Assembly: GCF_001659785.1 (NCBI RefSeq)
Contig: NZ_CP015961.1
Location: 2,852,001 to 2,916,000 of the forward strand
Source: Dietzia timorensis
GTDB lineage: Bacteria > Actinomycetota > Actinomycetes > Mycobacteriales > Mycobacteriaceae
Reading direction: 5' to 3'
DNA length: 64,000 bases
Positions 1 through 64,000 of the stretch are shown here, one piece after another (the stretch's first letter is position 1; each line of letters opens with the position of its first letter). A model generated the notes under the pieces. It did no database searches. It was not told the DNA's origin and worked only from the letters and a program-made list of their open reading frames with translations. The position numbers and the translations under genes are program-made.

Positions 1-1
1 G

Positions 2-1096
2 GATTTTCTCCGCGATACCGAGCGCGCAGAGCTCGAACGCGCCGGATCAGAAGCCATCGACCGGTGGAAGGATTCCGCGCTCCCCGGAGCGGTGGCGCCG
101 ACCGAGTTCGGCGGCGAGGGGGCAAGCCTCGACGACATGATCACGCTGCAAAGCGCCCTGGGATATTTCTCCCCGTCCCTCGCCGCAGCTACGACGATGC
201 ACCACCTGTCGATGCTCTCGCTCGTCGACTTCGGCCAATCCACGACCGATGAGGACGACCGGGAGACGGTCATCGCGCTCATTTCCAGCCACGCGGTGCT
301 CGCCTCCGCGTTCTCCGAATCGATTCCCGGCGGATCGGTGTTCGCCCCGAGCATGACCGGACGACCGGGCGACGACGACGGGGACGGCGCCGAGGCCACG
401 GTCGTGCTCGACGGACGTAAGGCTCCGTGCAGCCTGAGCCACTCGATGGATTTCCTCATGGCGAGCTACCTCGACTCCCACGAGCGCCGGGCCGTGGCGC
501 TCGTCCCCGCGGACACCGAAGGGGTGTCGGTCACCGATATCTGGAACGCGCCCGTGCTCAAGGGCTCCCAGTCGGAGATGGTCGTGTTCGACCACGCGCA
601 GGTCCCCGCGAGCCTCACGTTCCAGAACGACGATTTCGACCCCGACGGCTCGCTGGAGAAGGCCGCCTACCAGGTCTTCGGTCTCCTCATCAGCGCCGCA
701 TACCTCGGCGCAGCCCAGCGCGCCATCAACGAGCTCGACGACGGAGGACCCCTCGACGAGCACCTGCTCGTCGAGGCGCAGGCGCGAATCGCCGCGCACA
801 CTGGTGCGCTGCGCTATGCGGCGCTGCGCCAGCCGGGCGCCCGCGTCGGCGACGCGGACATCGCCGACCTTCTGCTCACGAGAACCTCGCTCAAGTCGGC
901 GCTCGCCGACGTTGTCGCGTTGCTCTCGCGGCTACGCGGCGGGCGCCGCTATTCCTCCAACGCGGACCTCAACTACTTCATCGAGGTGCTCCACGCCTAC
1001 GAGTACCACCCGCCGTCCAGGGTCGAGACGGTCAGCGCGGTCCGCACGCAGGAGTCGACCGGCCAGTTCTCCTATACCGACACGCAGCAGAGGTGA
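2..1096 (+). CDS. Acyl-CoA dehydrogenase-like flavoprotein (5' end outside window)
   Basis: The frame is open from the left edge, so the N-terminus is missing; 364 residues are visible. The sequence has the layout of the acyl-CoA dehydrogenase family: a helical N-terminal part, a middle part with the LKGSQSEMVVFDHAQVP stretch typical of the beta-domain, and a helical C-terminal part with a conserved-looking GGRRYSSNADL segment. The family oxidises acyl-thioesters with FAD; the substrate here is unknown. Only 5 bp separate its TGA from the next start, so it is probably co-transcribed with the alpha-oxoamine synthase and the NAD-epimerase that follow. It could act on an acyl-CoA or acyl-carrier-protein substrate in that pathway, which is inference. 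I did not confirm the catalytic base. Confidence 0.72.
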   Translation, partial: DFLRDTERAELERAGSEAIDRWKDSALPGAVAPTEFGGEGASLDDMITLQSALGYFSPSLAAATTMHHLSMLSLVDFGQSTTDEDDRETVIALISSHAVLASAFSESIPGGSVFAPSMTGRPGDDDGDGAEATVVLDGRKAPCSLSHSMDFLMASYLDSHERRAVALVPADTEGVSVTDIWNAPVLKGSQSEMVVFDHAQVPASLTFQNDDFDPDGSLEKAAYQVFGLLISAAYLGAAQRAINELDDGGPLDEHLLVEAQARIAAHTGALRYAALRQPGARVGDADIADLLLTRTSLKSALADVVALLSRLRGGRRYSSNADLNYFIEVLHAYEYHPPSRVETVSAVRTQESTGQFSYTDTQQR

Positions 1097-1101
1097 ACCC
1101 C

Positions 1102-2298
1102 ATGCATCCCATCATCGCCAGCACCCAGCAACACCCCGTCTACCAGCTCAAACAACAGCTCGCCGAGACAGACCTGTCGTCGATGTACCACCGCGTGTTC
1201 TCCCGCGACGAGATCCGCGGCAGCGATCGCCTGTCGATGTTCGGCTCGAACAATTACCTCGGACTCGCCCACCACCCCGACGTCATCGCCGCATCGCGCG
1301 CCGCCACCGAGGCGCTCGGCAGCGCGACGACCGGCAGCCGCCTCCTCAACGGCACCTACGACCTCCACGCCGACCTCGACACCGCGATCGCGGGCCTCGT
1401 CGGCGCCGAATCGGCGCTCAGCTTCCCCAGCGGATACCAGGCGAACGTCGGCACGATCGCCGCGCTGTTGCGGCGCGGCAACACCGCCGTCGTCGACGAG
1501 TACGTCCACGCGTCCGTGCTCGACGGAGTCAAGATGTCCGGGGCGCAGCTGAAGAAATTCCGGCACAACGACGTCGACGACCTGCGCGAGACACTACGAA
1601 CCACAGATGACGGCGCAGGCACGTTGATCATCGTGGACAGCGTCTACTCGATGGAGGGTTCGCTGGCGCCGCTCGCCGACATCTGCCAGACCGCGCGGGA
1701 TTTCGGCGCCGCAGTGATGGTCGACGAGGCCCACGGTATCGGCGTCTTCGGCCCCGGGGGTTCGGGCTGGGTCGCCGAATGCGGGGTGGCCGACGAGGTC
1801 GACGTGCTCATGGGCTCGCTGTCCAAGGCCGTCGCCTCGACCGGCGGTTTCATCGCCGGCTCCGAAGAGCTCATCGACGTCCTGCGCTACACCGCCCGCG
1901 CGCTGATGTTCTCGACCTCCTCCACACCCGCGACAGCCGCCGCGGCGCGCGCGTCGATCGGGGTCATCGGCTCGGCCGAGGGCGAGGACCTGCGCGCCGA
2001 TGTGCTTCACCAATCCACCTACCTGCGCACGTCGCTGTCGAAGGCGTTCGGCACCGAGCACGCCGATTACTCCGGGCGCGAGGTCACCCCGATCACGCCG
2101 TTCAAGATCGGCGACTCGTTGCGCGCGGCGTCGATCTCCCGTTCCCTCATCGGCTCGGGCACCTATGTCGGCGCCGCGCTCTATCCGGCGGTCCCCGAGG
2201 ACGGCGCGATCCTGCGGCTGTGCGTCACCGCCGGCACCACGTCCGACGAGATCGACAAGCTCGTCGACGACCTCGGCGAATTGGTGGGCGCGTCGTGA
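1102..2298 (+). CDS. Alpha-oxoamine synthase, serine palmitoyltransferase/CqsA-like (PLP)
   Basis: This 398-residue protein is a fold-type I PLP enzyme of the alpha-oxoamine synthase family, which condenses an amino acid with an acyl-thioester and releases CO2. Visible marks are FGSNNYLGLA near residue 47, VDEAHGIGVFG near 212, and the PLP lysine in SLSKA at about K242. The segment SRLLNGT at 79-85 resembles the SRMLNGT of bacterial serine palmitoyltransferases more than the usual BioF sequence, so a long-chain aminoketone product is likelier than biotin. The ATG follows CAGAGG and lies 5 bp after the upstream stop. Its own TGA overlaps the GTG of the next gene. No bio genes are nearby. BioF or KBL activity cannot be excluded. 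Confidence 0.8.
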   Translation: MHPIIASTQQHPVYQLKQQLAETDLSSMYHRVFSRDEIRGSDRLSMFGSNNYLGLAHHPDVIAASRAATEALGSATTGSRLLNGTYDLHADLDTAIAGLVGAESALSFPSGYQANVGTIAALLRRGNTAVVDEYVHASVLDGVKMSGAQLKKFRHNDVDDLRETLRTTDDGAGTLIIVDSVYSMEGSLAPLADICQTARDFGAAVMVDEAHGIGVFGPGGSGWVAECGVADEVDVLMGSLSKAVASTGGFIAGSEELIDVLRYTARALMFSTSSTPATAAAARASIGVIGSAEGEDLRADVLHQSTYLRTSLSKAFGTEHADYSGREVTPITPFKIGDSLRAASISRSLIGSGTYVGAALYPAVPEDGAILRLCVTAGTTSDEIDKLVDDLGELVGAS

Positions 2299-3230
2299 TC
2301 GTCGCGCTCACCGGCGCCACCGGGGCCGTCGGCTCCGCCCTGCTGCAGCACCTCGGCGGGCAGGACTGGGTCGAGGGGCTCGTGGTGCTCGGCAGGTGCC
2401 GGCCGGACCGGCTCCCGGGCCGCGCCCATTTCGTGCCGTGGGAGCTCGGTGACCTGTGGCCCGGCGAGGCCGTCGCGGCCGCCGTGGGCCGCGGGGTCGA
2501 TGCGCTCGTGCACGCCGCGTTCATCATCGAGGACACCCCGCGCCAGGCCGAGGCGTTCGCCGCCAACGTCGAGGGTTCGCTGCGCCTGCTCTCCACGGCC
2601 TCCGGCGCGGGCGTTCGCCACATCACGTTCGTGTCCAGCGCCAACGCCTACGGCCTGCGTTCGGGGCCCGTTCCCCTGGCCGAGTCCGATCCCATCTCCG
2701 ACGCGCCGCACCACTTCTACCTGCACCACAAATTCCTGTGCGAGATCGCGATCCGATCCTTCGCGCAGCTCGGGGGCGACGCAACCTTCGCCATCGCGCG
2801 CCCCTGCATGGTGGTCGGGCCCGGCGTGGCCAATTCGGCCCTGTCAACCATGACGTCGGACCCGCTTTTCTACCCGGCGCCGGAACATTCGAGTTACCAG
2901 TTCATCGGCGTCGACGACGTCGCCGATGCCCTGGCCCGCATCGTGGGTTCAATGGCCGGCGGCACCTTCAACCTCGCCCCGGACGATTCGCTGACGGTCC
3001 GCGACATCGCCCGCGCTCAGGGCCACCGGGCGATCGGGGTCCCGCTGTGGCTTGCGCGGAAGGCCAGCGATCTCGGGTTCGCCACCGGGCTCACGACGTT
3101 CTCCTCGCGCTGGGTCACCTACGGCGATCCCGTGATGCGGCCGTCCCGTTCCCGCGAGGTGCTCGGCTGGCAGGCATCCCGCTCGAGCCGGGAGGCACTT
3201 CGCTTGATCTCGGATACCGCTCAGGGCTGA
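2295..3230 (+). CDS. NAD(P)-dependent epimerase/dehydratase-type reductase
   Basis: The protein has 311 residues and begins with a Rossmann dinucleotide-binding motif, TGATGAVGSALLQHL, close to its N-terminus, followed by an extended-SDR body with the serine-containing strand FVSSANAYG near residue 113 and a YLHHK segment near 143 that fits the YxxxK catalytic pair. The GTG start overlaps the TGA of the oxoamine synthase gene (GTGA), which indicates translational coupling. In bacterial sphingolipid synthesis a ketone reductase of this superfamily (CerR) works with serine palmitoyltransferase, so a ketoreductase acting on the product of the preceding enzyme is a reasonable guess. A sugar-nucleotide epimerase role is the alternative. 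Confidence 0.75.
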   Translation: MIVALTGATGAVGSALLQHLGGQDWVEGLVVLGRCRPDRLPGRAHFVPWELGDLWPGEAVAAAVGRGVDALVHAAFIIEDTPRQAEAFAANVEGSLRLLSTASGAGVRHITFVSSANAYGLRSGPVPLAESDPISDAPHHFYLHHKFLCEIAIRSFAQLGGDATFAIARPCMVVGPGVANSALSTMTSDPLFYPAPEHSSYQFIGVDDVADALARIVGSMAGGTFNLAPDDSLTVRDIARAQGHRAIGVPLWLARKASDLGFATGLTTFSSRWVTYGDPVMRPSRSREVLGWQASRSSREALRLISDTAQG

Positions 3231-3278
3231 GCGGGTGGGCGGCAGTGTTCACGTCGCGCCGCCGGCGGCGCGCGGCAG

Positions 3279-4025
3279 CTACGCGGAGGTCCCCGCCGCG
3301 TACGCCGCCGCCGCGTCGCGCACGTCGGCCACGTACTCCTGCGAGGCGTTGTAGGCGAGCACCGCCCGCTGCCAGTTCTGGGCCTGGCTCAGGTCTCCCC
3401 CGGCCTCGCAGAGAAGCCGCGCGGTGGCGACGGCGGCATCGTCGATCTGATGGGGATCGGCGTGCCCGTTGCCATCGGCGTCGCGGCCGTACTTGTTCCA
3501 CGATTCGGGGATGAACTGCATCGGCCCGACCGCGCGGTCGTGTTCGGGATCCCCGTCCAAGGCGCCGCCATCGGTGTCGGGGATATCGGCGAAGCCGGGC
3601 GAACCATCGAGTTTGACGCCGATGATCGGCGGGTTCACGACGCCGTCGTCACCGATCGACGCGCCCTGGTGTCTGCCGTGCCGCGTTTCGACGTGGCCGA
3701 TCCCGGCGAGCGTCGTCCACCCGAGGTTGCACTCGGGCAGCGTCTGCCGCATGGTCTCGGCCGCGTTGGCGTAGGCGGCCAGTGCGGCCTGCGGGATGTC
3801 CATCTGCTCGTTGATGCCCTGCGCCCACGGGCGCAGCTGGTCGGACGTTCGGCCGGGCGCACCGATATCGATTTCGGGCACAGGCTCTCCGGCGTCAGGC
3901 GGAATCCCGGGCAGTACCGGCGCGGACGGTTCGCCGGAGGGGCCGAAGGAGCAGGAGGCCGCGGCCATGGCGACGGCGGCGAGAGGCGCCCCGAGCGCCG
4001 CGTGGCGCATGGAAAAGGATGTCAT
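3279..4025 (-). CDS. Lipoprotein lytic murein transglycosylase (SLT_2/MltB type)
   Basis: This 248-residue protein starts with a lipoprotein signal: a short basic region, a hydrophobic alanine-rich stretch and a cysteine in AAASC near residue 25. The mature part contains the peptidoglycan lytic transglycosylase signature, with the probable catalytic glutamate in GIGHVETRHG, then GPMQFIPESW and a calcium-binding-like DADGNGHADP loop, ending in the AVLAYNASQEYV helix. It should cleave peptidoglycan glycan strands at the outer face of the membrane. The ATG at 4025 follows GGGAAG. It is monocistronic by position: it converges with the epimerase and lies 101 bp downstream of a small membrane gene on the same strand. 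Confidence 0.85.
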   Translation of the reverse strand: MTSFSMRHAALGAPLAAVAMAAASCSFGPSGEPSAPVLPGIPPDAGEPVPEIDIGAPGRTSDQLRPWAQGINEQMDIPQAALAAYANAAETMRQTLPECNLGWTTLAGIGHVETRHGRHQGASIGDDGVVNPPIIGVKLDGSPGFADIPDTDGGALDGDPEHDRAVGPMQFIPESWNKYGRDADGNGHADPHQIDDAAVATARLLCEAGGDLSQAQNWQRAVLAYNASQEYVADVRDAAAAYAAGTSA

Positions 4026-4126
4026 CGCTTCCCATCCTTCCCGGGCGCGACCGTGTCGACATCGGGGACCTCCCGGATTTCGCCCCTTATCGTCTGGGCG
4101 ACGCCGCCTTCGAAAGTGGCTCTCAA

Positions 4127-4333
4127 TCAGACGCGTCGATTCGCGCTTGCCGTTCTGTTCTTTCGATACCTCAATACCGCTACTACCAAGATCACAACGA
4201 CGGCCAGGGCGATAAAGAACACCCAGTCGCTGAAGACTCCCTGGAGCACGTACAGCGCGAGAACAATTACCGCTGCGGCCACAAGAACCCACATCGACAT
4301 TCCGCCTGTCAGGGCGCGAAATTTGTGGTTCAC
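4127..4333 (-). CDS. Small two-helix membrane protein, unknown function
   Basis: I read a 68-residue protein from a GTG at 4333, chosen because AAGGAG lies 10 nt upstream. It has two hydrophobic segments, around residues 13-31 and 36-54, joined by a short VFSDW turn, and a basic tail (RYRKNR...ANRRV). The N-terminus is short and positively charged. Nothing identifies a function. An internal ATG at about residue 12 is an alternative start. It lies between the transglycosylase and the terminator of the TAP-like hydrolase, on the same strand as both. Confidence 0.6.
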   Translation of the reverse strand: MNHKFRALTGGMSMWVLVAAAVIVLALYVLQGVFSDWVFFIALAVVVILVVAVLRYRKNRTASANRRV

Positions 4334-4542
4334 CTTTCGCTCACTCCTTTCCGTTACACACAGTAGGTTCTCCGCGAAGACGCCGCTGTAATATGAGAAT
4401 GCTGCGGGAGGCCCTGGCGCGGGCGGGATGTCCTGCAGGGCGGGTGGGCGAATACGACACGTTCGGCCGGAAACACTGCGGCCAGCGTGTGTGTTTCCAG
4501 CCACGCGCGGTGTTTTGGCTCCTGCGGGAGTCGGCGAACGAA

Positions 4543-4580
4543 AGCGGCCTGCGGTGGGATTTCTCCCGCCGCAGGCCGCT
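4543..4580 (-). terminator. Intrinsic terminator hairpin after the TAP-like hydrolase
   Basis: Twelve-base perfect arms AGCGGCCTGCGG (4543-4554) and CCGCAGGCCGCT (4569-4580) enclose a loop that can itself pair (GGGA with TCCC). The structure starts 31 bp beyond the hydrolase stop at 4612. On the minus strand the arm is followed by a short TTTCG run, so termination is plausible although the T tract is weak. Confidence 0.7.
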
Positions 4581-4611
4581 GGTCGTCTATAGCCGGGAAG
4601 GCTACCGAAGG

Positions 4612-6624
4612 CTACTGGCCGTAGTACTGATCCACCGTGTACTGCGCACCATTCTGCTGCGTACCCGTGAGCGCGCCGACCGCCTGGTCGATGCCCGCCG
4701 CTGCGTCGCGAGCAGCCTTCTCCGCGGGATCTTCCGCAGCTCCGCCGTCATTGGCGGTGGTGTTCTGAGCCTGCTGGCCGGTGGCCGCTGGGTCCTGCTC
4801 GGTGCCGGACTGCTCGGCGCCGGCCTGCTGCTCGGTGGGCTGAGCCTGCTGCTCGGTGGGCTGAGCCTGCTGGCCCGCCGGCTCGACAGCATCCTGCGCC
4901 GCCTGGGCGCCCGCATCCACGGCCTGAGAGATGCCGCGCTGCGCCTGGGCGAACGGGTTCTCGCCCTCGCCGTAGCCGACGGTGTTGCTCGGGTACTCGC
5001 CCTCAAGGGTGGTCGGCAGCGGCTTCGGGGTCGGGCGTCCCGGGAGAGTGTCCGGCGGGACGGTGCCGTTGGTGAAGAAGTCCGCGACCGCATCGTCGAT
5101 GAACTTGTTGCCCGTGCGGAACGCGCCGTGGCCGCCGTTGTCGACCGTGACGAGCTTGCCGCCCATGCGCTCGAGCATGTTCTCGGCGCCGCCCATCGGC
5201 GTGACCGCGTCGTGCACGTTCTGCAGGATGATCGGCTTCTGCTCGAGGCCCTCACCCGAGACCTTGATCGGCTCGGTGACCGGCTGGTAGCCGAAGCAGT
5301 CCGAGCCGGCGCGCTGCCCGGCGGCCTGGGCGAGCAGGCGGTCGCCGCCCGTCTTCGCGTCGAGCTCCGCCGAACCGATCGCCAGCGGGTTCTGGACCGT
5401 CTGGTCTTCGTTGCAGGTGACGATGCGGAACATGTCGTGCTGCGTGTTGAACTGCGTGTTGTCCGAGGCCTTCGCGTTGCGGATGCGCTGCGCCGCGACC
5501 GGGCTGACGCGCGGGATCTCGCCCTGGTTCTTGTCGTAGTACGACAGGATGTTCGCGACCATCGGCCACGAGGTCTCATTGAACGAGGCGCCGACGGCCG
5601 TGTCGTACATGCCCGAGGCCGCGTTGTTGGTGAGCTCGCGCAGCGTGACGGCGTTCCACAGGCCCTCGAGGCGCGCGCGCCCCGGGGCGGTGGTGTTGAT
5701 GACGTCGAGCGCCGGCTGCTGCACGGGCGTGCCGCGCAGCTCGTTCGGCAGATCGCCTTCCTGGGCGGCCGGCGGAATCATGTTCGACGGGCCGCCGACC
5801 TCCTGGTCGGAGATCGCCTTCCAGCGGTTGAACACCTTGAGCGGGGTATCGCCGAGGCCGTAGGTCTCGTCGTTGGACGCGATCCACTCGAACATGTCGT
5901 ACATTCGGGCGTGCTGCGCCTCGGTGGTCTGCGCGGACTGCTCCGACCACGCCCAGTCCGGGCCGACGTTGGAGTCGAGCATCATCTTGCCCGTGTGCTC
6001 CGGGTACAGGGTCGCGTAATCGGCGCCGAGCTTGGTGCCGTAGGAGACGCCGTAGTAGTCGATGGTCTCCAGGCCCATGGACTGGCGGACAAAATCCATA
6101 TCGCGGGCGGCGTTCTCCGTCGTCATCGACTCGATGTAGGCGCCATTGGTGCCGTAGCACGCATCGTGCAGCGGGTTGAGCGCGAACGGCGAGGCCAGCG
6201 ACGGGTCGCACTGAATGGGGTTCGAGCCCCACAGGCCGCGCGGCTGCACGGCGATGAGGTCGTGGTCGTTGTACAGGTCCGTCGGGGCGATGCCTGTGTC
6301 GCGGTTCGCCCAGAACATGAGCGCATCGTCGCCGGGGCCGCCGGGGTTGCCGAAGATCGCGGACTTCGACTGGCCGGACTTCGGCGAGACCTTCGACACG
6401 GCGATCGGCGTGGTCGGGCCGTCCGGGTTGTCGTAATCGAGCGGGGCGTCGACGATCGCGCACTCGAGGCGCTGCTCCTCGGGGACCGAGCCGGGCTCGA
6501 GATTGAACAGCGTCTCACAGGATTGCCACTGGATCGGCTGCACCGCCGTGGCCGTTCCCGCCGAGATTACCGCGGTGGCCCCCGCCATTGCCGCCACACT
6601 TACGATCTTGCCTTTGACCTGCAC
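4612..6624 (-). CDS. Secreted alpha/beta hydrolase with TAP-like C-terminal domain (Hip1/tripeptidyl aminopeptidase type)
   Basis: The product is 670 residues from a GTG at 6624 (18 residues more if the GTG at 6678 is used). The N-terminus is a Sec signal, MQVKGKIV followed by a hydrophobic stretch ending near TATA. After VDAPLDYDNPDG and the oxyanion motif GNPGGPGDD comes the nucleophile elbow GVSYG; a GGHGAF histidine stands in the TAP-like C-terminal domain. These are the marks of secreted exopeptidases of the mycobacterial Hip1/Streptomyces Slp type. The last ~90 residues are a disordered tail rich in Q, P, T, E and A with repeated QPTEQQA units, longer than usual in the family. A palindromic terminator follows the gene. 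Confidence 0.83.
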   Translation of the reverse strand: MQVKGKIVSVAAMAGATAVISAGTATAVQPIQWQSCETLFNLEPGSVPEEQRLECAIVDAPLDYDNPDGPTTPIAVSKVSPKSGQSKSAIFGNPGGPGDDALMFWANRDTGIAPTDLYNDHDLIAVQPRGLWGSNPIQCDPSLASPFALNPLHDACYGTNGAYIESMTTENAARDMDFVRQSMGLETIDYYGVSYGTKLGADYATLYPEHTGKMMLDSNVGPDWAWSEQSAQTTEAQHARMYDMFEWIASNDETYGLGDTPLKVFNRWKAISDQEVGGPSNMIPPAAQEGDLPNELRGTPVQQPALDVINTTAPGRARLEGLWNAVTLRELTNNAASGMYDTAVGASFNETSWPMVANILSYYDKNQGEIPRVSPVAAQRIRNAKASDNTQFNTQHDMFRIVTCNEDQTVQNPLAIGSAELDAKTGGDRLLAQAAGQRAGSDCFGYQPVTEPIKVSGEGLEQKPIILQNVHDAVTPMGGAENMLERMGGKLVTVDNGGHGAFRTGNKFIDDAVADFFTNGTVPPDTLPGRPTPKPLPTTLEGEYPSNTVGYGEGENPFAQAQRGISQAVDAGAQAAQDAVEPAGQQAQPTEQQAQPTEQQAGAEQSGTEQDPAATGQQAQNTTANDGGAAEDPAEKAARDAAAGIDQAVGALTGTQQNGAQYTVDQYYGQ

Positions 6625-6862
6625 TATTCCCCGATCCACAATGCGCCGGGCCTCCCCGCTTCGTCGCGAGCGGGGCACCGACGGTTAGTCGTGCTATTCA
6701 TCTCACACGGTTGTAATTCCCGCGTTCGATCCGCCATCACATTAGTCGGTCCAAACAGGCGGTGAAAGGTACATAAGCAACGATCTGGAAACGAAATTCA
6801 ACTGTTACCTGTGTTAAGTAAGGGGATGCTGAAAGTCGCTGCACATTGCTGGGTCGAATCGC

Positions 6863-7201
6863 TCAGTTTTCGTCTCGCGCTTCCTGAACGGGGGCATCCT
6901 CGGGCGCGCCGGCGGTCTCCTCTGGCGCGTCCTGAGGCGCGCCGGTCTCGCCACTGGGCGGAACGAGCGCCGCGAACAGCGCGACGAGCGCAACGTTGAA
7001 CAGCACCACCGCCGCCCCGAGCAGCCGCGTGTCCCACGACCGGTCGAGCACCTGCCCTTCCGCGTCCACCGGGGAGCCCGCAAGCGCCATCTCCGACGCC
7101 GAGTACCACAGCACAACGGCCAACAATCCGGCCATGACGGCGGAGGCGAGCAGAATCGCCCGGGTCCTCGCTCGCGGCGCGAGGCGGCGGGGGCTAGTCA
7201 T
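6863..7201 (-). CDS. Small membrane protein with acidic C-terminal tail
   Basis: A 112-residue protein with a basic N-terminus (SPRRLAPRARTR), two hydrophobic segments at about 16-33 and 66-86, and a disordered P/A/E/D-rich tail. The ATG at 7201 overlaps the TAG of the upstream gene by 8 nt, so it is translationally coupled to it. Order after hemB matches the position of the Rv0513/Rv0514 membrane-protein genes of M. tuberculosis. Function is unknown. Confidence 0.65.
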   Translation of the reverse strand: MTSPRRLAPRARTRAILLASAVMAGLLAVVLWYSASEMALAGSPVDAEGQVLDRSWDTRLLGAAVVLFNVALVALFAALVPPSGETGAPQDAPEETAGAPEDAPVQEARDEN

Positions 7202-7793
7202 GCGTGCCTCCGCCGTCATCCAGCGATGTTCCGTCCGTGCCCCCGGCGGGCGTATCGCTCGGCGGCTCGGCGGTTCCGACCTGCGAGATGAGGGCGGCTT
7301 CGAGGGCCTCGGGGTCGCGCGCGAAGGCGCGGACGAGGGAGCCGTCGACGAGTTTGATCCCGACCTCGCCGCGCTTGCGGGGGACGGTGCGCAGCTCGCC
7401 GAGCAGGCGGGTGCCGTCGACGGGTTCGGGCAGCACACCGTCGACCTCGGTGTACGGGAGTTCCTCGGTGCCCTGCCACAGCGATTCGTCGGTGACGCGC
7501 AGGCGGCCGTGGACGCGGGTCGCGGCGATCATGATCCCGTGGGTGAGCATCGTGCCCAGCGCGCAGACGGCCAGCATGAGCCAATGCACCGGCGCGCCCG
7601 TGGCGATCTCGAACAGGCCGGCGGCGGCGCAGAAGATCGGCGCGGCGAGGATCCACGCCCACGACCAGCCGTCCTCGGCGTAGAGGACGGTCTGGTCGCG
7701 CAGGCGCGGGTCCGGATCGCGCGGCATCCGGGCTTCTGCGCCGGCGCCGGGGTCGGCGGCCGGGTCGTCGGGGAACTCAGGGCTTGCCGACAC
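7194..7793 (-). CDS. Membrane protein downstream of hemB, unknown function
   Basis: The 199-residue product has a charged N-terminus, two membrane helices at about 35-75 (SWAWILAAPIF... and WLMLAVCALGTMLTHG) and a cytoplasmic-looking domain with regular strands (GRLRVTDESLW, ELPYTEVDGVLPEP, VGIKLVDGSLVRAFARDP). That arrangement, two helices followed by a PH-like beta domain, is common among actinobacterial membrane proteins of unknown role. The GTG start at 7793 follows AGGAG by 7 nt and overlaps the upstream gene by 17 bp; the end overlaps the downstream gene by 8 bp. All three genes probably form one operon. Confidence 0.7.
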   Translation of the reverse strand: MSASPEFPDDPAADPGAGAEARMPRDPDPRLRDQTVLYAEDGWSWAWILAAPIFCAAAGLFEIATGAPVHWLMLAVCALGTMLTHGIMIAATRVHGRLRVTDESLWQGTEELPYTEVDGVLPEPVDGTRLLGELRTVPRKRGEVGIKLVDGSLVRAFARDPEALEAALISQVGTAEPPSDTPAGGTDGTSLDDGGGTHD

Positions 7794-8748
7794 CGGAATG
7801 CTCCTGGAAAAACGTGGTCGCATCCTTGGTGTACAGCTGCCACAGCGCCGTACCCGCGAACAGCCCGGCGCACACCGAGGCGGCGAGCTCGATGAAGTTC
7901 GGGATCGGGTCGGCCTCGGCGGGCGCGCCCTGCGGCGAACCGCCCGCGAACAGCACGAGCAGCGCCGCGAGCCCCTGCGCAATGAGCACTATCGACCCGA
8001 CCGTGAGCAGCGCCCGCGCCCACTGCTTGCCCTTCAACAGCTGGCGCGCCGCGAGCAGGAACAGCGCGGATAAGACAACTACGAGTATGACGCCGATGAT
8101 GCCCGACAGCGTGGCGGCCGCCTGCAGCTGCTCGTCGGAGTACTCGCTCATGCCGCCGGGCACGGCATCGCGGACCTGCTCTACCGACACCGAGCGGCCG
8201 CCTGGCAGCAGCGCGGTCGCCGACGCGAGGGTCGCCGCGAGCGCGGCCATGATGTACAGGATCCACGCGGTCCGCACCTGTTCGGGCGCGTCGGAGTTCT
8301 TGCGGCTGACGTCGCCGGAATCGCCTGGGTCGCCGGGGTAGTTGCCGCCTTGGTTATCCGGGCGCTGCGGCTCGCGCGGCTGCGGCGGCCACTGGCCTCC
8401 CCCGCCTCCGCCGTAGCCGGCGTCGCCGCCGCGGCGGTCGCCCTCGGGCGGGACCTCGCCCTCGCGGGGAAGCTCGCCGGAGCGCTCGCCCTCGGGAAAG
8501 CCGCCGCCGTAGCCGCCGGGCGCGGCACCTCCGCCGCCGGGAATCCCCGGCTCCCCCGCGCCGCCGGGCTGCCGGCCCGGCGTGTGCGGTTCCGGATCCC
8601 CGCCCGGCCGGCCATCGCCGGGCACCGGCGAACCCCAGTCGGGCTCCGGCAGGCGCGGCTCACCACCGGGCTGCGGCAGCCCGGGACCTTCCGGACGCCC
8701 CGGAAAGTTCGGTTCCGGCTGCGGCTGCGGGAACGGCGGCTGCGCCAC
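7777..8748 (-). CDS. Four-helix membrane protein with proline/glycine-rich N-terminus
   Basis: The 323-residue protein begins with about 150 residues of low-complexity P, G, E and R-rich sequence, then has four hydrophobic segments at about 160-180, 212-235, 243-265 and 283-305. The GTG at 8748 is preceded by AAAGGGG at a good distance. Its stop lies inside the next gene (17-bp overlap) and its start is 41 bp from the hemB stop, so it may be read through from hemB. Proline-rich N-termini of this kind are frequent in mycobacterial cell-envelope proteins. Function is unknown. Confidence 0.7.
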   Translation of the reverse strand: MAQPPFPQPQPEPNFPGRPEGPGLPQPGGEPRLPEPDWGSPVPGDGRPGGDPEPHTPGRQPGGAGEPGIPGGGGAAPGGYGGGFPEGERSGELPREGEVPPEGDRRGGDAGYGGGGGGQWPPQPREPQRPDNQGGNYPGDPGDSGDVSRKNSDAPEQVRTAWILYIMAALAATLASATALLPGGRSVSVEQVRDAVPGGMSEYSDEQLQAAATLSGIIGVILVVVLSALFLLAARQLLKGKQWARALLTVGSIVLIAQGLAALLVLFAGGSPQGAPAEADPIPNFIELAASVCAGLFAGTALWQLYTKDATTFFQEHSGVGKP

Positions 8749-8789
8749 AGGAGACCCCTTTCTTCGCCCCGGCCGGGCGGAATGGACGA

Positions 8790-9833
8790 TTACGTGCGAT
8801 TCTGCCAGCCGACCGGCGCGCCGTGGGCTCCGCCGTCATTAATAAGCCGTGCCGCCTCCAGCGCGAAGTACGTGAGGATCATGTCTGCGCCGGCGCGGCG
8901 AAGGCTGTACAGCGACTCCACGATTGCCGGTTCGCGGTCGAGCCAACCGCGCTCGAACGCGGCGACGAGCATCGCGTATTCGCCGGAGACCTGGTACGTC
9001 GCGACTGGCACGTCGACGCTCGCGGCGGTCTGCGCGATGATGTCAGAAAACGACATCGCCGGCTTGACCATGACGATGTCCGCGCCCTCGTCGATGTCGA
9101 GCTCAACCTCGCGCAACGACTCGCGCGCATTGCCCGGATCCTGCTGGTAGGTGCGCCGATCTCCCTTGAGCGACGACCCGACCGCCTCCCGGAACGGCCC
9201 GTAGAACGCGCTCGCATACTTGGCGGCGTAGGCCAGCACGACGGTTTCCTCGAACCCGGCCGCATCGAGGGCCTCGCGAATGACGGCGACCTGTCCGTCC
9301 ATCATGCCGCTGGGGGCCACGATGTGCGCCCCGGCCTTCGCCTGGGCGACCGCCATTTTGGCGTACTGCTCGAGCGTGGCGTCGTTCTCGACGACCTGGG
9401 CGCCGCGCGCGTCGGTGCCGAGCACCCCGCAGTGGCCGTGGTCGGTGAACTCGTCGAGGCACAGGTCGCTCATGACGAGCGTGTCGTCGCCGACATCTTC
9501 GCGGATCGCGGCGAGTGCGCGGTTGAGGATGCCGTCGGGGCTGACGCCCGCCTCTCCGGTCGCGTCCTTGTCTTCGTCTTTGGGGACGCCGAAGACCATG
9601 ATCCCGCCGAGGCCTGTGGCGGCGACGTCATGGGCGACCTGCTTTATCGACTCGATGGTGTGCTGGTAGACGCCGGGGAGGGAGGAGATTTCCTTTGGTT
9701 CGGTGAGGCCGTCCGCGACGAACACGGGGAGAATGAGGTGGCGCGGCTCGAGGGAGGTTTCCGACACGAGCCGGCGCATGGCCGGGGACTGCCGCAGGCG
9801 GCGGGGGCGGTGGAACGGCTGCTGAATACCCAT
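8790..9833 (-). CDS. hemB: Delta-aminolevulinic acid dehydratase (porphobilinogen synthase)
   Basis: At 347 residues this is a full-length HemB, which condenses two 5-aminolevulinates to porphobilinogen. Visible are RRLVSET and LILPVFV near the N-terminus, the metal-site segment DLCLDEFTDHGHCG, APSGMMDGQV, and the two active-site lysines in AYAAKYASAFYGPF (about 212) and IVMVKPAMSF (about 265). The gene is downstream of the hemA-hemC-cobA/hemD set on the same strand but is separated from it by 293 bp holding a strong terminator and a 77-bp palindromic repeat. It therefore probably has its own promoter in 9834-9950. Confidence 0.95.
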   Translation of the reverse strand: MGIQQPFHRPRRLRQSPAMRRLVSETSLEPRHLILPVFVADGLTEPKEISSLPGVYQHTIESIKQVAHDVAATGLGGIMVFGVPKDEDKDATGEAGVSPDGILNRALAAIREDVGDDTLVMSDLCLDEFTDHGHCGVLGTDARGAQVVENDATLEQYAKMAVAQAKAGAHIVAPSGMMDGQVAVIREALDAAGFEETVVLAYAAKYASAFYGPFREAVGSSLKGDRRTYQQDPGNARESLREVELDIDEGADIVMVKPAMSFSDIIAQTAASVDVPVATYQVSGEYAMLVAAFERGWLDREPAIVESLYSLRRAGADMILTYFALEAARLINDGGAHGAPVGWQNRT

Positions 9834-9950
9834 GGGGCCGAGTTTACTTGCGAGGGCGTTGGGTCCTCCGGCGGTTCCTGACTTGCCGGCCGGCTATGCC
9901 GGTGACATAGTTCGCCGGGCTTCTCTCGGGCCTGCGCGCTTCGATTACGA

Positions 9951-10027
9951 CTGGACGCCAGTTTGTATCGATAGACACCGATTTTCCGCGTCCCTGAGAG
10001 CGTTCATCGGCACAAAGTGGCGTCCAG
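9951..10027. repeat. 77-bp palindromic intergenic repeat, family A copy 1
   Basis: The element begins CTGGACGCCAGTTTGT and ends ACAAAGTGGCGTCCAG, so its ends are inverted repeats of about 28 bp with a few mismatches around a loop of about 20 nt. A second copy of exactly the same length stands at 31356-31432 in inverted orientation: its loop matches this one better when reversed. It lies between hemB and the terminator of the cobA/hemD gene. It encodes nothing recognisable. Confidence 0.85.
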
Positions 10028-10068
10028 ACGGGAGCGCCGGCGGGAGCGGAGCCCCGCCGAAGGCACGA

Positions 10069-10104
10069 AAAAGCCGGCGCGCACCGAAGCGGGCGCCGGC
10101 TTTT
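10069..10104 (-). terminator. Strong intrinsic terminator after cobA/hemD
   Basis: Arms AAAAGCCGGCGC (10069-10080) and GCGCCGGCTTTT (10093-10104) are perfectly complementary around a 12-nt loop. On the minus strand the hairpin ends in a run of five T. It begins 23 bp after the cobA/hemD stop and should end the hemA-hemC-cobA/hemD transcript before hemB. The A/T ends also make it usable in the other direction. Confidence 0.85.
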
Positions 10105-10126
10105 CGAACCTAGCGAGAGATCGCGC

Positions 10127-11773
10127 CTATCCGCGGCGGCGGGACTTCTTGCGCGGCGGCGGAAGCTCGCCGGCCTCGCGCAGCACCTGCGCGTGCTCGG
10201 CGAGGGCCTCGACCAGCTCGACCGCATTCGCGTTCGTCGGCTGCACGTCCACGCGCAGCCCGAACTCCGCGGCGGTCTCGGCAGTCCGCGGCCCGATGCA
10301 CGCAATCAACGTGCGCGCATGCGGCTTGCCGGCGATGCCGACGAGGTTCCGGACGGTGGACGACGAGGTGAAGCACACCGCGTCGAACCCGCCGGACTTG
10401 ATCATGTCGCGGATCTCCGCAGCAGGCGGCGCCGCGCGGACGGTACGGTACGCCGTCACATCCTCGGTCTCCCAACCGAGCTCGGCGAGGCCCGCGGCCA
10501 ACGTCTCGGTCGCGATGTCCGCGCGCGGCAGAAGCACGCGCGAGGCCGGGTCGACGTCCGGCTCGTACGCCGGGAACACCTCGAGCAGGCCCTGCGAGGA
10601 CTGCTCGCCGCGCGGCAGCAGCTCGGGCGTGATCCCCAGTTCGCGAACGCGCTCGGCGGTCTTCTCGCCCACCGCTGCGACGCGGACACCGGAGAACGCG
10701 CGCGAGTCCAGGCCGAACTCGCAGAACTTCTCCCACACGGCCTTCACGGCGTTCGCGGAGGTGAACACGACCCACTCGTAGCGGCCGTCGACCAGGCCCT
10801 TGACGGCGCGCTCCATCTGCGCCGGCGAGCGCGGCGGCTCGACCGAGATGGTCGGCACCTCGATCGGCACGGCGCCGAAGTCGCGGATCCGGGCGCTCAT
10901 GTCGCCGGACTGCTCCTTCGTGCGCGGCACGAGCACGTTCCAGCCGAACAGCGCGCGTGACTCCCACCACTGCTGCTTGTGCCTGGCCGCGGCCTGCTTG
11001 CCCAAGGTCACCACCAACTCGCCGTCGAAGGTCTTCCCCAAGCTTGCCAGCTCCGACAGCGCTCCGTCCGCGGACTTCTGCGAGACCATCGAACCGGCGG
11101 CGGTCACGGTCACGGCCGTCGACGGGGCGAGCCCCTGCTCGCACAGCGCCTTCTGCGTCTCGGCGAGATGCGAGGCCGAGGTCGTGATGACGATCGGCAG
11201 CGGCCCCTGCGCGACCACGGACCAGTCGACGTCGCGGCGCGCGTCGACGGCAACGTGGCCCGAGCCGAGCACGATGCCGGCGAACGCGGGCACGGACGTC
11301 GCCGGGGCCAGTCCCGGAATCACCTCGAACGGGACGACCGTGCGGCCCACGGCAGTGATCTCCGCCGAAGCGATGTCGCAGGTCATGGGGTCACCGGAAA
11401 CGAGTCGTACGACGTCATGACCCTTTTTTGCCTCCGCGACCAGCGTCTTCGCGATCGACTTGGGCTCGCCGATCGCGGTGCGCACATCGGCGGCGGTCGG
11501 CGCGGGCGCGTTCTTCAGGCGCTTGATCTCGGCCTTGTCCTCCGAGGCCACAGCCTCGTCCATCGCGGCCTGGCGCTCGTCGAGCAGCTCCTGCGGAACC
11601 AGCACGTCCCCGGCGACGAGGCGGAGCACGTCCTCGGGCACATCGGCGTCGACGTACACGACCGCCGTGCCGGCGAGCACGTCGCGCGCGCGACAGGTGA
11701 GCATGCCGGCGTTGCCCGGCCCCCCGCCGACGAATCGAACGGTGCCGGGGCGGGTGGTGCTGCTTCGAGTCAT
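10127..11773 (-). CDS. Fused uroporphyrinogen-III C-methyltransferase / uroporphyrinogen-III synthase
   Basis: The 548-residue protein joins two enzymes, as in Corynebacterium and Mycobacterium relatives. Residues ~10-260 are a SAM-dependent uroporphyrinogen methyltransferase (CobA/CysG-A type) with FVGGGPGNAGMLT near the start and VVRLVSGDPMTCDIA further on. Residues ~275-535 are the HemD domain, with VLVPRTKEQSGDM at its start and VVFTSANAVKAVWEK and AVCFTSSSTVRNLVG as the two synthase repeats. It cyclises hydroxymethylbilane and feeds both heme and siroheme/cobalamin. The ATG at 11773 follows GAGAGAAAG; a longer in-frame N-terminus lacks such a site. The tail KKSRRRG is basic. Confidence 0.9.
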   Translation of the reverse strand: MTRSSTTRPGTVRFVGGGPGNAGMLTCRARDVLAGTAVVYVDADVPEDVLRLVAGDVLVPQELLDERQAAMDEAVASEDKAEIKRLKNAPAPTAADVRTAIGEPKSIAKTLVAEAKKGHDVVRLVSGDPMTCDIASAEITAVGRTVVPFEVIPGLAPATSVPAFAGIVLGSGHVAVDARRDVDWSVVAQGPLPIVITTSASHLAETQKALCEQGLAPSTAVTVTAAGSMVSQKSADGALSELASLGKTFDGELVVTLGKQAAARHKQQWWESRALFGWNVLVPRTKEQSGDMSARIRDFGAVPIEVPTISVEPPRSPAQMERAVKGLVDGRYEWVVFTSANAVKAVWEKFCEFGLDSRAFSGVRVAAVGEKTAERVRELGITPELLPRGEQSSQGLLEVFPAYEPDVDPASRVLLPRADIATETLAAGLAELGWETEDVTAYRTVRAAPPAAEIRDMIKSGGFDAVCFTSSSTVRNLVGIAGKPHARTLIACIGPRTAETAAEFGLRVDVQPTNANAVELVEALAEHAQVLREAGELPPPRKKSRRRG

Positions 11774-11880
11774 GGTTTTCTTTCTCTCCAACGCTTCTTT
11801 GTTCGCCACTGGATGTGGCGCAAGTTGCATGTCAAACGTGTGCGGCGGCTGCCCGGGTCTGTGGCAGGGCTGTTTCTCGC

Positions 11881-12957
11881 CTAGCCCGGTTTCTCGCCGC
11901 CGGGCTCCGCGCCTGGCTGCCCGCCTTGCTCGGGCGGTATCTCCGGCGCGAGCGGCACGCGCTCGTCGGCCGTGCCGTTCGCGACCGCGACGACCTCCGC
12001 CGCCCCGCCCGCGAGCAGCGCGTTCGCGACCGTCTCGCCTAGTTCCCTGGCGGCGCCGAGCGCCCCATCCGCCGCTGCGTCGTCACCTATGACGGCGGAG
12101 GCGCTCTCCCGCAAGACCTTCGTGCCCGCGACGGACGCGACCACGGCCTCGAGGTGGAGCTCGCCTCCATCGAGCTGCGCGATCGCGCCGACCGGCGCCG
12201 TGCAGCCCGCCTCGAGAACCGCGAGCACCCGGCGTTCCGCGGTGACCGCGAGGGTCGACTCCGCATGGTCAAGCGCCGCGACGGCGGCCGCGGCGTACGC
12301 ATCGTCCGCGCGCGCCTCGACGGCCAGCGCGCCCTGCGCGGGCGCCGGCAGCATCTGCTCGGCCGTGAACTTCTGCGATGCCTTGGCCAGGCGGCCCGTC
12401 CGCGCGAGGCCAGCGCCGGCGAGGACGACCGCGTCGAGCTCGCCGCTGGTCACGAAGCCCATGCGTGTCTCGATGTTCCCGCGCAGCGGGACGAGGTCGA
12501 TGTCGGGGCGCAGGGCCGCGAGCTGCGCCCGGCGGCGCGGGGCCGAGGTGCCGACGCGGGCGCCCGCGCCGAGCTCGGCGAACGGGGTGTCCCCGGAGGA
12601 GACGAGCACGTCGAACGGGTACTCGCGCTCCGGGGTCGCGATCGGCGCGAAACGCTCGTCCTGCGCCGTCGGCAAGTCCTTGTAGGAGTGCACGGCGACG
12701 TCGCAGCGGTCGTTCGCGAGCGCATCGCGCAGGGCGTGGGTGAACACGCCGACGCCGATCCGCTCGACCGGCGCCATGTTCACGTCGCCCTCGGTGCGGA
12801 TGATGGTGAGTTCGGCCGGGTACCCGGCGGCGATGAGCGCGTCGCGCACGTGGCCCGCCTGAGTCGTCGCGAGCTCGCTGCCGCGGGTTCCGATGCGCAG
12901 CACTCGATCGGCGGTGGCGCCGTTCTGGGGCGCGCCACCGTTGGGGGCATCACTCAT
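11881..12957 (-). CDS. hemC: Hydroxymethylbilane synthase (porphobilinogen deaminase)
   Basis: The 358-residue product polymerises four porphobilinogens to hydroxymethylbilane. It shows RIGTRGSELATTQA, the active-site region VHSYKDLP, GTSAPRRRAQL, LRGNIETR, and the cysteine that carries the dipyrromethane cofactor in LEAGCTAPVGA. The C-terminus is longer than in Escherichia coli, with a proline- and glycine-rich tail. The ATG overlaps the hemA stop by 8 bp (ATGAGTGA), so the two are coupled. About 107 bp separate it from cobA/hemD. Confidence 0.95.
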   Translation of the reverse strand: MSDAPNGGAPQNGATADRVLRIGTRGSELATTQAGHVRDALIAAGYPAELTIIRTEGDVNMAPVERIGVGVFTHALRDALANDRCDVAVHSYKDLPTAQDERFAPIATPEREYPFDVLVSSGDTPFAELGAGARVGTSAPRRRAQLAALRPDIDLVPLRGNIETRMGFVTSGELDAVVLAGAGLARTGRLAKASQKFTAEQMLPAPAQGALAVEARADDAYAAAAVAALDHAESTLAVTAERRVLAVLEAGCTAPVGAIAQLDGGELHLEAVVASVAGTKVLRESASAVIGDDAAADGALGAARELGETVANALLAGGAAEVVAVANGTADERVPLAPEIPPEQGGQPGAEPGGEKPG

Positions 12958-14302
12958 GGACGCTGCCTTTCTTGACCTCGTTACCGAGGTCGAACAGTTC
13001 GCGCATGATGTCCGCGTAGGTATCGCCGCCCGGCTGCGCGGCCAGTTCCTTGAACTTGACCGTCGGCGGGTGCAGCAACTTATCGACCACGCGGCGCACG
13101 GTGCGCTCAACCTCGTCGCGCGTCGCGGCGTCGAGATCGGCGTTGCGCGAATCGAACCGGCGCAGCTCGGCGGTGACCACCTGGGCCCCGCGGCCGCGCA
13201 GCTGGGAGATCAACGGACCGACCTCGGCCACGCGCTCCCCGGAGACGTAGTCCGCGAGCTCCGTCGCGACGATCTCCCGCGCAATCGCCTTGTCGCGGGT
13301 CGCCGCGCGGGCGCCCGGGTCCTCGGCGAGCTGCGAGATATCGACGATCGCGACGTCGGGAAGACCGGCGACGGCCGGGTCGACATCGCGCGGAAGGCCG
13401 AGGTCGCAGAGCACCAGCGGACGCGGATCCTCGCCGCGCGCCTCGCGCTTCGCCAGGCCCGAATGCACATCGGCGAGGGTGACGACGGTGTTCGCCGCAC
13501 CCGTGCACACGAACACGACATCGGCGGCCGCAATCGCCTCGTCCAGCTGCTCCATGGGAAGCGCGGTCGCCTCGGTGCCGGAATCCCGCGCGATCTCGGC
13601 CAGCCGCGCCGCGCGCTCGGAGGTCCTGTTCAGTACGTGGATATGGGACACCCCGCCGCGCCCCAGGTGGGCCACGGCGAGCCCGCCCATCGCGCCGGCA
13701 CCGATGACGGCGGCGTTCAGGCCCTCGAGCGGGCGGTGATCTCCGCCGTCATCCACCGAACCGACCTGGCCGACGATGTCGGCAGCCTTCCCGAGAGCAA
13801 CGGTGACCATCGACGCGCCCGCGGAGTCGATGTTGGTCTCGGTGTGCACGCGCTTGCCGACGTGCAGCGCGCGCTGGGCGAGGCGGTGCAGCGTCGTTCC
13901 CGCGGCGCCCGAGGCGGCCGCGTCGTGGTAGGCGCTGCGGATCTGGCCGATGATCTGCTGCTCGCCGACGACGAGCGAATCGAGGCCCGAGGAGACGCTG
14001 AAGATGTGCTCGGCGGCGGCCTGCGAGTAGCGGACGTAGACCGACTCCGCGATCTCCTCGACCGTGAGCTCGGCGTTCGCCGCGAGGGTCGCGGTGATGA
14101 GTTCGAGGGCCGGGTGGAAGGCGTCGACCTCGGCATAAACCTCGACGCGGTTGCACGTGGAAACGAGCATCGCCTCGCGGATGGCCGACGACTCGAGGAG
14201 CCGCGCGGTGAAGGCATCGCGCTCGGACTCGACAACCGCGACGCGCTCGAGCAGCGACACCGAGGCGGAGCTGTACGACATGCCTACGACGAGCACGCTC
14301 AC
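12950..14302 (-). CDS. hemA: Glutamyl-tRNA reductase
   Basis: This 450-residue enzyme makes glutamate-1-semialdehyde from Glu-tRNA, the first step of the C5 heme route. It has the catalytic cysteine in LVSTCNRVEVYAE, the GEQQIIGQIRSAY segment, the NADPH-binding VIGAGAMGGLA, CDLGLPRDVDP and the C-terminal dimerisation helix. I chose the GTG at 14302 (VSVLVVGMSY) because it begins at the conserved N-terminus and has a G-rich stretch upstream; an upstream in-frame start adds 13 residues. A glycine/aspartate-rich insertion (VDDGGDHRP) before the nucleotide-binding motif carries one copy of the dispersed 11-base word described in the findings. Confidence 0.94.
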   Translation of the reverse strand: MSVLVVGMSYSSASVSLLERVAVVESERDAFTARLLESSAIREAMLVSTCNRVEVYAEVDAFHPALELITATLAANAELTVEEIAESVYVRYSQAAAEHIFSVSSGLDSLVVGEQQIIGQIRSAYHDAAASGAAGTTLHRLAQRALHVGKRVHTETNIDSAGASMVTVALGKAADIVGQVGSVDDGGDHRPLEGLNAAVIGAGAMGGLAVAHLGRGGVSHIHVLNRTSERAARLAEIARDSGTEATALPMEQLDEAIAAADVVFVCTGAANTVVTLADVHSGLAKREARGEDPRPLVLCDLGLPRDVDPAVAGLPDVAIVDISQLAEDPGARAATRDKAIAREIVATELADYVSGERVAEVGPLISQLRGRGAQVVTAELRRFDSRNADLDAATRDEVERTVRRVVDKLLHPPTVKFKELAAQPGGDTYADIMRELFDLGNEVKKGSVHE

Positions 14303-14872
14303 GCTGCCACCCCCCTGGACGCGGGGCGGGAAATGAGGCATGCGACACTAGAAATGTCCGCGCGGGAGGTAACGGATTTCGCACCGAACGCGGTATTGAG
14401 GGCGGCGGAGGGGACGCGCCTCGTGGCGGGACCCCGTAGGTTGCCGCCGGGCGAGTGCTGCCTGGGCTTCACGTGCGACCGTCTCCTTTATTCGGTGCAA
14501 ACGATTTTGGAGTGCGCCCAGTAGGTCGCGCCGGACGCGCCAAAACAAAGGCATAAATACTTCGCTGTGCACGCCTGGTCATCTCGCGATTTCCGGGCGG
14601 GGGCGAAGCGTGCCCTTATCGTCTTGCTCGCCGTCCACGTTAACCCCCGCAGCACCCCGAAACAAAACTCACGAAGCGCGCTTGCTATACGTGCCAGATT
14701 CTGCTGCACATTTTGCAGCCCCGTACCTACTCGCGAGTTAGGTTTACCTCAAAAATGCGCGCCAACTGGTTTGATGCGTGTGATTTCGGCGGTGGCGCCC
14801 GGGGGTAGGCCTCGCCCGGTCGTGCTGAGATAAATGTAAGTTAGGCGCCCGATCGCCTTAGGATTCGAAGCC
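14303..14872. other. 570-bp gap upstream of hemA
   Basis: No convincing gene is present; the short open frames here have no recognisable product or ribosome binding site. The stretch is richer in A+T than its surroundings and should hold the divergent promoters for hemA (minus) and the membrane gene at 14873 (plus). Two small dyads are visible: ACCTA-CTCGCGAG-TTAGGT around 14726-14743, and AGGCG-N6-CGCCT at 14843-14858 just before the plus-strand gene. Neither is a clear match to a known operator. Confidence 0.5.
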
Positions 14873-15319
14873 ATGAGCCTCCTCCAAGACGTCCTGCTGT
14901 TCTTCCACCTCATTTTTCTCGCCGCGCTTCTCGGCGGCTACTTCGTGTCGCTTACCGCCAAGGGCCTGTCGAACCCGGTGATGCTGTGGGGCGGGCGGCT
15001 GCAGCTGCTCGTGGGAGTCGCGTTGTACGGCGTTTTGATCGCGCGGTCGGCGGATCTCGGGTTCGAGGTGAACCACATGATCTATGGGATGAAGATCGTG
15101 ATCGCCTTGGTGCTCGTCGCGCTTATCGAGGTGGCGAGCGCCGGGCAGCGGCGCGCGGGACAGCTGGTTTCGGCCGGATCGGCGAGCGCGGTTGCGGCCG
15201 GTTCGGCTTCCGCCGGCGCCGGTGCCGAAGCGACCAGCGCGACTCCCGTGCGCGCTCCCCTGATCTACGTTGCGGGCGTGCTGGCCATTATCAACGTGAT
15301 CCTTGGTATGACGGCGTAG
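14873..15319 (+). CDS. Integral membrane protein, about four helices
   Basis: The 148-residue product starts at an ATG and has hydrophobic segments at about 3-27, 38-58, 70-92 and 128-147. Between the third and fourth is a loop of alternating A, G and S residues. The start is in a strong context only for A/T upstream sequence; no clear Shine-Dalgarno was found. It resembles the small integral membrane proteins of unknown function that are widespread in actinobacteria. It diverges from hemA and does not belong to the conserved heme block. Confidence 0.75.
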   Translation: MSLLQDVLLFFHLIFLAALLGGYFVSLTAKGLSNPVMLWGGRLQLLVGVALYGVLIARSADLGFEVNHMIYGMKIVIALVLVALIEVASAGQRRAGQLVSAGSASAVAAGSASAGAGAEATSATPVRAPLIYVAGVLAIINVILGMTA

Positions 15320-15472
15320 CTGCGCAATTTCAGAGCCTTTTCGGCGACTCCGATCGAACCGCTTTGAAACAGCTCGAAAGGGCCTCCCTTCGATTGGTTT
15401 CGGCAGTCTAGATCTGTTTCGTCGTTCGTGCGAGCGCTTAGCGGTACGGCCGCCTCCTTCGCCGGCCCCGCG

Positions 15473-15964
15473 CTACCTCCGGCGGTAGACGCGCGCGAAG
15501 CGCACGCCGAGCCAGACGAGGAACGCGGCGAGGCCGACGCCGCAGACCAGCCAAACCCAGGTGCCAAGTGGCCCATCGAGCAGAGTGGCCACAACGGGGA
15601 ACACCGCGGCGAGCGCGGCGGCGCCGAGAGAAGGACGCCACGCGCTTCGGCCGCCGGTGTGGCTGGGCGACTTCGACGTCATACGGTAAACCAATACGCC
15701 CACGAAGAGCGCGAGGACCAGGGCAAAGACGAGGGCGAGCAGCGAGTCGAGGCCGGTGCGCTCGCCGAACGCGTTGCGCCCGAACAGCACGAGCACGACG
15801 ACCGCGAGGAACAAGAGGTACCAGACCGGCACCGGCGGCTTGCCGGTCTCGCGCCCGGAGGCCGCGGCCTCATCGGCGGCGGCCTCTTTCGCGATGAGGG
15901 CCTCGCGCGCTTCGCGGGCGCGTCGTGCTTCCTCGGACTGCGGCACGCGTGGTTCGTCGCTCAT
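15473..15964 (-). CDS. Membrane protein with charged N-terminal helix, unknown function
   Basis: A 163-residue protein. Residues 1-40 are an A/E/R-rich amphipathic helix (EEARRAREAREALIAKEAAADEA in part), likely coiled coil. Four hydrophobic segments follow at about 47-62, 73-95, 112-128 and 134-155, ending in a basic YRRR. The ATG at 15964 lies 61 bp downstream of the nitronate monooxygenase stop on the same strand, so the two may be co-transcribed. No function is recognisable. Confidence 0.7.
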   Translation of the reverse strand: MSDEPRVPQSEEARRAREAREALIAKEAAADEAAASGRETGKPPVPVWYLLFLAVVVLVLFGRNAFGERTGLDSLLALVFALVLALFVGVLVYRMTSKSPSHTGGRSAWRPSLGAAALAAVFPVVATLLDGPLGTWVWLVCGVGLAAFLVWLGVRFARVYRRR

Positions 15965-16025
15965 CTTGTCGACGGTACGCGACCGGGATTTCCAGCTAGG
16001 CGAAAGCCCGCGAGACCGGCCGACG

Positions 16026-16994
16026 TTAGAGCGCGGCCAGCCGCTCGCGCGCCTCGACGTACTCGCCCTCGAGGCGATCGACGAGCTCCGAGGCCGGTCC
16101 GACGGCCTTCACCGAGCTGATCCCCTGGCCCGAGCCCCACACGTCCTTCCACGCCTTGGCGCCGCCGACAGAGTCGCCTCCGCCGCCGAAGTTCATTGCA
16201 GAGGGGTCGGAGGAATCGAGGTTGTCGGGGTCGAGGCCGGAGCTCTCGATCGATCCGCGCAGGTAGTTGCCGTGCACGCCGGTGAACAGGTCGGAGTAGA
16301 CGATGTCCGCGGCGGCGGAGTCGACAATCATGTTCTTGTACTCGTCGACCGCGTTGGCCTCGTTCGTGGCGATGAACGCCGAGCCGATGTAGCCGAGGTC
16401 CGCGCCGGAGGCGACCGCGGCGAGCAGCGAGGAGCCGTGCGCGATCGCGCCCGAGAGCACCAGCGGACCGTCGAACCACTCGCGGATCTCACGCACGAGA
16501 GCGAACGGCGACTGCGTGCCCGCGTGGCCGCCGGCACCGGCCGCCACGGCGATGAGCCCGTCCGCACCCTTCTCGATGGCCTTGCGCGCGAAGCGGTTGT
16601 TGATCACGTCGTGCAACACGATGCCGCCGTAGGCGTGGATCGCCTCGTTGACGTCCTCGCGGGCACCGAGCGAGGTAATGACGATCGGCACCTCGTGCGC
16701 GACGACGTCGGCGAGGTCCTCTTCGAGGCGTTCGTTGGACTTGTGCACGATGAGGTTCACCGCGAACGGCGCGGACGGGCGATCGGGATGTGCGGCGTCA
16801 TACTTTTGTAGAGCCTCTTTGATCCCGTCGAGCCACTGCCCCAATTGCTCCTGCGGCCGAGCGTTGAGCGAGGGGAACGAGCCGACGATTCCGGACGTGC
16901 ACTGTGCGATGACCAGCTCCGGATTCGACACGATGAACATCGGCGATGCCACCGCCGGGATGCGGAGTTTCTGGAGTGCTGTGGGGAGTGCCAT
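16026..16994 (-). CDS. Nitronate monooxygenase (NMO/2-nitropropane dioxygenase family)
   Basis: The 322-residue protein is an FMN-dependent TIM-barrel enzyme. Its N-terminus, LRIPAVASPMFIVSNPELV, is the family's typical opening, followed by SGIVGSFPSLNARPQEQL. Later segments are IVITSLGAREDVNEAIH, ADGLIAVAAGAGGHAG and the FMN phosphate-binding LSGAIAHGSSLLAAVASGADLGYIGSAFIA. Such enzymes oxidise nitronates such as propionate-3-nitronate and protect succinate dehydrogenase. The ATG is 58 bp from a perfect CRP/GlxR-type palindrome shared with the divergent acyl-CoA synthetase gene. Confidence 0.88.
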   Translation of the reverse strand: MALPTALQKLRIPAVASPMFIVSNPELVIAQCTSGIVGSFPSLNARPQEQLGQWLDGIKEALQKYDAAHPDRPSAPFAVNLIVHKSNERLEEDLADVVAHEVPIVITSLGAREDVNEAIHAYGGIVLHDVINNRFARKAIEKGADGLIAVAAGAGGHAGTQSPFALVREIREWFDGPLVLSGAIAHGSSLLAAVASGADLGYIGSAFIATNEANAVDEYKNMIVDSAAADIVYSDLFTGVHGNYLRGSIESSGLDPDNLDSSDPSAMNFGGGGDSVGGAKAWKDVWGSGQGISSVKAVGPASELVDRLEGEYVEARERLAAL

Positions 16995-17052
16995 AGGTTG
17001 ACCCTAGCCTGACTTCTGCATGCGGAGCGAGCTTCCACCGGAAACCATTGAC

Positions 17053-17068
17053 TGTGATTCGTATCACA
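17053..17068. promoter_or_regulatory. Perfect CRP/GlxR-type operator between divergent genes
   Basis: The 16-base site TGTGATTCGTATCACA fits the consensus TGTGA-N6-TCACA of CRP-family regulators exactly on both half sites. GlxR in corynebacteria and CRP in mycobacteria use this sequence. It stands midway in the 126-bp region between the nitronate monooxygenase start (16994, minus) and the acyl-CoA synthetase start (17121, plus), so it could control both. It was the only such perfect site I found in the window. Confidence 0.75.
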
Positions 17069-17120
17069 TATATTGTTTGGGGCACCAGCGCTCGACCGCC
17101 GAACAGGATCGGAGTTCCCC

Positions 17121-18662
17121 ATGGAAGACATGTTCCCCGATGTCATCGCCGCCTCCGATCCGGACCGTCCCGCGTACATCATGGCAGCTAGCGGGCTTGC
17201 GGTCAGCTACGCTGAGCTCACGCGCGACTCGAAGGCGATCTCGCGGCTGCTGTGGTCGCGCGGCCTTCGCCACGGCGACACGATCGCCATCTTTATGGAG
17301 AACCACCCGGCACTGCTCAAGGTCGCGTGGGCCGCGCAGCGCACCGGCCTGCGCTACGTCGCGCTGTCCTCGCGCCTCACCGCGCCCGAGGTCGCCTACA
17401 TCCTCGGCGATTCCGATACCCGCGCGCTGTTCACCACCGACGCGCTCGCCGAGACGGCCACCGCCGCGCTCGAGCTCCCCGAGGCGCCCGCCCTTGACAA
17501 CCGCTTTATCGCCAGCACCGCGGCCCACGGCTTCGCGGATATGACGGCGGAGGCCGAAGCTACCCCGATAGATGTAGAGCCCGACGAACGCGAGGGAATC
17601 GACTTCCTCTACTCCTCGGGGACCACCGGCAAACCCAAGGGTGTGATGACCCCGCTGCCGCTCAACGAGCTCGGCGTTCCGCCGGGGTTCTACGCGATCT
17701 TCTACGCGCTGTGGAACATCACGGCCGAGACCGTCTACCTCTCGCCGGCGCCGCTCTTCCATGCGGCCCCGCTGCGCATCAACATGGCCGTGCACCGCGT
17801 CGGCGGCACGTGCATCATCATGGAGAAATTCGAGCCGGAGGCCGCGCTCGAGCTTGTCCAGAAACACCGCGTCACGCACACGCAGATGGTGCCGGCAATG
17901 TTCGCGCGCATGCTCAAGCTGCCCGACGAGGTCCGCACGGCCTACGACGTCTCGTCGCTCACCTGCGTCATCCACGCCGCCGCGCCCTGCCCGGTGGAGA
18001 TCAAGCGCGCGATGATCGACTGGCTCGGCCCCGTCATCTACGAGTACTACTCGGCCACCGAGGCCTACCTGTTCACCGCGCTCGATTCGAACGAGTGGCT
18101 CGCGCACCCCGGCTCGGTCGGCAAGCCGCTCATCGGCACGCCGCACATCCTCGACCCGCTCGGCGAGGAGCTCCCCGCGGGCGAGACCGGCCAGATCTGG
18201 TCCGAGAGCCCGGCGACATTCGAGTACCGAAACGCCCCCGAGAAGACAGCCGAGTCCCACAACGACTCCGGCTGGAGCACCGTCGGCGACATCGGCTACC
18301 TCGACGAAGACGGCTACCTCTACATCTCCGATCGCCGCGCCGACATGATCATCCGCGGCGGCGTCAACGTCTACCCGCGCGAGTCCGAGGACGCGCTCAT
18401 CGAGCACCCGAAGGTCGCGGACGCGGCCGTGTTCGGCATCCCCGACGACGATCTGGGCGAGGCCGTCCACGCAGTCGTCGTCCCTGCCCACGGCCACGCC
18501 GCCGGCCCCGACCTCGCCGACGAGCTCCTCGCCTACCTCCACGAGCGCCTCGCCAAGTACAAGTGCCCTGCGGCCATCGAGTTCGCCACCGAGCTCCCCC
18601 GCCACGCCACCGGCAAGCTCTATAAGCGCCTGCTCAAGGACGCCTACCGCCAGGAAGCATGA
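17121..18662 (+). CDS. AMP-forming acyl-CoA synthetase (fatty acid--CoA ligase family)
   Basis: The 513-residue product belongs to the ANL adenylate-forming superfamily, which activates carboxylic acids with ATP and CoA. It has the phosphate-binding loop LYSSGTTGKPKG near 177, YYSATEAYLF in place of the usual YGxTE, GDIGYLDEDGYLYISDRRADMI, and the catalytic lysine in ATGKLYKRLLK at the C-terminus. The ATG follows GGAG by 6 nt; a longer upstream frame is rejected on that basis. A CRP/GlxR-type site lies 52 bp upstream. The stop codon is embedded in a copy of the dispersed word ATGACGCCGGA. The substrate is not evident; related FadD enzymes use medium- or long-chain acids. Confidence 0.88.
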   Translation: MEDMFPDVIAASDPDRPAYIMAASGLAVSYAELTRDSKAISRLLWSRGLRHGDTIAIFMENHPALLKVAWAAQRTGLRYVALSSRLTAPEVAYILGDSDTRALFTTDALAETATAALELPEAPALDNRFIASTAAHGFADMTAEAEATPIDVEPDEREGIDFLYSSGTTGKPKGVMTPLPLNELGVPPGFYAIFYALWNITAETVYLSPAPLFHAAPLRINMAVHRVGGTCIIMEKFEPEAALELVQKHRVTHTQMVPAMFARMLKLPDEVRTAYDVSSLTCVIHAAAPCPVEIKRAMIDWLGPVIYEYYSATEAYLFTALDSNEWLAHPGSVGKPLIGTPHILDPLGEELPAGETGQIWSESPATFEYRNAPEKTAESHNDSGWSTVGDIGYLDEDGYLYISDRRADMIIRGGVNVYPRESEDALIEHPKVADAAVFGIPDDDLGEAVHAVVVPAHGHAAGPDLADELLAYLHERLAKYKCPAAIEFATELPRHATGKLYKRLLKDAYRQEA

Positions 18663-18682
18663 CGCCGGACGCGCCGATCCTC

Positions 18683-18967
18683 CTAGGCCTGCAGGTCCTC
18701 GCGTAGCTCGTCATTGTCGACCTCCCAGGCCGCGTACTCCTCGCCGTCGAGGAGCAGCACCGGCAGCCGGTCGCCGAACTCCGCCTTGAGCTCGGAATCG
18801 GTGTCGACGTCGATAACCTGCAGCGGCACCGACAGCTCCATGAGCAGCGGGGTGATCTGCTCACGCACGCGCACGCACGAGCCGCAGCCGACTCGCGTGA
18901 GGAGGGTGACCTCGTGCCGCGCGTTCGCGTACGGTTCGGATCCTTCGACCAGGTTCATACTCCCCAT
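18683..18967 (-). CDS. Glutaredoxin/thioredoxin-fold small protein
   Basis: The protein is 94 residues and has a CGSC redox motif in LLTRVGCGSCVRVREQI, followed by the cis-proline region RLPVLLLDG and a C-terminal helix. It is the counterpart of the small glutaredoxin-like gene (Rv0508) that precedes hemA in M. tuberculosis; here other genes separate it from hemA. The ATG at 18967 is chosen for the upstream GGGGCACG; a second ATG three codons on is equally possible. It converges with the acyl-CoA synthetase gene, 20 bp away. Confidence 0.8.
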   Translation of the reverse strand: MGSMNLVEGSEPYANARHEVTLLTRVGCGSCVRVREQITPLLMELSVPLQVIDVDTDSELKAEFGDRLPVLLLDGEEYAAWEVDNDELREDLQA

Positions 18968-19070
18968 CGTGCCCCATGATGGCCCAGCAGTCGCATAAGA
19001 TGAGGTCGCAACGAGCATTTCCGGTGCCGGCGCCAACGCGGGTCTCGCACCGATATGAAGGAGGCCTCCC

Positions 19071-20225
19071 GTGTCCGACGAGTCTTTGCCCCGCAGGTGG
19101 GGGCGATTCTTGCCGTCGAAGGCGCGGGTCGTGCAACGTGCCGTGTCCGCGGCGTTCCCCTCGCGTTCCGAGCGCCACCAGGCGGAAGCCGGCCGCGCGA
19201 GCGCGGCCGAGGCCCTTCGTTCGTCGGAGGACATTGAGGCATTCGGGGGTGTGGACGAGGAGAAGGCCGAGGCCAAGCGCCGCCCCGGCAAGAAATCCAA
19301 GGCGCCCTCCTCGCGGGATGTCGAGCATTCGGGTTTCGTCGGCGCGCAGGCCGATTTGGAGCCATCGATCGGCCCGGACGGCGAGCTCTACGAGCACGAG
19401 GTCACGGTCGAGGGCGAGCCGACGCCGATCGAGGAGAAGCTCGAGACCGGCGAGGAACTCACGCCCGATCCCACCGCCGCCGCATTCTTCGATGTAGACA
19501 ACACCCTCATCCAGGGCGCGTCGATCCTGCTGCTCGCCCGCGGCCTCGCCCGCCACAAGTTCTTCACCACGCGCGACGTCGCGACGATGATCTGGCAGCA
19601 GGCCAAGTTCCGCGTCTCCGGCCGCGAATCCATGTCGGATGTCGCCTCGGGCCGCGAGAAGGCGCTGAGCTTCGTCAAGGGCCGCGCGGTTCGCGAGGTC
19701 GAGGAACTATCCACGGCGATCTTCGACGAGTCCATCGCCGACCGCTTCTGGCCTGGCACCAAGGCGCTGGCACAAATGCATATTGACGCCGGGCAGCAGG
19801 TCTGGCTCGTCACCGCGACCCCGGTGGAACTAGCCAACGTCATCGCCGAGCGCCTGGGCCTGACAGGCGCGCTTGGCACCGTCGCCGAACGCGAGGACGG
19901 GGTCTACACCGGCCGGATGGTCGGCGATATCCTCCACGGCTCGGGCAAGGCCCACGCGGTCAAGGAACTGGCGCGCACGAAGGGCCTGGACCTGTCGAAG
20001 TGCTACGCCTACTCGGACTCGTCCAACGACCTGCCGATGCTCTCGCTCGTCGCGCACCCGGTGGCGGTGAATCCGGATACCGCTCTGCGCGATGCCGCGC
20101 GCGAAAACGGGTGGCAGATCAAGGACTACCGTACGATGCGCCGCGCGGCGAAGATCGGCCTCCAGGGCACGGCCGTCGCGGCGGCCGCCGGCGGAGCGGT
20201 CGCCGTGTGGAAGCGCCGCTCCTAG
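19071..20225 (+). CDS. HAD-IB family phosphatase (SerB1-like)
   Basis: This 384-residue protein has a long variable N-terminal region of about 135 residues rich in charged and small residues, then a HAD hydrolase of subclass IB. The nucleophile motif [13 protein letters not shown] carries the two catalytic aspartates; VWLVTATP is motif II; and [17 protein letters not shown] is the metal-binding motif. The C-terminus ends in a hydrophobic A/G/V stretch and a basic KRRS, possibly a membrane anchor. It corresponds to Rv0505c. Family members dephosphorylate phosphoserine or lysophospholipids; substrate is open. The GTG follows AAGGAGG. Confidence 0.85.
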
Positions 20226-20250
20226 CGGGGCCGCACCGGCTCACCAGTCA

Positions 20251-21372
20251 TTAGCCGAAGAAGACGCTGCCGCGGCGAGCAAGATTGCGGTAGAGCGTGT
20301 TCTGGATCGTCTCGCGCACCTGGTCGGTGATCTCGAAGACGACCATTGGGTCGTCGGCGGCATCGGGGCCGAATTCCGCCGTCTCGATCGGCTTGCCGAA
20401 TTCCATGATCCACTTCGTCGGCAGCGGCATCGCGCCGAGCAGACCCATGAGCGGGAACGTCGGCGTGATCGGCATGTACGGCAGCCCGAGGAGCCGAGCG
20501 AGCGCAGGAACCTCGCCGATCTTCGGGTAGATCTCCTCCGAGCCGACTACGGACAGCGGGATGATCGGCGCGCCCGCGGCGACCGCCGTGGACACGAATC
20601 CGCCGCGTCCGAAGCGCTGGAGGCGATAGCGGTCGCCGAAAGGCTTGCCGAGGCCCTTGAAGCCCTCCGGCCACACGGCGACGATTTCGTTCGACGTCAG
20701 AAGTGATTCTGCGTCTGCGGCGTTGGCGAGCGTGGCACCCACGCGGCGCGCGATCGGCGCGACGACGGGCACGCCCATCGCGAGGTCCGCGGCGAGCATC
20801 CGCAGGTTGCGGCCGGCGTGGTCGTGCACCGCAACCATGGTCATCATCCCGTCCATCGGCAGGACGCCGGCGTGGTTCGAGACGATGAGCGCCGAACCAT
20901 CGGACGGGATGTTCTCGGCGCCGATGACCTCGACGCGGAACCAGTTCTCGAAGAACGGGCGCCAGATGGGCAGCCACACCTTTTCCTGGAAGTGCGCGTC
21001 GAACCCGAACTCGTCGATATCGTAGTTTCCGCTGAGCCGAACGGCGAGCAACTCTCCGACGTTCGAAATGGCTTCGGCCAGTGTGTTCACGGCCATCGCC
21101 TCGCCCGTGGCCAGTGCCACGTCGACCTTGTCGACCGCGCGGAGAATCGGCTCCATGAGCTCGGCCGTGGCACTCGGATCGAGCTTGAGCACCTCAGCGA
21201 GGTGCAGGCCGACCGCCTGGGCGGTGGTGACGATCTGCTCGAGGCTCTGCCCGATGGCGCCGGCGGCGGCGTCGGATCGACTCGTCATCCCCGTGAATGA
21301 TTCCCCGACCATGCGCCAATGCTTTTCCTCGGCGTCATTCCGTGTCCCGAGATTGAATTCCGGTCCTGCCAT
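20251..21372 (-). CDS. 1-acyl-glycerol-3-phosphate acyltransferase-like protein (PlsC family)
   Basis: The 373-residue protein has an N-terminal helical region of about 150 residues and then a PlsC/LPLAT domain. The acyltransferase motif NHxxxxD is present as SNHAGVLPMDGMM; EGFKGLGKP is motif III and FVSTAVAAGAPIIPLSVVGSEEIYPK contains motif IV. It corresponds to Rv0502. Such enzymes acylate lysophosphatidate or other glycerolipids at the inner membrane face. The ATG at 21372 follows AAGGAGG and is only 1 bp from the stop of the upstream epimerase gene, indicating one transcript. Confidence 0.87.
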   Translation of the reverse strand: MAGPEFNLGTRNDAEEKHWRMVGESFTGMTSRSDAAAGAIGQSLEQIVTTAQAVGLHLAEVLKLDPSATAELMEPILRAVDKVDVALATGEAMAVNTLAEAISNVGELLAVRLSGNYDIDEFGFDAHFQEKVWLPIWRPFFENWFRVEVIGAENIPSDGSALIVSNHAGVLPMDGMMTMVAVHDHAGRNLRMLAADLAMGVPVVAPIARRVGATLANAADAESLLTSNEIVAVWPEGFKGLGKPFGDRYRLQRFGRGGFVSTAVAAGAPIIPLSVVGSEEIYPKIGEVPALARLLGLPYMPITPTFPLMGLLGAMPLPTKWIMEFGKPIETAEFGPDAADDPMVVFEITDQVRETIQNTLYRNLARRGSVFFG

Positions 21373-21373
21373 C

Positions 21374-22876
21374 TCACGCCTCCTTGGCTTCGGCGGCAGC
21401 CGCGGACGTGCGCGATGCTGCGGGTTGTGCGGCGGCGGGCTTGGCCCCCGAGGTGCGAGCGGGCGAGCTCGCCTTCTTCGGCGAGGCCTTTTTCGCGGGG
21501 GCCTTCTTTGCCGGTGCCTTCTTCGCGGGTTTCGCAGGGGCGTCGTCCGGGGACTTGCTGGCAACCGCCGCGCGCGCAGCGTCGCCCGGGGCTGCCGGCT
21601 TCGACGCCCCCGATGCCACCGGCTTGGCGCGCTGACCGGCCTGAGCGACGCGAGTGGCCGGGGTGTCGTGCCCGTGGCCGGCCTCCTCGATCTCCGTGAC
21701 CGTCATCGCGCGAAGCGTCGACTGGTTCCGCGTCTTTCCGCCGGTGGCGGGCCGGTCTATCTCGGCGAGCACCGATTCGACGCTCGCGAGGATCGCAGGA
21801 TGCATCGAGCGCGGTACCGCGGCGAGCATCGCCCTGACCGCTGCGCGCGCCGTGTCCGCCGAGACGACCGGCTCGATACCGGAGTCCTTGATGTAGGCGG
21901 CGAGGGCCTGGCTCGTGGAGTAGCGCGGCGAGAAACCGAACACCTCACGCATGCGACGGTTGTCGACGCCGCGGCCGAACTTGAGGTATTCGATCTGCGA
22001 GGAGCCGATCTTCTTGAGCCCCTCGCCGGTGAAAATCCCGGCGGCCACCCGGAAGAACGGTGGCAGAACGGGGATCGCGATATGTCCGGCACGGCGCACT
22101 GCCTGGGAGAGCGTGATCATCCCGTCGCCGGCGATGTTGAAGGTGCCACCTGGGCCACGCATCGTCGCGAGCACGAGCGCCTCGAGCGCGTCCTGCGGAT
22201 GGAGGAGCTGGATGCGCGGGTCGAAGCCGCCGAGCACCGGGGTGATCGACGGCTGCAGCAGTTCGCCGAACACCGTCGGCTCGGGCAGGCCGAGAATCGC
22301 GGGTACCCGCAGGATCGTCACCTCGATATCGGGGCGCTTGCGGTTCATCCCGCGCGCGTAGCCCTCGACCGAGAGATAGTCGCGGGGGATCCCTCCGCCG
22401 GGGCTTCGCTTGGCGGCCATATCCTCGGAGAACATCGCCGGGTCGAGCATGCTCGACCCGTACACCGAGGTCGACGACAACAGCACGAAGCGCTTGACGC
22501 TCGTCGCGCGGCCGGCGGCCGCCATCATGTGCATTGAGCCCATGATGTTGCTTTCCTTGACGGCCGCGCGGCCACCCGGGGCGAAATCGTTGTGATGAAG
22601 GCCCGCGTGGACGATCGTGTCGACGTCCTTCTCGCGAAGCACCGCCTGCATGCGCGGCGATTGCGGGTCCAGGCGCACGAACTCGGCATCACCCATGCGA
22701 CGCCGGAACTGTGCGGAAGGCTTGCTGGAGTCGATCGCGATGACGCGTTCGATGGTCGGCTCGCGAAGCAACGCGCCGACCAGGTGCGCACCGAGATAGC
22801 GGCTACCCCCGATGACGGCGACGGCCTTTACTACATGCTCGTCGCCGGAGGGATGGGTCGAAGTTGCCACGCTCAC
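21374..22876 (-). CDS. NAD-dependent epimerase/dehydratase with histone H1-like C-terminal tail (Rv0501/GalE2 type)
   Basis: Residues ~15-370 form an extended SDR: the nucleotide-binding VAVIGGSRYLGAHLV near residue 20, VLLSSTSVYG near 130 and DYLSVEGYARG, where the expected YxxxK is not obvious. Residues ~380-500 are a low-complexity tail of alanine, lysine, proline and serine with repeated PAKKA units, like the tails of bacterial histone H1-like proteins. The M. tuberculosis counterpart is roughly 120 residues shorter. The gene is upstream of PlsC with 1 bp between them and downstream of bS22 and the HTH gene, as in related genomes. The GTG at 22876 follows a G-rich stretch. Confidence 0.83.
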   Translation of the reverse strand: MSVATSTHPSGDEHVVKAVAVIGGSRYLGAHLVGALLREPTIERVIAIDSSKPSAQFRRRMGDAEFVRLDPQSPRMQAVLREKDVDTIVHAGLHHNDFAPGGRAAVKESNIMGSMHMMAAAGRATSVKRFVLLSSTSVYGSSMLDPAMFSEDMAAKRSPGGGIPRDYLSVEGYARGMNRKRPDIEVTILRVPAILGLPEPTVFGELLQPSITPVLGGFDPRIQLLHPQDALEALVLATMRGPGGTFNIAGDGMITLSQAVRRAGHIAIPVLPPFFRVAAGIFTGEGLKKIGSSQIEYLKFGRGVDNRRMREVFGFSPRYSTSQALAAYIKDSGIEPVVSADTARAAVRAMLAAVPRSMHPAILASVESVLAEIDRPATGGKTRNQSTLRAMTVTEIEEAGHGHDTPATRVAQAGQRAKPVASGASKPAAPGDAARAAVASKSPDDAPAKPAKKAPAKKAPAKKASPKKASSPARTSGAKPAAAQPAASRTSAAAAEAKEA

Positions 22877-22968
22877 CCCGCAGAGTCTAATAAAAAGCGC
22901 GCCCCCGTTGGGCGCCTTCGTAGAACTACGTTACCCGCCGACGGTTTACGGGCCGTACATACACCGAA

Positions 22969-23017
22969 GCCCGCACGTTCGACCATCCCCAACGGGGTAA
23001 GCATCGAAGGTGCGGGC
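22969..23017 (-). terminator. Large GC-rich hairpin after bS22
   Basis: Arms GCCCGCACGTTCGA (22969-22982) and TCGAAGGTGCGGGC (23004-23017) pair over 14 positions with one mismatch, and the 21-nt loop contains its own CCCC-AA-CGGGG pairing. It stands 51 bp after the bS22 stop and 93 bp before the epimerase start, so it may terminate or attenuate transcription into the epimerase operon. There is no T tract. Confidence 0.5.
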
Positions 23018-23067
23018 AACTAATCTAAAGGCGCAGAGCCGGTGGCCGCTAAGCGCGGCCGCGGCCC

Positions 23068-23169
23068 TTACTTGCCAAGTTTGCGACGCTGCACGCGGGT
23101 GCGACGAAGCATCTTGCGGTGCTTCTTCTTGGACATACGCTTGCGGCGCTTCTTGATAACGGAACCCAT
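23068..23169 (-). CDS. Ribosomal protein bS22 (AURKAIN-type, 33 residues)
   Basis: A 33-residue, extremely basic protein that begins [19 protein letters not shown] and ends RRKLGK. It is the actinobacterial small-subunit protein bS22, annotated as Rv0500B in M. tuberculosis, which binds 16S rRNA near the decoding region. GAGGAGG precedes the ATG. Its place between the excisionase-like HTH gene and the epimerase gene is the same as in mycobacteria. Confidence 0.93.
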
Positions 23170-23308
23170 GCGTTCCTCCTCCTCGTGAAAATTCTTCAGG
23201 TGGCCATTGTGCGGCGGGCACACCAACGAAGTAAGCGTACCTACCTCGCTGCGTCGATTAGAAATCGAGGCGGCGCGGCGGCTGCGCCCATGGCCCGCGA
23301 AATGCGGT

Positions 23309-23530
23309 CTAACCTGCGTCGTAAACCGAGGTGTCGAGGTACTCGTGCACGGCCTTCGAGTGCACGCGGAACGAACGCCCGACGCGCACCGCGGGCAGCT
23401 CACCGGAGTGAACGAGCCGGTACACGGTCATCTTGGAAACACGCATAAGTGACGCCACTTCGGCAACAGTCAAGAACTGCGAAGCGTTGGAGGCGCCGGC
23501 GCCGTTAGCGCCCGATTCAGCTGGAGTCAT
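23309..23530 (-). CDS. Excisionase/BldC-like helix-turn-helix protein
   Basis: The 73-residue protein carries a MerR-type winged helix-turn-helix of the excisionase family: [21 protein letters not shown] followed by [23 protein letters not shown]. It corresponds to Rv0500A and to BldC-type regulators that bind DNA as head-to-tail oligomers. Residues 1-18 are a disordered A/G/N/S leader. It precedes bS22 by 139 bp on the same strand. The 277 bp upstream (23531-23807) is A+T-richer and holds its promoter. Confidence 0.88.
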
Positions 23531-23807
23531 CTACATCGTTCCTTTACGGCACGCATCGTGCCGCAGGCTTCCCCTCCTGCGGTACTGACACGCGCGTGCT
23601 CTAGAAAGAGCCTAGCGTGAAAGGTGTGAATAGTGCGACGTGTGTGGGAAAAAATACCGCCTGATTTCTCGCGAGATCCGCCGCGTACTTAGCTGACCTG
23701 CGCTTCACCGCCGGTAAGGAATCGCAAAGGATTTCCGCAAGTTTCCCAACATATGGACACTCGGGCCGCATTTCCACAACACTGTTACGTCCAGGTCCGC
23801 GGCGAGG

Positions 23808-24665
23808 CTACGTCTGATCGGCGGACAGCTCGTCGATCATCTGCTCGCGCACCTCGTCCGCGAGCGCCGCCGAGCGCTCCTTACACGCCGACACAGCCCC
23901 GTACACCGTGGCGCGAAGGCCGCCGGACTCGAACGCGCGAAGCGCGGCAGCCGTGGTCCCGCCGGGCGAGGTCACCGCGGCCCGCAAGGCCGTCGGCCCG
24001 TCGCCCCCGGCCGCAAGCATTGCGCCGGCGCCCTTCGCGGTGCCCAGCACGAGCGTCTCGGCCGTCTTGCGCGGGATCCCCTGCTCCACCCCCGCCTCGA
24101 TCATCGCCTCGGCGAGAAGGAAGAAGTAGGCCGGTCCCGAGCCGGACAACGCCGTCACCGCGTCCATCTGGGATTCGGTGACCTCGACGGTGGCGCCGAC
24201 CGAGCCCATCATCTTGCGGACGAGGTCGATGTGCTCGCCGCGCGCGAAGCGGCCCTTGCAGATCGCGGAGGTCCCCTCGCCCACGAGCATCGCCGTGTTC
24301 GGCATCACGCGGACGACGGGCGAGCCTGCGGACAGCCGCGACTCGATGGCTTCGGTCGGCACACCGGCCGCCAGCGAGACGACAACCGCCTCGTGCACGC
24401 TGTCGGAGATGGCCTCGTCGACCTTGTCGATCACGCCCGGCACATCGTTCGGTTTTACCGCCACGACGATGACCTGCGCCCCCTCCGCGGCAATCGCGAG
24501 GTCCGACGTCATGATCGAATAACGGTCCTTCAGTTCGGCTGCGCGCGCCTCTCCGGTTTCGACGACCACGAGGTCCTGCGGCGGCCAACCGCCGTCGCGC
24601 AGTCCTGCGATGAGCGCCTCGCCGATTTTTCCGCCACCGATGATTGCAATTCGTGTCATACCCAT
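23808..24665 (-). CDS. proC: Pyrroline-5-carboxylate reductase
   Basis: The 285-residue product catalyses the last step of proline synthesis with NAD(P)H. It opens with the Rossmann motif RIAIIGGGKIGEALIAGL and has VVVAVKPNDV, VVSLAAGVPTEAIE, VVRVMPNTAMLVGEG and the C-terminal dimer domain signature DAVTALSGSGPAYFFLLAEAM followed by TSPGGTTAAALRAFE. The length is normal. The start at 24665 has only a weak GGCA upstream and another ATG two codons on is possible. It follows Ppx and the Rv0497-like gene as in M. tuberculosis, but a terminator separates them. Confidence 0.94.
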   Translation of the reverse strand: MGMTRIAIIGGGKIGEALIAGLRDGGWPPQDLVVVETGEARAAELKDRYSIMTSDLAIAAEGAQVIVVAVKPNDVPGVIDKVDEAISDSVHEAVVVSLAAGVPTEAIESRLSAGSPVVRVMPNTAMLVGEGTSAICKGRFARGEHIDLVRKMMGSVGATVEVTESQMDAVTALSGSGPAYFFLLAEAMIEAGVEQGIPRKTAETLVLGTAKGAGAMLAAGGDGPTALRAAVTSPGGTTAAALRAFESGGLRATVYGAVSACKERSAALADEVREQMIDELSADQT

Positions 24666-24725
24666 AGCGTGCCACGGCTATGTGCGGTGTGCCGCGCGCG
24701 GCCGGTGGCTTCGGCCAAATGCAGA

Positions 24726-24758
24726 ATCGGCGCGGCCCCCTTGTGGGTCCGCGCCGAT
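24726..24758 (-). terminator. Terminator hairpin after the Rv0497-like gene
   Basis: ATCGGCGCGG (24726-24735) pairs perfectly with CCGCGCCGAT (24749-24758) around a 13-nt loop. The structure begins 18 bp beyond the stop of the membrane-protein gene at 24776 and lies before proC. No clear T run follows, so efficiency is uncertain. Confidence 0.65.
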
Positions 24759-24775
24759 CCAGTGAGACGAGTGCG

Positions 24776-26638
24776 TCAGGTGAACAGCCGCAGCACTAGC
24801 GGCCCGAACGTTACCCCTATGCCGACCACCACCGCGAGGCCGATCGACATCCAGTCGTTGCCGCGGCGCAGCACGCGCACGATGGCGACGAGGCCGATGA
24901 TCACCACGATCGCGAGCGCCAGGGCCACCCACTTGAGGTCGCGCCACAGCAGCTCGAATGCGACGAACAGCGCTGCACCGGCGATCGCCGCACCGACGAC
25001 CTGCATCGCGAGGATGGCCCACTGGGCGAAGCCGCTACGCTGCGGCTGATCGTCCCACTGCTCCTCACCGTAGGGGGCGAAGACCTCTTCGTCGTGGCTG
25101 CGGTAGTCGCCGTGGCCGTAGTCGCCGTATCCACCCCGAGCAGCATCCTGGCCCTGCGGATGGCCGGCCTCCCGGCCGCCGTACTCTACGCCCGTCGAGG
25201 ACACGGCGGGCTGGGTGGCGGTGTCGGTGGCGGAGTGGCTATCGCCCGCATCCCCGCGCACCTTCTGGATGACGCCGGTGTTCGCATCCGAGGACCCGCC
25301 GCCGCTCGCGCGAACAGACGGATCGTCGTCGCGGCCGGCCTTGTTCGCCGCGTAGGCGCCGAGCCCGGCGGCGCCGGCAACCCCGGCGCCCGCAGCGGCC
25401 GCGGTCTTGCCGCCGAGCGAGCCGTTGGAGTCGGTCGATCCGTCGGCCGCGTGAGCGCTGTCCTGCTTGGCACCGGCATTGGCCTTGGACTTGTCACCGC
25501 GCTTGAACAGCGAGGTCTTTTCTTTCTTGGGCGCGTCCGCCGGCTTCACCGGGGGCGCACCTGCCGGAGTGCCCGCCGTGGCCGCCGCGCCCGTGGCGGT
25601 TGCCGCGCCTGCGGCAGTCGCACCCGCCCCGGCGCCGGCGGCGCCCTTGCCGTTCGCCGGGTCCTTCGCGCCTGCGCCGGCCAGGCCGTTCTCGTAGCGA
25701 CGCTGGTTCGCGACCGACTCGCGGACAACCTGCTGCGCGCGGGTCGGCGCACCGGCGGTGTTGCCGGCGGCCGCGGCGCCTGCGCCCTGCGGGGCCGAAG
25801 GCGCGCCCTGCTGCTGTGCCTGCGCCTGCTGCGCCTTGGAGTCCTGCTTCGCGGCGCCTGTCTTGTCCCCACCGCGCGTAGACGCGGCCGCGGCGCCCGC
25901 GCCCGCAGCGCCGGCTGCACCGGCCGCTGCGGCGGTGCCTGCTGCAGCCTTGCCCGTACCGGAACCTGATCCGCCGCGTCCCTTGACCGAGGTCTCCGGC
26001 ACCGGGATCGGCCCCGTGGTCGAGCCGTTGCCCGACGGGCGGCCGAACAGGTCGCCCGTGTCCGGCACCTGCGAGCCGGCGGCGGGGCGCTGCTCCGGCT
26101 TCGGCGGCATCGGGGTCTTGTCGGAAGTCTTGGCGCGCTCGGACGTCGTCGTCCGGCGGGCGATGCGCGGCGCAGCGGACTGCTGAGCCTGCTTGTCCGC
26201 GGACTTGGCCGCGGGCTGCGTGGCCTGCTGCTGGGGCGCCGCAGTGCCCTGCTGGGCCTGCGGAGTGCGCTGCTGTCCCTGCGGGCCTTGCGGCGCGGCC
26301 TGCACGCCCTGCGTCGCCTGCTGGCCTTGCGACGCCTGCTGGCCGCCCTGCTGAGCGGACTCGCGCTCCTCGGCCTCCTCGCGGGCACGGCGGCGCGCCG
26401 CGCGACCCGTCAAAGGCTGGCCGTCGGCTCCGACGCGCGGGATGTCGCCCGTCAGATCGGACACGCTCACCCCGCCGCTGTCGGCGCGGCGACGGTGGTG
26501 GTGGCGCTGGGAAGCCTCACCGGTCGAGTCCCCGGAAGCCCCCGAGTCCTCGCCTTGGCTCATGCGCTTAAGCAGCTCGGCTACGGTGATCGACTCTTCC
26601 GAGCCGCCTCCGCGCCGCGACTGTTCGCTAGCTGCCAC
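24776..26638 (-). CDS. Membrane protein with very long disordered N-terminus (Rv0497-like)
   Basis: From a GTG at 26638, preceded by AAAGGGG, the protein has 620 residues. Residues 1-55 contain a short conserved ITVAELLKRMSQGE helix and a HHHRRR cluster; a second short conserved segment is VSVSDLTGDIPRV. Residues ~80-500 are low-complexity sequence of A, G, Q, T and P. The C-terminal 120 residues have three membrane segments (AQWAILAMQVVG..., WVALALAIVVIIGL..., and MSIGLAVVVGIGVTFG). It stands 1 bp after the Ppx gene, as Rv0497 follows Rv0496, but is about twice as long as that protein because of the inserted A/Q/G-rich region. Function is unknown. Confidence 0.78.
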   Translation of the reverse strand: MAASEQSRRGGGSEESITVAELLKRMSQGEDSGASGDSTGEASQRHHHRRRADSGGVSVSDLTGDIPRVGADGQPLTGRAARRRAREEAEERESAQQGGQQASQGQQATQGVQAAPQGPQGQQRTPQAQQGTAAPQQQATQPAAKSADKQAQQSAAPRIARRTTTSERAKTSDKTPMPPKPEQRPAAGSQVPDTGDLFGRPSGNGSTTGPIPVPETSVKGRGGSGSGTGKAAAGTAAAAGAAGAAGAGAAAASTRGGDKTGAAKQDSKAQQAQAQQQGAPSAPQGAGAAAAGNTAGAPTRAQQVVRESVANQRRYENGLAGAGAKDPANGKGAAGAGAGATAAGAATATGAAATAGTPAGAPPVKPADAPKKEKTSLFKRGDKSKANAGAKQDSAHAADGSTDSNGSLGGKTAAAAGAGVAGAAGLGAYAANKAGRDDDPSVRASGGGSSDANTGVIQKVRGDAGDSHSATDTATQPAVSSTGVEYGGREAGHPQGQDAARGGYGDYGHGDYRSHDEEVFAPYGEEQWDDQPQRSGFAQWAILAMQVVGAAIAGAALFVAFELLWRDLKWVALALAIVVIIGLVAIVRVLRRGNDWMSIGLAVVVGIGVTFGPLVLRLFT

Positions 26639-26639
26639 G

Positions 26640-27587
26640 TCAGCTCCCCTTTCCATCACGACCGGCGTGATGATCCAGTCGTTGCAGGATCAGACCCTCG
26701 CGAAGGGCCCACGGACAAATCTTTACCGACTCTAACCCTAAAGCCCTCATGGAGGCCTCCGCGACTAGTGCCCCCGCTACGACTTGATACGACCGGTCGG
26801 AACTAATCCCCTCCAGTTCAGCACGATCGGACGCCGTCATCCGGGATATAAACGCAATTACCTGACGTAAACCTGCCGCCGTGAGCACCCTTTCGGCCCT
26901 CGGGCCCGCCGAAGCGGGCGCCGCGCCGGTCAATCGGGCGAGCATACGGAAGGTTTTCGACGTCGCGCACGCGAGATCGGGCTCGCCGAGGCTGCGGATC
27001 TCCTTCGCCGGTGCCTCGAGCTCGGCGTCGATGAAATCTCGCAGCGCATTGATGCGTTTACGCTCCGGCGGATCGGAATTGAACCAGTCGTGGGTCAGCC
27101 TGCCGGCGCCGAGCGGGAGCGAGAACGCCTTGTCCGGGTTCTCGTCCGGCCCCGACGTCAACTCCAAAGAGCCGCCGCCGATATCGAGGTTGACGATCGA
27201 CCCCGCCGACCAGCCGTACCAGCGGCGCGCAGCGAGGAATGTCATCCGGGCCTCGTCGACACCGGAGAGCACCTCGAGGCGCACGCCGGTGGAATCCTCC
27301 ACCGCATCGAGCACGTCGTCGGAATTCTTGGCATCACGAACCGCGGAGGTGGCGAAAGCCATGACCTCCTCGCAGTGCGTCGCCTGCGCGATCTCGGAGG
27401 CCTCCTTCACCGCATCGCTGAGCTTCTTGATCCCCTCTTTGCTGATGCGATCGTGCTTGTCCAGATACTGGATAAGCCGCACAGCGGTCTTGGAATCGCT
27501 CATCGGTGTGGGGTGGCCGCCCGCATGCGCGTCGACCACGACCATGTGCACCGTATTGCTACCGACGTCTAGGACACCCAATCTCAC
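26640..27587 (-). CDS. Exopolyphosphatase / Ppx-GppA family phosphatase
   Basis: The 315-residue protein has the ASKHA fold of the Ppx/GppA family, with [19 protein letters not shown] at the N-terminus, [11 protein letters not shown] near 100, and the second phosphate-binding loop [14 protein letters not shown]. It is single-domain, like Rv0496, which acts on short-chain polyphosphate; ppGpp-related activity is an alternative in the wider family. The GTG at 27587 fits the start of the domain. It is 1 bp from the next gene. The neighbouring senX3-regX3 phosphate-response pair fits a phosphate role. Confidence 0.88.
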
Positions 27588-27621
27588 CCCTACACCGTAT
27601 AACGGGCTACCGTTGCAAGGC

Positions 27622-28521
27622 GTGAGCAGTAGAACCAAAGGCGCATCGAGGCGCCCGTCGGACACCTTGTATTCCCGGTCCGGCACCGCGCGCGAGCCCG
27701 AGCCGGAGGTCGCGCTGGACTTCCCTCGCGAATGGTTCACTTTCGACCATCCAGGCGAGGAGGACCACGTCATCTCCGCGGACATGACGTGGCTACTTTC
27801 GTCGTGGAGCTGCGTGTTCGGCACGCCCTCGTGCCACGGGATCACCGCGGATCAGCCGGATTCGGGCTGCTGCACGCACGGCGCTTTCCTCACTGATGAC
27901 GAAGACCGCCAGCGCCTGGCCGCCAACGTAGCGCTGCTGGCTCCGGACGAGTGGCAGCACGAGAGCGATGCGCTTGCCGACGCGAAATCGCGTAGTGCGA
28001 CGTCATTGGACAAGGGAATCGAGCCGTGGCTCGAGGAGGACGAACTCGACGACGAACCCGCGTTGCGGACGCGGCGTTGGAACGGCCGCTGCGTCTTTTT
28101 CAATGACGTCGGATGGCCGGCGGGCTCCGGGTGCGCGCTGCACCACATGGCCCTTCGCCTGGGGCGCACGCTGCCCGAATCCAAGCCGGAGGTGTGCTGG
28201 CAGCTGCCGATCCGGCGGACCCAGGAATGGGAGACGCGCGCCGACGACGTGGAGGTCCTACACACGCGAATCGCCGAATACGACCGGCGCGGCTGGGGGC
28301 CTGGCGGGCTCGACCTCGACTGGTACTGCACGGGCTCGCCCGAAGCGCACGTGGGCGCGGAGCCGGTGTTCGAATCGCTCGCCGACGAACTGCGCGAGCT
28401 CATCGGGCCCGAGGCCTACGAGGTGCTCGCCGAGGCCTGCCAGCGGCGCCGGCAGCTCGGGCTCATCGCGGTGCACCCGGCGACGACGCGCGCCGAGGAG
28501 CTCGCCGAGCGCGAGAAATAG
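27622..28521 (+). CDS. Conserved cysteine-rich protein (Rv0495c-like)
   Basis: The 299-residue product is the counterpart of Rv0495c and sits between ppx and regX3 in the same place. It has a cluster [10 protein letters not shown] with GCC at residues 64, 71, 83 and 84, and further single cysteines at [24 protein letters not shown] and [10 protein letters not shown] spaced cysteine cluster of this kind suggests a metal or iron-sulphur site, similar to the YkgJ-type zinc/iron-chelating proteins, but this is inference. The GTG at 27622 was chosen because it gives the length of the M. tuberculosis protein; the much longer open frame upstream is antisense to ppx. Confidence 0.78.
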
Positions 28522-28561
28522 GACCCGGCGCAGACGCGCCGCCGAGTGTGTGGCCGCCGGG

Positions 28562-29266
28562 CTAGCCCGCGGCGGCGCCGTCAAACTTGTATCCGAGTCC
28601 GCGCACGGTGATGATGTGCTGCGGGCTGCCCGGATCGGGCTCGAGCTTCGAGCGCAGGCGCTTGACGTGCACGTCGAGGGTCTTGGTGTCGCCGACGTAG
28701 TCCGAGCCCCACACGCGGTCGATGAGCTGACCGCGGGTGAGCACACGGCCGGAATTTCGCAGCAGGTACTCGAGAAGGTCGAACTCCTTGAGCGGCAGCG
28801 TGATCGTGTCGCCGTGCACCTCGACGGTGTGGCGCTCGATATCCATGCGCACGGGACCGGACTGGAGCACCGAGGAATCGTCGATGGCCTCCTCGGGCTC
28901 CTCGCCGTTGCCGCGGCGCAGGACGGCGCGAATCCGGGCGATGAGCTCGCGTGCCGAGTACGGCTTGGTCACGTAGTCGTCGGCGCCGAGCTCGAGACCG
29001 ACGACCTTGTCGATCTCGCTATCGCGGGCAGTGACCATGATGACGGGGACCGACGACACCGCGCGCAGCCGCTTGCACACGTCCGTCCCGCTCATCCCGG
29101 GAAGCATGAGGTCGAGCAGGACGATGTCCGCGCCCTGCGCCTCGAAATCGCGCAAGGCGCTCGGCCCGTCGGCTGCGACTGTGGCCTCGAAGCCCTCCTT
29201 GCGCAGCAAGAACGCCAAAGGGTCGGCGAGTGATTCCTCGTCCTCGACGATGAGTACTCGTGTCAC
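28562..29266 (-). CDS. regX3: OmpR/PhoB-family response regulator RegX3
   Basis: The 234-residue protein has a receiver domain (VLIVEDEESLADPLAF, phospho-acceptor D52 in LLDLMLPGMSG, K in DDYVTKPYSAREL) and a C-terminal winged helix ending in LEPDPGSPQHIITVRGLGYKF. It is RegX3, which with SenX3 responds to phosphate limitation in mycobacteria and their relatives. The GTG start overlaps the senX3 stop (GTGA), so they are coupled. The gene is next to ppx, gpmA and mshA as in M. tuberculosis. Confidence 0.95.
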   Translation of the reverse strand: MTRVLIVEDEESLADPLAFLLRKEGFEATVAADGPSALRDFEAQGADIVLLDLMLPGMSGTDVCKRLRAVSSVPVIMVTARDSEIDKVVGLELGADDYVTKPYSARELIARIRAVLRRGNGEEPEEAIDDSSVLQSGPVRMDIERHTVEVHGDTITLPLKEFDLLEYLLRNSGRVLTRGQLIDRVWGSDYVGDTKTLDVHVKRLRSKLEPDPGSPQHIITVRGLGYKFDGAAAG

Positions 29267-30495
29267 TTAGCTTTTTCCTTTCCTGGGCCGACCCCGGTGT
29301 TGTGCGTGCCTGCGGAATCGCCGGTGCGATCCGGGGTCGGAGCTTCCGCCGCGGCAACCCGCGGAAGTTCGATGGTGAAGGTCGAGCCCATTTCGGGCCT
29401 GCTCCACAGGTGGACGACGCCGTTGTGGTTCTGCACGACGTGCTTGACGATCGCCAGCCCGAGGCCCGTCCCGCCGGTCGCGCGCGAGCGCGCCTTGTCG
29501 ACTCGGAAGAACCGCTCGAACACACGTCCCTGATTCTCGGGGGCGATGCCGATGCCGTGATCGGTGACGCGGATGCGGACGGTGCGATCGTCGCTGGCGC
29601 GGCTGACGACGACCGGGGTGCCGGCGGGCGAATAATTGATCGCATTGGAGATGAGGTTCGACACCGCCGTTACCAACAGGGTCCTGTCGCCCATGACCTC
29701 CAGGCCGGACCGGTCGTCCGACGTCAGAGATATGTCCGACGATTCGGCCATGGAAATCGAGCGCCGCATGGCCTCGTCGACGACCTCGTCGACCGAGACC
29801 GGCGAGAGATCGCGCAGCTTCTCCGCGCCCTGTAGGCGGGACAGCTCGATGAGCTCGGTGACCATGGAGCCGAGCCGCTGCGATTCGTCGCGCACCCGCG
29901 AGCCGAAATACTGCACCGATTCGGGGTCGTCGCTCGATTCGAGGAGGGCCTCGGCGAGGACGCTCATCGCGCCGACGGGCGTCTTGAGCTCGTGGGAGAC
30001 GTTGGCCACGAAGTCGCGGCGCGCGGACTCCATGCGGCGCTGCTCCGAATCGTCGTTCGCGTACACGACGACGAACTTGTTGTCCTCCTCGCGCAGGAAC
30101 ACCGTGTGCCCCGACACCGACGGGATCCGGTGCCCCGCCCGCGAATGCCCCGGCAGGTGGAAGTGCGCCTCGGCGCCATTGCGGAAGGTCTCGAGCACCG
30201 TCCCCCACACCTCTTCGGTGACGCGATGTCCGGTGACGATCCCGAGCTCCTCGGCGCGATCGTTGGAGATGATGAGGTCCTCGAAGCGGTCGACCACGGC
30301 GAGCGCGAGCGGCGACTGCTGCATCGCGTTATAGAGCACATCCGCCTTGCTCAGCACGCCATCCGTGCGGGTGGACGACCGCCCGCCGCGCGTCCCGGAC
30401 ATGCCCTGCCCGCGCCGCACCCCGATTTCGGAGCCGACGAAGAAGGCAGCGACCGCGCCGGCGGCGATCAGGCCTATCGCAACGTATACGTCCAC
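29263..30495 (-). CDS. senX3: Sensor histidine kinase SenX3
   Basis: From the GTG at 30495 the protein has 410 residues, the length of M. tuberculosis SenX3. One N-terminal membrane segment (VAIGLIAAGAVAAFFVGSEIG) is followed by a PAS-like domain (residues ~55-155), the phospho-accepting histidine in FVANVSHELKTPVG (about 168), and an HATPase domain with NLISNAINYSPAGTP, DHGIGIAPENQGRVFERFF and GGTGLGLAIVKHVVQ. The C-terminal 25 residues are disordered. Its partner RegX3 follows with a 4-bp overlap. Confidence 0.95.
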   Translation of the reverse strand: MDVYVAIGLIAAGAVAAFFVGSEIGVRRGQGMSGTRGGRSSTRTDGVLSKADVLYNAMQQSPLALAVVDRFEDLIISNDRAEELGIVTGHRVTEEVWGTVLETFRNGAEAHFHLPGHSRAGHRIPSVSGHTVFLREEDNKFVVVYANDDSEQRRMESARRDFVANVSHELKTPVGAMSVLAEALLESSDDPESVQYFGSRVRDESQRLGSMVTELIELSRLQGAEKLRDLSPVSVDEVVDEAMRRSISMAESSDISLTSDDRSGLEVMGDRTLLVTAVSNLISNAINYSPAGTPVVVSRASDDRTVRIRVTDHGIGIAPENQGRVFERFFRVDKARSRATGGTGLGLAIVKHVVQNHNGVVHLWSRPEMGSTFTIELPRVAAAEAPTPDRTGDSAGTHNTGVGPGKEKAK

Positions 30496-30637
30496 GGTGT
30501 CCCAATCTACAACCAGGCAATCGCAGAACAAACGCGAGCTACGTCCGTTAACCGGGCGACTTATCCCGATCCACCGAACGTTTACCGGCCGTTCATTCTT
30601 CCTTTCGCCGACGCGCTCACGCGCCTACCCTGGGGGC

Positions 30638-31327
30638 ATGGCTGACATCTTCCGCAATGCGTCACTGACCCCGTCCAAGCCCGAGGCGGTCGCGCGCTAC
30701 ATCCAGCGCCGCTGGCCCGACTCCGGCGCCACCGCCGAGAACATCACGCTCGTCGCCTCCTACCGATTCGACGACCCCGCGGGCGAGGTGGGCACGGAAG
30801 TACACATCGCCCATGACGCCGGAGGCCGCACCCTCCAGGTCCCCCTCACCTACCGCGGTGCTCCGCAACCAGGGATGGAGGGCACCGGGCTCGACGGCGA
30901 GGGCGGCGCCGAGCTGCTCACCTTGGAACACTCCGAACTCGGGACGCGCTGGGTCTACGATGGCCTCACCGACCGAGTGTTCGTGTCCGCGCTGGTGGAG
31001 GCCATTTCGTCGGGCTCCGGCGGGGCGCGCTACATCGACGCCGACACGGGCGAGGAGTTCACCTCCGGCCGAGCCGAGGTCCGCGGGACCGGCACCTCCT
31101 CCGCGGTGGCGATCCCCGAGAGCCTGCCCGCGCCGATGCCCGCCGAGACCTCGGCGACCCTACACCTGGGCGAGGCGACGCTCGTGTTCAACTCGGTGCT
31201 CGACACCGATTTCCCGGCCGCGGACTCCGGGTCCTCGACCGACTCGGCGGCGAGCACTCCCGGCCTGCTGCTCGGCTCCTGGCCCGGGCAGGACGCGGAG
31301 GTGCTGCTCGCGTCTATCGCGGACTGA
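30638..31327 (+). CDS. Protein with maltokinase N-terminal cap-like domain
   Basis: The 229-residue product contains the segment VPLTYRGAPQPG followed by LTLEHSELGTRWVYDGLTDRVFVSALVEAI. This combination is typical of actinobacterial proteins with the Mak N-cap domain, found at the N-terminus of maltokinase and in stand-alone proteins of unknown role. There is no kinase domain. The ATG follows a GGGGG run. It diverges from senX3 with 142 bp between them, and a 77-bp palindromic repeat follows its stop. Confidence 0.7.
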   Translation: MADIFRNASLTPSKPEAVARYIQRRWPDSGATAENITLVASYRFDDPAGEVGTEVHIAHDAGGRTLQVPLTYRGAPQPGMEGTGLDGEGGAELLTLEHSELGTRWVYDGLTDRVFVSALVEAISSGSGGARYIDADTGEEFTSGRAEVRGTGTSSAVAIPESLPAPMPAETSATLHLGEATLVFNSVLDTDFPAADSGSSTDSAASTPGLLLGSWPGQDAEVLLASIAD

Positions 31328-31355
31328 GTCCGGTGGCGGCCGGTGCCACAGACGA

Positions 31356-31432
31356 CTGGACGCCACTTTGTGTCGATAAACGCCGTGTAGGGAACTCAAT
31401 TCGGGCGTTTATCGATACAAAGTGGCGTCCAG
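31356..31432. repeat. 77-bp palindromic intergenic repeat, family A copy 2
   Basis: It begins CTGGACGCCACTTTGTG and ends ATACAAAGTGGCGTCCAG. The inverted-repeat arms are almost perfect (about 29 bp) around a loop of about 19 nt. It has exactly the length of the copy at 9951-10027 and matches that copy best in reverse orientation, including AGGGA and TCGG in the loop. It fills most of the 141 bp between two convergent genes, where it could also serve as a bidirectional terminator. Confidence 0.88.
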
Positions 31433-31468
31433 ACGAATTCAGCCGAGAATCAACGCGGCCGCAGTAAC

Positions 31469-32215
31469 CTACTTGCCGCCCTGGTTCGCCACGGCAGCGG
31501 CACCGGCGGCGGCGGCCTCCGGGTCCAGGTAGGTCCCGCCGGGGTTCGCCACCTCCCCGGACTCGGAGAACTCGTACACCAGCGGAATCCCGGTCGGAAT
31601 ATTCAATTCCGAGATCGCCTCGTCGGAGATGCCGTCGAGATGCTTCACCAGCGCGCGCAGCGAATTGCCGTGAGCCGCGACGAGAACGGTCTTGCCCGCC
31701 GTCAGCAAGGGTAGGATCTCCGCCTCGTAGTACGGGATAAAGCGCTTGACTACATCGAGCAGGCACTCGGTGAGCGGCACCTCGTCCAGGTCGGCGTAAC
31801 GCGCCTCACCGACCTGCGAGTACTTATCGTCCGCAGCGATCTCCGGCGGCGGGGTGTCGTACGAGCGGCGCCACAGCATGAACTGCTCGTCGCCGAACTC
31901 TTCCTTGATCTCCGCCTTGTTGAGCCCCTGCAGCTTGCCATAGTGGCGCTCGTTGAGGCGCCAATCGCGCACGACCGGGATCCAGTGCCGATCGGCCGCG
32001 TCGAGCGCGATGTTCGCGGTCGTGATCGCGCGGCGCAGCAGCGACGTGTACAGCACGTCCGGCAGCACGCCGGCCTCGGCGAGCAGCTGCCCACCGCGCA
32101 CGGCCTCCTCGCGTCCCTGCGGGGTCAGGTCCACATCCACCCAGCCGGTGAACTGGTTCGACGCATTCCATTCACTCTGTCCGTGCCGCAACAGCACCAG
32201 TTTTCCAAAAGCCAT
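31469..32215 (-). CDS. gpmA: 2,3-bisphosphoglycerate-dependent phosphoglycerate mutase
   Basis: The 248-residue glycolytic enzyme has the phosphohistidine motif [12 protein letters not shown] (H11), the [13 protein letters not shown] region, [27 protein letters not shown] with the general acid, and the second histidine in [17 protein letters not shown]. It ends in a [17 protein letters not shown] tail very like the mycobacterial enzyme. An ATG six codons upstream is possible, but the chosen start gives the usual length. It is part of the conserved mshA-ybjN-gpmA-senX3 order. Confidence 0.95.
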
Positions 32216-32273
32216 GCGCCCATTATTACCCATTGCGCGCACGGCGCCCGGCGAACCCCGCAACAACCTTCGC

Positions 32274-33011
32274 CTATGACGTCGGAGCTGCCGAGCCCCC
32301 ATCGCCGCCGGAGCCCTCGCCGCCGGAGCCCTCGCCGGCCTCCGCCGCCTTCGCATCCGCATCTGCGGCCGCACGATCGGCCGGCGTCTCCCCCGGCAGC
32401 AGCTTGCCGCTCGCATTCTCTTCGGGCATCCCGTCGACGCCGGGCTGTTCGAGGTCCGAGGTCAGGTGCCGGAAGGCGTAGAGGTTCACCAGCGGCTCGC
32501 CATTCTTCACCCGCCACGACCACTCGCGTCGAATCGAGGTGTGGAACCCGATCTCCAGCAACTTGTTGAAGTCGAAGTCCGCGGTCTCGAGGATCGAGCC
32601 GAGCACACGGTCGAGTTCGTCGTCGCTGACCGCGGCCGCCGGAATCCACCCGACGAGGTAGATATCACCGGTGTTGTCGATCGTGTAAGCCACCGAGTAA
32701 AGGTGCTGGTTTCGCCGCAGGAGGTAGTCGTAAATCTTGAGGAAATCCTCGTCCGGCTTGCGGCAGATAAACGACTCGATGCGCACCGTGTCCTGGCGAA
32801 CATGCAGGTGGACGGCGGTCTTCAGCCGCTTTTCGCCCGGCAGGTTGACGACGAAGGTCCGCCCATCGAGCAGATGCGATTCGATCTCGCGGTCGACCAG
32901 AAACGCCTCGATCGTGCGCAGCACCTCGGCGTTCGGCGCGCCCTTGCCCTCGGCGGCTCCGGCAGCATCGGCTCCGGCAGCATCAGGTCCAGCAGAGTCG
33001 GTCATCGTCAT
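32274..33011 (-). CDS. YbjN-domain protein (Rv0487-like)
   Basis: The 245-residue protein has a YbjN/type III secretion chaperone-like domain at about 30-190 ([42 protein letters not shown]) and disordered, alanine- and glycine-rich ends. It corresponds to the gene between mshA and gpmA in M. tuberculosis and C. glutamicum. Its ATG overlaps the mshA stop (ATGA). The function is not established. The stop codon overlaps a copy of the word ATGACGTCGGA at 32276. Confidence 0.85.
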
Positions 33012-34498
33012 TCCTCCTTCGCCGGCGCGACAGCACCGGATTCGTCGCCATCAACACCCGCCGAGCCGGCGCCCTCGTCCGCCCGGCGCTTCCGGTACTC
33101 GGCCATCGCCGCCGCGTACGTCGCGACGAGGTCCTCGGCGGTAGAAGTCCAGCAGAAGCCGCGGGCGCGTTCGGGGGCGCGCAGCGACATCGCGATCCGC
33201 CGCGCGTCCGCGTCGAGCAGCGCCCGAAGCTCGCGCCCCCACACCGCGACGTCATGCCCGTCGATGAGCACGCCGGTCTCTCCGTCGGCCACGGCAATCG
33301 ACAGCCCGCCCACGTTCGCCGCGACCACCGGCGTCCCGCACGCCTGCGCTTCGAGCGCGACGAGCCCGAACGACTCCGAGTACGAGGGCACAGCGACGAC
33401 GTCGGCCGCCCGGTACACCTCGACGAGGTCCTGGGGCGGGCGCGGCGGTAGGAACGTCACGAGGTGCGCGACGCCCAGTTCGCGGGCGAGCGAATGCAGA
33501 TCCATCGCGCCGATCCCGTTGCCCGAATACCCGCCGACGATCACCAGCCGGTAGGGCGTGATGTGGCTGCGCACGAGCTGGCCCCCGCCGTCCTGGTCGG
33601 GCTCGGCATCTCCGGCGTCATCCAGCGAATCCTTGACGAGCGCGGCGAACGCGCGCAGCAGCACGTCCGGGGCCTTGAGCGGTTGGATGCGCCCGACGAA
33701 AGCGACGACCTTCGCGCCGTGCGGCAGGCCGAGGCGGCGCCGCGCATGTTCGGTGCCACGCGGGTCGCCGGGCGAATAACACGCCAGGTCGGCGCCGGGA
33801 ACGATGACGTCGACGCGGCTCGGCGAGGCATCGTAGAAGCGGACGAGATCGTCGCGCTCGCGCTCGGTGTTGACCACCGTGCGGTCGGTATTATCGACGA
33901 CATACTGCTCGCCGAGGCGGCGGTAGTCCGGCTCCGGCTCGTCCCCGGCGGCGAGGAACGTGTTCTTGACGGCGGCCAGCGTGTGCGCGGTGTGGATAAG
34001 CGGAATGTCCCACACCTGCGCGAGCACGGTCGCGGCCTGGCCCGAGAGCCAATAGTGCGAGTGCACCACGTCGAAACGCGTCCCATCGGCGGCGACCTGC
34101 CGCAGGACCTCGGAGATGAACGGCGCCATCTGCACCGGCAATTCCTGGCGCCCGAGCGCCTCGAGCGGCCCCGCGGTGATGTGATGCAGGCGCACCCCGT
34201 CGCCGATCTGCACGACGGGCTCCTGGGTGGCCGACGTCGCACGCGTGAACACCTCGACCTCTACACCTGTAGCGGCAAGCGAGCGCGCGGTGTTGAGGAC
34301 ATAGACGTTGAGCCCGCCCGCGTCGCCCACTCCTGGCTGCGACAGCGGCGAGGTGTGGAAGCTGATGACCGCGACGCGCCTCGGCAACGGGCCGGACGGG
34401 CGCGTCTGGGCGGCCGAGGCGGAGGGGCCCTGCCCGCTCTGCCCGCCCGGCTCGTCCGGTCCGCCCGTGGCGCTGCGAATATCGGTGACTACCTGCAT
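33008..34498 (-). CDS. mshA: D-inositol-3-phosphate glycosyltransferase (mycothiol synthesis)
   Basis: This 496-residue GT-B, family 4 glycosyltransferase transfers GlcNAc to 1-L-myo-inositol-1-phosphate, the first step of mycothiol synthesis. It shows RRVAVISFHTSPLSQPGVGDAGGLNVYV near 45, DVVHSHYWLSGQAA, HTAHTLAAVKN, the donor-site VAFVGRIQPLKAPDVLL and the SYSESFGLVALEAQACGTPVVA signature. An insertion of about 20 residues (LDDAGDAEPDQDGGG) after the latter part of the Rossmann domain is unusual and holds a copy of the dispersed word. The ATG at 34498 gives the family length. Mycothiol is the expected cofactor for the arsenate reductase at 44058. Confidence 0.95.
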   Translation of the reverse strand: MQVVTDIRSATGGPDEPGGQSGQGPSASAAQTRPSGPLPRRVAVISFHTSPLSQPGVGDAGGLNVYVLNTARSLAATGVEVEVFTRATSATQEPVVQIGDGVRLHHITAGPLEALGRQELPVQMAPFISEVLRQVAADGTRFDVVHSHYWLSGQAATVLAQVWDIPLIHTAHTLAAVKNTFLAAGDEPEPDYRRLGEQYVVDNTDRTVVNTERERDDLVRFYDASPSRVDVIVPGADLACYSPGDPRGTEHARRRLGLPHGAKVVAFVGRIQPLKAPDVLLRAFAALVKDSLDDAGDAEPDQDGGGQLVRSHITPYRLVIVGGYSGNGIGAMDLHSLARELGVAHLVTFLPPRPPQDLVEVYRAADVVAVPSYSESFGLVALEAQACGTPVVAANVGGLSIAVADGETGVLIDGHDVAVWGRELRALLDADARRIAMSLRAPERARGFCWTSTAEDLVATYAAAMAEYRKRRADEGAGSAGVDGDESGAVAPAKEE

Positions 34499-34943
34499 GA
34501 CACCCAAACTCTACGCCCCGCACCGGATTCGGCGAGCCCCTCTTCGCGTTCGGGCACCTTCCCACCGCTCTCGGGGGACGGCCCGGGAGGTATGACGTCG
34601 GAGATCCCAGCCGCCCCGGCGGCCCCGCGCGCCCCGCCAAGCTGAGAATATTTCTCGCCCTCGCCGCCGCAGGGCGGCCCGTCCGGCCGGCAATTCCCGC
34701 GGGCCTGAACGCCGAGACCTGCGCCATTCTCGGGCACCTGCGAAGTTGCATGGGGCGTTGTCCGAAATGCGGCAACTTTACGCGCGTTAAGAAATGGGCA
34801 AGTGTTGCCGGACCAGGGCGAAGTTTCCTCGGTCGTTGTCTTACGCTAGGGGTTCGAAGGATCCGTCGGCGGAAGAAATCTGTGCCGAGCGAGGGGGTAC
34901 CCACGCTTGGCGCGGCGCCGGCGGAAGCGCCGAGGAGGAATGA
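34499..34943. other. 445-bp gap between mshA and a divergent lipoprotein gene
   Basis: No gene is supported. It must hold the divergent promoters. It contains a copy of ATGACGTCGGA (34592-34602) and a spaced inverted repeat AAGTTGC (34743-34749) / GCAACTT (34772-34778). A TTACGCT element near 34843-34849 could be a -10 box for the lipoprotein gene. Confidence 0.45.
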
Positions 34944-35864
34944 ATGCGTTCGACCATGCTCACCAGCCGGAGCCGCACGAGGTGCGCACGCGCGCTCGTC
35001 GCGCTGCCGGCAGCCGCCGCTCTCACGTTGGCACTCGCCGCGTGCGGTGCGGACGAAGATGAGCAGGGCGCGGGCGACGGTTCGTCCGCGGTAGCCGGAG
35101 GGGCAGGCGACGGTGGCGCGTCGGGCGCCGGCGCGAAGGGCGAGGGCGCCGAGGCGCGCGGCGCCGACAACGAGGACATCGCCAACTCCTCCCACTATGT
35201 CGATGAGGGAGAGATCGGCGACGAGAAGGCGCAGCGCGAAGGCAACGACCCGGACGCCGCCGGCTCGCCGGAGGACGCGGCGGGGCTCGATAACGCCTCG
35301 CTCATCCTCACTGAGGTCGATTTCCCGGGATGGACCTACCAGGGCGTCAACCCGTCGGACGGCGTCGCGGCAGCGCAGCAGCTCACCGAGGCGATGAAGA
35401 ACCTCGACGTCGACCCGCCCGAGTGCTCCGATGTCGCTGTCGGCTCGCCAGAGATTCCGGAAGGCGCAGCGGCCGCGCAGGTCCAGGACCCGAAAACGCA
35501 GTCGGTGTACTCCATCATGGTCATGGGTACCGGCGTCGACCGCGGGGAATTCTCCGACCGCTTCCTGCGTTGCCCCGCCTTCACCCTCACCGGCAACGGC
35601 CTGACGATGGAGGCGAAGAACTCGCCCGCCGCGACTCCGCGCATCGACCGTGCGAACGTGCAGGGCTTCAACTCGACCGCAACCTCCCGCGTCGACGCCC
35701 TCGGCCAGGAACAGTCGCAGACGCAGACGTTCTACCAAGTCACCACACGAGGGATCACGTTCCGCGTCTCCGCTTTGCAGATGACCCCGCAGCCCGACGA
35801 CGCCACGATCGGGGCGCTCGGCGACATCGCCGGCCGTCAGGCCGACAAGATCAAGAACGCCTAG
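34944..35864 (+). CDS. Lipoprotein of unknown function
   Basis: The 306-residue protein begins with a basic region and a hydrophobic stretch ending in the lipobox LAAC (cysteine at about 34). About 85 residues of G/A/D/E-rich linker follow. The C-terminal ~190 residues are a folded domain with LILTEVDFPGWTYQGV, PPECSDVAVG and a pair of cysteines, resembling the sensor-like or DUF5642-type lipoprotein domains of mycobacteria. GAGGAGG precedes the ATG. An IS481-family element is inserted exactly at its TAG stop; the duplicated target CCTAGC preserves the stop, so the protein is unchanged. Confidence 0.8.
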   Translation: MRSTMLTSRSRTRCARALVALPAAAALTLALAACGADEDEQGAGDGSSAVAGGAGDGGASGAGAKGEGAEARGADNEDIANSSHYVDEGEIGDEKAQREGNDPDAAGSPEDAAGLDNASLILTEVDFPGWTYQGVNPSDGVAAAQQLTEAMKNLDVDPPECSDVAVGSPEIPEGAAAAQVQDPKTQSVYSIMVMGTGVDRGEFSDRFLRCPAFTLTGNGLTMEAKNSPAATPRIDRANVQGFNSTATSRVDALGQEQSQTQTFYQVTTRGITFRVSALQMTPQPDDATIGALGDIAGRQADKIKNA

Positions 35865-35865
35865 C
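35860..35865. repeat. Left target-site duplication of the IS481-family element
   Basis: CCTAGC here is repeated directly at 36975-36980, immediately outside the two inverted repeats. It fits the NCTAGN target known for Bordetella IS481. The TAG inside it (35862-35864) is the stop codon of the lipoprotein gene. Confidence 0.88.
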
Positions 35866-36974
35866 TGTGATGTCCGGGGAGGTTGTACCGCTGCTCGGTG
35901 GTGAGTCGGGGTGACAAGGGAAGACCTCCGGTAGTGGAGTGGAGCTGTCTAGTTCACCGCTTCAGGTCCCGGAGGTCTTCATGTCCCACGCTAACGCTGT
36001 CTTGACGCCACGCACACGATTGCGGCTGGCGAAGTTGGTCGTCGAGGACCATTGGACGTATTCAGCGGTGGCGAAAATGTTTATGGTCGCGCCGCGCACA
36101 GCGAGAAAGTGGGCTGATAGATACCGGGCCGAAGGCGCCGCGGGAATGGCCGATCGCAGCTCGCGTCCTCGCCGTAGCCCGAGCAAGACACCGCAGTCAG
36201 TCGTGCGTCGGATCGTGGCGTTGCGCTGGCGCAAGCGGCTCGGACCGGTCCAGATCGCTGGCCGGCTCGGCGTGCCTGCCTCGACTGTGCATGCGGTGCT
36301 GGCGCGATGCCGGATCAACCGACTCACCTACATCGACCGCGTCACTGGGGAGCCGCTGCGCCGTTACGAGCACCCGTATCCAGGCTCGATGATCCACGTC
36401 GACGTCACCAAGTTCGGCAACATCCCCGACGGCGGCGGACACAAGTTCGTCGGTCGCAAGCAGGGCCAGCAGAATTCGCTAGCAACAGCGCATCGAACGG
36501 GCGAGCGTGGGAAGGATTACCGCCCGCGAATCGGCACCGCCTACGTCCACACGGTGATCGATGACCACTCCCGGGTCGCCTACGCCGAGATCTGCTCTGA
36601 TGAGAAGGCCGAGACCGCGATCGGGGTCCTGCGCCGAGCGAGTGCGTGGTTTGCCGAACGAGGCGTTGTGGTCGAACGAGTTCTTTCCGACAACGGCTCG
36701 TGTTACCGCGCCCACACCTGGCGAGATGCATGTGCTGACCTGGGTATCAAGCACAAGCGAACACGTCCCTACCGGCCACAGACCAACGGCAAGATCGAGC
36801 GTTTCCACCGCACCTTGTCCGACGGCTGGGCCTACGCCCAGTTCTACGCGTCAACTGCACAGCGCAACGCAGCCCTGCCTGAGTGGATGCACTTCTACAA
36901 TCATCACCGAGCACATTCCGCTATAGGAGGCCAGGCCCCAGTCACCCGACTGACCAACCTCCCTGGACATCACA
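35866..36974 (+). mobile_element. IS481-family insertion sequence, complete, 1109 bp
   Basis: The left end TGTGATGTCCGGGGAGG (35866 onward) and the right end CCTCCCTGGACATCACA (to 36974) form 20-bp terminal inverted repeats with one mismatch, and TGTGA is the usual family terminus. Outside them is the 6-bp direct repeat CCTAGC. One intact DDE transposase fills the element. No decay is visible, so it is probably a recent insertion. The transposase stop codon lies outside the inverted repeat, in the right copy of the target duplication. Confidence 0.93.
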
Positions 36975-36979
36975 CCTAG
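35981..36979 (+). CDS. IS481-family transposase
   Basis: The 332-residue protein has an N-terminal helix-turn-helix (LRLAKLVVEDHWTYSAVAKMF and a second HTH around VRRIVALRW) and an RNase H-like integrase core. The DDE residues are seen in SMIHVDVTKFG, VLSDNGSCYRA and NGKIERFHRTL. GGAGG stands 9 nt before the ATG. The reading frame runs through the right inverted repeat (GHHT) and ends at a TAG that belongs to the duplicated target site. Its G+C content is lower than the flanking genes. Confidence 0.95.
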   Translation: MSHANAVLTPRTRLRLAKLVVEDHWTYSAVAKMFMVAPRTARKWADRYRAEGAAGMADRSSRPRRSPSKTPQSVVRRIVALRWRKRLGPVQIAGRLGVPASTVHAVLARCRINRLTYIDRVTGEPLRRYEHPYPGSMIHVDVTKFGNIPDGGGHKFVGRKQGQQNSLATAHRTGERGKDYRPRIGTAYVHTVIDDHSRVAYAEICSDEKAETAIGVLRRASAWFAERGVVVERVLSDNGSCYRAHTWRDACADLGIKHKRTRPYRPQTNGKIERFHRTLSDGWAYAQFYASTAQRNAALPEWMHFYNHHRAHSAIGGQAPVTRLTNLPGHHT

Positions 36980-36980
36980 C
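36975..36980. repeat. Right target-site duplication, supplies the transposase stop
   Basis: CCTAGC, identical to 35860-35865. Its TAG at 36977-36979 is the stop codon of the transposase frame. Confidence 0.88.
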
Positions 36981-36992
36981 CGGGGTACCGCT

Positions 36993-37883
36993 CTACAGCT
37001 CCGCCGCGAAAGCCTCGAGATCCGCGACGAACCGGTCAGGCGCCTCGAGGAACGGCGCGTGCGCCACGTCCGGATAGAAGGTGCACTGGACGCCGAGTGT
37101 TTCCGCGTTCGCCTCACCCGCGCTCGGCAGCACGATCCCGTCGCGCTCGCCATGGATGACCAGCGCCGGCACGCCCGCGGCCGCGAGCGCCTCGTCGTTG
37201 TTCACGCGCCGCGAGAGCAACGCCTCGCGCACATGCGTCGCCGTGGCGAGTGAGAGCCCGAACAGCCGCTGCTGCCCCTCGCCCACGCGCTGCGCGAACA
37301 TGTCGGCGCCAAAGCTGCCGAGCGCGGCGATCGCGCGTTTCGGGTTTGGATCCATCGCGCCCTTGCCTGCAGCGAGCATTGCGTCGCCGACCGCCCCGCC
37401 GGGCGCCCGCGAGATCGACGTCGTCGCCCCGCACAACACGATCCCGCCGAGTCGACTAGTCCCCTCGGCCGCCACGAAGTCGCCGACCACGATTCCGCCG
37501 TACGACCAGCCGAGCACGATCGCGCCATCGCCGTCGCCCACGCCTTCGGCGTCGAGCACGGCGGCCACGTCGTCAGCCCACTGCCGAGAGTCGTCGTACC
37601 CGTCGGCCGGCGCCCCGGAGTTTCCGTGACCGCGCAGATCCATCGCGATCACCCGAAACGTCTCGGCGAGCCGCCCGAGCAGTTCATCTCCCCACGCGCG
37701 CGACGACTGTGCCCAACCGTGCAGCAACAGCAGTGGTCGCGCCGCCGTGTCCCCGCAGGTCTGGAACGCGATCGTCGTTCCATCAGTTGAGGCCACCGAA
37801 CGGCTTTCGCGCAGGTCGCCCGGTGCGCCCGGCCCGGCCGAAGACGTGTCCGCGCCCGCCGACTTCTCATTCGCATCGCTCAT
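36993..37883 (-). CDS. Alpha/beta hydrolase
   Basis: The 296-residue protein has LLLLHGWAQSSRAW (oxyanion HG), MDLRGHGNSG, the nucleophile elbow GWSYGG near 148, an acid in IHGERDGIVLP and the catalytic histidine in DVAHAPFLEAP. It therefore belongs to the alpha/beta hydrolase superfamily with a complete triad. The first 35 residues are disordered. The substrate is unknown. The stop lies 12 bp from the right target duplication of the IS, so the insertion did not damage it. Confidence 0.85.
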   Translation of the reverse strand: MSDANEKSAGADTSSAGPGAPGDLRESRSVASTDGTTIAFQTCGDTAARPLLLLHGWAQSSRAWGDELLGRLAETFRVIAMDLRGHGNSGAPADGYDDSRQWADDVAAVLDAEGVGDGDGAIVLGWSYGGIVVGDFVAAEGTSRLGGIVLCGATTSISRAPGGAVGDAMLAAGKGAMDPNPKRAIAALGSFGADMFAQRVGEGQQRLFGLSLATATHVREALLSRRVNNDEALAAAGVPALVIHGERDGIVLPSAGEANAETLGVQCTFYPDVAHAPFLEAPDRFVADLEAFAAEL

Positions 37884-38402
37884 GTGACCAGAGTGCCACG
37901 CCTACGCCGCTGCACCGCGAGCCCGCGCCTCCCCAGGCGCGAAGAAACTCGCCTACCTGCACTTTCTCGCCGGCCTGCCGAAGCACGCCGCGAGCGCGGA
38001 CGCCACGACGCCCCCGCAACCCCGAAATCGCCCCGCCTCGGCCGCCGCCGAGTCCGTCGTCCCGCAAAGCGCACCGCGAGTCACCTTTCACCGTTGTCGT
38101 GACACCGGGATTTGTGGAGTGGGATAGCGGTTTGTCGGAGGGGTCGTCGGCGCGGATGGAGGAGCGGCGAAAAGGTGCCGTCACGTGACCAAGCACGTCC
38201 GGCGTCATGGGCGAAAGATGCTGGTGAAGGCCGCGCAGGCCGGCTCCATGCTGGAGGTCGATGGATTTCGGAAGGGTTGATGTGGGGCGCTCGGTGGAGC
38301 GTGATTGGCGGAGCGTGGTCGGAGGCGATGTTCGGGGCTCAGACGATGGCCGACCGTCGTTCGGCACGCGCACACGCGCACGGCGCGAGTAATCTCGGCC
38401 AC
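37884..38402. other. 519-bp gap between a hydrolase and an SDR gene
   Basis: I see no gene. The sequence is very G+C-rich with scattered short frames that have no start signals. It contains a reverse copy of the word ATGACGCCGGA (38198-38208) and a TAATCT box at 38390-38395 just before the SDR start. An in-frame open extension upstream of the SDR to 38112 has no family similarity and is not taken as coding. Confidence 0.45.
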
Positions 38403-39197
38403 ATGAGCACCTCAGCAGCGAACAACGAATACGCAGCAGCCGCCGAAGCCATCGCCGCGCTCGACGAAGGCACCAAGGTCGCCGTGGTGTCCGGAGCGTC
38501 CTCGGGCATCGGCGAGGCGACGGCGAGAACCCTAGCGGAACAGGGCTTTCACGTCGTCGTGGGCGCGCGGCGCTTCGAGAGGGTTTCCGCACTCGCGGAG
38601 GAGATCGGCGGTACGGCCGCGCCGCTCGACGTCACGAACACCGACCAGGTCGCGGCGCTCGCGGAAGCGCTCGGCCGGGTGGACGTACTGGTCAACAACG
38701 CCGGCGGCGCGAAGGGGCAGTCGTCGATCATGGACGCGGACATCGAGCAGTGGAGGTGGATGTGGGAGACCAACGTCCTCGGCACTTTACATATGTTGCG
38801 CGCGCTGATGCCGAAGCTCATCGCGTCCGGCGACGGGCTGGTCGTGACGATCACGTCGGTCGCCGCGCTCGAGGCCTACGACAACGGTTCGGGATACACC
38901 ACCGCGAAGACCGCGGAATCCGTGCTGCACCGCACGCTGCGCGGTGAGTTCCTCGGCGAACCGGTCCGGTTCACCGAGATCGTGCCCGGTTTGGTGGAGA
39001 CGGAGTTCTCGCTCGTCCGCTTCGAGGGCGATGCCGAGAAGGCGGCCAAGCCCTACCAGGGGCTGCAGCCGCTCGTGGCCGAGGATGTCGCGGAGGTCGT
39101 GGGCTTCGTGGCCTCACGGCCGGCGCACGTGAATCTGGATCGGATCGACATCAAGCCGCGCGCCCAGCATTCGGCGCAGCGCGCGTACCGCGAGTAA
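38403..39197 (+). CDS. Short-chain dehydrogenase/reductase (Rv0484c-like)
   Basis: The 264-residue protein is a classical SDR: VSGASSGIGEATA for the cofactor, VLVNNAGG, and the catalytic pair in ITSVAALEAYDNGSGYTTAK (serine and YxxxK). The C-terminus has HVNLDRIDIKPRAQ, typical of the SDR type present in the M. tuberculosis mshA-murB interval as Rv0484c. It is the last gene of the conserved block before the ~20-kb accessory region. The ATG at 38403 has no strong ribosome binding site. Substrate unknown. Confidence 0.85.
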   Translation: MSTSAANNEYAAAAEAIAALDEGTKVAVVSGASSGIGEATARTLAEQGFHVVVGARRFERVSALAEEIGGTAAPLDVTNTDQVAALAEALGRVDVLVNNAGGAKGQSSIMDADIEQWRWMWETNVLGTLHMLRALMPKLIASGDGLVVTITSVAALEAYDNGSGYTTAKTAESVLHRTLRGEFLGEPVRFTEIVPGLVETEFSLVRFEGDAEKAAKPYQGLQPLVAEDVAEVVGFVASRPAHVNLDRIDIKPRAQHSAQRAYRE

Positions 39198-39225
39198 CCG
39201 CGAACGGCCGGCCACCCCGCGCAAA

Positions 39226-39284
39226 CACCACGTAAAGACGCTTAATTTCGAGTAACGTTCGCCGCAAGTCACCGTTTCGTGGTG
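39226..39284. repeat. 59-bp palindromic intergenic repeat, family B copy 1
   Basis: It starts CACCACGTAAAGACGC and ends ACCGTTTCGTGGTG. The ends are inverted repeats and the last 14 bases are identical in all three family B copies (the others at 55868-55926, reversed, and 56996-57054). All three have exactly 59 bp. This copy lies in the 136 bp between two SDR genes. Confidence 0.82.
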
Positions 39285-39333
39285 GGTGCACGCCCAGGGA
39301 GCGCCCCGGTCCCACATCTCAACAAGGAGCACA

Positions 39334-40182
39334 ATGGCGAACAAGTCCGCAGGCCTCGCGAAGTTCCTGCGCGCGCCGTCACTACCGCCGGTACGAAGTG
39401 GGACAGCCGTGGTCACGGGCGCGACCTCGGGCATAGGCGAGCTCGTCGCGAGGGAACTCGTCGAGCGGGGATTCAAGGTCATCGGCACGTCGCGTTCGCC
39501 ACAAAAAGACCAGGTCAACGGCATCGAAATGCGACAGCTCGACCTTGGTAACCCTGCCTCAATCGAGGCTTTCGCCGATTCGATCGAAGGCCCCGTCGCC
39601 GTGCTCGTCAACAATGCCGGCGAGAGTCAGTCGGGCCCGGTCGAGGAGCTTCCGCTCGACGCCCTCCAGCGGCTCATGCAGGTCAATTTCACCGGCCACG
39701 TCGACCTCACGCAGCGGCTGCTACCGGCAATGCGCGCCGCGGGCCGCGGCCGGATCATCATGGTCGGGTCGATGCTCGGCTCATTTCCGCTCGCCTACCG
39801 TGGTTCGTACGCGGCGTCGAAGGCTGCGATCAAGGCGATCGCGATTGCGTTGCGCAGGGAAGTGCGGCGTTTCGGGATCGGGGTCTCGGTGGTTGAGCCG
39901 GGCGCAATCAACACCGGGATTTCGCTGCGCCGCACCAAGTACATCAAAAGTGACGGCCCGTACTCGGCCGAGTTCGACACGATGATCACCAATCTCGACG
40001 CCAACGAGGCGAAGGGCATCTCGACGCAGGGGCTCGTCGCCGAACTGTTCAAGGCGATCGACGACAAACGTCCCTCCGCCTTCTACGCCGCGGGTTCCTC
40101 CGCGCCGGTCGCATTCTCGGCGCAGCGGGCGCTGCCGCTGGAGATCATGCAGAACCTCGTCCACCGCAAGCACGGGCTCTAG
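39334..40182 (+). CDS. Short-chain dehydrogenase/reductase
   Basis: The 282-residue SDR has VVTGATSGIGELVARELV, VLVNNAGESQSGPVEELP, the active site VGSMLGSFPLAYRGSYAASKAA (serine, YxxxK) and VVEPGAINTGIS. AAGGAG precedes the ATG. The C-terminal extension is longer than in the core SDRs, as in enzymes acting on lipophilic alcohols or ketones. No pathway partner is evident; a thioesterase gene follows on the same strand. Confidence 0.85.
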   Translation: MANKSAGLAKFLRAPSLPPVRSGTAVVTGATSGIGELVARELVERGFKVIGTSRSPQKDQVNGIEMRQLDLGNPASIEAFADSIEGPVAVLVNNAGESQSGPVEELPLDALQRLMQVNFTGHVDLTQRLLPAMRAAGRGRIIMVGSMLGSFPLAYRGSYAASKAAIKAIAIALRREVRRFGIGVSVVEPGAINTGISLRRTKYIKSDGPYSAEFDTMITNLDANEAKGISTQGLVAELFKAIDDKRPSAFYAAGSSAPVAFSAQRALPLEIMQNLVHRKHGL

Positions 40183-40235
40183 CCGCACGACTAGTTTCCA
40201 GTCCCTGTGACACCGCGTCGTGGCAAGCTAAAGCC

Positions 40236-40664
40236 ATGGAAAAACAAGGTCCATTCTGGGAGGTGCTTCGGGGCGAAGCACCAGCGCCTCCGGTGTCACA
40301 GCTTCTCGGTTGGAAGCCACTATCTGTCGACCCAGAGCAGAGAACATTTTCGGCCGCATTTGAGCTTGACCATCAATTCACCAACCCCATGGGGAACGTC
40401 CAGGGCGGCATTATTGCCGCGATGCTCGATGACGCAATCGGTCCCGCCATTGTTTCCACGCTGGGCCCGAATCAGTTCGCGCCCACCGCTGAACTCAGTG
40501 TTCAATTTCTTTCGCCCGCCCGTCCCGGAACCTTTCGTGCAGATGCGCGCGTAATAAAGACCGGACGAACGATTGCATTCGTCGAGGCCGATCTTTTCGA
40601 CGCGGACGAAACTCACATCGCGAGAGCCCATACGACTGTCGTCCTCCAGGGACCTCACGACTAG
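40236..40664 (+). CDS. Hotdog-fold thioesterase (PaaI type)
   Basis: The 142-residue protein shows the PaaI-like motif NPMGNVQGGIIAAMLDDAIGPA, in which an asparagine/glycine and the aspartate of the long helix are the catalytic residues, then TAELSVQFLSPA and ARVIKTGRTIAFVEADLFD. It should hydrolyse an acyl-CoA. Its G+C content is visibly lower than that of its neighbours, which hints at later acquisition. It starts 53 bp after the SDR and could be co-transcribed with it. Confidence 0.85.
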   Translation: MEKQGPFWEVLRGEAPAPPVSQLLGWKPLSVDPEQRTFSAAFELDHQFTNPMGNVQGGIIAAMLDDAIGPAIVSTLGPNQFAPTAELSVQFLSPARPGTFRADARVIKTGRTIAFVEADLFDADETHIARAHTTVVLQGPHD

Positions 40665-40736
40665 ACGCACACAACGCGGCGGACTCTAAGATGAATCTCG
40701 TCGCCCGAAATTCGGATCGCAGACAAAGGAGCTCAC

Positions 40737-41150
40737 ATGACCGCACTCACCCTCGCCCACACCGCCGTTCTCGGCGCCGCGTTCGGCGGAGCCGGTTATG
40801 CCAAGGTGTCGCAACAGGACGCCATGGTCGACGCAGCGAAGCACCTCGGGTACAGCAACGACGAGTTCACCCTCATCGGCACGGCGGAGCTCGCAGGCGT
40901 CGCCGGACTCGTCGTCGGCGCGAAATTCCCGCTCGTCGGCGCCGCAAGCTCGGCCGCCCTCGCCACCACCATGGGCCTAGCCGTCAGCGAGCACCTGCGG
41001 GCTGGAGACGAGGCCAAGGTTTACGCTGCCCCTGCCGTCCTCGGCGTGCTCTCGGCCACCGCGACGCTGTCCTTCCTGGCCGCCGCGCGCAAGAAGCGCA
41101 AGGAGAAGAAGGAAGCGAAGCAGGCCAAGAAGGCAGCCAAGAAGAGCTAG
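40737..41150 (+). CDS. DoxX-like membrane protein
   Basis: A 137-residue protein with four hydrophobic helices (about 5-22, 45-62, 68-84 and 98-118), the GYAKVSQQDAMVDAAKHLGYS segment typical of DoxX-like proteins, and a strongly basic tail of K/A/E repeats (KKRKEKKEAKQAKKAAKKS). AAAGGAG precedes the ATG. The family is found in membrane oxidoreductase complexes; no specific role can be assigned here. Confidence 0.78.
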   Translation: MTALTLAHTAVLGAAFGGAGYAKVSQQDAMVDAAKHLGYSNDEFTLIGTAELAGVAGLVVGAKFPLVGAASSAALATTMGLAVSEHLRAGDEAKVYAAPAVLGVLSATATLSFLAAARKKRKEKKEAKQAKKAAKKS

Positions 41151-41174
41151 CCCTGGCGTGCGCGCGCCGAGTCC

Positions 41175-42626
41175 TCAACCCAGCGCGCGCACATGCTCGG
41201 CGAACGCCGCAGCGAATTCTCGCGCTCCCCCGCCCGGCAGCCGCGAATAGTTGAGTATGACGCCGGACACCGCAAACCTCGTGGCCTGCGAGCTCAGCGC
41301 GCGTACCCGCCAGCCGTCGCCGGCAAGCGCCTCCACCAGCGCGTCGTCGTCCACCCCGGGCGTGAGCACGCACAAATGCAGGCCCGCCTCGACCCCGACG
41401 ATCTCCACGGCCTCCGCCACCTCGTCCGCGAGTTCCGCCCGCAGCGCCGCCACGAGCCGCGCGCGCCGGTCCGAATACACCCGCGCCGCCCTCGACAAAT
41501 GTCGATTCATTGCGCCATCGGCGATAAATGCTGCCAGCGCCTCCGCCGGCAGCGCCGACGGCCCACGCCTGTGCACCGCGAGCCACCTTCGCAGCTCCCG
41601 GCGCAGGTACTCCGGCGCCACGCACCACGCCACCCGCAGGTCCGGCGCCACCGACTTCGACGACGTCCCCACGTACGCCACGTGCCCCTCGGCCCCCGGA
41701 AGCGTAGCGAGCGCGGGCAGCGGCGCAACGCCGTAGCGGTATTCGCCGTCGTAATCGTCCTCGATGATCAGCGATCCCGTCTCGCGCGCCCACCGCACGA
41801 GAGCGACCCGCCGCTCCACGCTCATCCGATGACCGAGCGGATACTGATGCGCCGGCGTCACAAATACGATCGAGCGCCGCCGCCCGAGTCGCGCCGCGTC
41901 GAGCCCCTCCGCCTCGGCGGGATGGAAGTGCACGTCCAGCCCGGCCTCGCGCGCCATGAGCAGCGCCCCCCGATACCCCGGATCCTCGTGGTGGAACGCG
42001 ACCGCACCCCCGGCCCCGTCACCGGCCCCGATCGCTCCCTCCGCGCAGAACGCCGCACACAGCGCCGCCACCGCCGATCGCGAACTGTCGAACAGCAGCG
42101 GGTCGGCCGCCTGCAATCCCCGATGGCGTCGGAGGTGCCCGCGCAGCTCGCGCCAGAGATTCGCGCTCGGTTCTTCCCACGGGTTGACGCCGACGAGCGA
42201 CGCCCCCGCTGCCGCCCGCACCGCGCGCCGCCACGCCTTCTCGTCGACGAGCGTGGCGTCGGGAATACCCGGCCGCAGGTCCCGCGGGCTGCGCGCTCGG
42301 CCGGGCTCCGGCGGGGCCGGTTCCGCAGGCTCCGGTCGACCCCGAGTCCGAGCGCCCGCACGCGCGGCCTGTCCCGCGCCGTCGCTCACTCGCGTCCCCG
42401 AGCCCGCGCGAGTGGCAATGAATCCCGCCGCCGCGAGCTCGTCGTACGCCCGCACGATCGTCCCGCGCGACAGGCCGGTCTGCGCCGCGAGAGCGCGCGT
42501 GGCGGGGAGCCAGTCGCCGTCGCCGAGCGCGCCGGCGGCGATCTGCCCGACCACCGCGTCCACGACCTCCGGCGCCGAGGCGACCTCGCCGAGCGCCAGG
42601 TGCACGTGCCGCGTCGTCCTACTCAT
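41175..42626 (-). CDS. MocR-family regulator (GntR HTH fused to aminotransferase-like domain)
   Basis: The 483-residue protein joins an N-terminal winged HTH (LPATRALAAQTGLSRGTIVRAYDELAAAGFI) to a fold-type I aminotransferase domain with EDDYDGEYRYG and the PLP lysine in YVGTSSKSVAPDLRVAW. This is the MocR/PdxR design, in which PLP binding modulates DNA binding. It diverges from an aminotransferase gene, which is its probable target; no pdxS/pdxT genes are next to it. The ATG at 42626 begins MSRTTRHVHLALGE. Confidence 0.9.
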   Translation of the reverse strand: MSRTTRHVHLALGEVASAPEVVDAVVGQIAAGALGDGDWLPATRALAAQTGLSRGTIVRAYDELAAAGFIATRAGSGTRVSDGAGQAARAGARTRGRPEPAEPAPPEPGRARSPRDLRPGIPDATLVDEKAWRRAVRAAAGASLVGVNPWEEPSANLWRELRGHLRRHRGLQAADPLLFDSSRSAVAALCAAFCAEGAIGAGDGAGGAVAFHHEDPGYRGALLMAREAGLDVHFHPAEAEGLDAARLGRRRSIVFVTPAHQYPLGHRMSVERRVALVRWARETGSLIIEDDYDGEYRYGVAPLPALATLPGAEGHVAYVGTSSKSVAPDLRVAWCVAPEYLRRELRRWLAVHRRGPSALPAEALAAFIADGAMNRHLSRAARVYSDRRARLVAALRAELADEVAEAVEIVGVEAGLHLCVLTPGVDDDALVEALAGDGWRVRALSSQATRFAVSGVILNYSRLPGGGAREFAAAFAEHVRALG

Positions 42627-42655
42627 CGCGCCTCAATCCCTCTCGCCACGCAAGC

Positions 42656-42706
42656 ATAGTGGTTTACTGTTTTGCGCAGAATTGGACCTTCCAGCGGGGC
42701 CACTTT
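42656..42706. promoter_or_regulatory. Candidate MocR operator pair between divergent genes
   Basis: ATAGTGGTTTA at 42656-42666 and the inverted GGCCACTTT at 42698-42706 both resemble the AAAGTGG(W)CTA half-motif described for corynebacterial PdxR. They lie in the 150 bp between the MocR gene and the aminotransferase gene. The match is by eye and the second copy is partial. Confidence 0.4.
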
Positions 42707-42776
42707 CCCGCAACACTGGAATCCATCGGCGCCCAACCGCGCCCCGAACGCCCCGAACGCCCCGCAGGAGCACCCC

Positions 42777-44009
42777 ATGCCGCAGAAGCAGAAGCAGTTC
42801 GCCCAGTCGACGCGCCTCGCCGACGTCACTTATGACGTGCGCGGTCCGATCCTTCTCGAAGCCGCGCGACTGGAAGCAGAGGGGCACGACATCCTGCGTC
42901 TCAACCTCGGCAACATGTACCCCTTCGGACTCACCGCGCGCGAGGACATCGTCGACGCGGTCGCCGCGAGCATCGAGCCGGCCGAGGCGTACTCGGATTC
43001 CAAGGGCATCCTCCCCGCCCGACAGGCAGTGGCCGACTATTACGCCTCGTGCGGCCTCCCCGCGATCGACGTCGACCACATCTTTCTCGGCAACGGTGTT
43101 TCCGAACTCATCACGCTCGCGCTGCAGGCGATCGTCAATCCGGGCGACGAGATTCTCGTGCCCGCGCCGGATTATCCGACGTGGACGGGCGCGGTGAACC
43201 TCACCGGCGGCGTCCCCGTCCACTACCTCGCCGACGAGGCGAACGACTGGAATCCGAGCCTCGACGACATCGCCGCGAAGATCACCGATCGCACGAAGGC
43301 GCTCGTCCTGATCAATCCGAACAACCCGACCGGGGCCGTGTACAGCGAGGACACGGTCCGCGGAATGGCGGAGCTCGCCCGGCGTCATGACCTGATCCTG
43401 CTCTCGGACGAGATCTACGAGCACCTGGTGTTCGAGGGCGCGACGCATCACCACGCAGCGCGGCACGCGGGCGACGATGTCCTGTGCATGACCTTCGGCG
43501 GCCTGTCGAAATCGTTCCGCGTGTGCGGTTTTCGCGCGGGCTGGCTAGCTATCTCCGGTCCGACCGAGCGCGCCGGCGACCTTCTCGAGGGCATCGGATT
43601 GCTGTCCAACATGCGCGTGTGCCCGAACGTTCCGGGGCAGTACGCGATTCCCGCCGCGCTCGCGATCGGCGCCGACGAGCTGCCAGACGTGGTCGACCCC
43701 GGCCGCTCCATCGAACGCAGAGTGACGGCGAGCGCCGAGCTCCTCGAGGAGATCGACGGCGTCAGCTGCGTCGTACCGAAGGGCGCGCTGTACTGCTTCG
43801 CGCGGTTCGAACCGTCCGCGTTCGATTTCGCCGGTGATGACGACTTCGCTCTCGGCCTGCTGCGTGACGAGCACATTCTCGTCACCCGCGGGACCGGCTT
43901 CAACTGGCCGAACCCGGACCATTTCCGCATCGCGTGTCTGCCCCACATGGGCACCCTTGCGGGCGCTATCGCGAAGATCGGCGACTTCCTCGATCGTCAC
44001 CGCGTGTAG
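42777..44009 (+). CDS. Aminotransferase class I/II (alanine aminotransferase, AlaA/AspC-like)
   Basis: The 410-residue PLP enzyme has YSDSKGILPARQAVADYY, FLGNGVSELITLALQA, PAPDYPTWTGAVNL, LINPNNPTGAVYS, the aspartate region LLSDEIYEHL and the PLP lysine in GGLSKSFRVCGFRAGW. This resembles the glutamate-pyruvate aminotransferases AlaA of E. coli and Rv0337c of M. tuberculosis. CAGGAG precedes the ATG. It diverges from the MocR regulator, which probably controls it. Its stop is followed by a copy of ATGACGTCGGA at 44039. Confidence 0.9.
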   Translation: MPQKQKQFAQSTRLADVTYDVRGPILLEAARLEAEGHDILRLNLGNMYPFGLTAREDIVDAVAASIEPAEAYSDSKGILPARQAVADYYASCGLPAIDVDHIFLGNGVSELITLALQAIVNPGDEILVPAPDYPTWTGAVNLTGGVPVHYLADEANDWNPSLDDIAAKITDRTKALVLINPNNPTGAVYSEDTVRGMAELARRHDLILLSDEIYEHLVFEGATHHHAARHAGDDVLCMTFGGLSKSFRVCGFRAGWLAISGPTERAGDLLEGIGLLSNMRVCPNVPGQYAIPAALAIGADELPDVVDPGRSIERRVTASAELLEEIDGVSCVVPKGALYCFARFEPSAFDFAGDDDFALGLLRDEHILVTRGTGFNWPNPDHFRIACLPHMGTLAGAIAKIGDFLDRHRV

Positions 44010-44057
44010 AGCCGAGCCCGGCCGGCGCTTCCTCAGGTATGACGTCGGACGTCGCCG

Positions 44058-44462
44058 TCAGCCCACGCGAGCGGCGAGTTCCTCGACCCGTGCGGCAATG
44101 TCGTCGCGGACGAGCCGCATGCGCTCGAGTCCCTCGATTCCGCGCTTCGAGGGTTCGTCGGTCACCCAGCGTTCGACACCCACGGAGCCCGCATCGACCT
44201 GCGCCTCGGCGCCCAGGACGATGACGTGGTCGGCGCCGGCGAGAAGCTCGGAGGTAAGGGGCCTAGGCGTCCCGGCCGAGATGTCCACCCCGATTTCGGC
44301 GAGGGCCTCGACCGACTGGGGATTGAGAGCGGTGCCGGGTTCGGTCCCGGCGGAGTCGATGCGCACCCGGTCTCCACACTGCGCCGCCAGGAGCCCGGCC
44401 GCCATCTGCGATTTACCGCTGTTGCGCACGCAGATGAACAGCACCGATCGTTGTTCGGACAT
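44058..44462 (-). CDS. arsC: Arsenate reductase, low-molecular-weight phosphatase type (mycothiol-linked)
   Basis: The 134-residue protein has the LMW-PTP loop FICVRNSGKSQMAAGLL (C11-X5-K17-S18), IDSAGTEPG, VDISAGTPRPLTSELL and VTDEPSKRGIEG. It lacks the cysteine pair of the thioredoxin-linked B. subtilis enzyme, as expected for the corynebacterial ArsC that uses mycothiol and mycoredoxin. It is the last gene of an arsR-acr3-arsC operon; its ATG is 30 bp after the acr3 stop. It reduces arsenate to arsenite for export by Acr3. Confidence 0.92.
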   Translation of the reverse strand: MSEQRSVLFICVRNSGKSQMAAGLLAAQCGDRVRIDSAGTEPGTALNPQSVEALAEIGVDISAGTPRPLTSELLAGADHVIVLGAEAQVDAGSVGVERWVTDEPSKRGIEGLERMRLVRDDIAARVEELAARVG

Positions 44463-44492
44463 GGTCTTACCCCTTCGCTCTGTGATCGCGGC

Positions 44493-45611
44493 TCAGTCGT
44501 TCACGCGTGCCGGATGCTCTATCATCGTGCGCAGCCTGGACCTCAGAGCCAACGACACGTAGACGAGGCCGACGAGCACGGGCACCTCGATGAGCGGCCC
44601 GACGACGCCGGCGAGCGCCTGCCCGGACGCCGCCCCGAAGGTTCCGATGGCGACGGCGATCGCGAGCTCGAAGTTGTTCCCGGCTGCCGTGAACGCGAGG
44701 GTGGTCGTGCGCGCATAGCTCATACGAAGCGCGATGCCGACAGCGAATCCGCCTCCCCACATGAGCGCGAAGTACGCCAACAGAGGCAGCGCGATCCGCG
44801 CGACGTCGAGTGGGCGATCGATGATCTGCTCGCCCTGGAGCGAGAACAAGATGACGATCGTGAAGAGCAGGCCGTAGAGCGCCCACGGGCCGACCCGGGG
44901 TAGAAAGCGCTCCTCGTACCATTCGCGGCCGCGGGTGCGTTCACCGATGTACCTGCTGAAGAAGCCCGCGATGAGTGGAACCCCGAGGAAGATGAGCACC
45001 GATTTCGCGATCTCCCACGGCGAGACGTCAAGGCTCGACTGTTCGAGGCCCAGCCACCCTGGCAGGACCGAGAGGTAGAACCACCCGAGCACCGCGAACA
45101 TGACGACCTGGAAGATCGAATTGATCGCCACGAGCACCGCCGCCGCCTCGCGGTCTCCGCAGGCCAGGTCGTTCCAGATGATAACCATGGCAATGCATCG
45201 CGCGAGCCCGACGATAATGAGGCCGGTGCGATACTCCGGGAGGTCGGGCAGCAAAAGCCATGCCAGCGCGAACATCAGCAGCGGGCCGAGCACCCAGTTG
45301 AGCACGAGAGACGCGATGAGCAGGCGCCTGTCGCGGGCGACGGTGCCGATGCGATCGAAGCGCACCTTCGCCAGCACCGGATACATCATCACGAGCAGCC
45401 CGAGCGCGATCGGCAGCGAGATTCCGTCGACCTCGACGGCGCCGAGGACGTCGTCGAACCCCGGGACCACGCTGCCGAGCGCGAGCCCGGCGACCATGGC
45501 CATGCCGATCCACACCGGTAGGTAGCGATCGACGGTGGACAGTCTCGCCGCCTCGGGCGATGTGGCCTCCGGCGAGGCTGCCTCCGAGGAGGACGTGTCC
45601 CGAGCGGTCAT
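44493..45611 (-). CDS. acr3: Arsenite efflux permease Acr3
   Basis: The 372-residue protein has ten hydrophobic segments and the family motifs: LVMMYPVLAKVRFDRIG, VLNWVLGPLLMFALAW, the conserved cysteine in GLARCIAMVIIWNDLACGD and FTAAGNNFELAIAVAIG. The length fits the Acr3 family, which extrudes arsenite by proton exchange. Residues 1-25 are disordered (T, S, E, A). The ATG overlaps the arsR stop by 4 bp (ATGA). Confidence 0.95.
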   Translation of the reverse strand: MTARDTSSSEAASPEATSPEAARLSTVDRYLPVWIGMAMVAGLALGSVVPGFDDVLGAVEVDGISLPIALGLLVMMYPVLAKVRFDRIGTVARDRRLLIASLVLNWVLGPLLMFALAWLLLPDLPEYRTGLIIVGLARCIAMVIIWNDLACGDREAAAVLVAINSIFQVVMFAVLGWFYLSVLPGWLGLEQSSLDVSPWEIAKSVLIFLGVPLIAGFFSRYIGERTRGREWYEERFLPRVGPWALYGLLFTIVILFSLQGEQIIDRPLDVARIALPLLAYFALMWGGGFAVGIALRMSYARTTTLAFTAAGNNFELAIAVAIGTFGAASGQALAGVVGPLIEVPVLVGLVYVSLALRSRLRTMIEHPARVND

Positions 45612-45979
45612 GAGGCCACCTCCTCGTTCACGTCGACGGTGCGCGCGAGCGCAGCGAGCAGGTCGCCGGTCACCTCCGGCTCGACGCGGTAGTGCACCCA
45701 GGTACCCCGCCGCTGCGAGGAGACCAGGCCCGACTCCCGGAGAACCTTGAGGTGGTGCGAGATGGTGGGCTGGGAAACGTCGACAAACGGAGCAAGATCG
45801 CACACGCACGCCTCCCCTCCGGCGTGGCTGGCGATCACGCTGAACAGCTTGAGCCGCACGGGTTCGGCGAGAGCCTTGAACATCCCGGCAAGACGCGTGG
45901 ACTCCTCCGCCGTGAGCGGCTCGCACACCCGCGGGGTGCAGCGCACGGCCGCCTGCGCACTTCGAGGTTGATTCGACAT
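45608..45979 (-). CDS. arsR: ArsR-family metalloregulator
   Basis: The 123-residue repressor has FKALAEPVRLKLFSVIA, the metal-sensor motif ACVCDLAPF, the recognition helix DVSQPTISHHLKVLRESGLV and the wing SSQRRGTWVHYRVEP. Extra N-terminal cysteines (VRCTPRVC) are common in actinobacterial ArsR and could add to the arsenite site. It is the first gene of the operon arsR-acr3-arsC. The AT-rich stretch just before the ATG (around 45980-46000, TCAATATAGAT on the minus strand) is the likely operator. Confidence 0.93.
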   Translation of the reverse strand: MSNQPRSAQAAVRCTPRVCEPLTAEESTRLAGMFKALAEPVRLKLFSVIASHAGGEACVCDLAPFVDVSQPTISHHLKVLRESGLVSSQRRGTWVHYRVEPEVTGDLLAALARTVDVNEEVAS

Positions 45980-46046
45980 GCATCTATATTGACACACATC
46001 GAACCACCGGGCACTTCGCTCCACCGATGACGTCGGGCGCCGGCGT

Positions 46047-46274
46047 TCACTCGACGGTAAACAGATCCCCCGGCTGGCAATCGAGAGCCTCACACAGCGC
46101 GGCGAGGGTCGAGAAACGGACGGCCTTGGCGCGATTGTTCTTGAGGACCGAGAGATTCACCGGCGTGACCCCGACCTGCTCGGCGAGCGCCGCCAACGTG
46201 ATTCCGCGCTCGGCGACGAGCCGGTCGATGTGGCACACGACCCCTGTGGTTTCGACCCCATCAGACGAGGCCAT
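46047..46274 (-). CDS. XRE-family regulator (YozG type)
   Basis: A 75-residue Cro/CI-type HTH protein: HIDRLVAERGITLAALAEQVGVTPVNLSVLKNNRAKAVRFSTLAALCEALDCQPGDLF in part, ending TVE. It is the single-domain HTH partner that usually accompanies DUF2975 membrane proteins. Its start overlaps the end of the DUF2975 gene by 14 bp. It probably regulates its own operon, whose leader carries a large palindrome at 46821-46882. Confidence 0.88.
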   Translation of the reverse strand: MASSDGVETTGVVCHIDRLVAERGITLAALAEQVGVTPVNLSVLKNNRAKAVRFSTLAALCEALDCQPGDLFTVE

Positions 46275-46815
46275 CGACGTCCTCCTGCATCCGCACCCCG
46301 CGGCGCACGGCGACCGCCACCAGGCTCAACGTCAACAAGAACACGTAGAACACCACGAATTCCGGGGGCTTTGCGGCGAAGCCGGACCACTGGTCGAAAT
46401 CGATCGAGGACGAGTACCAATTATCGGCCATGCCTTCGATAAACCAGCCGAGTCCTCCCGCCAGGAGAATGAAACACGCGGACGAGAAGTAGCGCGAGTT
46501 GGCCGGCGTAAAGAACTCGCCGCGAAGCATGTTCCTGGCGGCGAGAGTGAGCACCACGATAAGCGCGGCCAACGCAAGGGTCTTGACGCCGACCGCGATC
46601 CCGTACATCACGATTTGGCCCGTCGTGAGCTCGGCGATCGGAATGCCGCCGCCCAACGCGTCGCCGAGCGAGGTATCGAACTCCCCTTGGATAAAGATCG
46701 AGGCCACATAATGCACGAGAACGAGGCCCGATAGCGCATAGGCAAAAATGCTCGCGCCGATATCTCGCCGAACCGTTCCCTCCTTGTGCGAACCAGAACC
46801 ATCGACGGCATTCAT
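46261..46815 (-). CDS. DUF2975 membrane protein
   Basis: The 184-residue protein has four membrane segments (about 22-42, 68-92, 108-128 and 150-172) with FFTPANSRYFSSACFILLAGGL between the second and third, as in DUF2975 proteins. GGAGG precedes the ATG at 46815, and this ribosome binding site is inside the 3' arm of a perfect 22-bp inverted repeat. Together with the XRE gene it forms a two-gene unit behind the ABC exporter genes. The biochemical role of the family is unknown. Confidence 0.82.
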   Translation of the reverse strand: MNAVDGSGSHKEGTVRRDIGASIFAYALSGLVLVHYVASIFIQGEFDTSLGDALGGGIPIAELTTGQIVMYGIAVGVKTLALAALIVVLTLAARNMLRGEFFTPANSRYFSSACFILLAGGLGWFIEGMADNWYSSSIDFDQWSGFAAKPPEFVVFYVFLLTLSLVAVAVRRGVRMQEDVDGLV

Positions 46816-46820
46816 AACAA

Positions 46821-46882
46821 GCCCTCCATATCGAAAGTCGATGTATCGTTTTTCGATAGTATCGACTTTCGATATGGAGGGC
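46821..46882 (-). promoter_or_regulatory. Long palindrome (22-bp perfect arms) over the DUF2975/XRE leader
   Basis: The arms 46821-46842 and 46861-46882 are exact reverse complements, and the 18-nt spacer holds a further TATCG-TTTTT-CGATA pairing, so the whole 62 bp can fold on itself. The motif TATCGA or its complement recurs six times. On the minus-strand RNA the 3' arm contains the GGAGG that serves the DUF2975 ATG. It can be a DNA operator for the XRE protein, an RNA hairpin hiding the ribosome binding site, or both. Confidence 0.85.
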
Positions 46883-46915
46883 AAGGGTTGTGCCGACCGA
46901 CCCGAAACCGGAGCG

Positions 46916-47671
46916 TTACGCATTCTCCTTCCGGAACACGTGCGTGCCCCACGCGATGCCGGCGATAAACATCGCCACCGCCCAAAGCAATGCCCACAGG
47001 GTCGTCGTATCGAACGTCGTCCCGCCGAACGCCCCGCGCACTCCGTCGACGATGTAGCGCGTCGGCATAAAATCCGATACCCGCTGCAGCCACTGCGGGC
47101 CGATCGTCATCGGCAGCAGAATGCCCGAGAGCAGCAGGATCGGCATCATCAACATATTGGTGAGCGGCGCCATGACATCCTCGCTCTTCGCCGTCAACGC
47201 CAAAGCGTTGGACGCGCCGGCCGCAGCCGCGCCGGTCAGCAGAGTGATGAGAATGCCGAGCACCACGCCAAGCAACGGCGCGTCCATCCCGAAGGCGTAG
47301 CCGAGCCCCACGAGAATGAGCGCCTGCACGAAGATTTGCAGCACATCACGCATGAGCCGGCCGAAGAGAAGCGCCGTGCGGTTCGCCGGCGTCACCCGCT
47401 CGGCTTCGATAACTCCCTCACGCCACTCGGCAATCAGCCCGAAGCCCGCGAATAGCGCGCCGAACAGGCCCAGCTGCACGAGCAGGCCGGGCACGAAGAA
47501 CGTGTAGGCGTTGACGGCGCCGAACTGCGCCGTCAGAGGCTCCAAAAGGGGCGCAAATAGCAGGAGATACAGCACCGGCTGCATGATTCCGATCATGATC
47601 CACGCGGGATTACGCAGGTTGATGCGCAGCTGCCGGCGGAAAATAATGAATGAGTCCTGGAAGAATCGCAT
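46916..47671 (-). CDS. ABC-2 type transporter permease (DrrB-like)
   Basis: The 251-residue protein has six membrane segments and the ABC-2 permease layout: FRRQLRINLRNPAWIMIGIMQPVLYLLLF at the start in part, FVPGLLVQLGLFGALFAGFG, EWREGVIEAERVTPANRTALLFGR, PLTNMLMMPILLLSGILLPM and a final LWALLWAVAMFIAGIAWG. It pairs with the ATPase encoded just upstream (23-bp gap) to form a drug or lipid exporter of the daunorubicin-resistance type. The ATG at 47671 follows GAGG. Confidence 0.9.
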   Translation of the reverse strand: MRFFQDSFIIFRRQLRINLRNPAWIMIGIMQPVLYLLLFAPLLEPLTAQFGAVNAYTFFVPGLLVQLGLFGALFAGFGLIAEWREGVIEAERVTPANRTALLFGRLMRDVLQIFVQALILVGLGYAFGMDAPLLGVVLGILITLLTGAAAAGASNALALTAKSEDVMAPLTNMLMMPILLLSGILLPMTIGPQWLQRVSDFMPTRYIVDGVRGAFGGTTFDTTTLWALLWAVAMFIAGIAWGTHVFRKENA

Positions 47672-47694
47672 GGTTCTATTCCTCAAATCTCGCC

Positions 47695-48663
47695 CTACGA
47701 CTCGCGCAGGGATCGGCCGGTCAGCTCTAGGAACACGTCGTCGAGGGTGGGATGGGTGACGTCGAGCGACTCGAGCGCGATGCCCGCCGCATCGAGCGTG
47801 GACACGAGGCCAGGAAGCGCGGCGCCCGCGCTCGGCACGCGCGCCGAGACCCGCGCATCCGCGACCTCCACCTCGCCCTCGGCGCCGGCGCGCTCGAGCG
47901 CCTGTGCCGCTTGCGCGGCGTCACCCGGCCGCGCCAGCTCGAGCACCACGAGATCCCCGGCGACCTGCTCCTTCAAATTCTTCTGCGTGTCCGAGGCGAC
48001 GATCTTGCCGTGGTCGATCACCACGAGCCGGTCGCTGAGCGCATCGGCCTCGTCGAGGTAATGCGTGGTGATCACGATCGTCGCGCCGTGCCGTTCGCGC
48101 AGCTCCCGGATGTGCTGCCACAGGTTCGCACGGGCCTGGGGATCCAGCCCGGTCGTCGGCTCGTCGAGGAACACGAGCTTCGGCTGGTGCACCAAGCCCA
48201 TCGCGATATCGAGCCGCCGCCGCTGCCCGCCCGACATCTTCGACGGCTTGCGCTCCCACATGCCGCCGAGGTCCAGCTGCTCGAACAGCTCCTTCGCCCG
48301 AGACGTAACCTCCTTCTTGCCCAACCCGTAAAGCATCCCGTGGTCGACGATCTCCTCGCCCGCACGCACCTCGTTGCCGGTCGAACCAACCTGCGAGACG
48401 TAGCCGATATTCTGGCGCACCTCGCGCGATTGTTTGATGACGTCGTACCCCGCAACCTTCGCCTCGCCCGCAGTCGGGCGAAGCAGGGTGGTCAGCATCC
48501 GCAACGTCGTCGTCTTGCCGGCCCCATTGGGCCCCAGGAAGCCGACGATCTCGCCCTCGGCAACGTCGAAGTCGATCCCGTCGACCGCCTTGACGTCCAC
48601 TTTCTCCTTGCCACGGCGGGTCTGGAACGTCTGCTCCAGCCCGCGCGCCCTGATCATCTCCAT
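47695..48663 (-). CDS. ABC transporter ATP-binding protein (DrrA-like)
   Basis: The 322-residue ATPase has the Walker A GFLGPNGAGKTTT near 44, Q-loop YVSQVGS, signature MSGGQRRRLDIAMG, Walker B LVFLDEPTTGLD and the H-loop ITTHYLDEAD. The C-terminal ~90 residues form the extra regulatory domain of DrrA-type exporters (THPTLDDVFLELTGRSL). It is the first gene of the exporter unit. Substrate cannot be read from the sequence. Confidence 0.92.
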   Translation of the reverse strand: MEMIRARGLEQTFQTRRGKEKVDVKAVDGIDFDVAEGEIVGFLGPNGAGKTTTLRMLTTLLRPTAGEAKVAGYDVIKQSREVRQNIGYVSQVGSTGNEVRAGEEIVDHGMLYGLGKKEVTSRAKELFEQLDLGGMWERKPSKMSGGQRRRLDIAMGLVHQPKLVFLDEPTTGLDPQARANLWQHIRELRERHGATIVITTHYLDEADALSDRLVVIDHGKIVASDTQKNLKEQVAGDLVVLELARPGDAAQAAQALERAGAEGEVEVADARVSARVPSAGAALPGLVSTLDAAGIALESLDVTHPTLDDVFLELTGRSLRES

Positions 48664-48985
48664 GGTGGCTAACTCTCTTTGTCGGTAAAGAACTCAAATT
48701 CGGGCACACCGCTCGGAACTCGCGCCCGCCCATTCACCGTGCAACCCTGACGCAGTGTCAGGGCAAACGCGGCGCACGCTTTCGCCCACGTGCCCACGTG
48801 CCGATAACTTCACAACCGAAACAAAGATACGCAGCGACCCCGACATTCCGCAGCGAACAGCCCCCGTGGCACACCCGGCATCGCCGCAGGTAAGCACATG
48901 TTTACCTCGTCTCGAGATCGCACACGCATCGAGTTCGATAGCGTGGTGTCGCTCGCCGCTCACAATCAGATCCCAAGGTAGACAC
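48664..48985. promoter_or_regulatory. 322-bp divergent intergenic region with 20-bp imperfect palindrome
   Basis: No gene is seen. AGGTAAGCACATGTTTACCT at 48888-48907 pairs at 8 of 10 positions and lies 78 bp before the GTG at 48986, a good candidate operator for a dimeric repressor. Two adjacent CACGTG hexamers occur at about 48787-48801. The region should carry promoters for both the ABC ATPase gene and the plus-strand membrane gene. Confidence 0.5.
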
Positions 48986-49570
48986 GTGATTGCACTCGCC
49001 ATCATCTGTGCCGAGATCCTGTTCTGGGTCTTTCTCCTTTCGGGCCTATTCGCCCGCTACGCACTGCGACAGAAGACGCTCGGACTCGTCTTGCTCGCGC
49101 TGACCCCGGTCGTCGACATCGTGCTCATCTCGCTCACGTACATCGACCTCCACCGGGGCGCGAACGCCTCGTTCTTCCACGGCATGGCGGCCGTGTACGT
49201 CGGGTTCACGGTGATGTTCGGACCCGCCATCGTGCGCGCGATGGACGCGAAATTCCTGCGCAGATACGGCGGTGGCGCAGGAGGCGCGGAGGACTCGGCA
49301 GCACCGACGTCATCCAGCGGGTCCGAATCGAGGAAGAACACGCGGCGCGACTGGCTCAAGGCATGTGCCGCGTGCGGGATCGCCGGTGTGCTGATCTCGA
49401 TCGCGATGGTCATTGTGGGTCTGCAGGGCTCGTTTTGGCTGATCTACTGGCTGGTGGCGCTCGCGTCGATCGTGGTCGGGTGGCCGTTAGTCACGCGCTG
49501 GTTGGAACAAAGGGAAGCCCGGAAGGCGGAGCAGCGCAGCGAGGAATTCGCACCCGAAAAGTCGGAGTAG
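48986..49570 (+). CDS. Integral membrane protein, unknown function
   Basis: The 194-residue product has membrane segments at about 2-24, 30-50, 62-80 and a pair near 132-170, a central S/G/A/E-rich linker (residues ~95-115) and a charged C-terminal tail. The first half, with FARYALRQKTLGLVLLALTPVVDIVLI in part, resembles small membrane proteins that occur in many actinobacteria. The GTG at 48986 follows CAAGGT. The linker carries a reverse copy of the dispersed word. No function is suggested by its neighbours. Confidence 0.7.
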   Translation: MIALAIICAEILFWVFLLSGLFARYALRQKTLGLVLLALTPVVDIVLISLTYIDLHRGANASFFHGMAAVYVGFTVMFGPAIVRAMDAKFLRRYGGGAGGAEDSAAPTSSSGSESRKNTRRDWLKACAACGIAGVLISIAMVIVGLQGSFWLIYWLVALASIVVGWPLVTRWLEQREARKAEQRSEEFAPEKSE

Positions 49571-49588
49571 TGCCTTAGCGTGGTGTAC

Positions 49589-50515
49589 ATGCGAAAGTTA
49601 TCCGCCCTCACCAGCTCGCTTATTGTGTCTGTCGCGCTACTCGCCGGTTGCAGCTCCGATTCGGATTCCGAAGCAAGCGATCGCACCCCGTCGATGACGA
49701 CCGAACAACTCACTGCCACGAGCACTTCGGGCGAGGACGGCGCATTCAAGGACGTCGACCCGGCGACGTTCGCCAACCGCAACTCGCACGTGTTCTCTTT
49801 CAATACGACAGCGGGCGGCGAAGGCATGTGCATGTTCACCGAAGAGGTCGCCACGTGCACGGGCGAGGCCGCAATCGATGTACCTGACGTCGAAGTTCCG
49901 CCATTTCCCGCGTCGCGCCCTGGCGCTGCGACCGTGTCCGCCGCTGGCATCCGCTACACGATGGTCGAGGGTGTGCCTCCCGCCGAAGCTGCTCTCGGGA
50001 CGCAAGAGCGCGTGAAGTTTGGCGAGGTGACCTGCGAGATGAGCGAGAAGTCGGACCTCAAGTGCAGCGTCGGCAAGAACGCGCTCCATGTTTCGGGCGC
50101 GAACCCTGACCTGACGACCAGTGGCACGGTGATCGTCACAGAGCCGACCGCTGCGCAAAGTTCCTCGCAATCGGCTTCCGCGACTACGTCCGAATCACCG
50201 TCCTCTACGGCGACGGAGACCAATCTCGACGGCGACTACTCCGAAGACGACGAGCCCGTCGCTCCCGGAACCATGTGCGGCGCGGCCTCCGGCAACACCT
50301 TGGTGAAAGTCGAATCCGGGACCGTGTCGTGCCTGGACGCCCAATCGATCATCGACGAATACAAGGCCACTCGGCAAGAATCCGGCGGAGGAAACACGTT
50401 GGCGATGCTGGTGCGGGGTTGGTCGTGCTCCACCCCGAGCGCAGGCCGTGCGAGCGAAACCGGCGCAAGCATCATCTGTGACGGCCCGGGCGGCGAACAC
50501 ATCACGGCGCCGTAG
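49589..50515 (+). CDS. Lipoprotein of unknown function
   Basis: The 308-residue protein has a lipoprotein signal with the lipobox LLAGC (cysteine at about 21), then a serine/threonine-rich linker, two regions with paired cysteines (GMCMFTEEVATCTG; VTCEMSEKSDLKCSVG), a second S/T/E-rich linker at ~190-230 and a final domain with CGAASGNTLVKVESGTVSCLDAQ and WSCSTPSAGR. The repeated cysteine pairs point to disulphides outside the membrane. Its G+C content is somewhat lower than that of neighbours. The stop abuts the stop of the convergent TetR gene with no base between. Confidence 0.75.
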   Translation: MRKLSALTSSLIVSVALLAGCSSDSDSEASDRTPSMTTEQLTATSTSGEDGAFKDVDPATFANRNSHVFSFNTTAGGEGMCMFTEEVATCTGEAAIDVPDVEVPPFPASRPGAATVSAAGIRYTMVEGVPPAEAALGTQERVKFGEVTCEMSEKSDLKCSVGKNALHVSGANPDLTTSGTVIVTEPTAAQSSSQSASATTSESPSSTATETNLDGDYSEDDEPVAPGTMCGAASGNTLVKVESGTVSCLDAQSIIDEYKATRQESGGGNTLAMLVRGWSCSTPSAGRASETGASIICDGPGGEHITAP

Positions 50516-51085
50516 TCAGCAGAGAATCGCCGAGAGACGGTGGCGGCATTCCATGTCCGCGTCGCCGTCGCCGCGCGCGGCCGCGATCGCGGTGCGCATG
50601 AGGTCGTAGACGACGATATCGGCCAGCGCGTCGACATCGTCCGGGCTGCGCCCCTCGAGCTCCGGCATCCGCGAAAGCGTGATCGCGATGCGGCGGTGCG
50701 CGTCCGAGACCGCGCCCGCCACCACCGGATAAGCGGGGTGGTCGAAGTCGAGGAGCCCGCGCATGAGCGCCGGCCACTCGTGCGGATCGGACCGCCCCGC
50801 GGCGACGATCACGTCGGGCCACGTCTCGAGGATGGGGTCCTCGGCGATCATCTCCGCGACCGTGCGCGCGAGCGTCGCCGCCGTTCCCTCGGCGACGACG
50901 ATCGCCAGATCCTCGATCGATTCGAAATGCCGATAGAAGCCGGTCGGCACGACGCCCGCGGCGCGCGCGGTCTCGCGGACGGCGAGGGCGTGGTAGCCCG
51001 TCGTGGCTACTTTCTCCCTCGCCGCCGCGACAATCAGTGAACGCGTGTGCCGCTTTTTCTCGGCACGCGATTTCCCATCGGCCAT
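50516..51085 (-). CDS. TetR-family regulator divergent from the desaturase operon
   Basis: The 189-residue protein has a TetR N-terminal HTH (TRSLIVAAAREKVATTGYHALAVRETARAAGVVPTGFYRHFES in part) and a helical ligand-binding domain. It diverges from the ferredoxin reductase/desaturase operon, a position typical of regulators of fatty acid desaturation, so acyl-CoA sensing is likely but inferred. A GTAC-N4-GTAC dyad overlaps the predicted operon promoter in the 313-bp region between them. Confidence 0.87.
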   Translation of the reverse strand: MADGKSRAEKKRHTRSLIVAAAREKVATTGYHALAVRETARAAGVVPTGFYRHFESIEDLAIVVAEGTAATLARTVAEMIAEDPILETWPDVIVAAGRSDPHEWPALMRGLLDFDHPAYPVVAGAVSDAHRRIAITLSRMPELEGRSPDDVDALADIVVYDLMRTAIAAARGDGDADMECRHRLSAILC

Positions 51086-51177
51086 GCCCCCTAGATTACA
51101 ACACCCGAAATTCCTGCACGAACACTGCCTAAAAGTGACCCTCAACACAAAATCGGCACGTTTTCGCCACCTAGGTA

Positions 51178-51205
51178 TTGCAGTTTCGGAGTACAGACGT
51201 ACACT
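51178..51205 (+). promoter_or_regulatory. Predicted promoter and operator of the desaturase operon
   Basis: TTGCAG (51178-51183) and TACACT (51200-51205) are spaced by 16 bp, a good -35/-10 pair. The spacer contains GTACAGACGTAC (51191-51202), an inverted repeat that reaches into the -10 box and would let the adjacent TetR protein block the polymerase. The rest of the 313-bp region (51086-51398) shows no gene; the predicted leader of the operon is about 190 nt. Confidence 0.5.
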
Positions 51206-51398
51206 CAACATTGTCCGGCGCTAAGGGAAACTGTTAAACACCGACTCCCCGCCCCGCACGGCAGCGCTCGCAGATCGACACCGACACCGACACCGAAGCA
51301 GCGCCGCGGAACGTTCCGGACCCGGAGAAAACTTTCACACCAGATCGACACTTCCACCAGCGAAGACACCGATCGCGACATCATTCCTTGGAGGAACG

Positions 51399-52670
51399 AT
51401 GACCACCGCACACACCCGACCAACCACCAAGCGAGCGCCGCTCGACCGACTCATCGACGGCGTCACCTCGCTCCTGCTGACCCCGCACCCGTCCTCCACC
51501 TACAGCCGCTCGCTCGGGCTGGGCGGCCACGTCTCCAGGGGCGAAGCCGTCGTCGTCAGCGCGACGCGCCCGACCGAGGACTGGCTCATCCTCACTCTTC
51601 GCCCCTCGCAGGGCTACCGGCGTCCGCCGGCCGGCGGGGCCGTGTCGATCGGAGTCGTCATCGACGGCGTCGTCCACACTCGCTTCTACTCGCCGATCGA
51701 CCCGGTCGCCGCATCCCCGCGCACGCCGGGAGCGCAGACCCCGAACATCGACCCGTCCGGCGCGATCGGCGGCACCAACGCAGGTCGGCCACTCACCCTC
51801 GTGATCCGCCGCCACTCCGACGGCTTCGTCTCCGATCACCTGTGGCGCACCGCCGAGCCCGGACAGTCGTTCCTGCTGGACGAGGAATCCCAGGGCGACC
51901 CGGAGGCCGCGCTGCCCGAGCGCCGCCCGCATTCGGTGCTGCTCGTTTCCGGCGGCAGCGGGATCACCCCGATGCTCGCGATCGCCTCGACCCTCGCCAC
52001 CGAGAACCACACCGGGCGCGTCGCATGGCTGCACTACACCCGGTCCACCTCCGATATCCCGGTGCCCGGCAAACTACGCGAGATCGCGGCGAACTCGGGC
52101 ATCGATCTCCGGATCGTCACCACGGGAACCGATGCGCCCGGATCCCCCTCGGGAGACGTAACTCCGACGTCATACATGAATGGCGCCGATACCACGCGCG
52201 AGATGGGCGCGGCCGGGCCGGACCATCACGGATTGCGCGGGCACATCCTCGCAGGACACGTTGACGCCGTGGCGCCGTGGTTCGCCGAGGCGGAGGTGTT
52301 CTGCTGCGGACCCGACGCGCTGGCGGACGGGCTGGCCGAGATTCTCGGGCCCGAGCGATCGGAGTGGGTTCGGCGCGAACGGTTCAAGGCGACTGTCGCG
52401 GACATCCCGGACAGCGACGGCGGCACGGTCACGTTCGCGCGCAGTGGCCGCGATGCCGAGGTCTGCGGAACCACGATCCTCGAGGGCGCCGAAGACGCCG
52501 GCCTCTCCCCGACCTTTGGTTGCCGCATGGGCATCTGCTTTCAATGCGCCGCGACTCGCTTGAGCGGTGCCACTCGCGACCTTCGCACCGGCGAGGTCGA
52601 TAACACCCCCGATCGCCAAGTCCAGGTCTGTGTCTCCGCGCCCGTCGGCGACGTAGAGATCGACCTCTAA
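51399..52670 (+). CDS. Ferredoxin--NAD(P)H oxidoreductase, electron donor for the desaturase (Rv3230c-like)
   Basis: The 423-residue flavoprotein has a FAD-binding domain (RFYSPID), an NAD(P)-binding domain (LLVSGGSGITPMLAIA and FCCGPDALADGL) and a C-terminal plant-type 2Fe-2S ferredoxin domain with CRMGICFQC and a distal cysteine in VQVCVSAP. It corresponds to Rv3230c, the partner of DesA3 in M. tuberculosis, and passes electrons to the desaturase encoded 29 bp downstream. A linker at ~245-265 (PSGDVTPTSYMNGAD) is not typical of the family and includes a reverse copy of the dispersed word. Confidence 0.92.
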   Translation: MTTAHTRPTTKRAPLDRLIDGVTSLLLTPHPSSTYSRSLGLGGHVSRGEAVVVSATRPTEDWLILTLRPSQGYRRPPAGGAVSIGVVIDGVVHTRFYSPIDPVAASPRTPGAQTPNIDPSGAIGGTNAGRPLTLVIRRHSDGFVSDHLWRTAEPGQSFLLDEESQGDPEAALPERRPHSVLLVSGGSGITPMLAIASTLATENHTGRVAWLHYTRSTSDIPVPGKLREIAANSGIDLRIVTTGTDAPGSPSGDVTPTSYMNGADTTREMGAAGPDHHGLRGHILAGHVDAVAPWFAEAEVFCCGPDALADGLAEILGPERSEWVRRERFKATVADIPDSDGGTVTFARSGRDAEVCGTTILEGAEDAGLSPTFGCRMGICFQCAATRLSGATRDLRTGEVDNTPDRQVQVCVSAPVGDVEIDL

Positions 52671-52699
52671 CCCACCTGCACAAAAGGAGGAATGACCCT

Positions 52700-53893
52700 A
52701 TGTTCACTCTCTCGCTTCCCAAGTTCCCCAACCCCTTCGCGAAGAAGCCCTCCGCGCCTGATCCGGAGCCGGTGCACCTTTCCGCCGAGGCGGTCGAGGA
52801 AATCGGCCGCGAGCTCGACGAACTCCGCAACCGTATTACCGCCGACCTCGGCGATAAGGACCGGGAGTACATCCTCGGGATCATCCGGCTGCAGCGGCGC
52901 CTCGAGCTCACCGGACGTGGGCTGATGTTCGCCGGCTTCCAGCCGCCCGCGTGGATCGCAGGCGTCGCCGCGCTGAGCGCCTCGAAGATTCTCGACAACA
53001 TGGAAATCGGGCACAACGTAATGCACGGCCAGTACGACTGGATGCAGGACCCGATGGTGCATTCGTCCACCTTCGAATGGGACAACACGTGCCCCGGCGA
53101 CCAGTGGCGGCACTCGCACAATTTCATGCATCACACGTACACGAACATCCTCGATATGGACCGCGACATCGGCTACGGGCTGCTGCGCATGGAGCACGAG
53201 CAGGCGTGGAACCCGCTGCGGCTGGGTAATCCCGCGTACGCCTTCGTGTTGATGTGTGCGTTCCAGTGGGGTGTGATGCTGCACGACCTCGAATACGACC
53301 GCGTGCTCAAGGGCGAGCGCTCGTGGGCCGAGGTCAAGCCGCTGTTGCGCGGCTGGTGGCATAAGGCCGGCCGCCAGGTCGCCAAGGACTACCTGCTGCA
53401 CCCGGCGTTCACCGGCCCCCTGTTCCCGCTCACGCTTGCCGGCAACGCCACCGCGAACTTCGTGCGCAACGTGTGGTCGTTCTCCGTGATCTTCTGCGGC
53501 CATTTCCCGGACGGCGCGCAGGTCTTCACGCCCGAGGAATGTGAGAACGAGACGCAGGGCGAGTGGTACGTGCGACAGATGCTCGGCTCGGCCAACTTCA
53601 CCGGCGGGCGGGTCATGCACATCGCCGGCGGCCACCTCGGATACCAGATCGAACACCACCTGTTCCCCGACCTGCCGTCGAGCCGATACCCGGAGATCGC
53701 CGACGAGGTCCGCGCGATCTGCGAGAAGAACGGCCTTCCCTACAACTCCGGCCCGTTGTGGAAGCAGGTCGCGAACGTGTGGGGCAAGATGTTCCGGCTC
53801 GCGCTGCCGCTGCCTCCGGCGAAGTCCGACGCTCCCGCGGTGCACATCGAGCGCCGCCGCGCGAAGGCCGAGGCGGAAGCCGTGGCTGCCTAG
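52700..53893 (+). CDS. Membrane acyl-CoA delta-9 desaturase (DesA3-like)
   Basis: The 397-residue protein has the three histidine boxes of membrane desaturases: GHNVMHGQ (105-109), HSHNFMHH (138-145) and QIEHHLFPD near 335. It corresponds to Rv3229c (DesA3), which makes oleic acid from stearoyl-CoA with the reductase encoded by the preceding gene. AAAAGGAGG precedes the ATG. The C-terminal 40 residues are charged and alanine-rich. Confidence 0.94.
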   Translation: MFTLSLPKFPNPFAKKPSAPDPEPVHLSAEAVEEIGRELDELRNRITADLGDKDREYILGIIRLQRRLELTGRGLMFAGFQPPAWIAGVAALSASKILDNMEIGHNVMHGQYDWMQDPMVHSSTFEWDNTCPGDQWRHSHNFMHHTYTNILDMDRDIGYGLLRMEHEQAWNPLRLGNPAYAFVLMCAFQWGVMLHDLEYDRVLKGERSWAEVKPLLRGWWHKAGRQVAKDYLLHPAFTGPLFPLTLAGNATANFVRNVWSFSVIFCGHFPDGAQVFTPEECENETQGEWYVRQMLGSANFTGGRVMHIAGGHLGYQIEHHLFPDLPSSRYPEIADEVRAICEKNGLPYNSGPLWKQVANVWGKMFRLALPLPPAKSDAPAVHIERRRAKAEAEAVAA

Positions 53894-53949
53894 GCCGACA
53901 AACCGGCCCGGCTCGACGCAGCCCCGCGATCCATCGGCGAGAACCTTCT

Positions 53950-53976
53950 GGCCGTCGCCCCTTCTGGGCGGCGGCC
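53950..53976 (+). terminator. Hairpin after the desaturase gene
   Basis: GGCCGTCGCCC (53950-53960) and GGGCGGCGGCC (53966-53976) pair over 11 positions with one T-G contact, with a CTTCT loop. It begins 57 bp after the desaturase stop and is not followed by a clear T run. Confidence 0.55.
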
Positions 53977-53996
53977 AGCGGCGTTTGGATAGCCCC

Positions 53997-54245
53997 ATGA
54001 GCGACTTCGAACGGCGTAAGGACCAGGTACAAGAGGCCATCTCGTCAACGGCCGGTCTCGTCGGTCGCCTCACCGCGATCACCACAGACGCCGTCGGCTC
54101 GGCCGCGCGCGAAGTCGGCGACTGGATCTCCGACGGAGTCGAAATGCGCGAGGCGGCAAAGCTTGCCCGGGAAGACGAGGAACGCCGCACGCAGCAGGAC
54201 GCAGACGGCACCGCCGGCTCAGACGACACCGAGGGCGGGCCGTAG
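53997..54245 (+). CDS. Small helical hydrophilic protein, unknown function
   Basis: An 82-residue protein rich in charged residues: a first helix SDFERRKDQVQEAISSTAGLV in part, a middle GDWISDGVEMREAAKLAREDEERR that may form a coiled coil, and an acidic disordered end (DGTAGSDDTEGGP). It has no cysteine or membrane segment. A hairpin lies 20 bp upstream and the stop is 8 bp from the convergent SulP stop. Annotated as real because of the ATG, codon use and compositional order; function unknown. Confidence 0.55.
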   Translation: MSDFERRKDQVQEAISSTAGLVGRLTAITTDAVGSAAREVGDWISDGVEMREAAKLAREDEERRTQQDADGTAGSDDTEGGP

Positions 54246-54253
54246 CGCCCGGT

Positions 54254-55783
54254 TCAGCCGCCGAGGTTCCCGGATAACCTGCGCAGCCGGTCCGCGCTCG
54301 CGCCGTCGAGACCGATGATCTCGACGCTCGTCCCCTTCGCCGCGTACTTCTGCGTTATCGCGTCGAAAGTCGCAACGGTCGAGGCATCCCAGATATCGGT
54401 GTGCGTGAGGTCGATGACGACCCTCCCGGGGTCGTTCGCATAATCGAACTGGTACACGAGGTCGTTGCTCGAGGCCCAGAACAATTCTCCGCGCACGATG
54501 TACGTGCGGACGCCGTCGTCCGAGTCGATCGCGTCGACCGACGTCATATGTGCCACTCGGCGCGCGAAGAGAACCATGGCGGCCACGACACCGAGCACGA
54601 CGCCGATCGCGAGGTTATCGGTGGCGACCGTCGCTGCCACGGTAACAAGCATGACGAGGGTTTCGCTCCACGGCATGAGCCGCAGCGTTCGCGGGTTGAT
54701 CGAATGCCAATCGAAGGTGCCCACGCAGACCATGATCATCACGGCCACGAGCGCCGCCATGGGGATGAGGCCGACGACGTCCCCGAGAATGACGATAAGG
54801 ATGAGCAGAAACACGCCCGCCAGGAACGTGGAGAGACGCGTGCGTGCGCCGGACTGCTTGACGTTGATCATCGTCTGGCCGATCATCGCGCAGCCGCCCA
54901 TGCCGCCGAAGAACGACGTCACGATGTTCGCGGAACCCTGCCCCCACGCCTCGCGCGTCTTGTCGCTGCGCACCTCGGTGATGTCGTCGACGAGCTTCGC
55001 GGTCATGAGCGATTCCATGAGCCCGACCAGCGCCATCGCCAACGCGTACGGCGCGATCGTCGTCAGCGTCTCGAGCGAGAGCGGCACGTCGGGAATGAAC
55101 AGCGACGGCAGCGAATCGGGCAGCTCACCCTGGTCGCCGACGTTCGGAACCGCGAGCCCCGCCGCGATCACCACCACCGTGAGTACGACAATCGCGACGA
55201 GCGGCGCCGGTACGACCGAAGTCCATCGCGGCAGGAAAACCAGGATCGCAAGCCCTGCCGCGACCAGCGGATACACCAGCCACGGCACCCCGACCAGGTG
55301 CGGAATCTGCGCGATGAAAATGAGAATGGCGAGCGCGTTGACGAAGCCGATCATCACGCTGCGCGGAATGAAACGCATAAGCTTCGCAACCCCGAGCACC
55401 GCCAGCAGAATCTGGATGACGCCGGCGAGCAGCACTGTCGCGACGAGGTAGTCCATCCCGTATTCCTTCGCCACGGGGGCGACGACCAGCGCGACGGCGC
55501 CGGTGGCGGCCGAGATCATGGCGGGCCGGCCGCCGGTGAACGCGATCGTCACCGCCATCGTGAACGACGCGAAAAGCCCGACCCGCGGATCCACCCCGGC
55601 GAGAATCGAGAATGAAATCGCTTCGGGTATCAGCGCGAGCGCCACCACGAGGCCGCCGAAAACCTCGGTTCGCAGGCGTGCCGGCGAGGAAAAAGCGAAA
55701 CGAAACGACGGTATGACGCCGGTCGGCGCGATCGGCTCTGCCCGCCGTGCCGGGTTCGGGTCCGTGCTGGCACTCGTGGCCAC
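54254..55783 (-). CDS. SulP-family anion transporter with STAS domain
   Basis: The 509-residue protein has about twelve membrane segments (FGGLVVALALIPEAISFSILAGVDPRVGLFASF in part is the family signature region) and a C-terminal STAS domain (VVIDLTHTDIWDASTVATFDAI). The family carries sulphate, bicarbonate or dicarboxylates; the central GGMGGCAMIGQTMINVKQSGARTRLSTF segment in part fits the bicarbonate/sulphate group. The GTG at 55783 follows GAAGGGAG; an upstream GTG at 55810 is less likely. A two-unit 20-bp tandem repeat lies in the upstream region. Confidence 0.9.
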   Translation of the reverse strand: MATSASTDPNPARRAEPIAPTGVIPSFRFAFSSPARLRTEVFGGLVVALALIPEAISFSILAGVDPRVGLFASFTMAVTIAFTGGRPAMISAATGAVALVVAPVAKEYGMDYLVATVLLAGVIQILLAVLGVAKLMRFIPRSVMIGFVNALAILIFIAQIPHLVGVPWLVYPLVAAGLAILVFLPRWTSVVPAPLVAIVVLTVVVIAAGLAVPNVGDQGELPDSLPSLFIPDVPLSLETLTTIAPYALAMALVGLMESLMTAKLVDDITEVRSDKTREAWGQGSANIVTSFFGGMGGCAMIGQTMINVKQSGARTRLSTFLAGVFLLILIVILGDVVGLIPMAALVAVMIMVCVGTFDWHSINPRTLRLMPWSETLVMLVTVAATVATDNLAIGVVLGVVAAMVLFARRVAHMTSVDAIDSDDGVRTYIVRGELFWASSNDLVYQFDYANDPGRVVIDLTHTDIWDASTVATFDAITQKYAAKGTSVEIIGLDGASADRLRRLSGNLGG

Positions 55784-55813
55784 AGTGCGCTCCCTTCTGC
55801 GAAAGATCACAGT

Positions 55814-55853
55814 TTAGCGGTGTGCGATGAACGTTAGCGGCGTGCGATGAACG
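55814..55853. repeat. 20-bp tandem repeat upstream of the SulP gene
   Basis: Two adjacent 20-bp units with the form TTAGCGGYGTGCGATGAACG, 55814-55833 and 55834-55853, differ at one base. They start 31 bp upstream of the SulP start and end 14 bp before a family B palindromic repeat. Such repeats can serve as regulator sites, or are a copying error; nothing decides. Confidence 0.75.
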
Positions 55854-55867
55854 TCTGAGCTGGTGGA

Positions 55868-55926
55868 CACCACGAAACGGTACGAATCCCGGTGATTTCG
55901 GGGCTTGTTGTGGCGTTAACGTGGTG
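55868..55926. repeat. 59-bp palindromic repeat, family B copy 2 (reversed)
   Basis: It begins CACCACGAAACGGT and ends GCGTTAACGTGGTG. Reverse-complemented, its last 14 bases are identical to those of the other two copies, and its length is the same 59 bp. Together with the copy at 56996-57054 it brackets the AbiEi/nuclease-like gene in opposite orientation. Confidence 0.82.
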
Positions 55927-56040
55927 TGTGTGCACGGGGTGCGCCGGCGGAGGCGCGGGATCTGCCAACTGGATGCCGGGCGCCAACGCATCGGTGGGTA
56001 GCGCCCCCACGAGCTCCGTCCCATCGCCGATAGTCGATGT

Positions 56041-56991
56041 GTGCCTACACGACTGTCGATTCGAGGCGGGGAGGTCGTTGTCTTCACGCGAGGCGACGCC
56101 GAAGCCCGCGGCTATTCCCGGCGGGCGCGGGAGAACTTCCTTGCGTCCGGAAAGTGGCGGAGGCTTCGCCGAGGTGTGTACGCAACGGTTCCGCAGGGTC
56201 GGCTCTTTCGCGAAGAGGAGCATCTCGTGCACCTTGCGGGCGCGCTTCTGCTCGCAGGCAAGGGGTGGCATGCCAGTTCCTGGTCCGCGCTGGTAGCGCA
56301 TGGCGTTCCCGTGTACGCACATTCTTTGGGACGGATTCATCTCACGCGCGATGCGGAGGCGTACTCGCACAGGGCAAGCACGTCGGCCGTCAGAATCGAG
56401 CGACCTTTGCACGGCGAGGAAATGTGGTCACCGACGGTGTCGCGGTGGGGAATTCCGACGGTCGGAGTATCGGGGGCGCTCTGCGACTTCGCACGAACGG
56501 CGCGATTCGTCTCCGCTGTGACAGCCGCCGACAACGCGCTTCATAAAGGATTCCTGCGGGCCGAGGAGTTTCGACAGTTCGCGAGGCTCGCGTCCGGTCG
56601 CGGTGCGGGTCGCCTTCGCAAGGTGGCCGAATTCTCGGACGGTCGCGTGGAGAGCCCGGGGGAAAGTCGGTTGCGGGTGCTCGTGCGCGAGATGGGATTT
56701 CGCGGCACCCCGCAGCTTTCGATTCGCGATGGCGATGGACCCGAGATCTATCGCGCGGACCTGTTTGTCGAGGTTCCCGGTTCGCGTGGGCTCATTCTCG
56801 AATACGACGGGCGGCAGAAGTTCTCGAATGTTCGCGGATCGTCGCAATGGACAGAGTTCGAACGCCAAGCTTCGCGGGATCGCGGACTCGCAGCGCGCGG
56901 GTATCGCGTGATGCATGTGACCGCGCAGGATCTCGCCGATCCCGCGTTGCTCAAGAGCGAAATTCGGACGCGATTGCAGTCGCCCGTCTAA
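56041..56991 (+). CDS. AbiEi antitoxin-like/DUF559 nuclease-fold protein
   Basis: The 316-residue protein has an N-terminal region (GYSRRARENFLASGKWRRLRRGVYATVP in part) that matches the winged-helix start of AbiEi-type antitoxins, a middle part (AGALLLAGKGWHASSWSALVAHGVP) typical of that family, and a C-terminal domain with ESRLRVLVREMGF, YRADLFVEVPGSRGLILEYDGRQKF, like the PD-(D/E)xK nuclease fold of DUF559 proteins. No AbiEii nucleotidyltransferase follows, so it is not a complete type IV toxin-antitoxin pair. It is somewhat lower in G+C and stands between two 59-bp palindromic repeats in opposite orientation. The GTG start lacks a clear ribosome binding site. Confidence 0.8.
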   Translation: MPTRLSIRGGEVVVFTRGDAEARGYSRRARENFLASGKWRRLRRGVYATVPQGRLFREEEHLVHLAGALLLAGKGWHASSWSALVAHGVPVYAHSLGRIHLTRDAEAYSHRASTSAVRIERPLHGEEMWSPTVSRWGIPTVGVSGALCDFARTARFVSAVTAADNALHKGFLRAEEFRQFARLASGRGAGRLRKVAEFSDGRVESPGESRLRVLVREMGFRGTPQLSIRDGDGPEIYRADLFVEVPGSRGLILEYDGRQKFSNVRGSSQWTEFERQASRDRGLAARGYRVMHVTAQDLADPALLKSEIRTRLQSPV

Positions 56992-56995
56992 TAGA

Positions 56996-57054
56996 CACCA
57001 TGTAAGCGCCACATTTCATGGCATTTGGCGGCGAATTCTTACCGTTTCGTGGTG
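56996..57054. repeat. 59-bp palindromic repeat, family B copy 3
   Basis: It begins CACCATGTAAGCGCC and ends ACCGTTTCGTGGTG, 59 bp, with flanking TAGA and TCTA extending the inverted ends. It starts 4 bp after the stop codon of the AbiEi-like gene. Confidence 0.85.
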
Positions 57055-57096
57055 TCTAAGGCGGGAATCGGCCGGGCGCAGGCGGCGCGCGCGGAG

Positions 57097-58707
57097 CTAG
57101 GCGCGGATCGGGACCTCCCGCTCGATCCCGACCTGCCCGGCAAACCCAGCATCGTGCGTCACCAGCAGCAGCGCCCCCTTCCACTCGGCGAGCGCGCCCG
57201 CGAGCTGTTCCACTCCCGAAATGTCCAAGTTGTTCGTGGGCTCGTCGAGTACCAGCAGTTGCGGAAGCGGCCGCGCGAACAACGCCGCCGCCAAAAATGC
57301 TCGCAGCCGCTCTCCGCCGGAGAGCTCGCCGAGCCGCTTCGACCCCGAATCCCCCGTAAACAGGAACCGCGCGGCATGCGCATGCGGCTCGGAGGACTCC
57401 GCGTCCGGCCGCCGCGACGCGATAAGCTCCACCACGGTCACATCCCTTTCCTCGGCCGATACCGGTAGGTCCTGCGCGAGATAGGCGAAAGGCACCGCGA
57501 TCGCGCCTTCCTCACCGACCGCGCTCACCAGCTGGCGCAGAAACGTCGTCTTCCCACTACCGTTCGCGCCGGTCAGGCGCACGCGCTCGGGCCCGAGCAA
57601 CTGCAGCGGGCGGGGGTCGCCGGCACCAGCGCCGCCCGGCAGCCCGGCCGCCATCACCTGCCGAGGACGCGGCAGCTCGGGATCGGGCAGCGAGATCCGC
57701 AGTAGCTGGGTCCGGCGCACCGCGTCGTCCGCCTCGCGCGCGGCCTCCGAAGCACCGGACACCTTCTCCGCATGCCGATCGGTGAGCTTGCCCGCCGCCT
57801 TCTCCGCCGCATCGGCCCGCATCCCCGAAATGATCTTCGGCACCCGCTTCTCGCGCTCGGCCTTCTTCGCGATCCGCGCGCGCGTGGCGTTCATCTGTTG
57901 CGCCTGGTCACGCTGCCGCCGCGCCGCGCGCAGGTCCTCACGCGCGCTCGTCGCCGCCTGCACCGCCGCCGCCTGCTCGCACTCGATCGCCTCGCGCATC
58001 GCCGAATACGGCCCCGCGAACTGCCGCACGTCGCCATCATGGAGCTCGCATGTCATGTCCGCGCGCTCGAGCAATTCCAGGTCGTGCGAGACCATCACTG
58101 CGCACCGCCCGCCGCCGGTAAACTCCGCCAAAGCGTCGAACAGCCGCCGCCGCGCGCCGGCGTCGAGGTTGTTCGTCGGCTCGTCGAGAAGCAGCACGTC
58201 GGCGTGCGCGAGTAGCGCCCCCGCAACAGCTGCCAAGGTTCGCTCGCCGCCGCTCAGCTGCGCGGCGGGACGAAAAAGGTCGCCGGGTCCCGCCGGCAAA
58301 CCCATCTTCGCGATGACGGCGGACGTCCGTTCCGCCACGTCCCACTCGTCGCCGAGCACGGTGAAATCGTCCTCGTCCGCCGATCCCGCCTCGATCCGGG
58401 CCAGCGCCGCGAGGCGAGAGCGCACGCCGAGCAGGTCCGCCATCTGCGGCCCACCGCCGCCGCTGGCAGCACCGCGCGAGGAAGCAAGCAGGTCTTGGGG
58501 GACATAGGCGAGCACGCCGTCAACAAGCACCGTCCCGGAACCGGGGGCGAGTTCGCCCGCCACGAGGCGCAGCAGGGTGGTCTTGCCGGCGCCGTTGCGC
58601 CCCACGAGAGAGGAAAGTCCGGGGCCGAGAGTCAGGCTCAGGCCATCGAAAACCGAAGTGCGGTCGGGGTGTTCGTAAGAGATGTCGATACAGGAAATAG
58701 AGGGCAT
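57097..58707 (-). CDS. ABC-F family ATPase
   Basis: The 536-residue protein has two ABC domains and no membrane part. The first has Walker A SLVGRNGAGKTTLL, signature LSGGERTLAAVAGALL and Walker B VLLLDEPTNNLD; the second has LTGANGSGKTTFL, LSGGERLRAFLAAALF and LLVLDEPTNNLD. Between them (about 245-330) is a helical, arginine- and lysine-rich linker, the P-site tRNA interaction motif of ABC-F proteins that protect or tune ribosomes. Some relatives give resistance to macrolides, lincosamides or streptogramins; which group applies is undetermined. A GC-rich hairpin lies in the 5' leader. Confidence 0.9.
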   Translation of the reverse strand: MPSISCIDISYEHPDRTSVFDGLSLTLGPGLSSLVGRNGAGKTTLLRLVAGELAPGSGTVLVDGVLAYVPQDLLASSRGAASGGGGPQMADLLGVRSRLAALARIEAGSADEDDFTVLGDEWDVAERTSAVIAKMGLPAGPGDLFRPAAQLSGGERTLAAVAGALLAHADVLLLDEPTNNLDAGARRRLFDALAEFTGGGRCAVMVSHDLELLERADMTCELHDGDVRQFAGPYSAMREAIECEQAAAVQAATSAREDLRAARRQRDQAQQMNATRARIAKKAEREKRVPKIISGMRADAAEKAAGKLTDRHAEKVSGASEAAREADDAVRRTQLLRISLPDPELPRPRQVMAAGLPGGAGAGDPRPLQLLGPERVRLTGANGSGKTTFLRQLVSAVGEEGAIAVPFAYLAQDLPVSAEERDVTVVELIASRRPDAESSEPHAHAARFLFTGDSGSKRLGELSGGERLRAFLAAALFARPLPQLLVLDEPTNNLDISGVEQLAGALAEWKGALLLVTHDAGFAGQVGIEREVPIRA

Positions 58708-58817
58708 GGCACGCTCCGGGGTGAAGAGAAGGGTCGCCGCGAACGGGCGAAGGACTCATCACCTAGCCATGCACTGTGTATCGAACTCCTCGGGTTAACC
58801 GAACGCCGTTGCCCCTC

Positions 58818-58839
58818 GGCGCGCGCAGCTAAGCGCGCC
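58818..58839 (-). promoter_or_regulatory. Hairpin in the ABC-F leader
   Basis: GGCGCGC (58818-58824) pairs perfectly with GCGCGCC (58833-58839) around an 8-nt loop, about 110 nt upstream of the ABC-F start on the minus strand. ABC-F resistance genes are often controlled by leader attenuation, so this is a candidate element, but no leader peptide is certain. Confidence 0.35.
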
Positions 58840-58921
58840 ACGAAGTGCCCGGCGACTTGACGTCCGGAACGTTAGAACAGTTCGGGCTCGGCCGTCAAGG
58901 TCTCGCCGCTAACCTAGCGGC

Positions 58922-59695
58922 ATGGCCACCTCAGTCGAACGCCTCGCGGGCAAGAAAGCGATCGTCACGGGTGCGGGGCAGGGTGTCGGCCGCGGCATAG
59001 CCCTGGCGCTCGCCGAATCCGGAGCCGATATTCTGCTCGTCGGTCGCACCGCACGAAAGCTCGACAGTGTCGCGGACCAGGTCCGCGCCGAGGGCGGCGA
59101 GGCCGCCACGCTCGAAATCGACATCACCGCAGGCGACGCCGCGCAGCGGATCGTCGAGGCCGCCACCAACCTCCTCGGCGGCGTCGACATCCTCGTCAAC
59201 AATGCCAACCTGGCGATCCCGGCACCGCTCGACGCCTACTCCGACGAGGACTTTCTCTCCGCATTCAACGCGGGCCCGCGCGCGACTCTCGCGCTCATGA
59301 AGGCAGCTCGCCCGCACATGGCCGACCGCGGCGGGGGCACGATCGTCAACCTCGCGTCCTCCGCGGCCGTGCGCTGGGATGCGGCGAATTACGGCATCTA
59401 CTCCGCAGTGAAGGAGGCGATCCGCGCCCTCACGAGAGCGGCCGCGCACGAGTGGGCCGCGGAGGGGATCCGGGCTCTCAACGTCGCCCCGCACGCGCAC
59501 TCCCCCGGGCTCGACTGGTGGGTCGATAACCACCCGAAGGAGGCGGCGGAATTCGTCGCCTCGATCCCCGCCGGGCGGATCGGCGATCCGAGAGTCGACG
59601 TCGGCCGGCCGGTTGCGTGGCTGTGTTCAGCCGAGGCGCATTACCTCACCGGCGCCACCATCCCCTTGGACGGCGGTCAATCCCGCTGGGGATAA
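58922..59695 (+). CDS. Short-chain dehydrogenase/reductase
   Basis: The 257-residue SDR opens with the cofactor motif IVTGAGQGVGRGIALALAES and has ILVNNANLAIPAP and the active site VNLASSAAVRWDAANYGIYSAVKEA (serine, YxxxK), closing with LTGATIPLDGGQSRWG, the classical C-terminus of fabG-type enzymes. It should reduce a keto group or oxidise an alcohol with NAD(P)H. Substrate unknown. It converges with the yidC gene, 16 bp away. Confidence 0.88.
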   Translation: MATSVERLAGKKAIVTGAGQGVGRGIALALAESGADILLVGRTARKLDSVADQVRAEGGEAATLEIDITAGDAAQRIVEAATNLLGGVDILVNNANLAIPAPLDAYSDEDFLSAFNAGPRATLALMKAARPHMADRGGGTIVNLASSAAVRWDAANYGIYSAVKEAIRALTRAAAHEWAAEGIRALNVAPHAHSPGLDWWVDNHPKEAAEFVASIPAGRIGDPRVDVGRPVAWLCSAEAHYLTGATIPLDGGQSRWG

Positions 59696-59711
59696 CGTCC
59701 GCCTTTGCGGC

Positions 59712-60746
59712 CTACATGTACGCGCTCGGCGGCAGCCCCGCCGCGCCGCCCGTGGGCAGCAGCTTCTCCAAGCGGTTGAGTAGCAGGTGCGACTGCACCG
59801 CGGTCCACACGTTGTTGAGCAGGAAGTAGATGCCGATCGCGATCGGGAAGTTGAACATGAACGCGCCGACCAGCGGGAAGATCGGGAACACGTACATCAT
59901 GATCTTCATCGACTGGCCCATCGAGTCCTGCAGGGCCTGCGCGAAGTCCGGCACCTCGGGCTCGTCCTTCTTCGCCGCTTCCTTCTTCTCGGACTCCTTC
60001 TTCGCCGAGTCGGCGGCATCGGAGTCCCCGTCGATCGCGACGACCTCGCCGTCGACCACGGGCCCGCCCGCGCGCTCGGCCTCCTCGATGAGCTTCTCTT
60101 CTTCCTTCGCCTGCGCCCGCGCGCGCTCCTGCCGCTTCATCGAGTTGCGCATATTGATCCACGTCGCGATGCCCGCGAGCAGGAACAACGTCACGCACAT
60201 GATCATCACCGTCGACGTCGACGTGCCCTGCGCGAGGGATTCGAGCTGCTCGCGCGGCATCCGGATGTATGCCGCCAGCGGCACCCCGAAGAACTGCGCC
60301 GAATGGAACTGCGAGACCTGCTCGGGCCCGAACGCGCCGTTCGACTGCGCCGCGGCCTCCTGGATCGACATTCCGTGCGGCGTAAAGCCGATCAGCGTGT
60401 GGTAGAGCCCGAGGAACACGGGAATCTGCACGAGCATCGGCAAACAGCCCGACAGCGGGTTGACCTGCGCCTCGTTGTAGACGCGCTGCATCTCCTCGGC
60501 CTGTTTCGGCCGGTCGTCCTTGAACTCCTTCTGGATGCGCTTGATCTCCGGCGTCAGCGTCGCCATCTTGCGCATCGAGTACATCTGCACCCACATGGGC
60601 CGCAGCAGGATGAGCCGCACAGTGACCACGAGCAGCAGGATCGACCCGACCCACGCGATCCCCGAATCGCCCGGCACGACCAGCGACAGCAGCCAGTGCC
60701 AGAACTTCATCAACAACGAGACCGGGTAGGCCAGAGCGTCTAACAT
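59712..60746 (-). CDS. yidC: Membrane protein insertase YidC/Oxa1 family (second paralogue type)
   Basis: The 344-residue protein begins at the membrane (MLDALAYPVSLLMKFWHWLL in part) without the N-terminal periplasmic domain of E. coli YidC. It has TVRLILLRPMWVQMYSMRKMATLTPEI, VNPLSGCLPMLVQIPVFLGLYHTL and a final MYVFPIFPLVGAFMFNFPIAIGIYFLLNNVWT in part, each typical of the insertase core. A loop of about 70 charged residues (KKESEKKEAAKKDEPE) is inserted before the last helices. The position away from the rpmH-rnpA-oriC cluster, next to murB, indicates an additional copy. It helps insert membrane proteins. Confidence 0.9.
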   Translation of the reverse strand: MLDALAYPVSLLMKFWHWLLSLVVPGDSGIAWVGSILLLVVTVRLILLRPMWVQMYSMRKMATLTPEIKRIQKEFKDDRPKQAEEMQRVYNEAQVNPLSGCLPMLVQIPVFLGLYHTLIGFTPHGMSIQEAAAQSNGAFGPEQVSQFHSAQFFGVPLAAYIRMPREQLESLAQGTSTSTVMIMCVTLFLLAGIATWINMRNSMKRQERARAQAKEEEKLIEEAERAGGPVVDGEVVAIDGDSDAADSAKKESEKKEAAKKDEPEVPDFAQALQDSMGQSMKIMMYVFPIFPLVGAFMFNFPIAIGIYFLLNNVWTAVQSHLLLNRLEKLLPTGGAAGLPPSAYM

Positions 60747-60787
60747 GTACCGTCCTTAACTGCCTTCGCGTGCATCACACAAGTGTG

Positions 60788-61966
60788 TCAGGATTCGCCG
60801 GATAGTGTGCAGCCGACCCACACCGGCTCCGGGTGCAGCGTCACGCCGAACGCGTCCTCGACACCGGAGCGCACCTCGCGAGCGAGCGCGATCAGGTCCT
60901 TCGTCCGCGCGTGTCCCCGGTTCGTCAGCGCGAGCGTGTGCTTCGTCGACAGCCGCATCGGCGCCGCCTCGCCCGGGTAGCCCTTTCTGAACCCGGCCCG
61001 CTCGATCAGCCAGCCCGCCGACAGTTTCACCCCGGCCTCGCCAGAACCCCCGCCCATGACGTCGAACGCCGGCATTTTCTCCGCCGCCTCGTCGCCGAGC
61101 GCCTTCGCGACCTTCGCGCGCACCGCATCGAACTCGGCCGCCGGCACCACGGGGTTGGTGAAGAACGAGCCGGCGCTCCACGTGTCGTGGTCACCCGCGT
61201 CGAGCACCATTCCCTTGCCGGCGCGCAGTTCGAGAACGACCTCGCGCGCCTTCGCCGCGGGCACGCGCTCGCCCTGCTCAGCGCCGAGGCGCGCAGCCAG
61301 CTCCCTGTACGCGATGGGCTCGCTGAGCCCATCGGGGTGCAGCGTGAACTCGACCTCGAGCACGAGCCCCGAGTCGTTGCCCTTGAGTTTCGACGTCCGG
61401 TATTCGAGCCCCAGCTCGGAAGGCTCCAGCCACTCGTCCTTCCCGCTCACGCGGTCGAGCACCCGCACGCGCCGCAGCACCTGCGCGACCTCGACACCGT
61501 AGGCGCCGACGTTTTGCACCGGCGTCGCACCGACGGACCCCGGGATCCCGGACAGGCACTCGAGCCCGCCCATCCCCGCTTCGACGGTCCGGGCGACGAG
61601 GTCGTCCCACGTCGCCCCGGCCTCCGCGCGCACCAGCCCGCCGGGAGAGATGTCGATCGCCTCGCACCGGACGGCAACGACGACGAAGTCGAGCTCGCCG
61701 TCATCCACCGAATCCCCCACCGAGCCGTCGGCGACCACGAGGTTCGATCCACCGCCGAGCACGAGCACGGGCACCTCGGCCGCGTCGAGCGCGCGAACGC
61801 ATTCGGCGACCGCGGCAGTCGTCTCGGCGCGCAGGTATGCGCGCGGGGTGCCGCCGAGGCGAAGCGTCGTGTGCGCGCTCAGCGGTTCGCTGTCGAGCAG
61901 CCGTACGTCCGTGCGCGCGTCGAGCTCTGCAAGAATCTGGGTCTCGGAACTGGTGTTCACCCTCAT
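60788..61966 (-). CDS. murB: UDP-N-acetylenolpyruvoylglucosamine reductase
   Basis: The 392-residue enzyme reduces UDP-GlcNAc-enolpyruvate to UDP-MurNAc for peptidoglycan. It shows the FAD-binding LRLGGTPRAYL and VLVLGGGSNLVVAD, GLECLSGIPGSVGATPVQNVGAYG, the active-site serine in AGSFFTNPVVP and SAGWLIERAGFRKGYP, a type I MurB. It sits at the edge of the accessory region; in M. tuberculosis murB (Rv0482) is a few genes from mshA. The ATG at 61966 and a GTG two codons on are both possible starts. Confidence 0.95.
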   Translation of the reverse strand: MRVNTSSETQILAELDARTDVRLLDSEPLSAHTTLRLGGTPRAYLRAETTAAVAECVRALDAAEVPVLVLGGGSNLVVADGSVGDSVDDGELDFVVVAVRCEAIDISPGGLVRAEAGATWDDLVARTVEAGMGGLECLSGIPGSVGATPVQNVGAYGVEVAQVLRRVRVLDRVSGKDEWLEPSELGLEYRTSKLKGNDSGLVLEVEFTLHPDGLSEPIAYRELAARLGAEQGERVPAAKAREVVLELRAGKGMVLDAGDHDTWSAGSFFTNPVVPAAEFDAVRAKVAKALGDEAAEKMPAFDVMGGGSGEAGVKLSAGWLIERAGFRKGYPGEAAPMRLSTKHTLALTNRGHARTKDLIALAREVRSGVEDAFGVTLHPEPVWVGCTLSGES

Positions 61967-62047
61967 AACGGTAATGCCTTCGCGCTACCGGGAGCGGAAC
62001 ACACCCGACTTGCCTCGCGAGCACCGTCGTCACGTTAAGGTTTTCCC

Positions 62048-62545
62048 ATGGCTACCCCATTCGAGTTTTCCGCCTCCACTCCCGCCACCATCGACGAGCT
62101 GTGGCAGTGCTACCAGGACGCCGCGTTCTGGGAGATGCGCATGTCCGCCGCCGGCTCCGAAAACGACAAGCTCACCTCCTTCGAGGCCACCGATTCCGGC
62201 ATCGAGATCGAGTTCCAGCAGGTAGTCGACAGCACCCACATCCCGTCGTTCGTGTCCAAGATCCACACCGGGGACCTGCCGATCTCGCGCAAGGCCACCT
62301 ACAACGCGCCCGAGGGCGAGTCCATCAACGCGGTCTCCAGCGGCGAGGCCCTCGGCGGAATCCTGCGCGTGTCCGGCACGTTGGTGTGCACGCGCGAAGG
62401 CAACGTCACCACCGAGACGGTCAAGGGCACGGCTACCGCGTCCGTTCCGCTCATCGGCAAGAAGATCGAGAAGCTGGTCATCGACTTCCTTTCCGAGGCG
62501 CACCAGCGCGAACTCGACACCGTGCAGGACTACCTGAACAGCTAG
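62048..62545 (+). CDS. DUF2505 protein (Rv0481c-like)
   Basis: The 165-residue protein matches the SRPBCC-like DUF2505 family that adjoins murB in mycobacteria: FEFSASTPATIDELWQCYQDAAFWEMRM at the start in part, SISRK-like basic turn, and a C-terminal helix KLVIDFLSEAHQRELDTVQDYL. The fold suggests a hydrophobic ligand pocket. It diverges from murB with 81 bp between starts. Function unknown. Confidence 0.85.
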   Translation: MATPFEFSASTPATIDELWQCYQDAAFWEMRMSAAGSENDKLTSFEATDSGIEIEFQQVVDSTHIPSFVSKIHTGDLPISRKATYNAPEGESINAVSSGEALGGILRVSGTLVCTREGNVTTETVKGTATASVPLIGKKIEKLVIDFLSEAHQRELDTVQDYLNS

Positions 62546-62618
62546 AACCCGAAATCCTCACGGATTTACAGGGATTTTTGGGATCCGAGTACCCAACTTT
62601 CAGCTCCCATCCGGAACA

Positions 62619-63344
62619 ATGGGTGCAATGAGCAACGCGTACCCCCAACGGCGCCGCCGCGGAGCGGGCCTCCTCATCGGCAGCCTCGTCGTCATCGTTC
62701 TCCTCGTCGTCGCGGTCGTCGCGGCCGAGTTCTTCCTGCGCGACCGCATCGAGTCGGAGATCGCCGACTCCGCGTCCTCCAGCATCGGCGCGCCGACCGA
62801 CGCCAGCCTCGACGGTTTGGCGATTATGACGGCGATCAACCGCACCGCGGACGGCGTCACGCTCACTTCCGACGGGGGAACAACGGACTCGGGCGACCCT
62901 GCGCCCGCCCTCGACATCCAACTCACCGACGTCGACACCGGCGACGGCGGCTCCACCGCGAAGTCGCTCAGCGGTACCGCGACCCTCAGCTCCGATGCGA
63001 TGCTCGCCGTCGCCACCGAATCCCAGGGCGACGATCTGCTCAGCCAGCTCGCCACGGTCAAGGCGATCACCCCGAACCCCGAAGCGGGCGCGCTCGATGT
63101 CGAGATCGGCGATTTCGCGACAGCGCAGCTCATCCCGGAGGTCTCGGACGGCTCGCTCTCGCTCAAGCCACAGAACGCCGAGGTCATGGGCATGGAACTG
63201 CCGGAGAACCTCCTCGGTGGCACGATCTCGCTCGTCCAGGAGACCGTCGACCGCCTCCCCGAGGGGGTCACGGTGTCCGGAGCGAAGGTCACCGACGACG
63301 GACTCGTCATCGAGCTGCAGGGCGAGAACGTCAAGTTGGGTTAG
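62619..63344 (+). CDS. DUF2993/LmeA-like membrane-anchored protein (Rv0479c-like)
   Basis: The 241-residue protein has a single N-terminal membrane helix after a basic stretch (QRRRRGAGLLIGSLVVIVLLVVAVVAAEFFL in part), then an extracytoplasmic domain ending VSGAKVTDDGLVIELQGENVKL, which is typical of DUF2993 proteins such as the mannan-elongation factor LmeA, a phospholipid-binding protein. It follows DUF2505 in the order of Rv0481c-Rv0479c. A second ATG at 62628 is a possible start. It converges with deoC, 18 bp away. Confidence 0.82.
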   Translation: MGAMSNAYPQRRRRGAGLLIGSLVVIVLLVVAVVAAEFFLRDRIESEIADSASSSIGAPTDASLDGLAIMTAINRTADGVTLTSDGGTTDSGDPAPALDIQLTDVDTGDGGSTAKSLSGTATLSSDAMLAVATESQGDDLLSQLATVKAITPNPEAGALDVEIGDFATAQLIPEVSDGSLSLKPQNAEVMGMELPENLLGGTISLVQETVDRLPEGVTVSGAKVTDDGLVIELQGENVKLG

Positions 63345-63362
63345 CCAGCGCAGCTCGGCCAG

Positions 63363-64000
63363 TTACCCCAGTTCGGCCAACATCTGCGCCGAGCGGCTCG
63401 TCCCGATGAGCGTCGCGCCCGCTTCGAGCATCTCCACGGCCCGCGCGGCCGTGGAGATGCCACCCGAGGCCTTCACCAACACCGAACCCAGCGGGTCCAC
63501 CGCGCGCGCCATCACGCGCACGGCGTGCGTGCTCGCGCCGCCGGCCGGGTGGAATCCCGTCGACGTCTTCACCACGTTCGCCCCGCCCTTCGCGGCGAGC
63601 TCGCAGGCATTCGCGATCGCCGCATCGGCCTCGTCGACACGCTCGGGTCCGAACGCCGCATAGATGGCCGCAGTCTCCAGGATCACCTTGAGCACCACGG
63701 GATGCGGGGCGGCGTCGCGCACCGGGCTCAGCTCACCGAGGATCTCCTCCGGTCGGCCGGCGATGATCGCGCTGTAATCGAGCACCATGTCGAGCTCGGT
63801 GGCGCCCATGTCCACGGCAATGCGCGCCTCCATCGCCTTGATGAGCGAATGGTGCTTGCCCGAAGGGAACCCGATCACGGTCCCCACGGGCATCGAGCCC
63901 GCGCGCACGGGAAGCATCGACGGCGAAATGCACACCGTCCGCACGCCGAGTTCCGTTGCCTCGGCGACGTGCGCGGCCACATCCTCTCGGGTGGCCTCGG
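63363..64000 (-). CDS. deoC: Deoxyribose-phosphate aldolase (5' end outside window)
   Basis: The frame is open through the right edge, so the N-terminus is missing; about 212 residues are seen. It has TVIGFPSGKHHSLIKAMEA, ELDMVLDYSAI, VLKVILETAAI and the Schiff-base lysine region ANVVKTSTGFHPAGGA with a second conserved KASGGIST. It splits 2-deoxyribose-5-phosphate to acetaldehyde and glyceraldehyde-3-phosphate in nucleoside breakdown. It corresponds to Rv0478 in position. Confidence 0.92.
   Translation of the reverse strand, partial: EATREDVAAHVAEATELGVRTVCISPSMLPVRAGSMPVGTVIGFPSGKHHSLIKAMEARIAVDMGATELDMVLDYSAIIAGRPEEILGELSPVRDAAPHPVVLKVILETAAIYAAFGPERVDEADAAIANACELAAKGGANVVKTSTGFHPAGGASTHAVRVMARAVDPLGSVLVKASGGISTAARAVEMLEAGATLIGTSRSAQMLAELG

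Follow-up and report, generated by a model that had tools for sequence, protein, structure and literature searches.

In the sections of PMC7811141 at hand, strong sequence preference in DNA uptake is attributed to two families, the Pasteurellaceae and the Neisseriaceae. The same sections give 1,465 core copies for the USS of H. influenzae, in which a core is accompanied by weaker flanks. In the actinobacterium Micrococcus luteus, which has tad genes and ComEA/ComEC, Tad genes are required for transformation (PMC4322843, in the parts seen); the terms 'uptake sequence', 'heterologous', and 'foreign DNA' are absent from the main text of that paper. The Dietzia isolate described here is likewise an actinobacterium with tad genes and ComEA/ComEC, and its genome is rich in one short word. 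Our best reading is an uptake-sequence-like word: (T)ATGACGKCGGAS would probably be a species-specific DNA uptake sequence accumulated via biased uptake and recombination, and we infer uptake as the cause from hallmarks in the genome sequence.

The window, i.e., the whole 64 kb stretch analysed, has 30 copies of ATGACGNCGG by exact search (17 plus and 13 minus). All but the copy at 1277 (29 of 30) lie within 2850-58323, and an A follows in 21. The earlier note had 27 copies (16 plus, 11 minus; 20 with A); the excess it described stands, while its counts were too low. It expected about one copy. The mean of 100 dinucleotide shuffles is 1.64 (largest 5), and same-genus DNA, the fairer baseline, contains 28 in 840 kb, which scales to about 2 in 64 kb (G005, 10 in 240 kb; G002, 5 in 220 kb; G017, 8 in 200 kb; G014, 5 in 180 kb). 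The copies in the window are as follows.

1277..1286, minus strand, ATGACGTCGG with 3' base G, inside a called gene
2850..2859, plus strand, ATGACGTCGGA, inside a called gene
4742..4751, minus strand, ATGACGGCGGA, 130 bp from the gene 3' end, beyond the sibling-aligned part
6117..6126, minus strand, ATGACGACGGA, conserved peptide SMTTE; siblings differ by 1-4 mismatches
7134..7143, plus strand, ATGACGGCGGA, inverted pair with 7210, 76 bp
7210..7219, minus strand, ATGACGGCGGA, near the gene 3' end; inverted pair with 7134
8830..8839, minus strand, ATGACGGCGGA, near the gene 3' end
12089..12098, plus strand, ATGACGGCGGA, variable segment, local identity 0.16 vs 0.63
13704..13713, plus strand, ATGACGGCGG with 3' C, HemA, residues around NAAVI just past the linker, local identity 0.50 vs 0.62; inverted pair with 13743
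13743..13752, minus strand, ATGACGGCGGA, HemA variable linker VDDGGD, local identity 0.23 vs 0.62
17541..17550, plus strand, ATGACGGCGGA, inside a called gene
18659..18668, plus strand, ATGACGCCGGA, spans a called gene's TGA stop
24503..24512, minus strand, ATGACGTCGGA, unconserved position, local identity 0.0 vs 0.67
25269..25278, plus strand, ATGACGCCGG with 3' T, inside a called gene
28103..28112, plus strand, ATGACGTCGGA, conserved peptide FNDVG; siblings differ by 1-3 mismatches
30813..30822, plus strand, ATGACGCCGGA, inside a called gene
32276..32285, plus strand, ATGACGTCGGA, at the gene 3' end
33612..33621, minus strand, ATGACGCCGGA, inside a called gene
34592..34601, plus strand, ATGACGTCGGA, intergenic per the caller
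38199..38208, minus strand, ATGACGCCGGA, intergenic per the caller
41257..41266, plus strand, ATGACGCCGGA, inside a called gene
43379..43388, minus strand, ATGACGCCGG with 3' G, inside a called gene
44039..44048, plus strand, ATGACGTCGGA, intergenic per the caller
46027..46036, plus strand, ATGACGTCGG with 3' G, intergenic per the caller
49304..49313, minus strand, ATGACGTCGG with 3' T, inside a called gene
52164..52173, minus strand, ATGACGTCGGA, inside a called gene
54538..54547, minus strand, ATGACGTCGG with 3' T, inside a called gene
55416..55425, plus strand, ATGACGCCGG with 3' C, inside a called gene
55713..55722, plus strand, ATGACGCCGG with 3' T, intergenic per the caller
58313..58322, plus strand, ATGACGGCGGA, inside a called gene

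Genome-wide, ATGACGNCGG occurs 1,077 times in 3.61 Mb (0.30/kb), 538 times on the plus and 539 times on the minus strand. The word read backwards, which served as a control, is found 18 times (11 plus, 7 minus). The word is non-palindromic, and its refined form is (T)ATGACG(G/T)CGGA(G/C). In each of two separate 100 kb samples the top gapped words found ab initio are TGACG.CGGA and ATGACG.CGG, each along with its reverse complement. Both Markov and codon-shuffle expectations are far exceeded in the 624 kb sampled. The 11-mer is observed 136 times there, against Markov expectations of 4.1 (order 3), 6.1 (order 5), 10.1 (order 6), and 26.1 (order 7); note that high-order models of 624 kb learn the word itself. 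In 60 codon shuffles of 533 called genes (512 kb), the 11-mer occurs 9.35 +/- 2.9 times (maximum 19) against 99 observed, a tenfold excess, and the 10-mer 33.7 +/- 5.1 times (maximum 48) against 160 observed. Genes were called with a simple in-house caller, which missed comEC and some others. These numbers bear on the idea that the word owes its frequency to codon usage, a common peptide, or a start-codon context (M-T-x-D/E, D-x-G). The in-gene frames preferred by the word are indeed those compatible with G+C-rich third positions. However, relatives with similar proteins lack the word, and an artefact of codons, peptides, or starts is refuted by the 11-mer shuffles, by the 4 of 155 sites at called starts, and by the 41 of 155 that are intergenic per the caller. 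This explanation has next to no credence.

Copies occur between genes and, in either orientation, inside them. Word density is 0.45/kb in non-coding DNA (50 copies in ~112 kb) and 0.31/kb in coding DNA (160 in 512 kb). In alignments with species that lack the word, the proteins are less conserved at word sites (mean local identity 0.45 vs 0.62 in the rest of the gene; mean rank 0.33, Wilcoxon p=0.02), a modest effect based on 21 aligned of 160 coding sites. It had been proposed that copies lie in intergenic gaps, over stop codons, and in variable linkers. As a tendency this is borne out, 15 of the 21 testable coding copies being below their gene's median conservation; it does not hold for the 6 that are above it, and these 6 speak against uptake. 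Some copies are carried by well conserved peptides (6117, 28103, and 14986 of L071). The HemA linker named in the earlier note does hold the copy at 13743, while a second HemA copy (13704) sits just past it. Selection on the DNA word rather than on the proteins, as then proposed, is supported by the Markov and codon-shuffle excess together with the weakly conserved sites. These are the two checks that the earlier note set as able to refute it, and in the samples used neither did.

The abundance is confined to one genome among those searched. ATGACGNCGGA has 704 copies here and 8-26 in each of 22 same-genus genomes; its maximum elsewhere is 66 among 400 other family genomes and 88 among 147 class genomes. 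No equally strong sibling dialect is seen in ~100 kb each of G002, G005, G014, and G017, where the top words are weaker (z below 9) or are simple GAC-type repeats (G017). The G014 sample contains ~5 kb of N, which dominates its top-word list, and the verdict on G014 leans mainly on a separate search. At orthologous sites in siblings, none of the 74 ungapped comparisons (5 further ones are gapped) carries the word, and 25 of the 74 are within 1-2 mismatches of it. By these alignments the copies look like products of point mutation, not insertion. An origin from a repeat or mobile element is rejected, since conservation in the flanks does not go beyond weak preferences and 74 of 79 orthologous comparisons are ungapped.

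Under the uptake reading, a DNA-binding component on the cell surface, part of a natural-transformation system, would have preferred word-carrying DNA, and the fragments taken up would have recombined at the homologous chromosomal place. Each chance copy would thereby have been favoured over the word-less allele. Point mutation and biased replacement would together form a molecular drive, accumulating copies wherever the protein sequence permits. The spelling of the word bears on this. One-base variants at letters 3-9 are seen 38 times against ~44 expected, indicating a strict inner core, whereas edge variants are tolerated (62 against 10 expected for the first A, 37 against 12.8 for the last G, and 74 against 24 for the last A). 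The raw ratio of one-off to perfect copies is 230:136, or 1.7. Flanks show weak preferences only in the logo, with no conserved extension and no A+T-rich tracts. The absence of any surplus of copies mutated in the core suggests that the drive was active until recently. It also weighs on a mutational or gene-conversion bias that creates the word without any connection to uptake, a kind of bias suspected for some iterated words. The differences from siblings are point changes, as such a bias would produce, but it might build one-off words too, and letters 3-9 have no near-miss excess. It should also affect the acquired island described below, yet 1 copy is found there, for which recent arrival could account. 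We consider this bias very improbable.

Among known systems, the Neisseriaceae DUS is similar in many respects: a short word that is not palindromic and reaches about a thousand copies or more, a strict core and tolerant edges, inverted close pairs, permissive positions, and a UGA stop in one frame. The ratio of one-off to perfect copies is of the same order, examples being 1.15 and 1.45 in the parts of PMC3630211 seen. The same paper states that a 5'-CTG-3' core is required in the DUS, whereas CGG stands at that place here. The Dietzia word also differs in its density, which is below ~1,900 in 2.2-2.3 Mb, in its actinobacterial host, in its enrichment in a single genome of those searched, and in the presence of Flp/Tad genes instead of type IVa pili. 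The Neisseriaceae receptor is the minor pilin ComP, and here no N_methyl pilin is over the cut-off of a short profile. Pasteurellaceae USS share the strict inner core (as in H. influenzae), scarcity in newly acquired DNA, point-mutation origin, and the molecular-drive model (PMC7811141, in the sections at hand). They differ in word, phylum, cell envelope, and A+T-rich flanking tracts. Neighbouring copies of the Dietzia word are inverted in 10 of 10 cases under 200 bp and in 22 of 25 under 500 bp, distance limits picked after seeing the data. The total of close pairs shows no excess, with 5 closer than 50 bp where 3.7 would be expected and 25 closer than 500 bp where 33.9 would be; this differs from Neisseria, with its many inverted pairs, and speaks against the uptake reading.

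HIP1 of cyanobacteria is also a very abundant short word of debated function; it is palindromic, whereas the Dietzia word is not. Chi and KOPS are, like the Dietzia word, short, non-palindromic, and in excess, but they are polar to replication. Here the sampled chromosome halves have 50 plus/51 minus and 66 plus/53 minus copies, with the origin set near base 1 from gene order recognised by eye and the terminus assumed opposite. Chi and KOPS are rejected on this absence of polarity, and the argument from strand balance made previously holds by chromosome half. The spread is even (variance/mean 0.85, 62 bins of 10 kb). Even spread, equal strands, a strict core, and scarcity in the acquired island would also suit a binding site, with ~1,000 functional copies, for a nucleoid, repair, or segregation protein specific to this species. 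Across the 39 sampled stretches, however, the word is not concentrated around origin or terminus, and many copies fall where the coding sequence is weakly conserved. Selection would have had to act singly on each of ~1,000 sites in one species, while same-genus genomes have 8-26 copies of the 11-mer. Such a site is unlikely.

The large acquired island that starts at tRNA-Ser is nearly free of the word. It has 1 copy in 121.1 kb sampled between 312.9 and 444.0 kb, ~3 kb of this span being beyond the duplicated tRNA end. The expectation is 40.8 at the core rate (Poisson 8e-17) and 36 at the whole-genome rate. The core rate omits 10 of the 39 own stretches (L007, L058-L064, L084, and L085), and so do the Markov, codon-shuffle, density, close-pair, one-base-variant, conservation, and sibling-site counts. 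The ten comprise the island, the insert in the tad locus plus the DNA flanking it, and one low-G+C stretch; part of the omission was made after the word counts were known, which slightly raises the core rate, and the whole-genome rate is given alongside. Such scarcity also fits any slowly spreading word, a point against the uptake reading. The earlier note had taken an uptake sequence as its leading comparison, with a nucleoid, repair, or partition site as the other option. The island scarcity, the background level in the relatives searched, the strict core, and the apparent point-mutation origin all agree with the former.

For the uptake reading, the probable route would be the Flp/Tad pilus with ComEA-ComEC-DprA, like that of Micrococcus luteus. 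ComEC and ComEA are present with open reading frames, and DprA and Flp/Tad genes are also present. A 15.5 kb element interrupts the sole Flp/Tad ATPase gene found, within its Walker A motif, which is a difference from M. luteus and another point against uptake. A second tad-type ATPase, found in 12 of the 22 siblings, is unmatched in this genome. With the one gene split and the second unmatched, DNA uptake via the Flp/Tad route may not be possible for this isolate. For type IV pilins, the best N_methyl match has E 0.2, below the cut-off of a profile that is short and can miss pilins, and no ComP-like receptor candidate is seen in this search of the genome. Among the matches listed in a literature search, no report of transformation in Dietzia is found.

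The 15.5 kb element is low in G+C and carries two DNA methyltransferase-type genes and McrBC-like genes. These genes, lying inside the pilus ATPase gene, would agree with a word that marks self DNA otherwise, as a Chi-like recombination-initiating site or a modification/defence recognition site. The word is non-palindromic and its close copies are mostly inverted, so orientation seems to matter. Against this, Chi-like words are polar and this one is not, and restriction sites are usually avoided, not amplified. The element itself has 1 word against 5.2 expected, and being on such word-poor, low-G+C DNA, the methyltransferase genes are unlikely to have shaped the word. A self mark of this kind is quite unlikely.

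We know of no uptake-type self label in the actinobacterial phylum, and this one would be the first. A bolder reading, offered tentatively and with some doubt, is a third independent invention of uptake sequences: actinobacterial, with a non-ComP receptor, a Flp/Tad-ComEA route, and a one-species code, its reader recently silenced by a mobile element in the ATPase P-loop. If true, the interrupted ATPase gene would be a genomic record of conflict between mobile DNA and transformation. If confirmed, there would be a third origin of uptake codes in a different cell envelope, with a code perhaps young enough for studying how such codes start. It becomes testable whether uptake bias alone builds a word, and the word can be used as DNA bait for seeking a Flp-linked DNA receptor. 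Literature searches with the word spellings gave, among the matches listed, none on a genomic repeat (as judged from titles and abstract starts). Dietzia with 'uptake sequence' had no literature match, nor did DUS, Actinobacteria, natural competence, and overrepresented taken all together. By eye, ATGACGTCGGA agrees in 9 of 11 letters with AT plus the DUS 10-mer GCCGTCTGAA, which AT precedes in the full 12-mer; this likeness may be due to chance.

The short word ATGACGNCGG was found 30 times in the window by exact search (17 copies on the plus and 13 on the minus strand), and 21 of these copies have A as the next base. In 100 dinucleotide shuffles of the window, the mean was 1.64 copies and the largest count was 5. 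The whole genome of Dietzia timorensis, a single contig of 3,607,892 bases in which the window spans 2852001-2916000, has 538 plus and 539 minus copies, and the control, the same pattern reversed, occurs only 11 and 7 times, respectively. The word is already sharp in 464 kb of the genome's own DNA (the window and 20 stretches). When two separate 100 kb samples were scanned blindly for gapped words, TGACG.CGGA and ATGACG.CGG with their reverse complements were top words in both.

The variant table was redone on 624 kb, with stretches added and 10 left out (those of a genomic island, an insert in a tad locus with its flanks, and a low-G+C stretch). In this core sample the 11-mer form ATGACGNCGGA is observed 136 times vs 5.1 expected. 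One-base variants at all positions together number 230 (107.7 expected). Changes are tolerated at the first A (62 vs 10 expected), the last G (37 vs 12.8), and the last A (74 vs 24). Variants at letters 3-9 (N excluded) sum to 38 where about 44 are expected, and letter 2 gives 19 vs 17. Of the 136 copies, 130 have C or G as their 12th base, and T is the most enriched base before the word (49 vs 0.3 expected).

The earlier note suggested that selection acts on the DNA word rather than on the proteins. Codon shuffling agrees with this: 533 called genes contain 99 copies of the 11-mer, far above the 9.35 +/- 2.9 (at most 19) of 60 codon shuffles, which rules out a coding artefact as the source of the word. 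Genes were called with our own caller. Of 155 sites in a first sample, 109 lie inside genes in either orientation, 4 at called starts, 1 over a stop, and 41 are intergenic, the last being an upper figure because the caller under-calls genes (it missed comEC). The further claim that copies sit at variable protein positions holds in part. The core sample contains 160 coding sites; the sampled DNA of sibling (same-genus) genomes has an orthologue for 27 of these, with 21 aligned and 6 falling outside the alignment. Mean local identity at the 21 aligned sites is 0.45 vs 0.62 for the whole gene (mean rank 0.33; p=0.02). While 15 are below median conservation, the other 6 are not, some being in well conserved peptides.

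The earlier note knew of no such word in this group, and among the genomes searched it is frequent in D. timorensis alone. ATGACGNCGGA has 704 copies there vs 8-26 in each of 22 sibling genomes; it reaches at most 66 among 400 other genomes of the family and at most 88 among 147 of the class (family and class genomes at least 90% complete; the sets of relatives partly overlap). For the neighbourhood of the gene named HemA in that note, the named relatives are headed by 11 Dietzia loci, 60-63% identical. In 74 ungapped comparisons with siblings, none has the word and 25 are one or two changes away from it; 5 further comparisons are gapped.

Replication polarity is also lacking, as strand balance had indicated: over 39 stretches the sampled chromosome halves carry 50 plus/51 minus and 66 plus/53 minus copies. 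The origin was set near base 1 by the gene order dnaA-dnaN-recF-gyrB-gyrA, recognised by eye in translations, and the terminus was assumed to be opposite. Copies per 10 kb are slightly evener than random (variance/mean 0.85, 62 bins). In the core sample, all 10 adjacent copies less than 200 bp apart are inverted, as are 22 of 25 less than 500 bp apart (3 in the same direction; P 1.6e-4, with distance limits picked after seeing the data). Neighbours more than 1 kb apart are unbiased in orientation. Close pairs are not in excess (5 vs 3.7 expected below 50 bp; 25 vs 33.9 below 500 bp). Same-direction neighbours are therefore avoided, a sign that orientation may matter when the word is read.

Acquired DNA is nearly free of the word, as seen in a large island.

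312870-440900 (approximate, about 128 kb): island, beginning at tRNA-Ser (312779-312865), with an integrase gene at 313008
440831-440886: far end of the island, a duplicated part of the same tRNA-Ser

The region has 1 copy vs 40.8 expected at the core-sample rate and 36 at the whole-genome rate, counted over 121.1 kb between 312.9 and 444.0 kb (350-360 kb left out, about 3 kb beyond the island end). In the genome listing, plus-strand copies have a gap from 312340 to 463021. The island contains several transposase-like genes and, by identical protein starts, three whole or partial copies of a CoA-type catabolic gene cluster (about 343, 365, and 405 kb). Positions 1720001-1740000, with 58% G+C, few called genes, and only two copies of the word, are perhaps another acquired region.

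Excerpts of two papers (PMC3630211, PMC7811141) describe the DNA uptake sequence (DUS) of Neisseriaceae and the uptake signal sequence (USS) of Pasteurellaceae as present in thousands of copies, at permissive positions and scarce in new DNA, with inverted pairs, a strict inner core, an origin by point mutation, and molecular drive. Integrated elements are reported to have been located through atypical DUS distributions; excerpts of PMC4322843, PMC6370729, and PMC7371117 also lie behind our interpretation. The word shares the tested genome-side features of DUS and USS except an excess of close pairs, and in these excerpts we met no statement of same-direction avoidance for DUS. Unlike neisserial DUS, it lacks the CTG core, and the genome has no type IV pilin above cut-off. 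On these grounds the word probably works like an uptake sequence, as judged from the genome side, and is not claimed as a neisserial DUS. The consensus ATGACGTCGGA agrees with neisserial AT-DUS (AT + GCCGTCTGAA) at 9 of 11 letters, a likeness that may be due to chance because no receptor homology was found. Among papers outside subscription, none was found on Dietzia and "uptake sequence". Among the matches listed for the spelled word, none concerns a genomic repeat by title and start of abstract. Wider searches on the theme gave one review, and among the other matches listed one paper mentions Dietzia, a single time.

Uptake genes are present.

1333650-1335194: comEC, an open frame of 514 codons

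Codon use of comEC may be atypical, since the codon-based caller missed this open frame. ComEA (an HHH_3 match, and the ComEA repeat model above cut-off) and DprA are also found; no N_methyl pilin is above cut-off in this genome. A Flp/Tad locus has a split ATPase gene, a T2SSF-domain gene, a DUF4244 gene, which we take to be Flp-like, a weak TadE-like gene (below cut-off), and a Tad-domain gene. A 15.5 kb element of 52% G+C (582917 to about 598415) interrupts the ATPase gene; read directly against intact siblings, the break point is inside the Walker A motif. Because this gene is broken, the isolate may no longer use uptake. Core-mutated copies are not in excess, which speaks for a recent date of any break, or else for some other force that maintains the word. 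The element encodes a tyrosine recombinase, with two large genes without assignment behind it. It also carries a small gene whose HTH match is weak, McrC-like and McrB-like genes, two genes of N6/N4 methyltransferase type, and an IS1380 transposase. Its arrangement presumably resembles that of Tn554-type elements. Of 22 siblings, 14 have an ATPase of this type above cut-off. A second, stronger tad-type ATPase (E about 1e-72) has no match in D. timorensis and is found in 12 of the 22, and in one sibling (G002) it lies in a CpaE-CpaF-TadB-like gene order.
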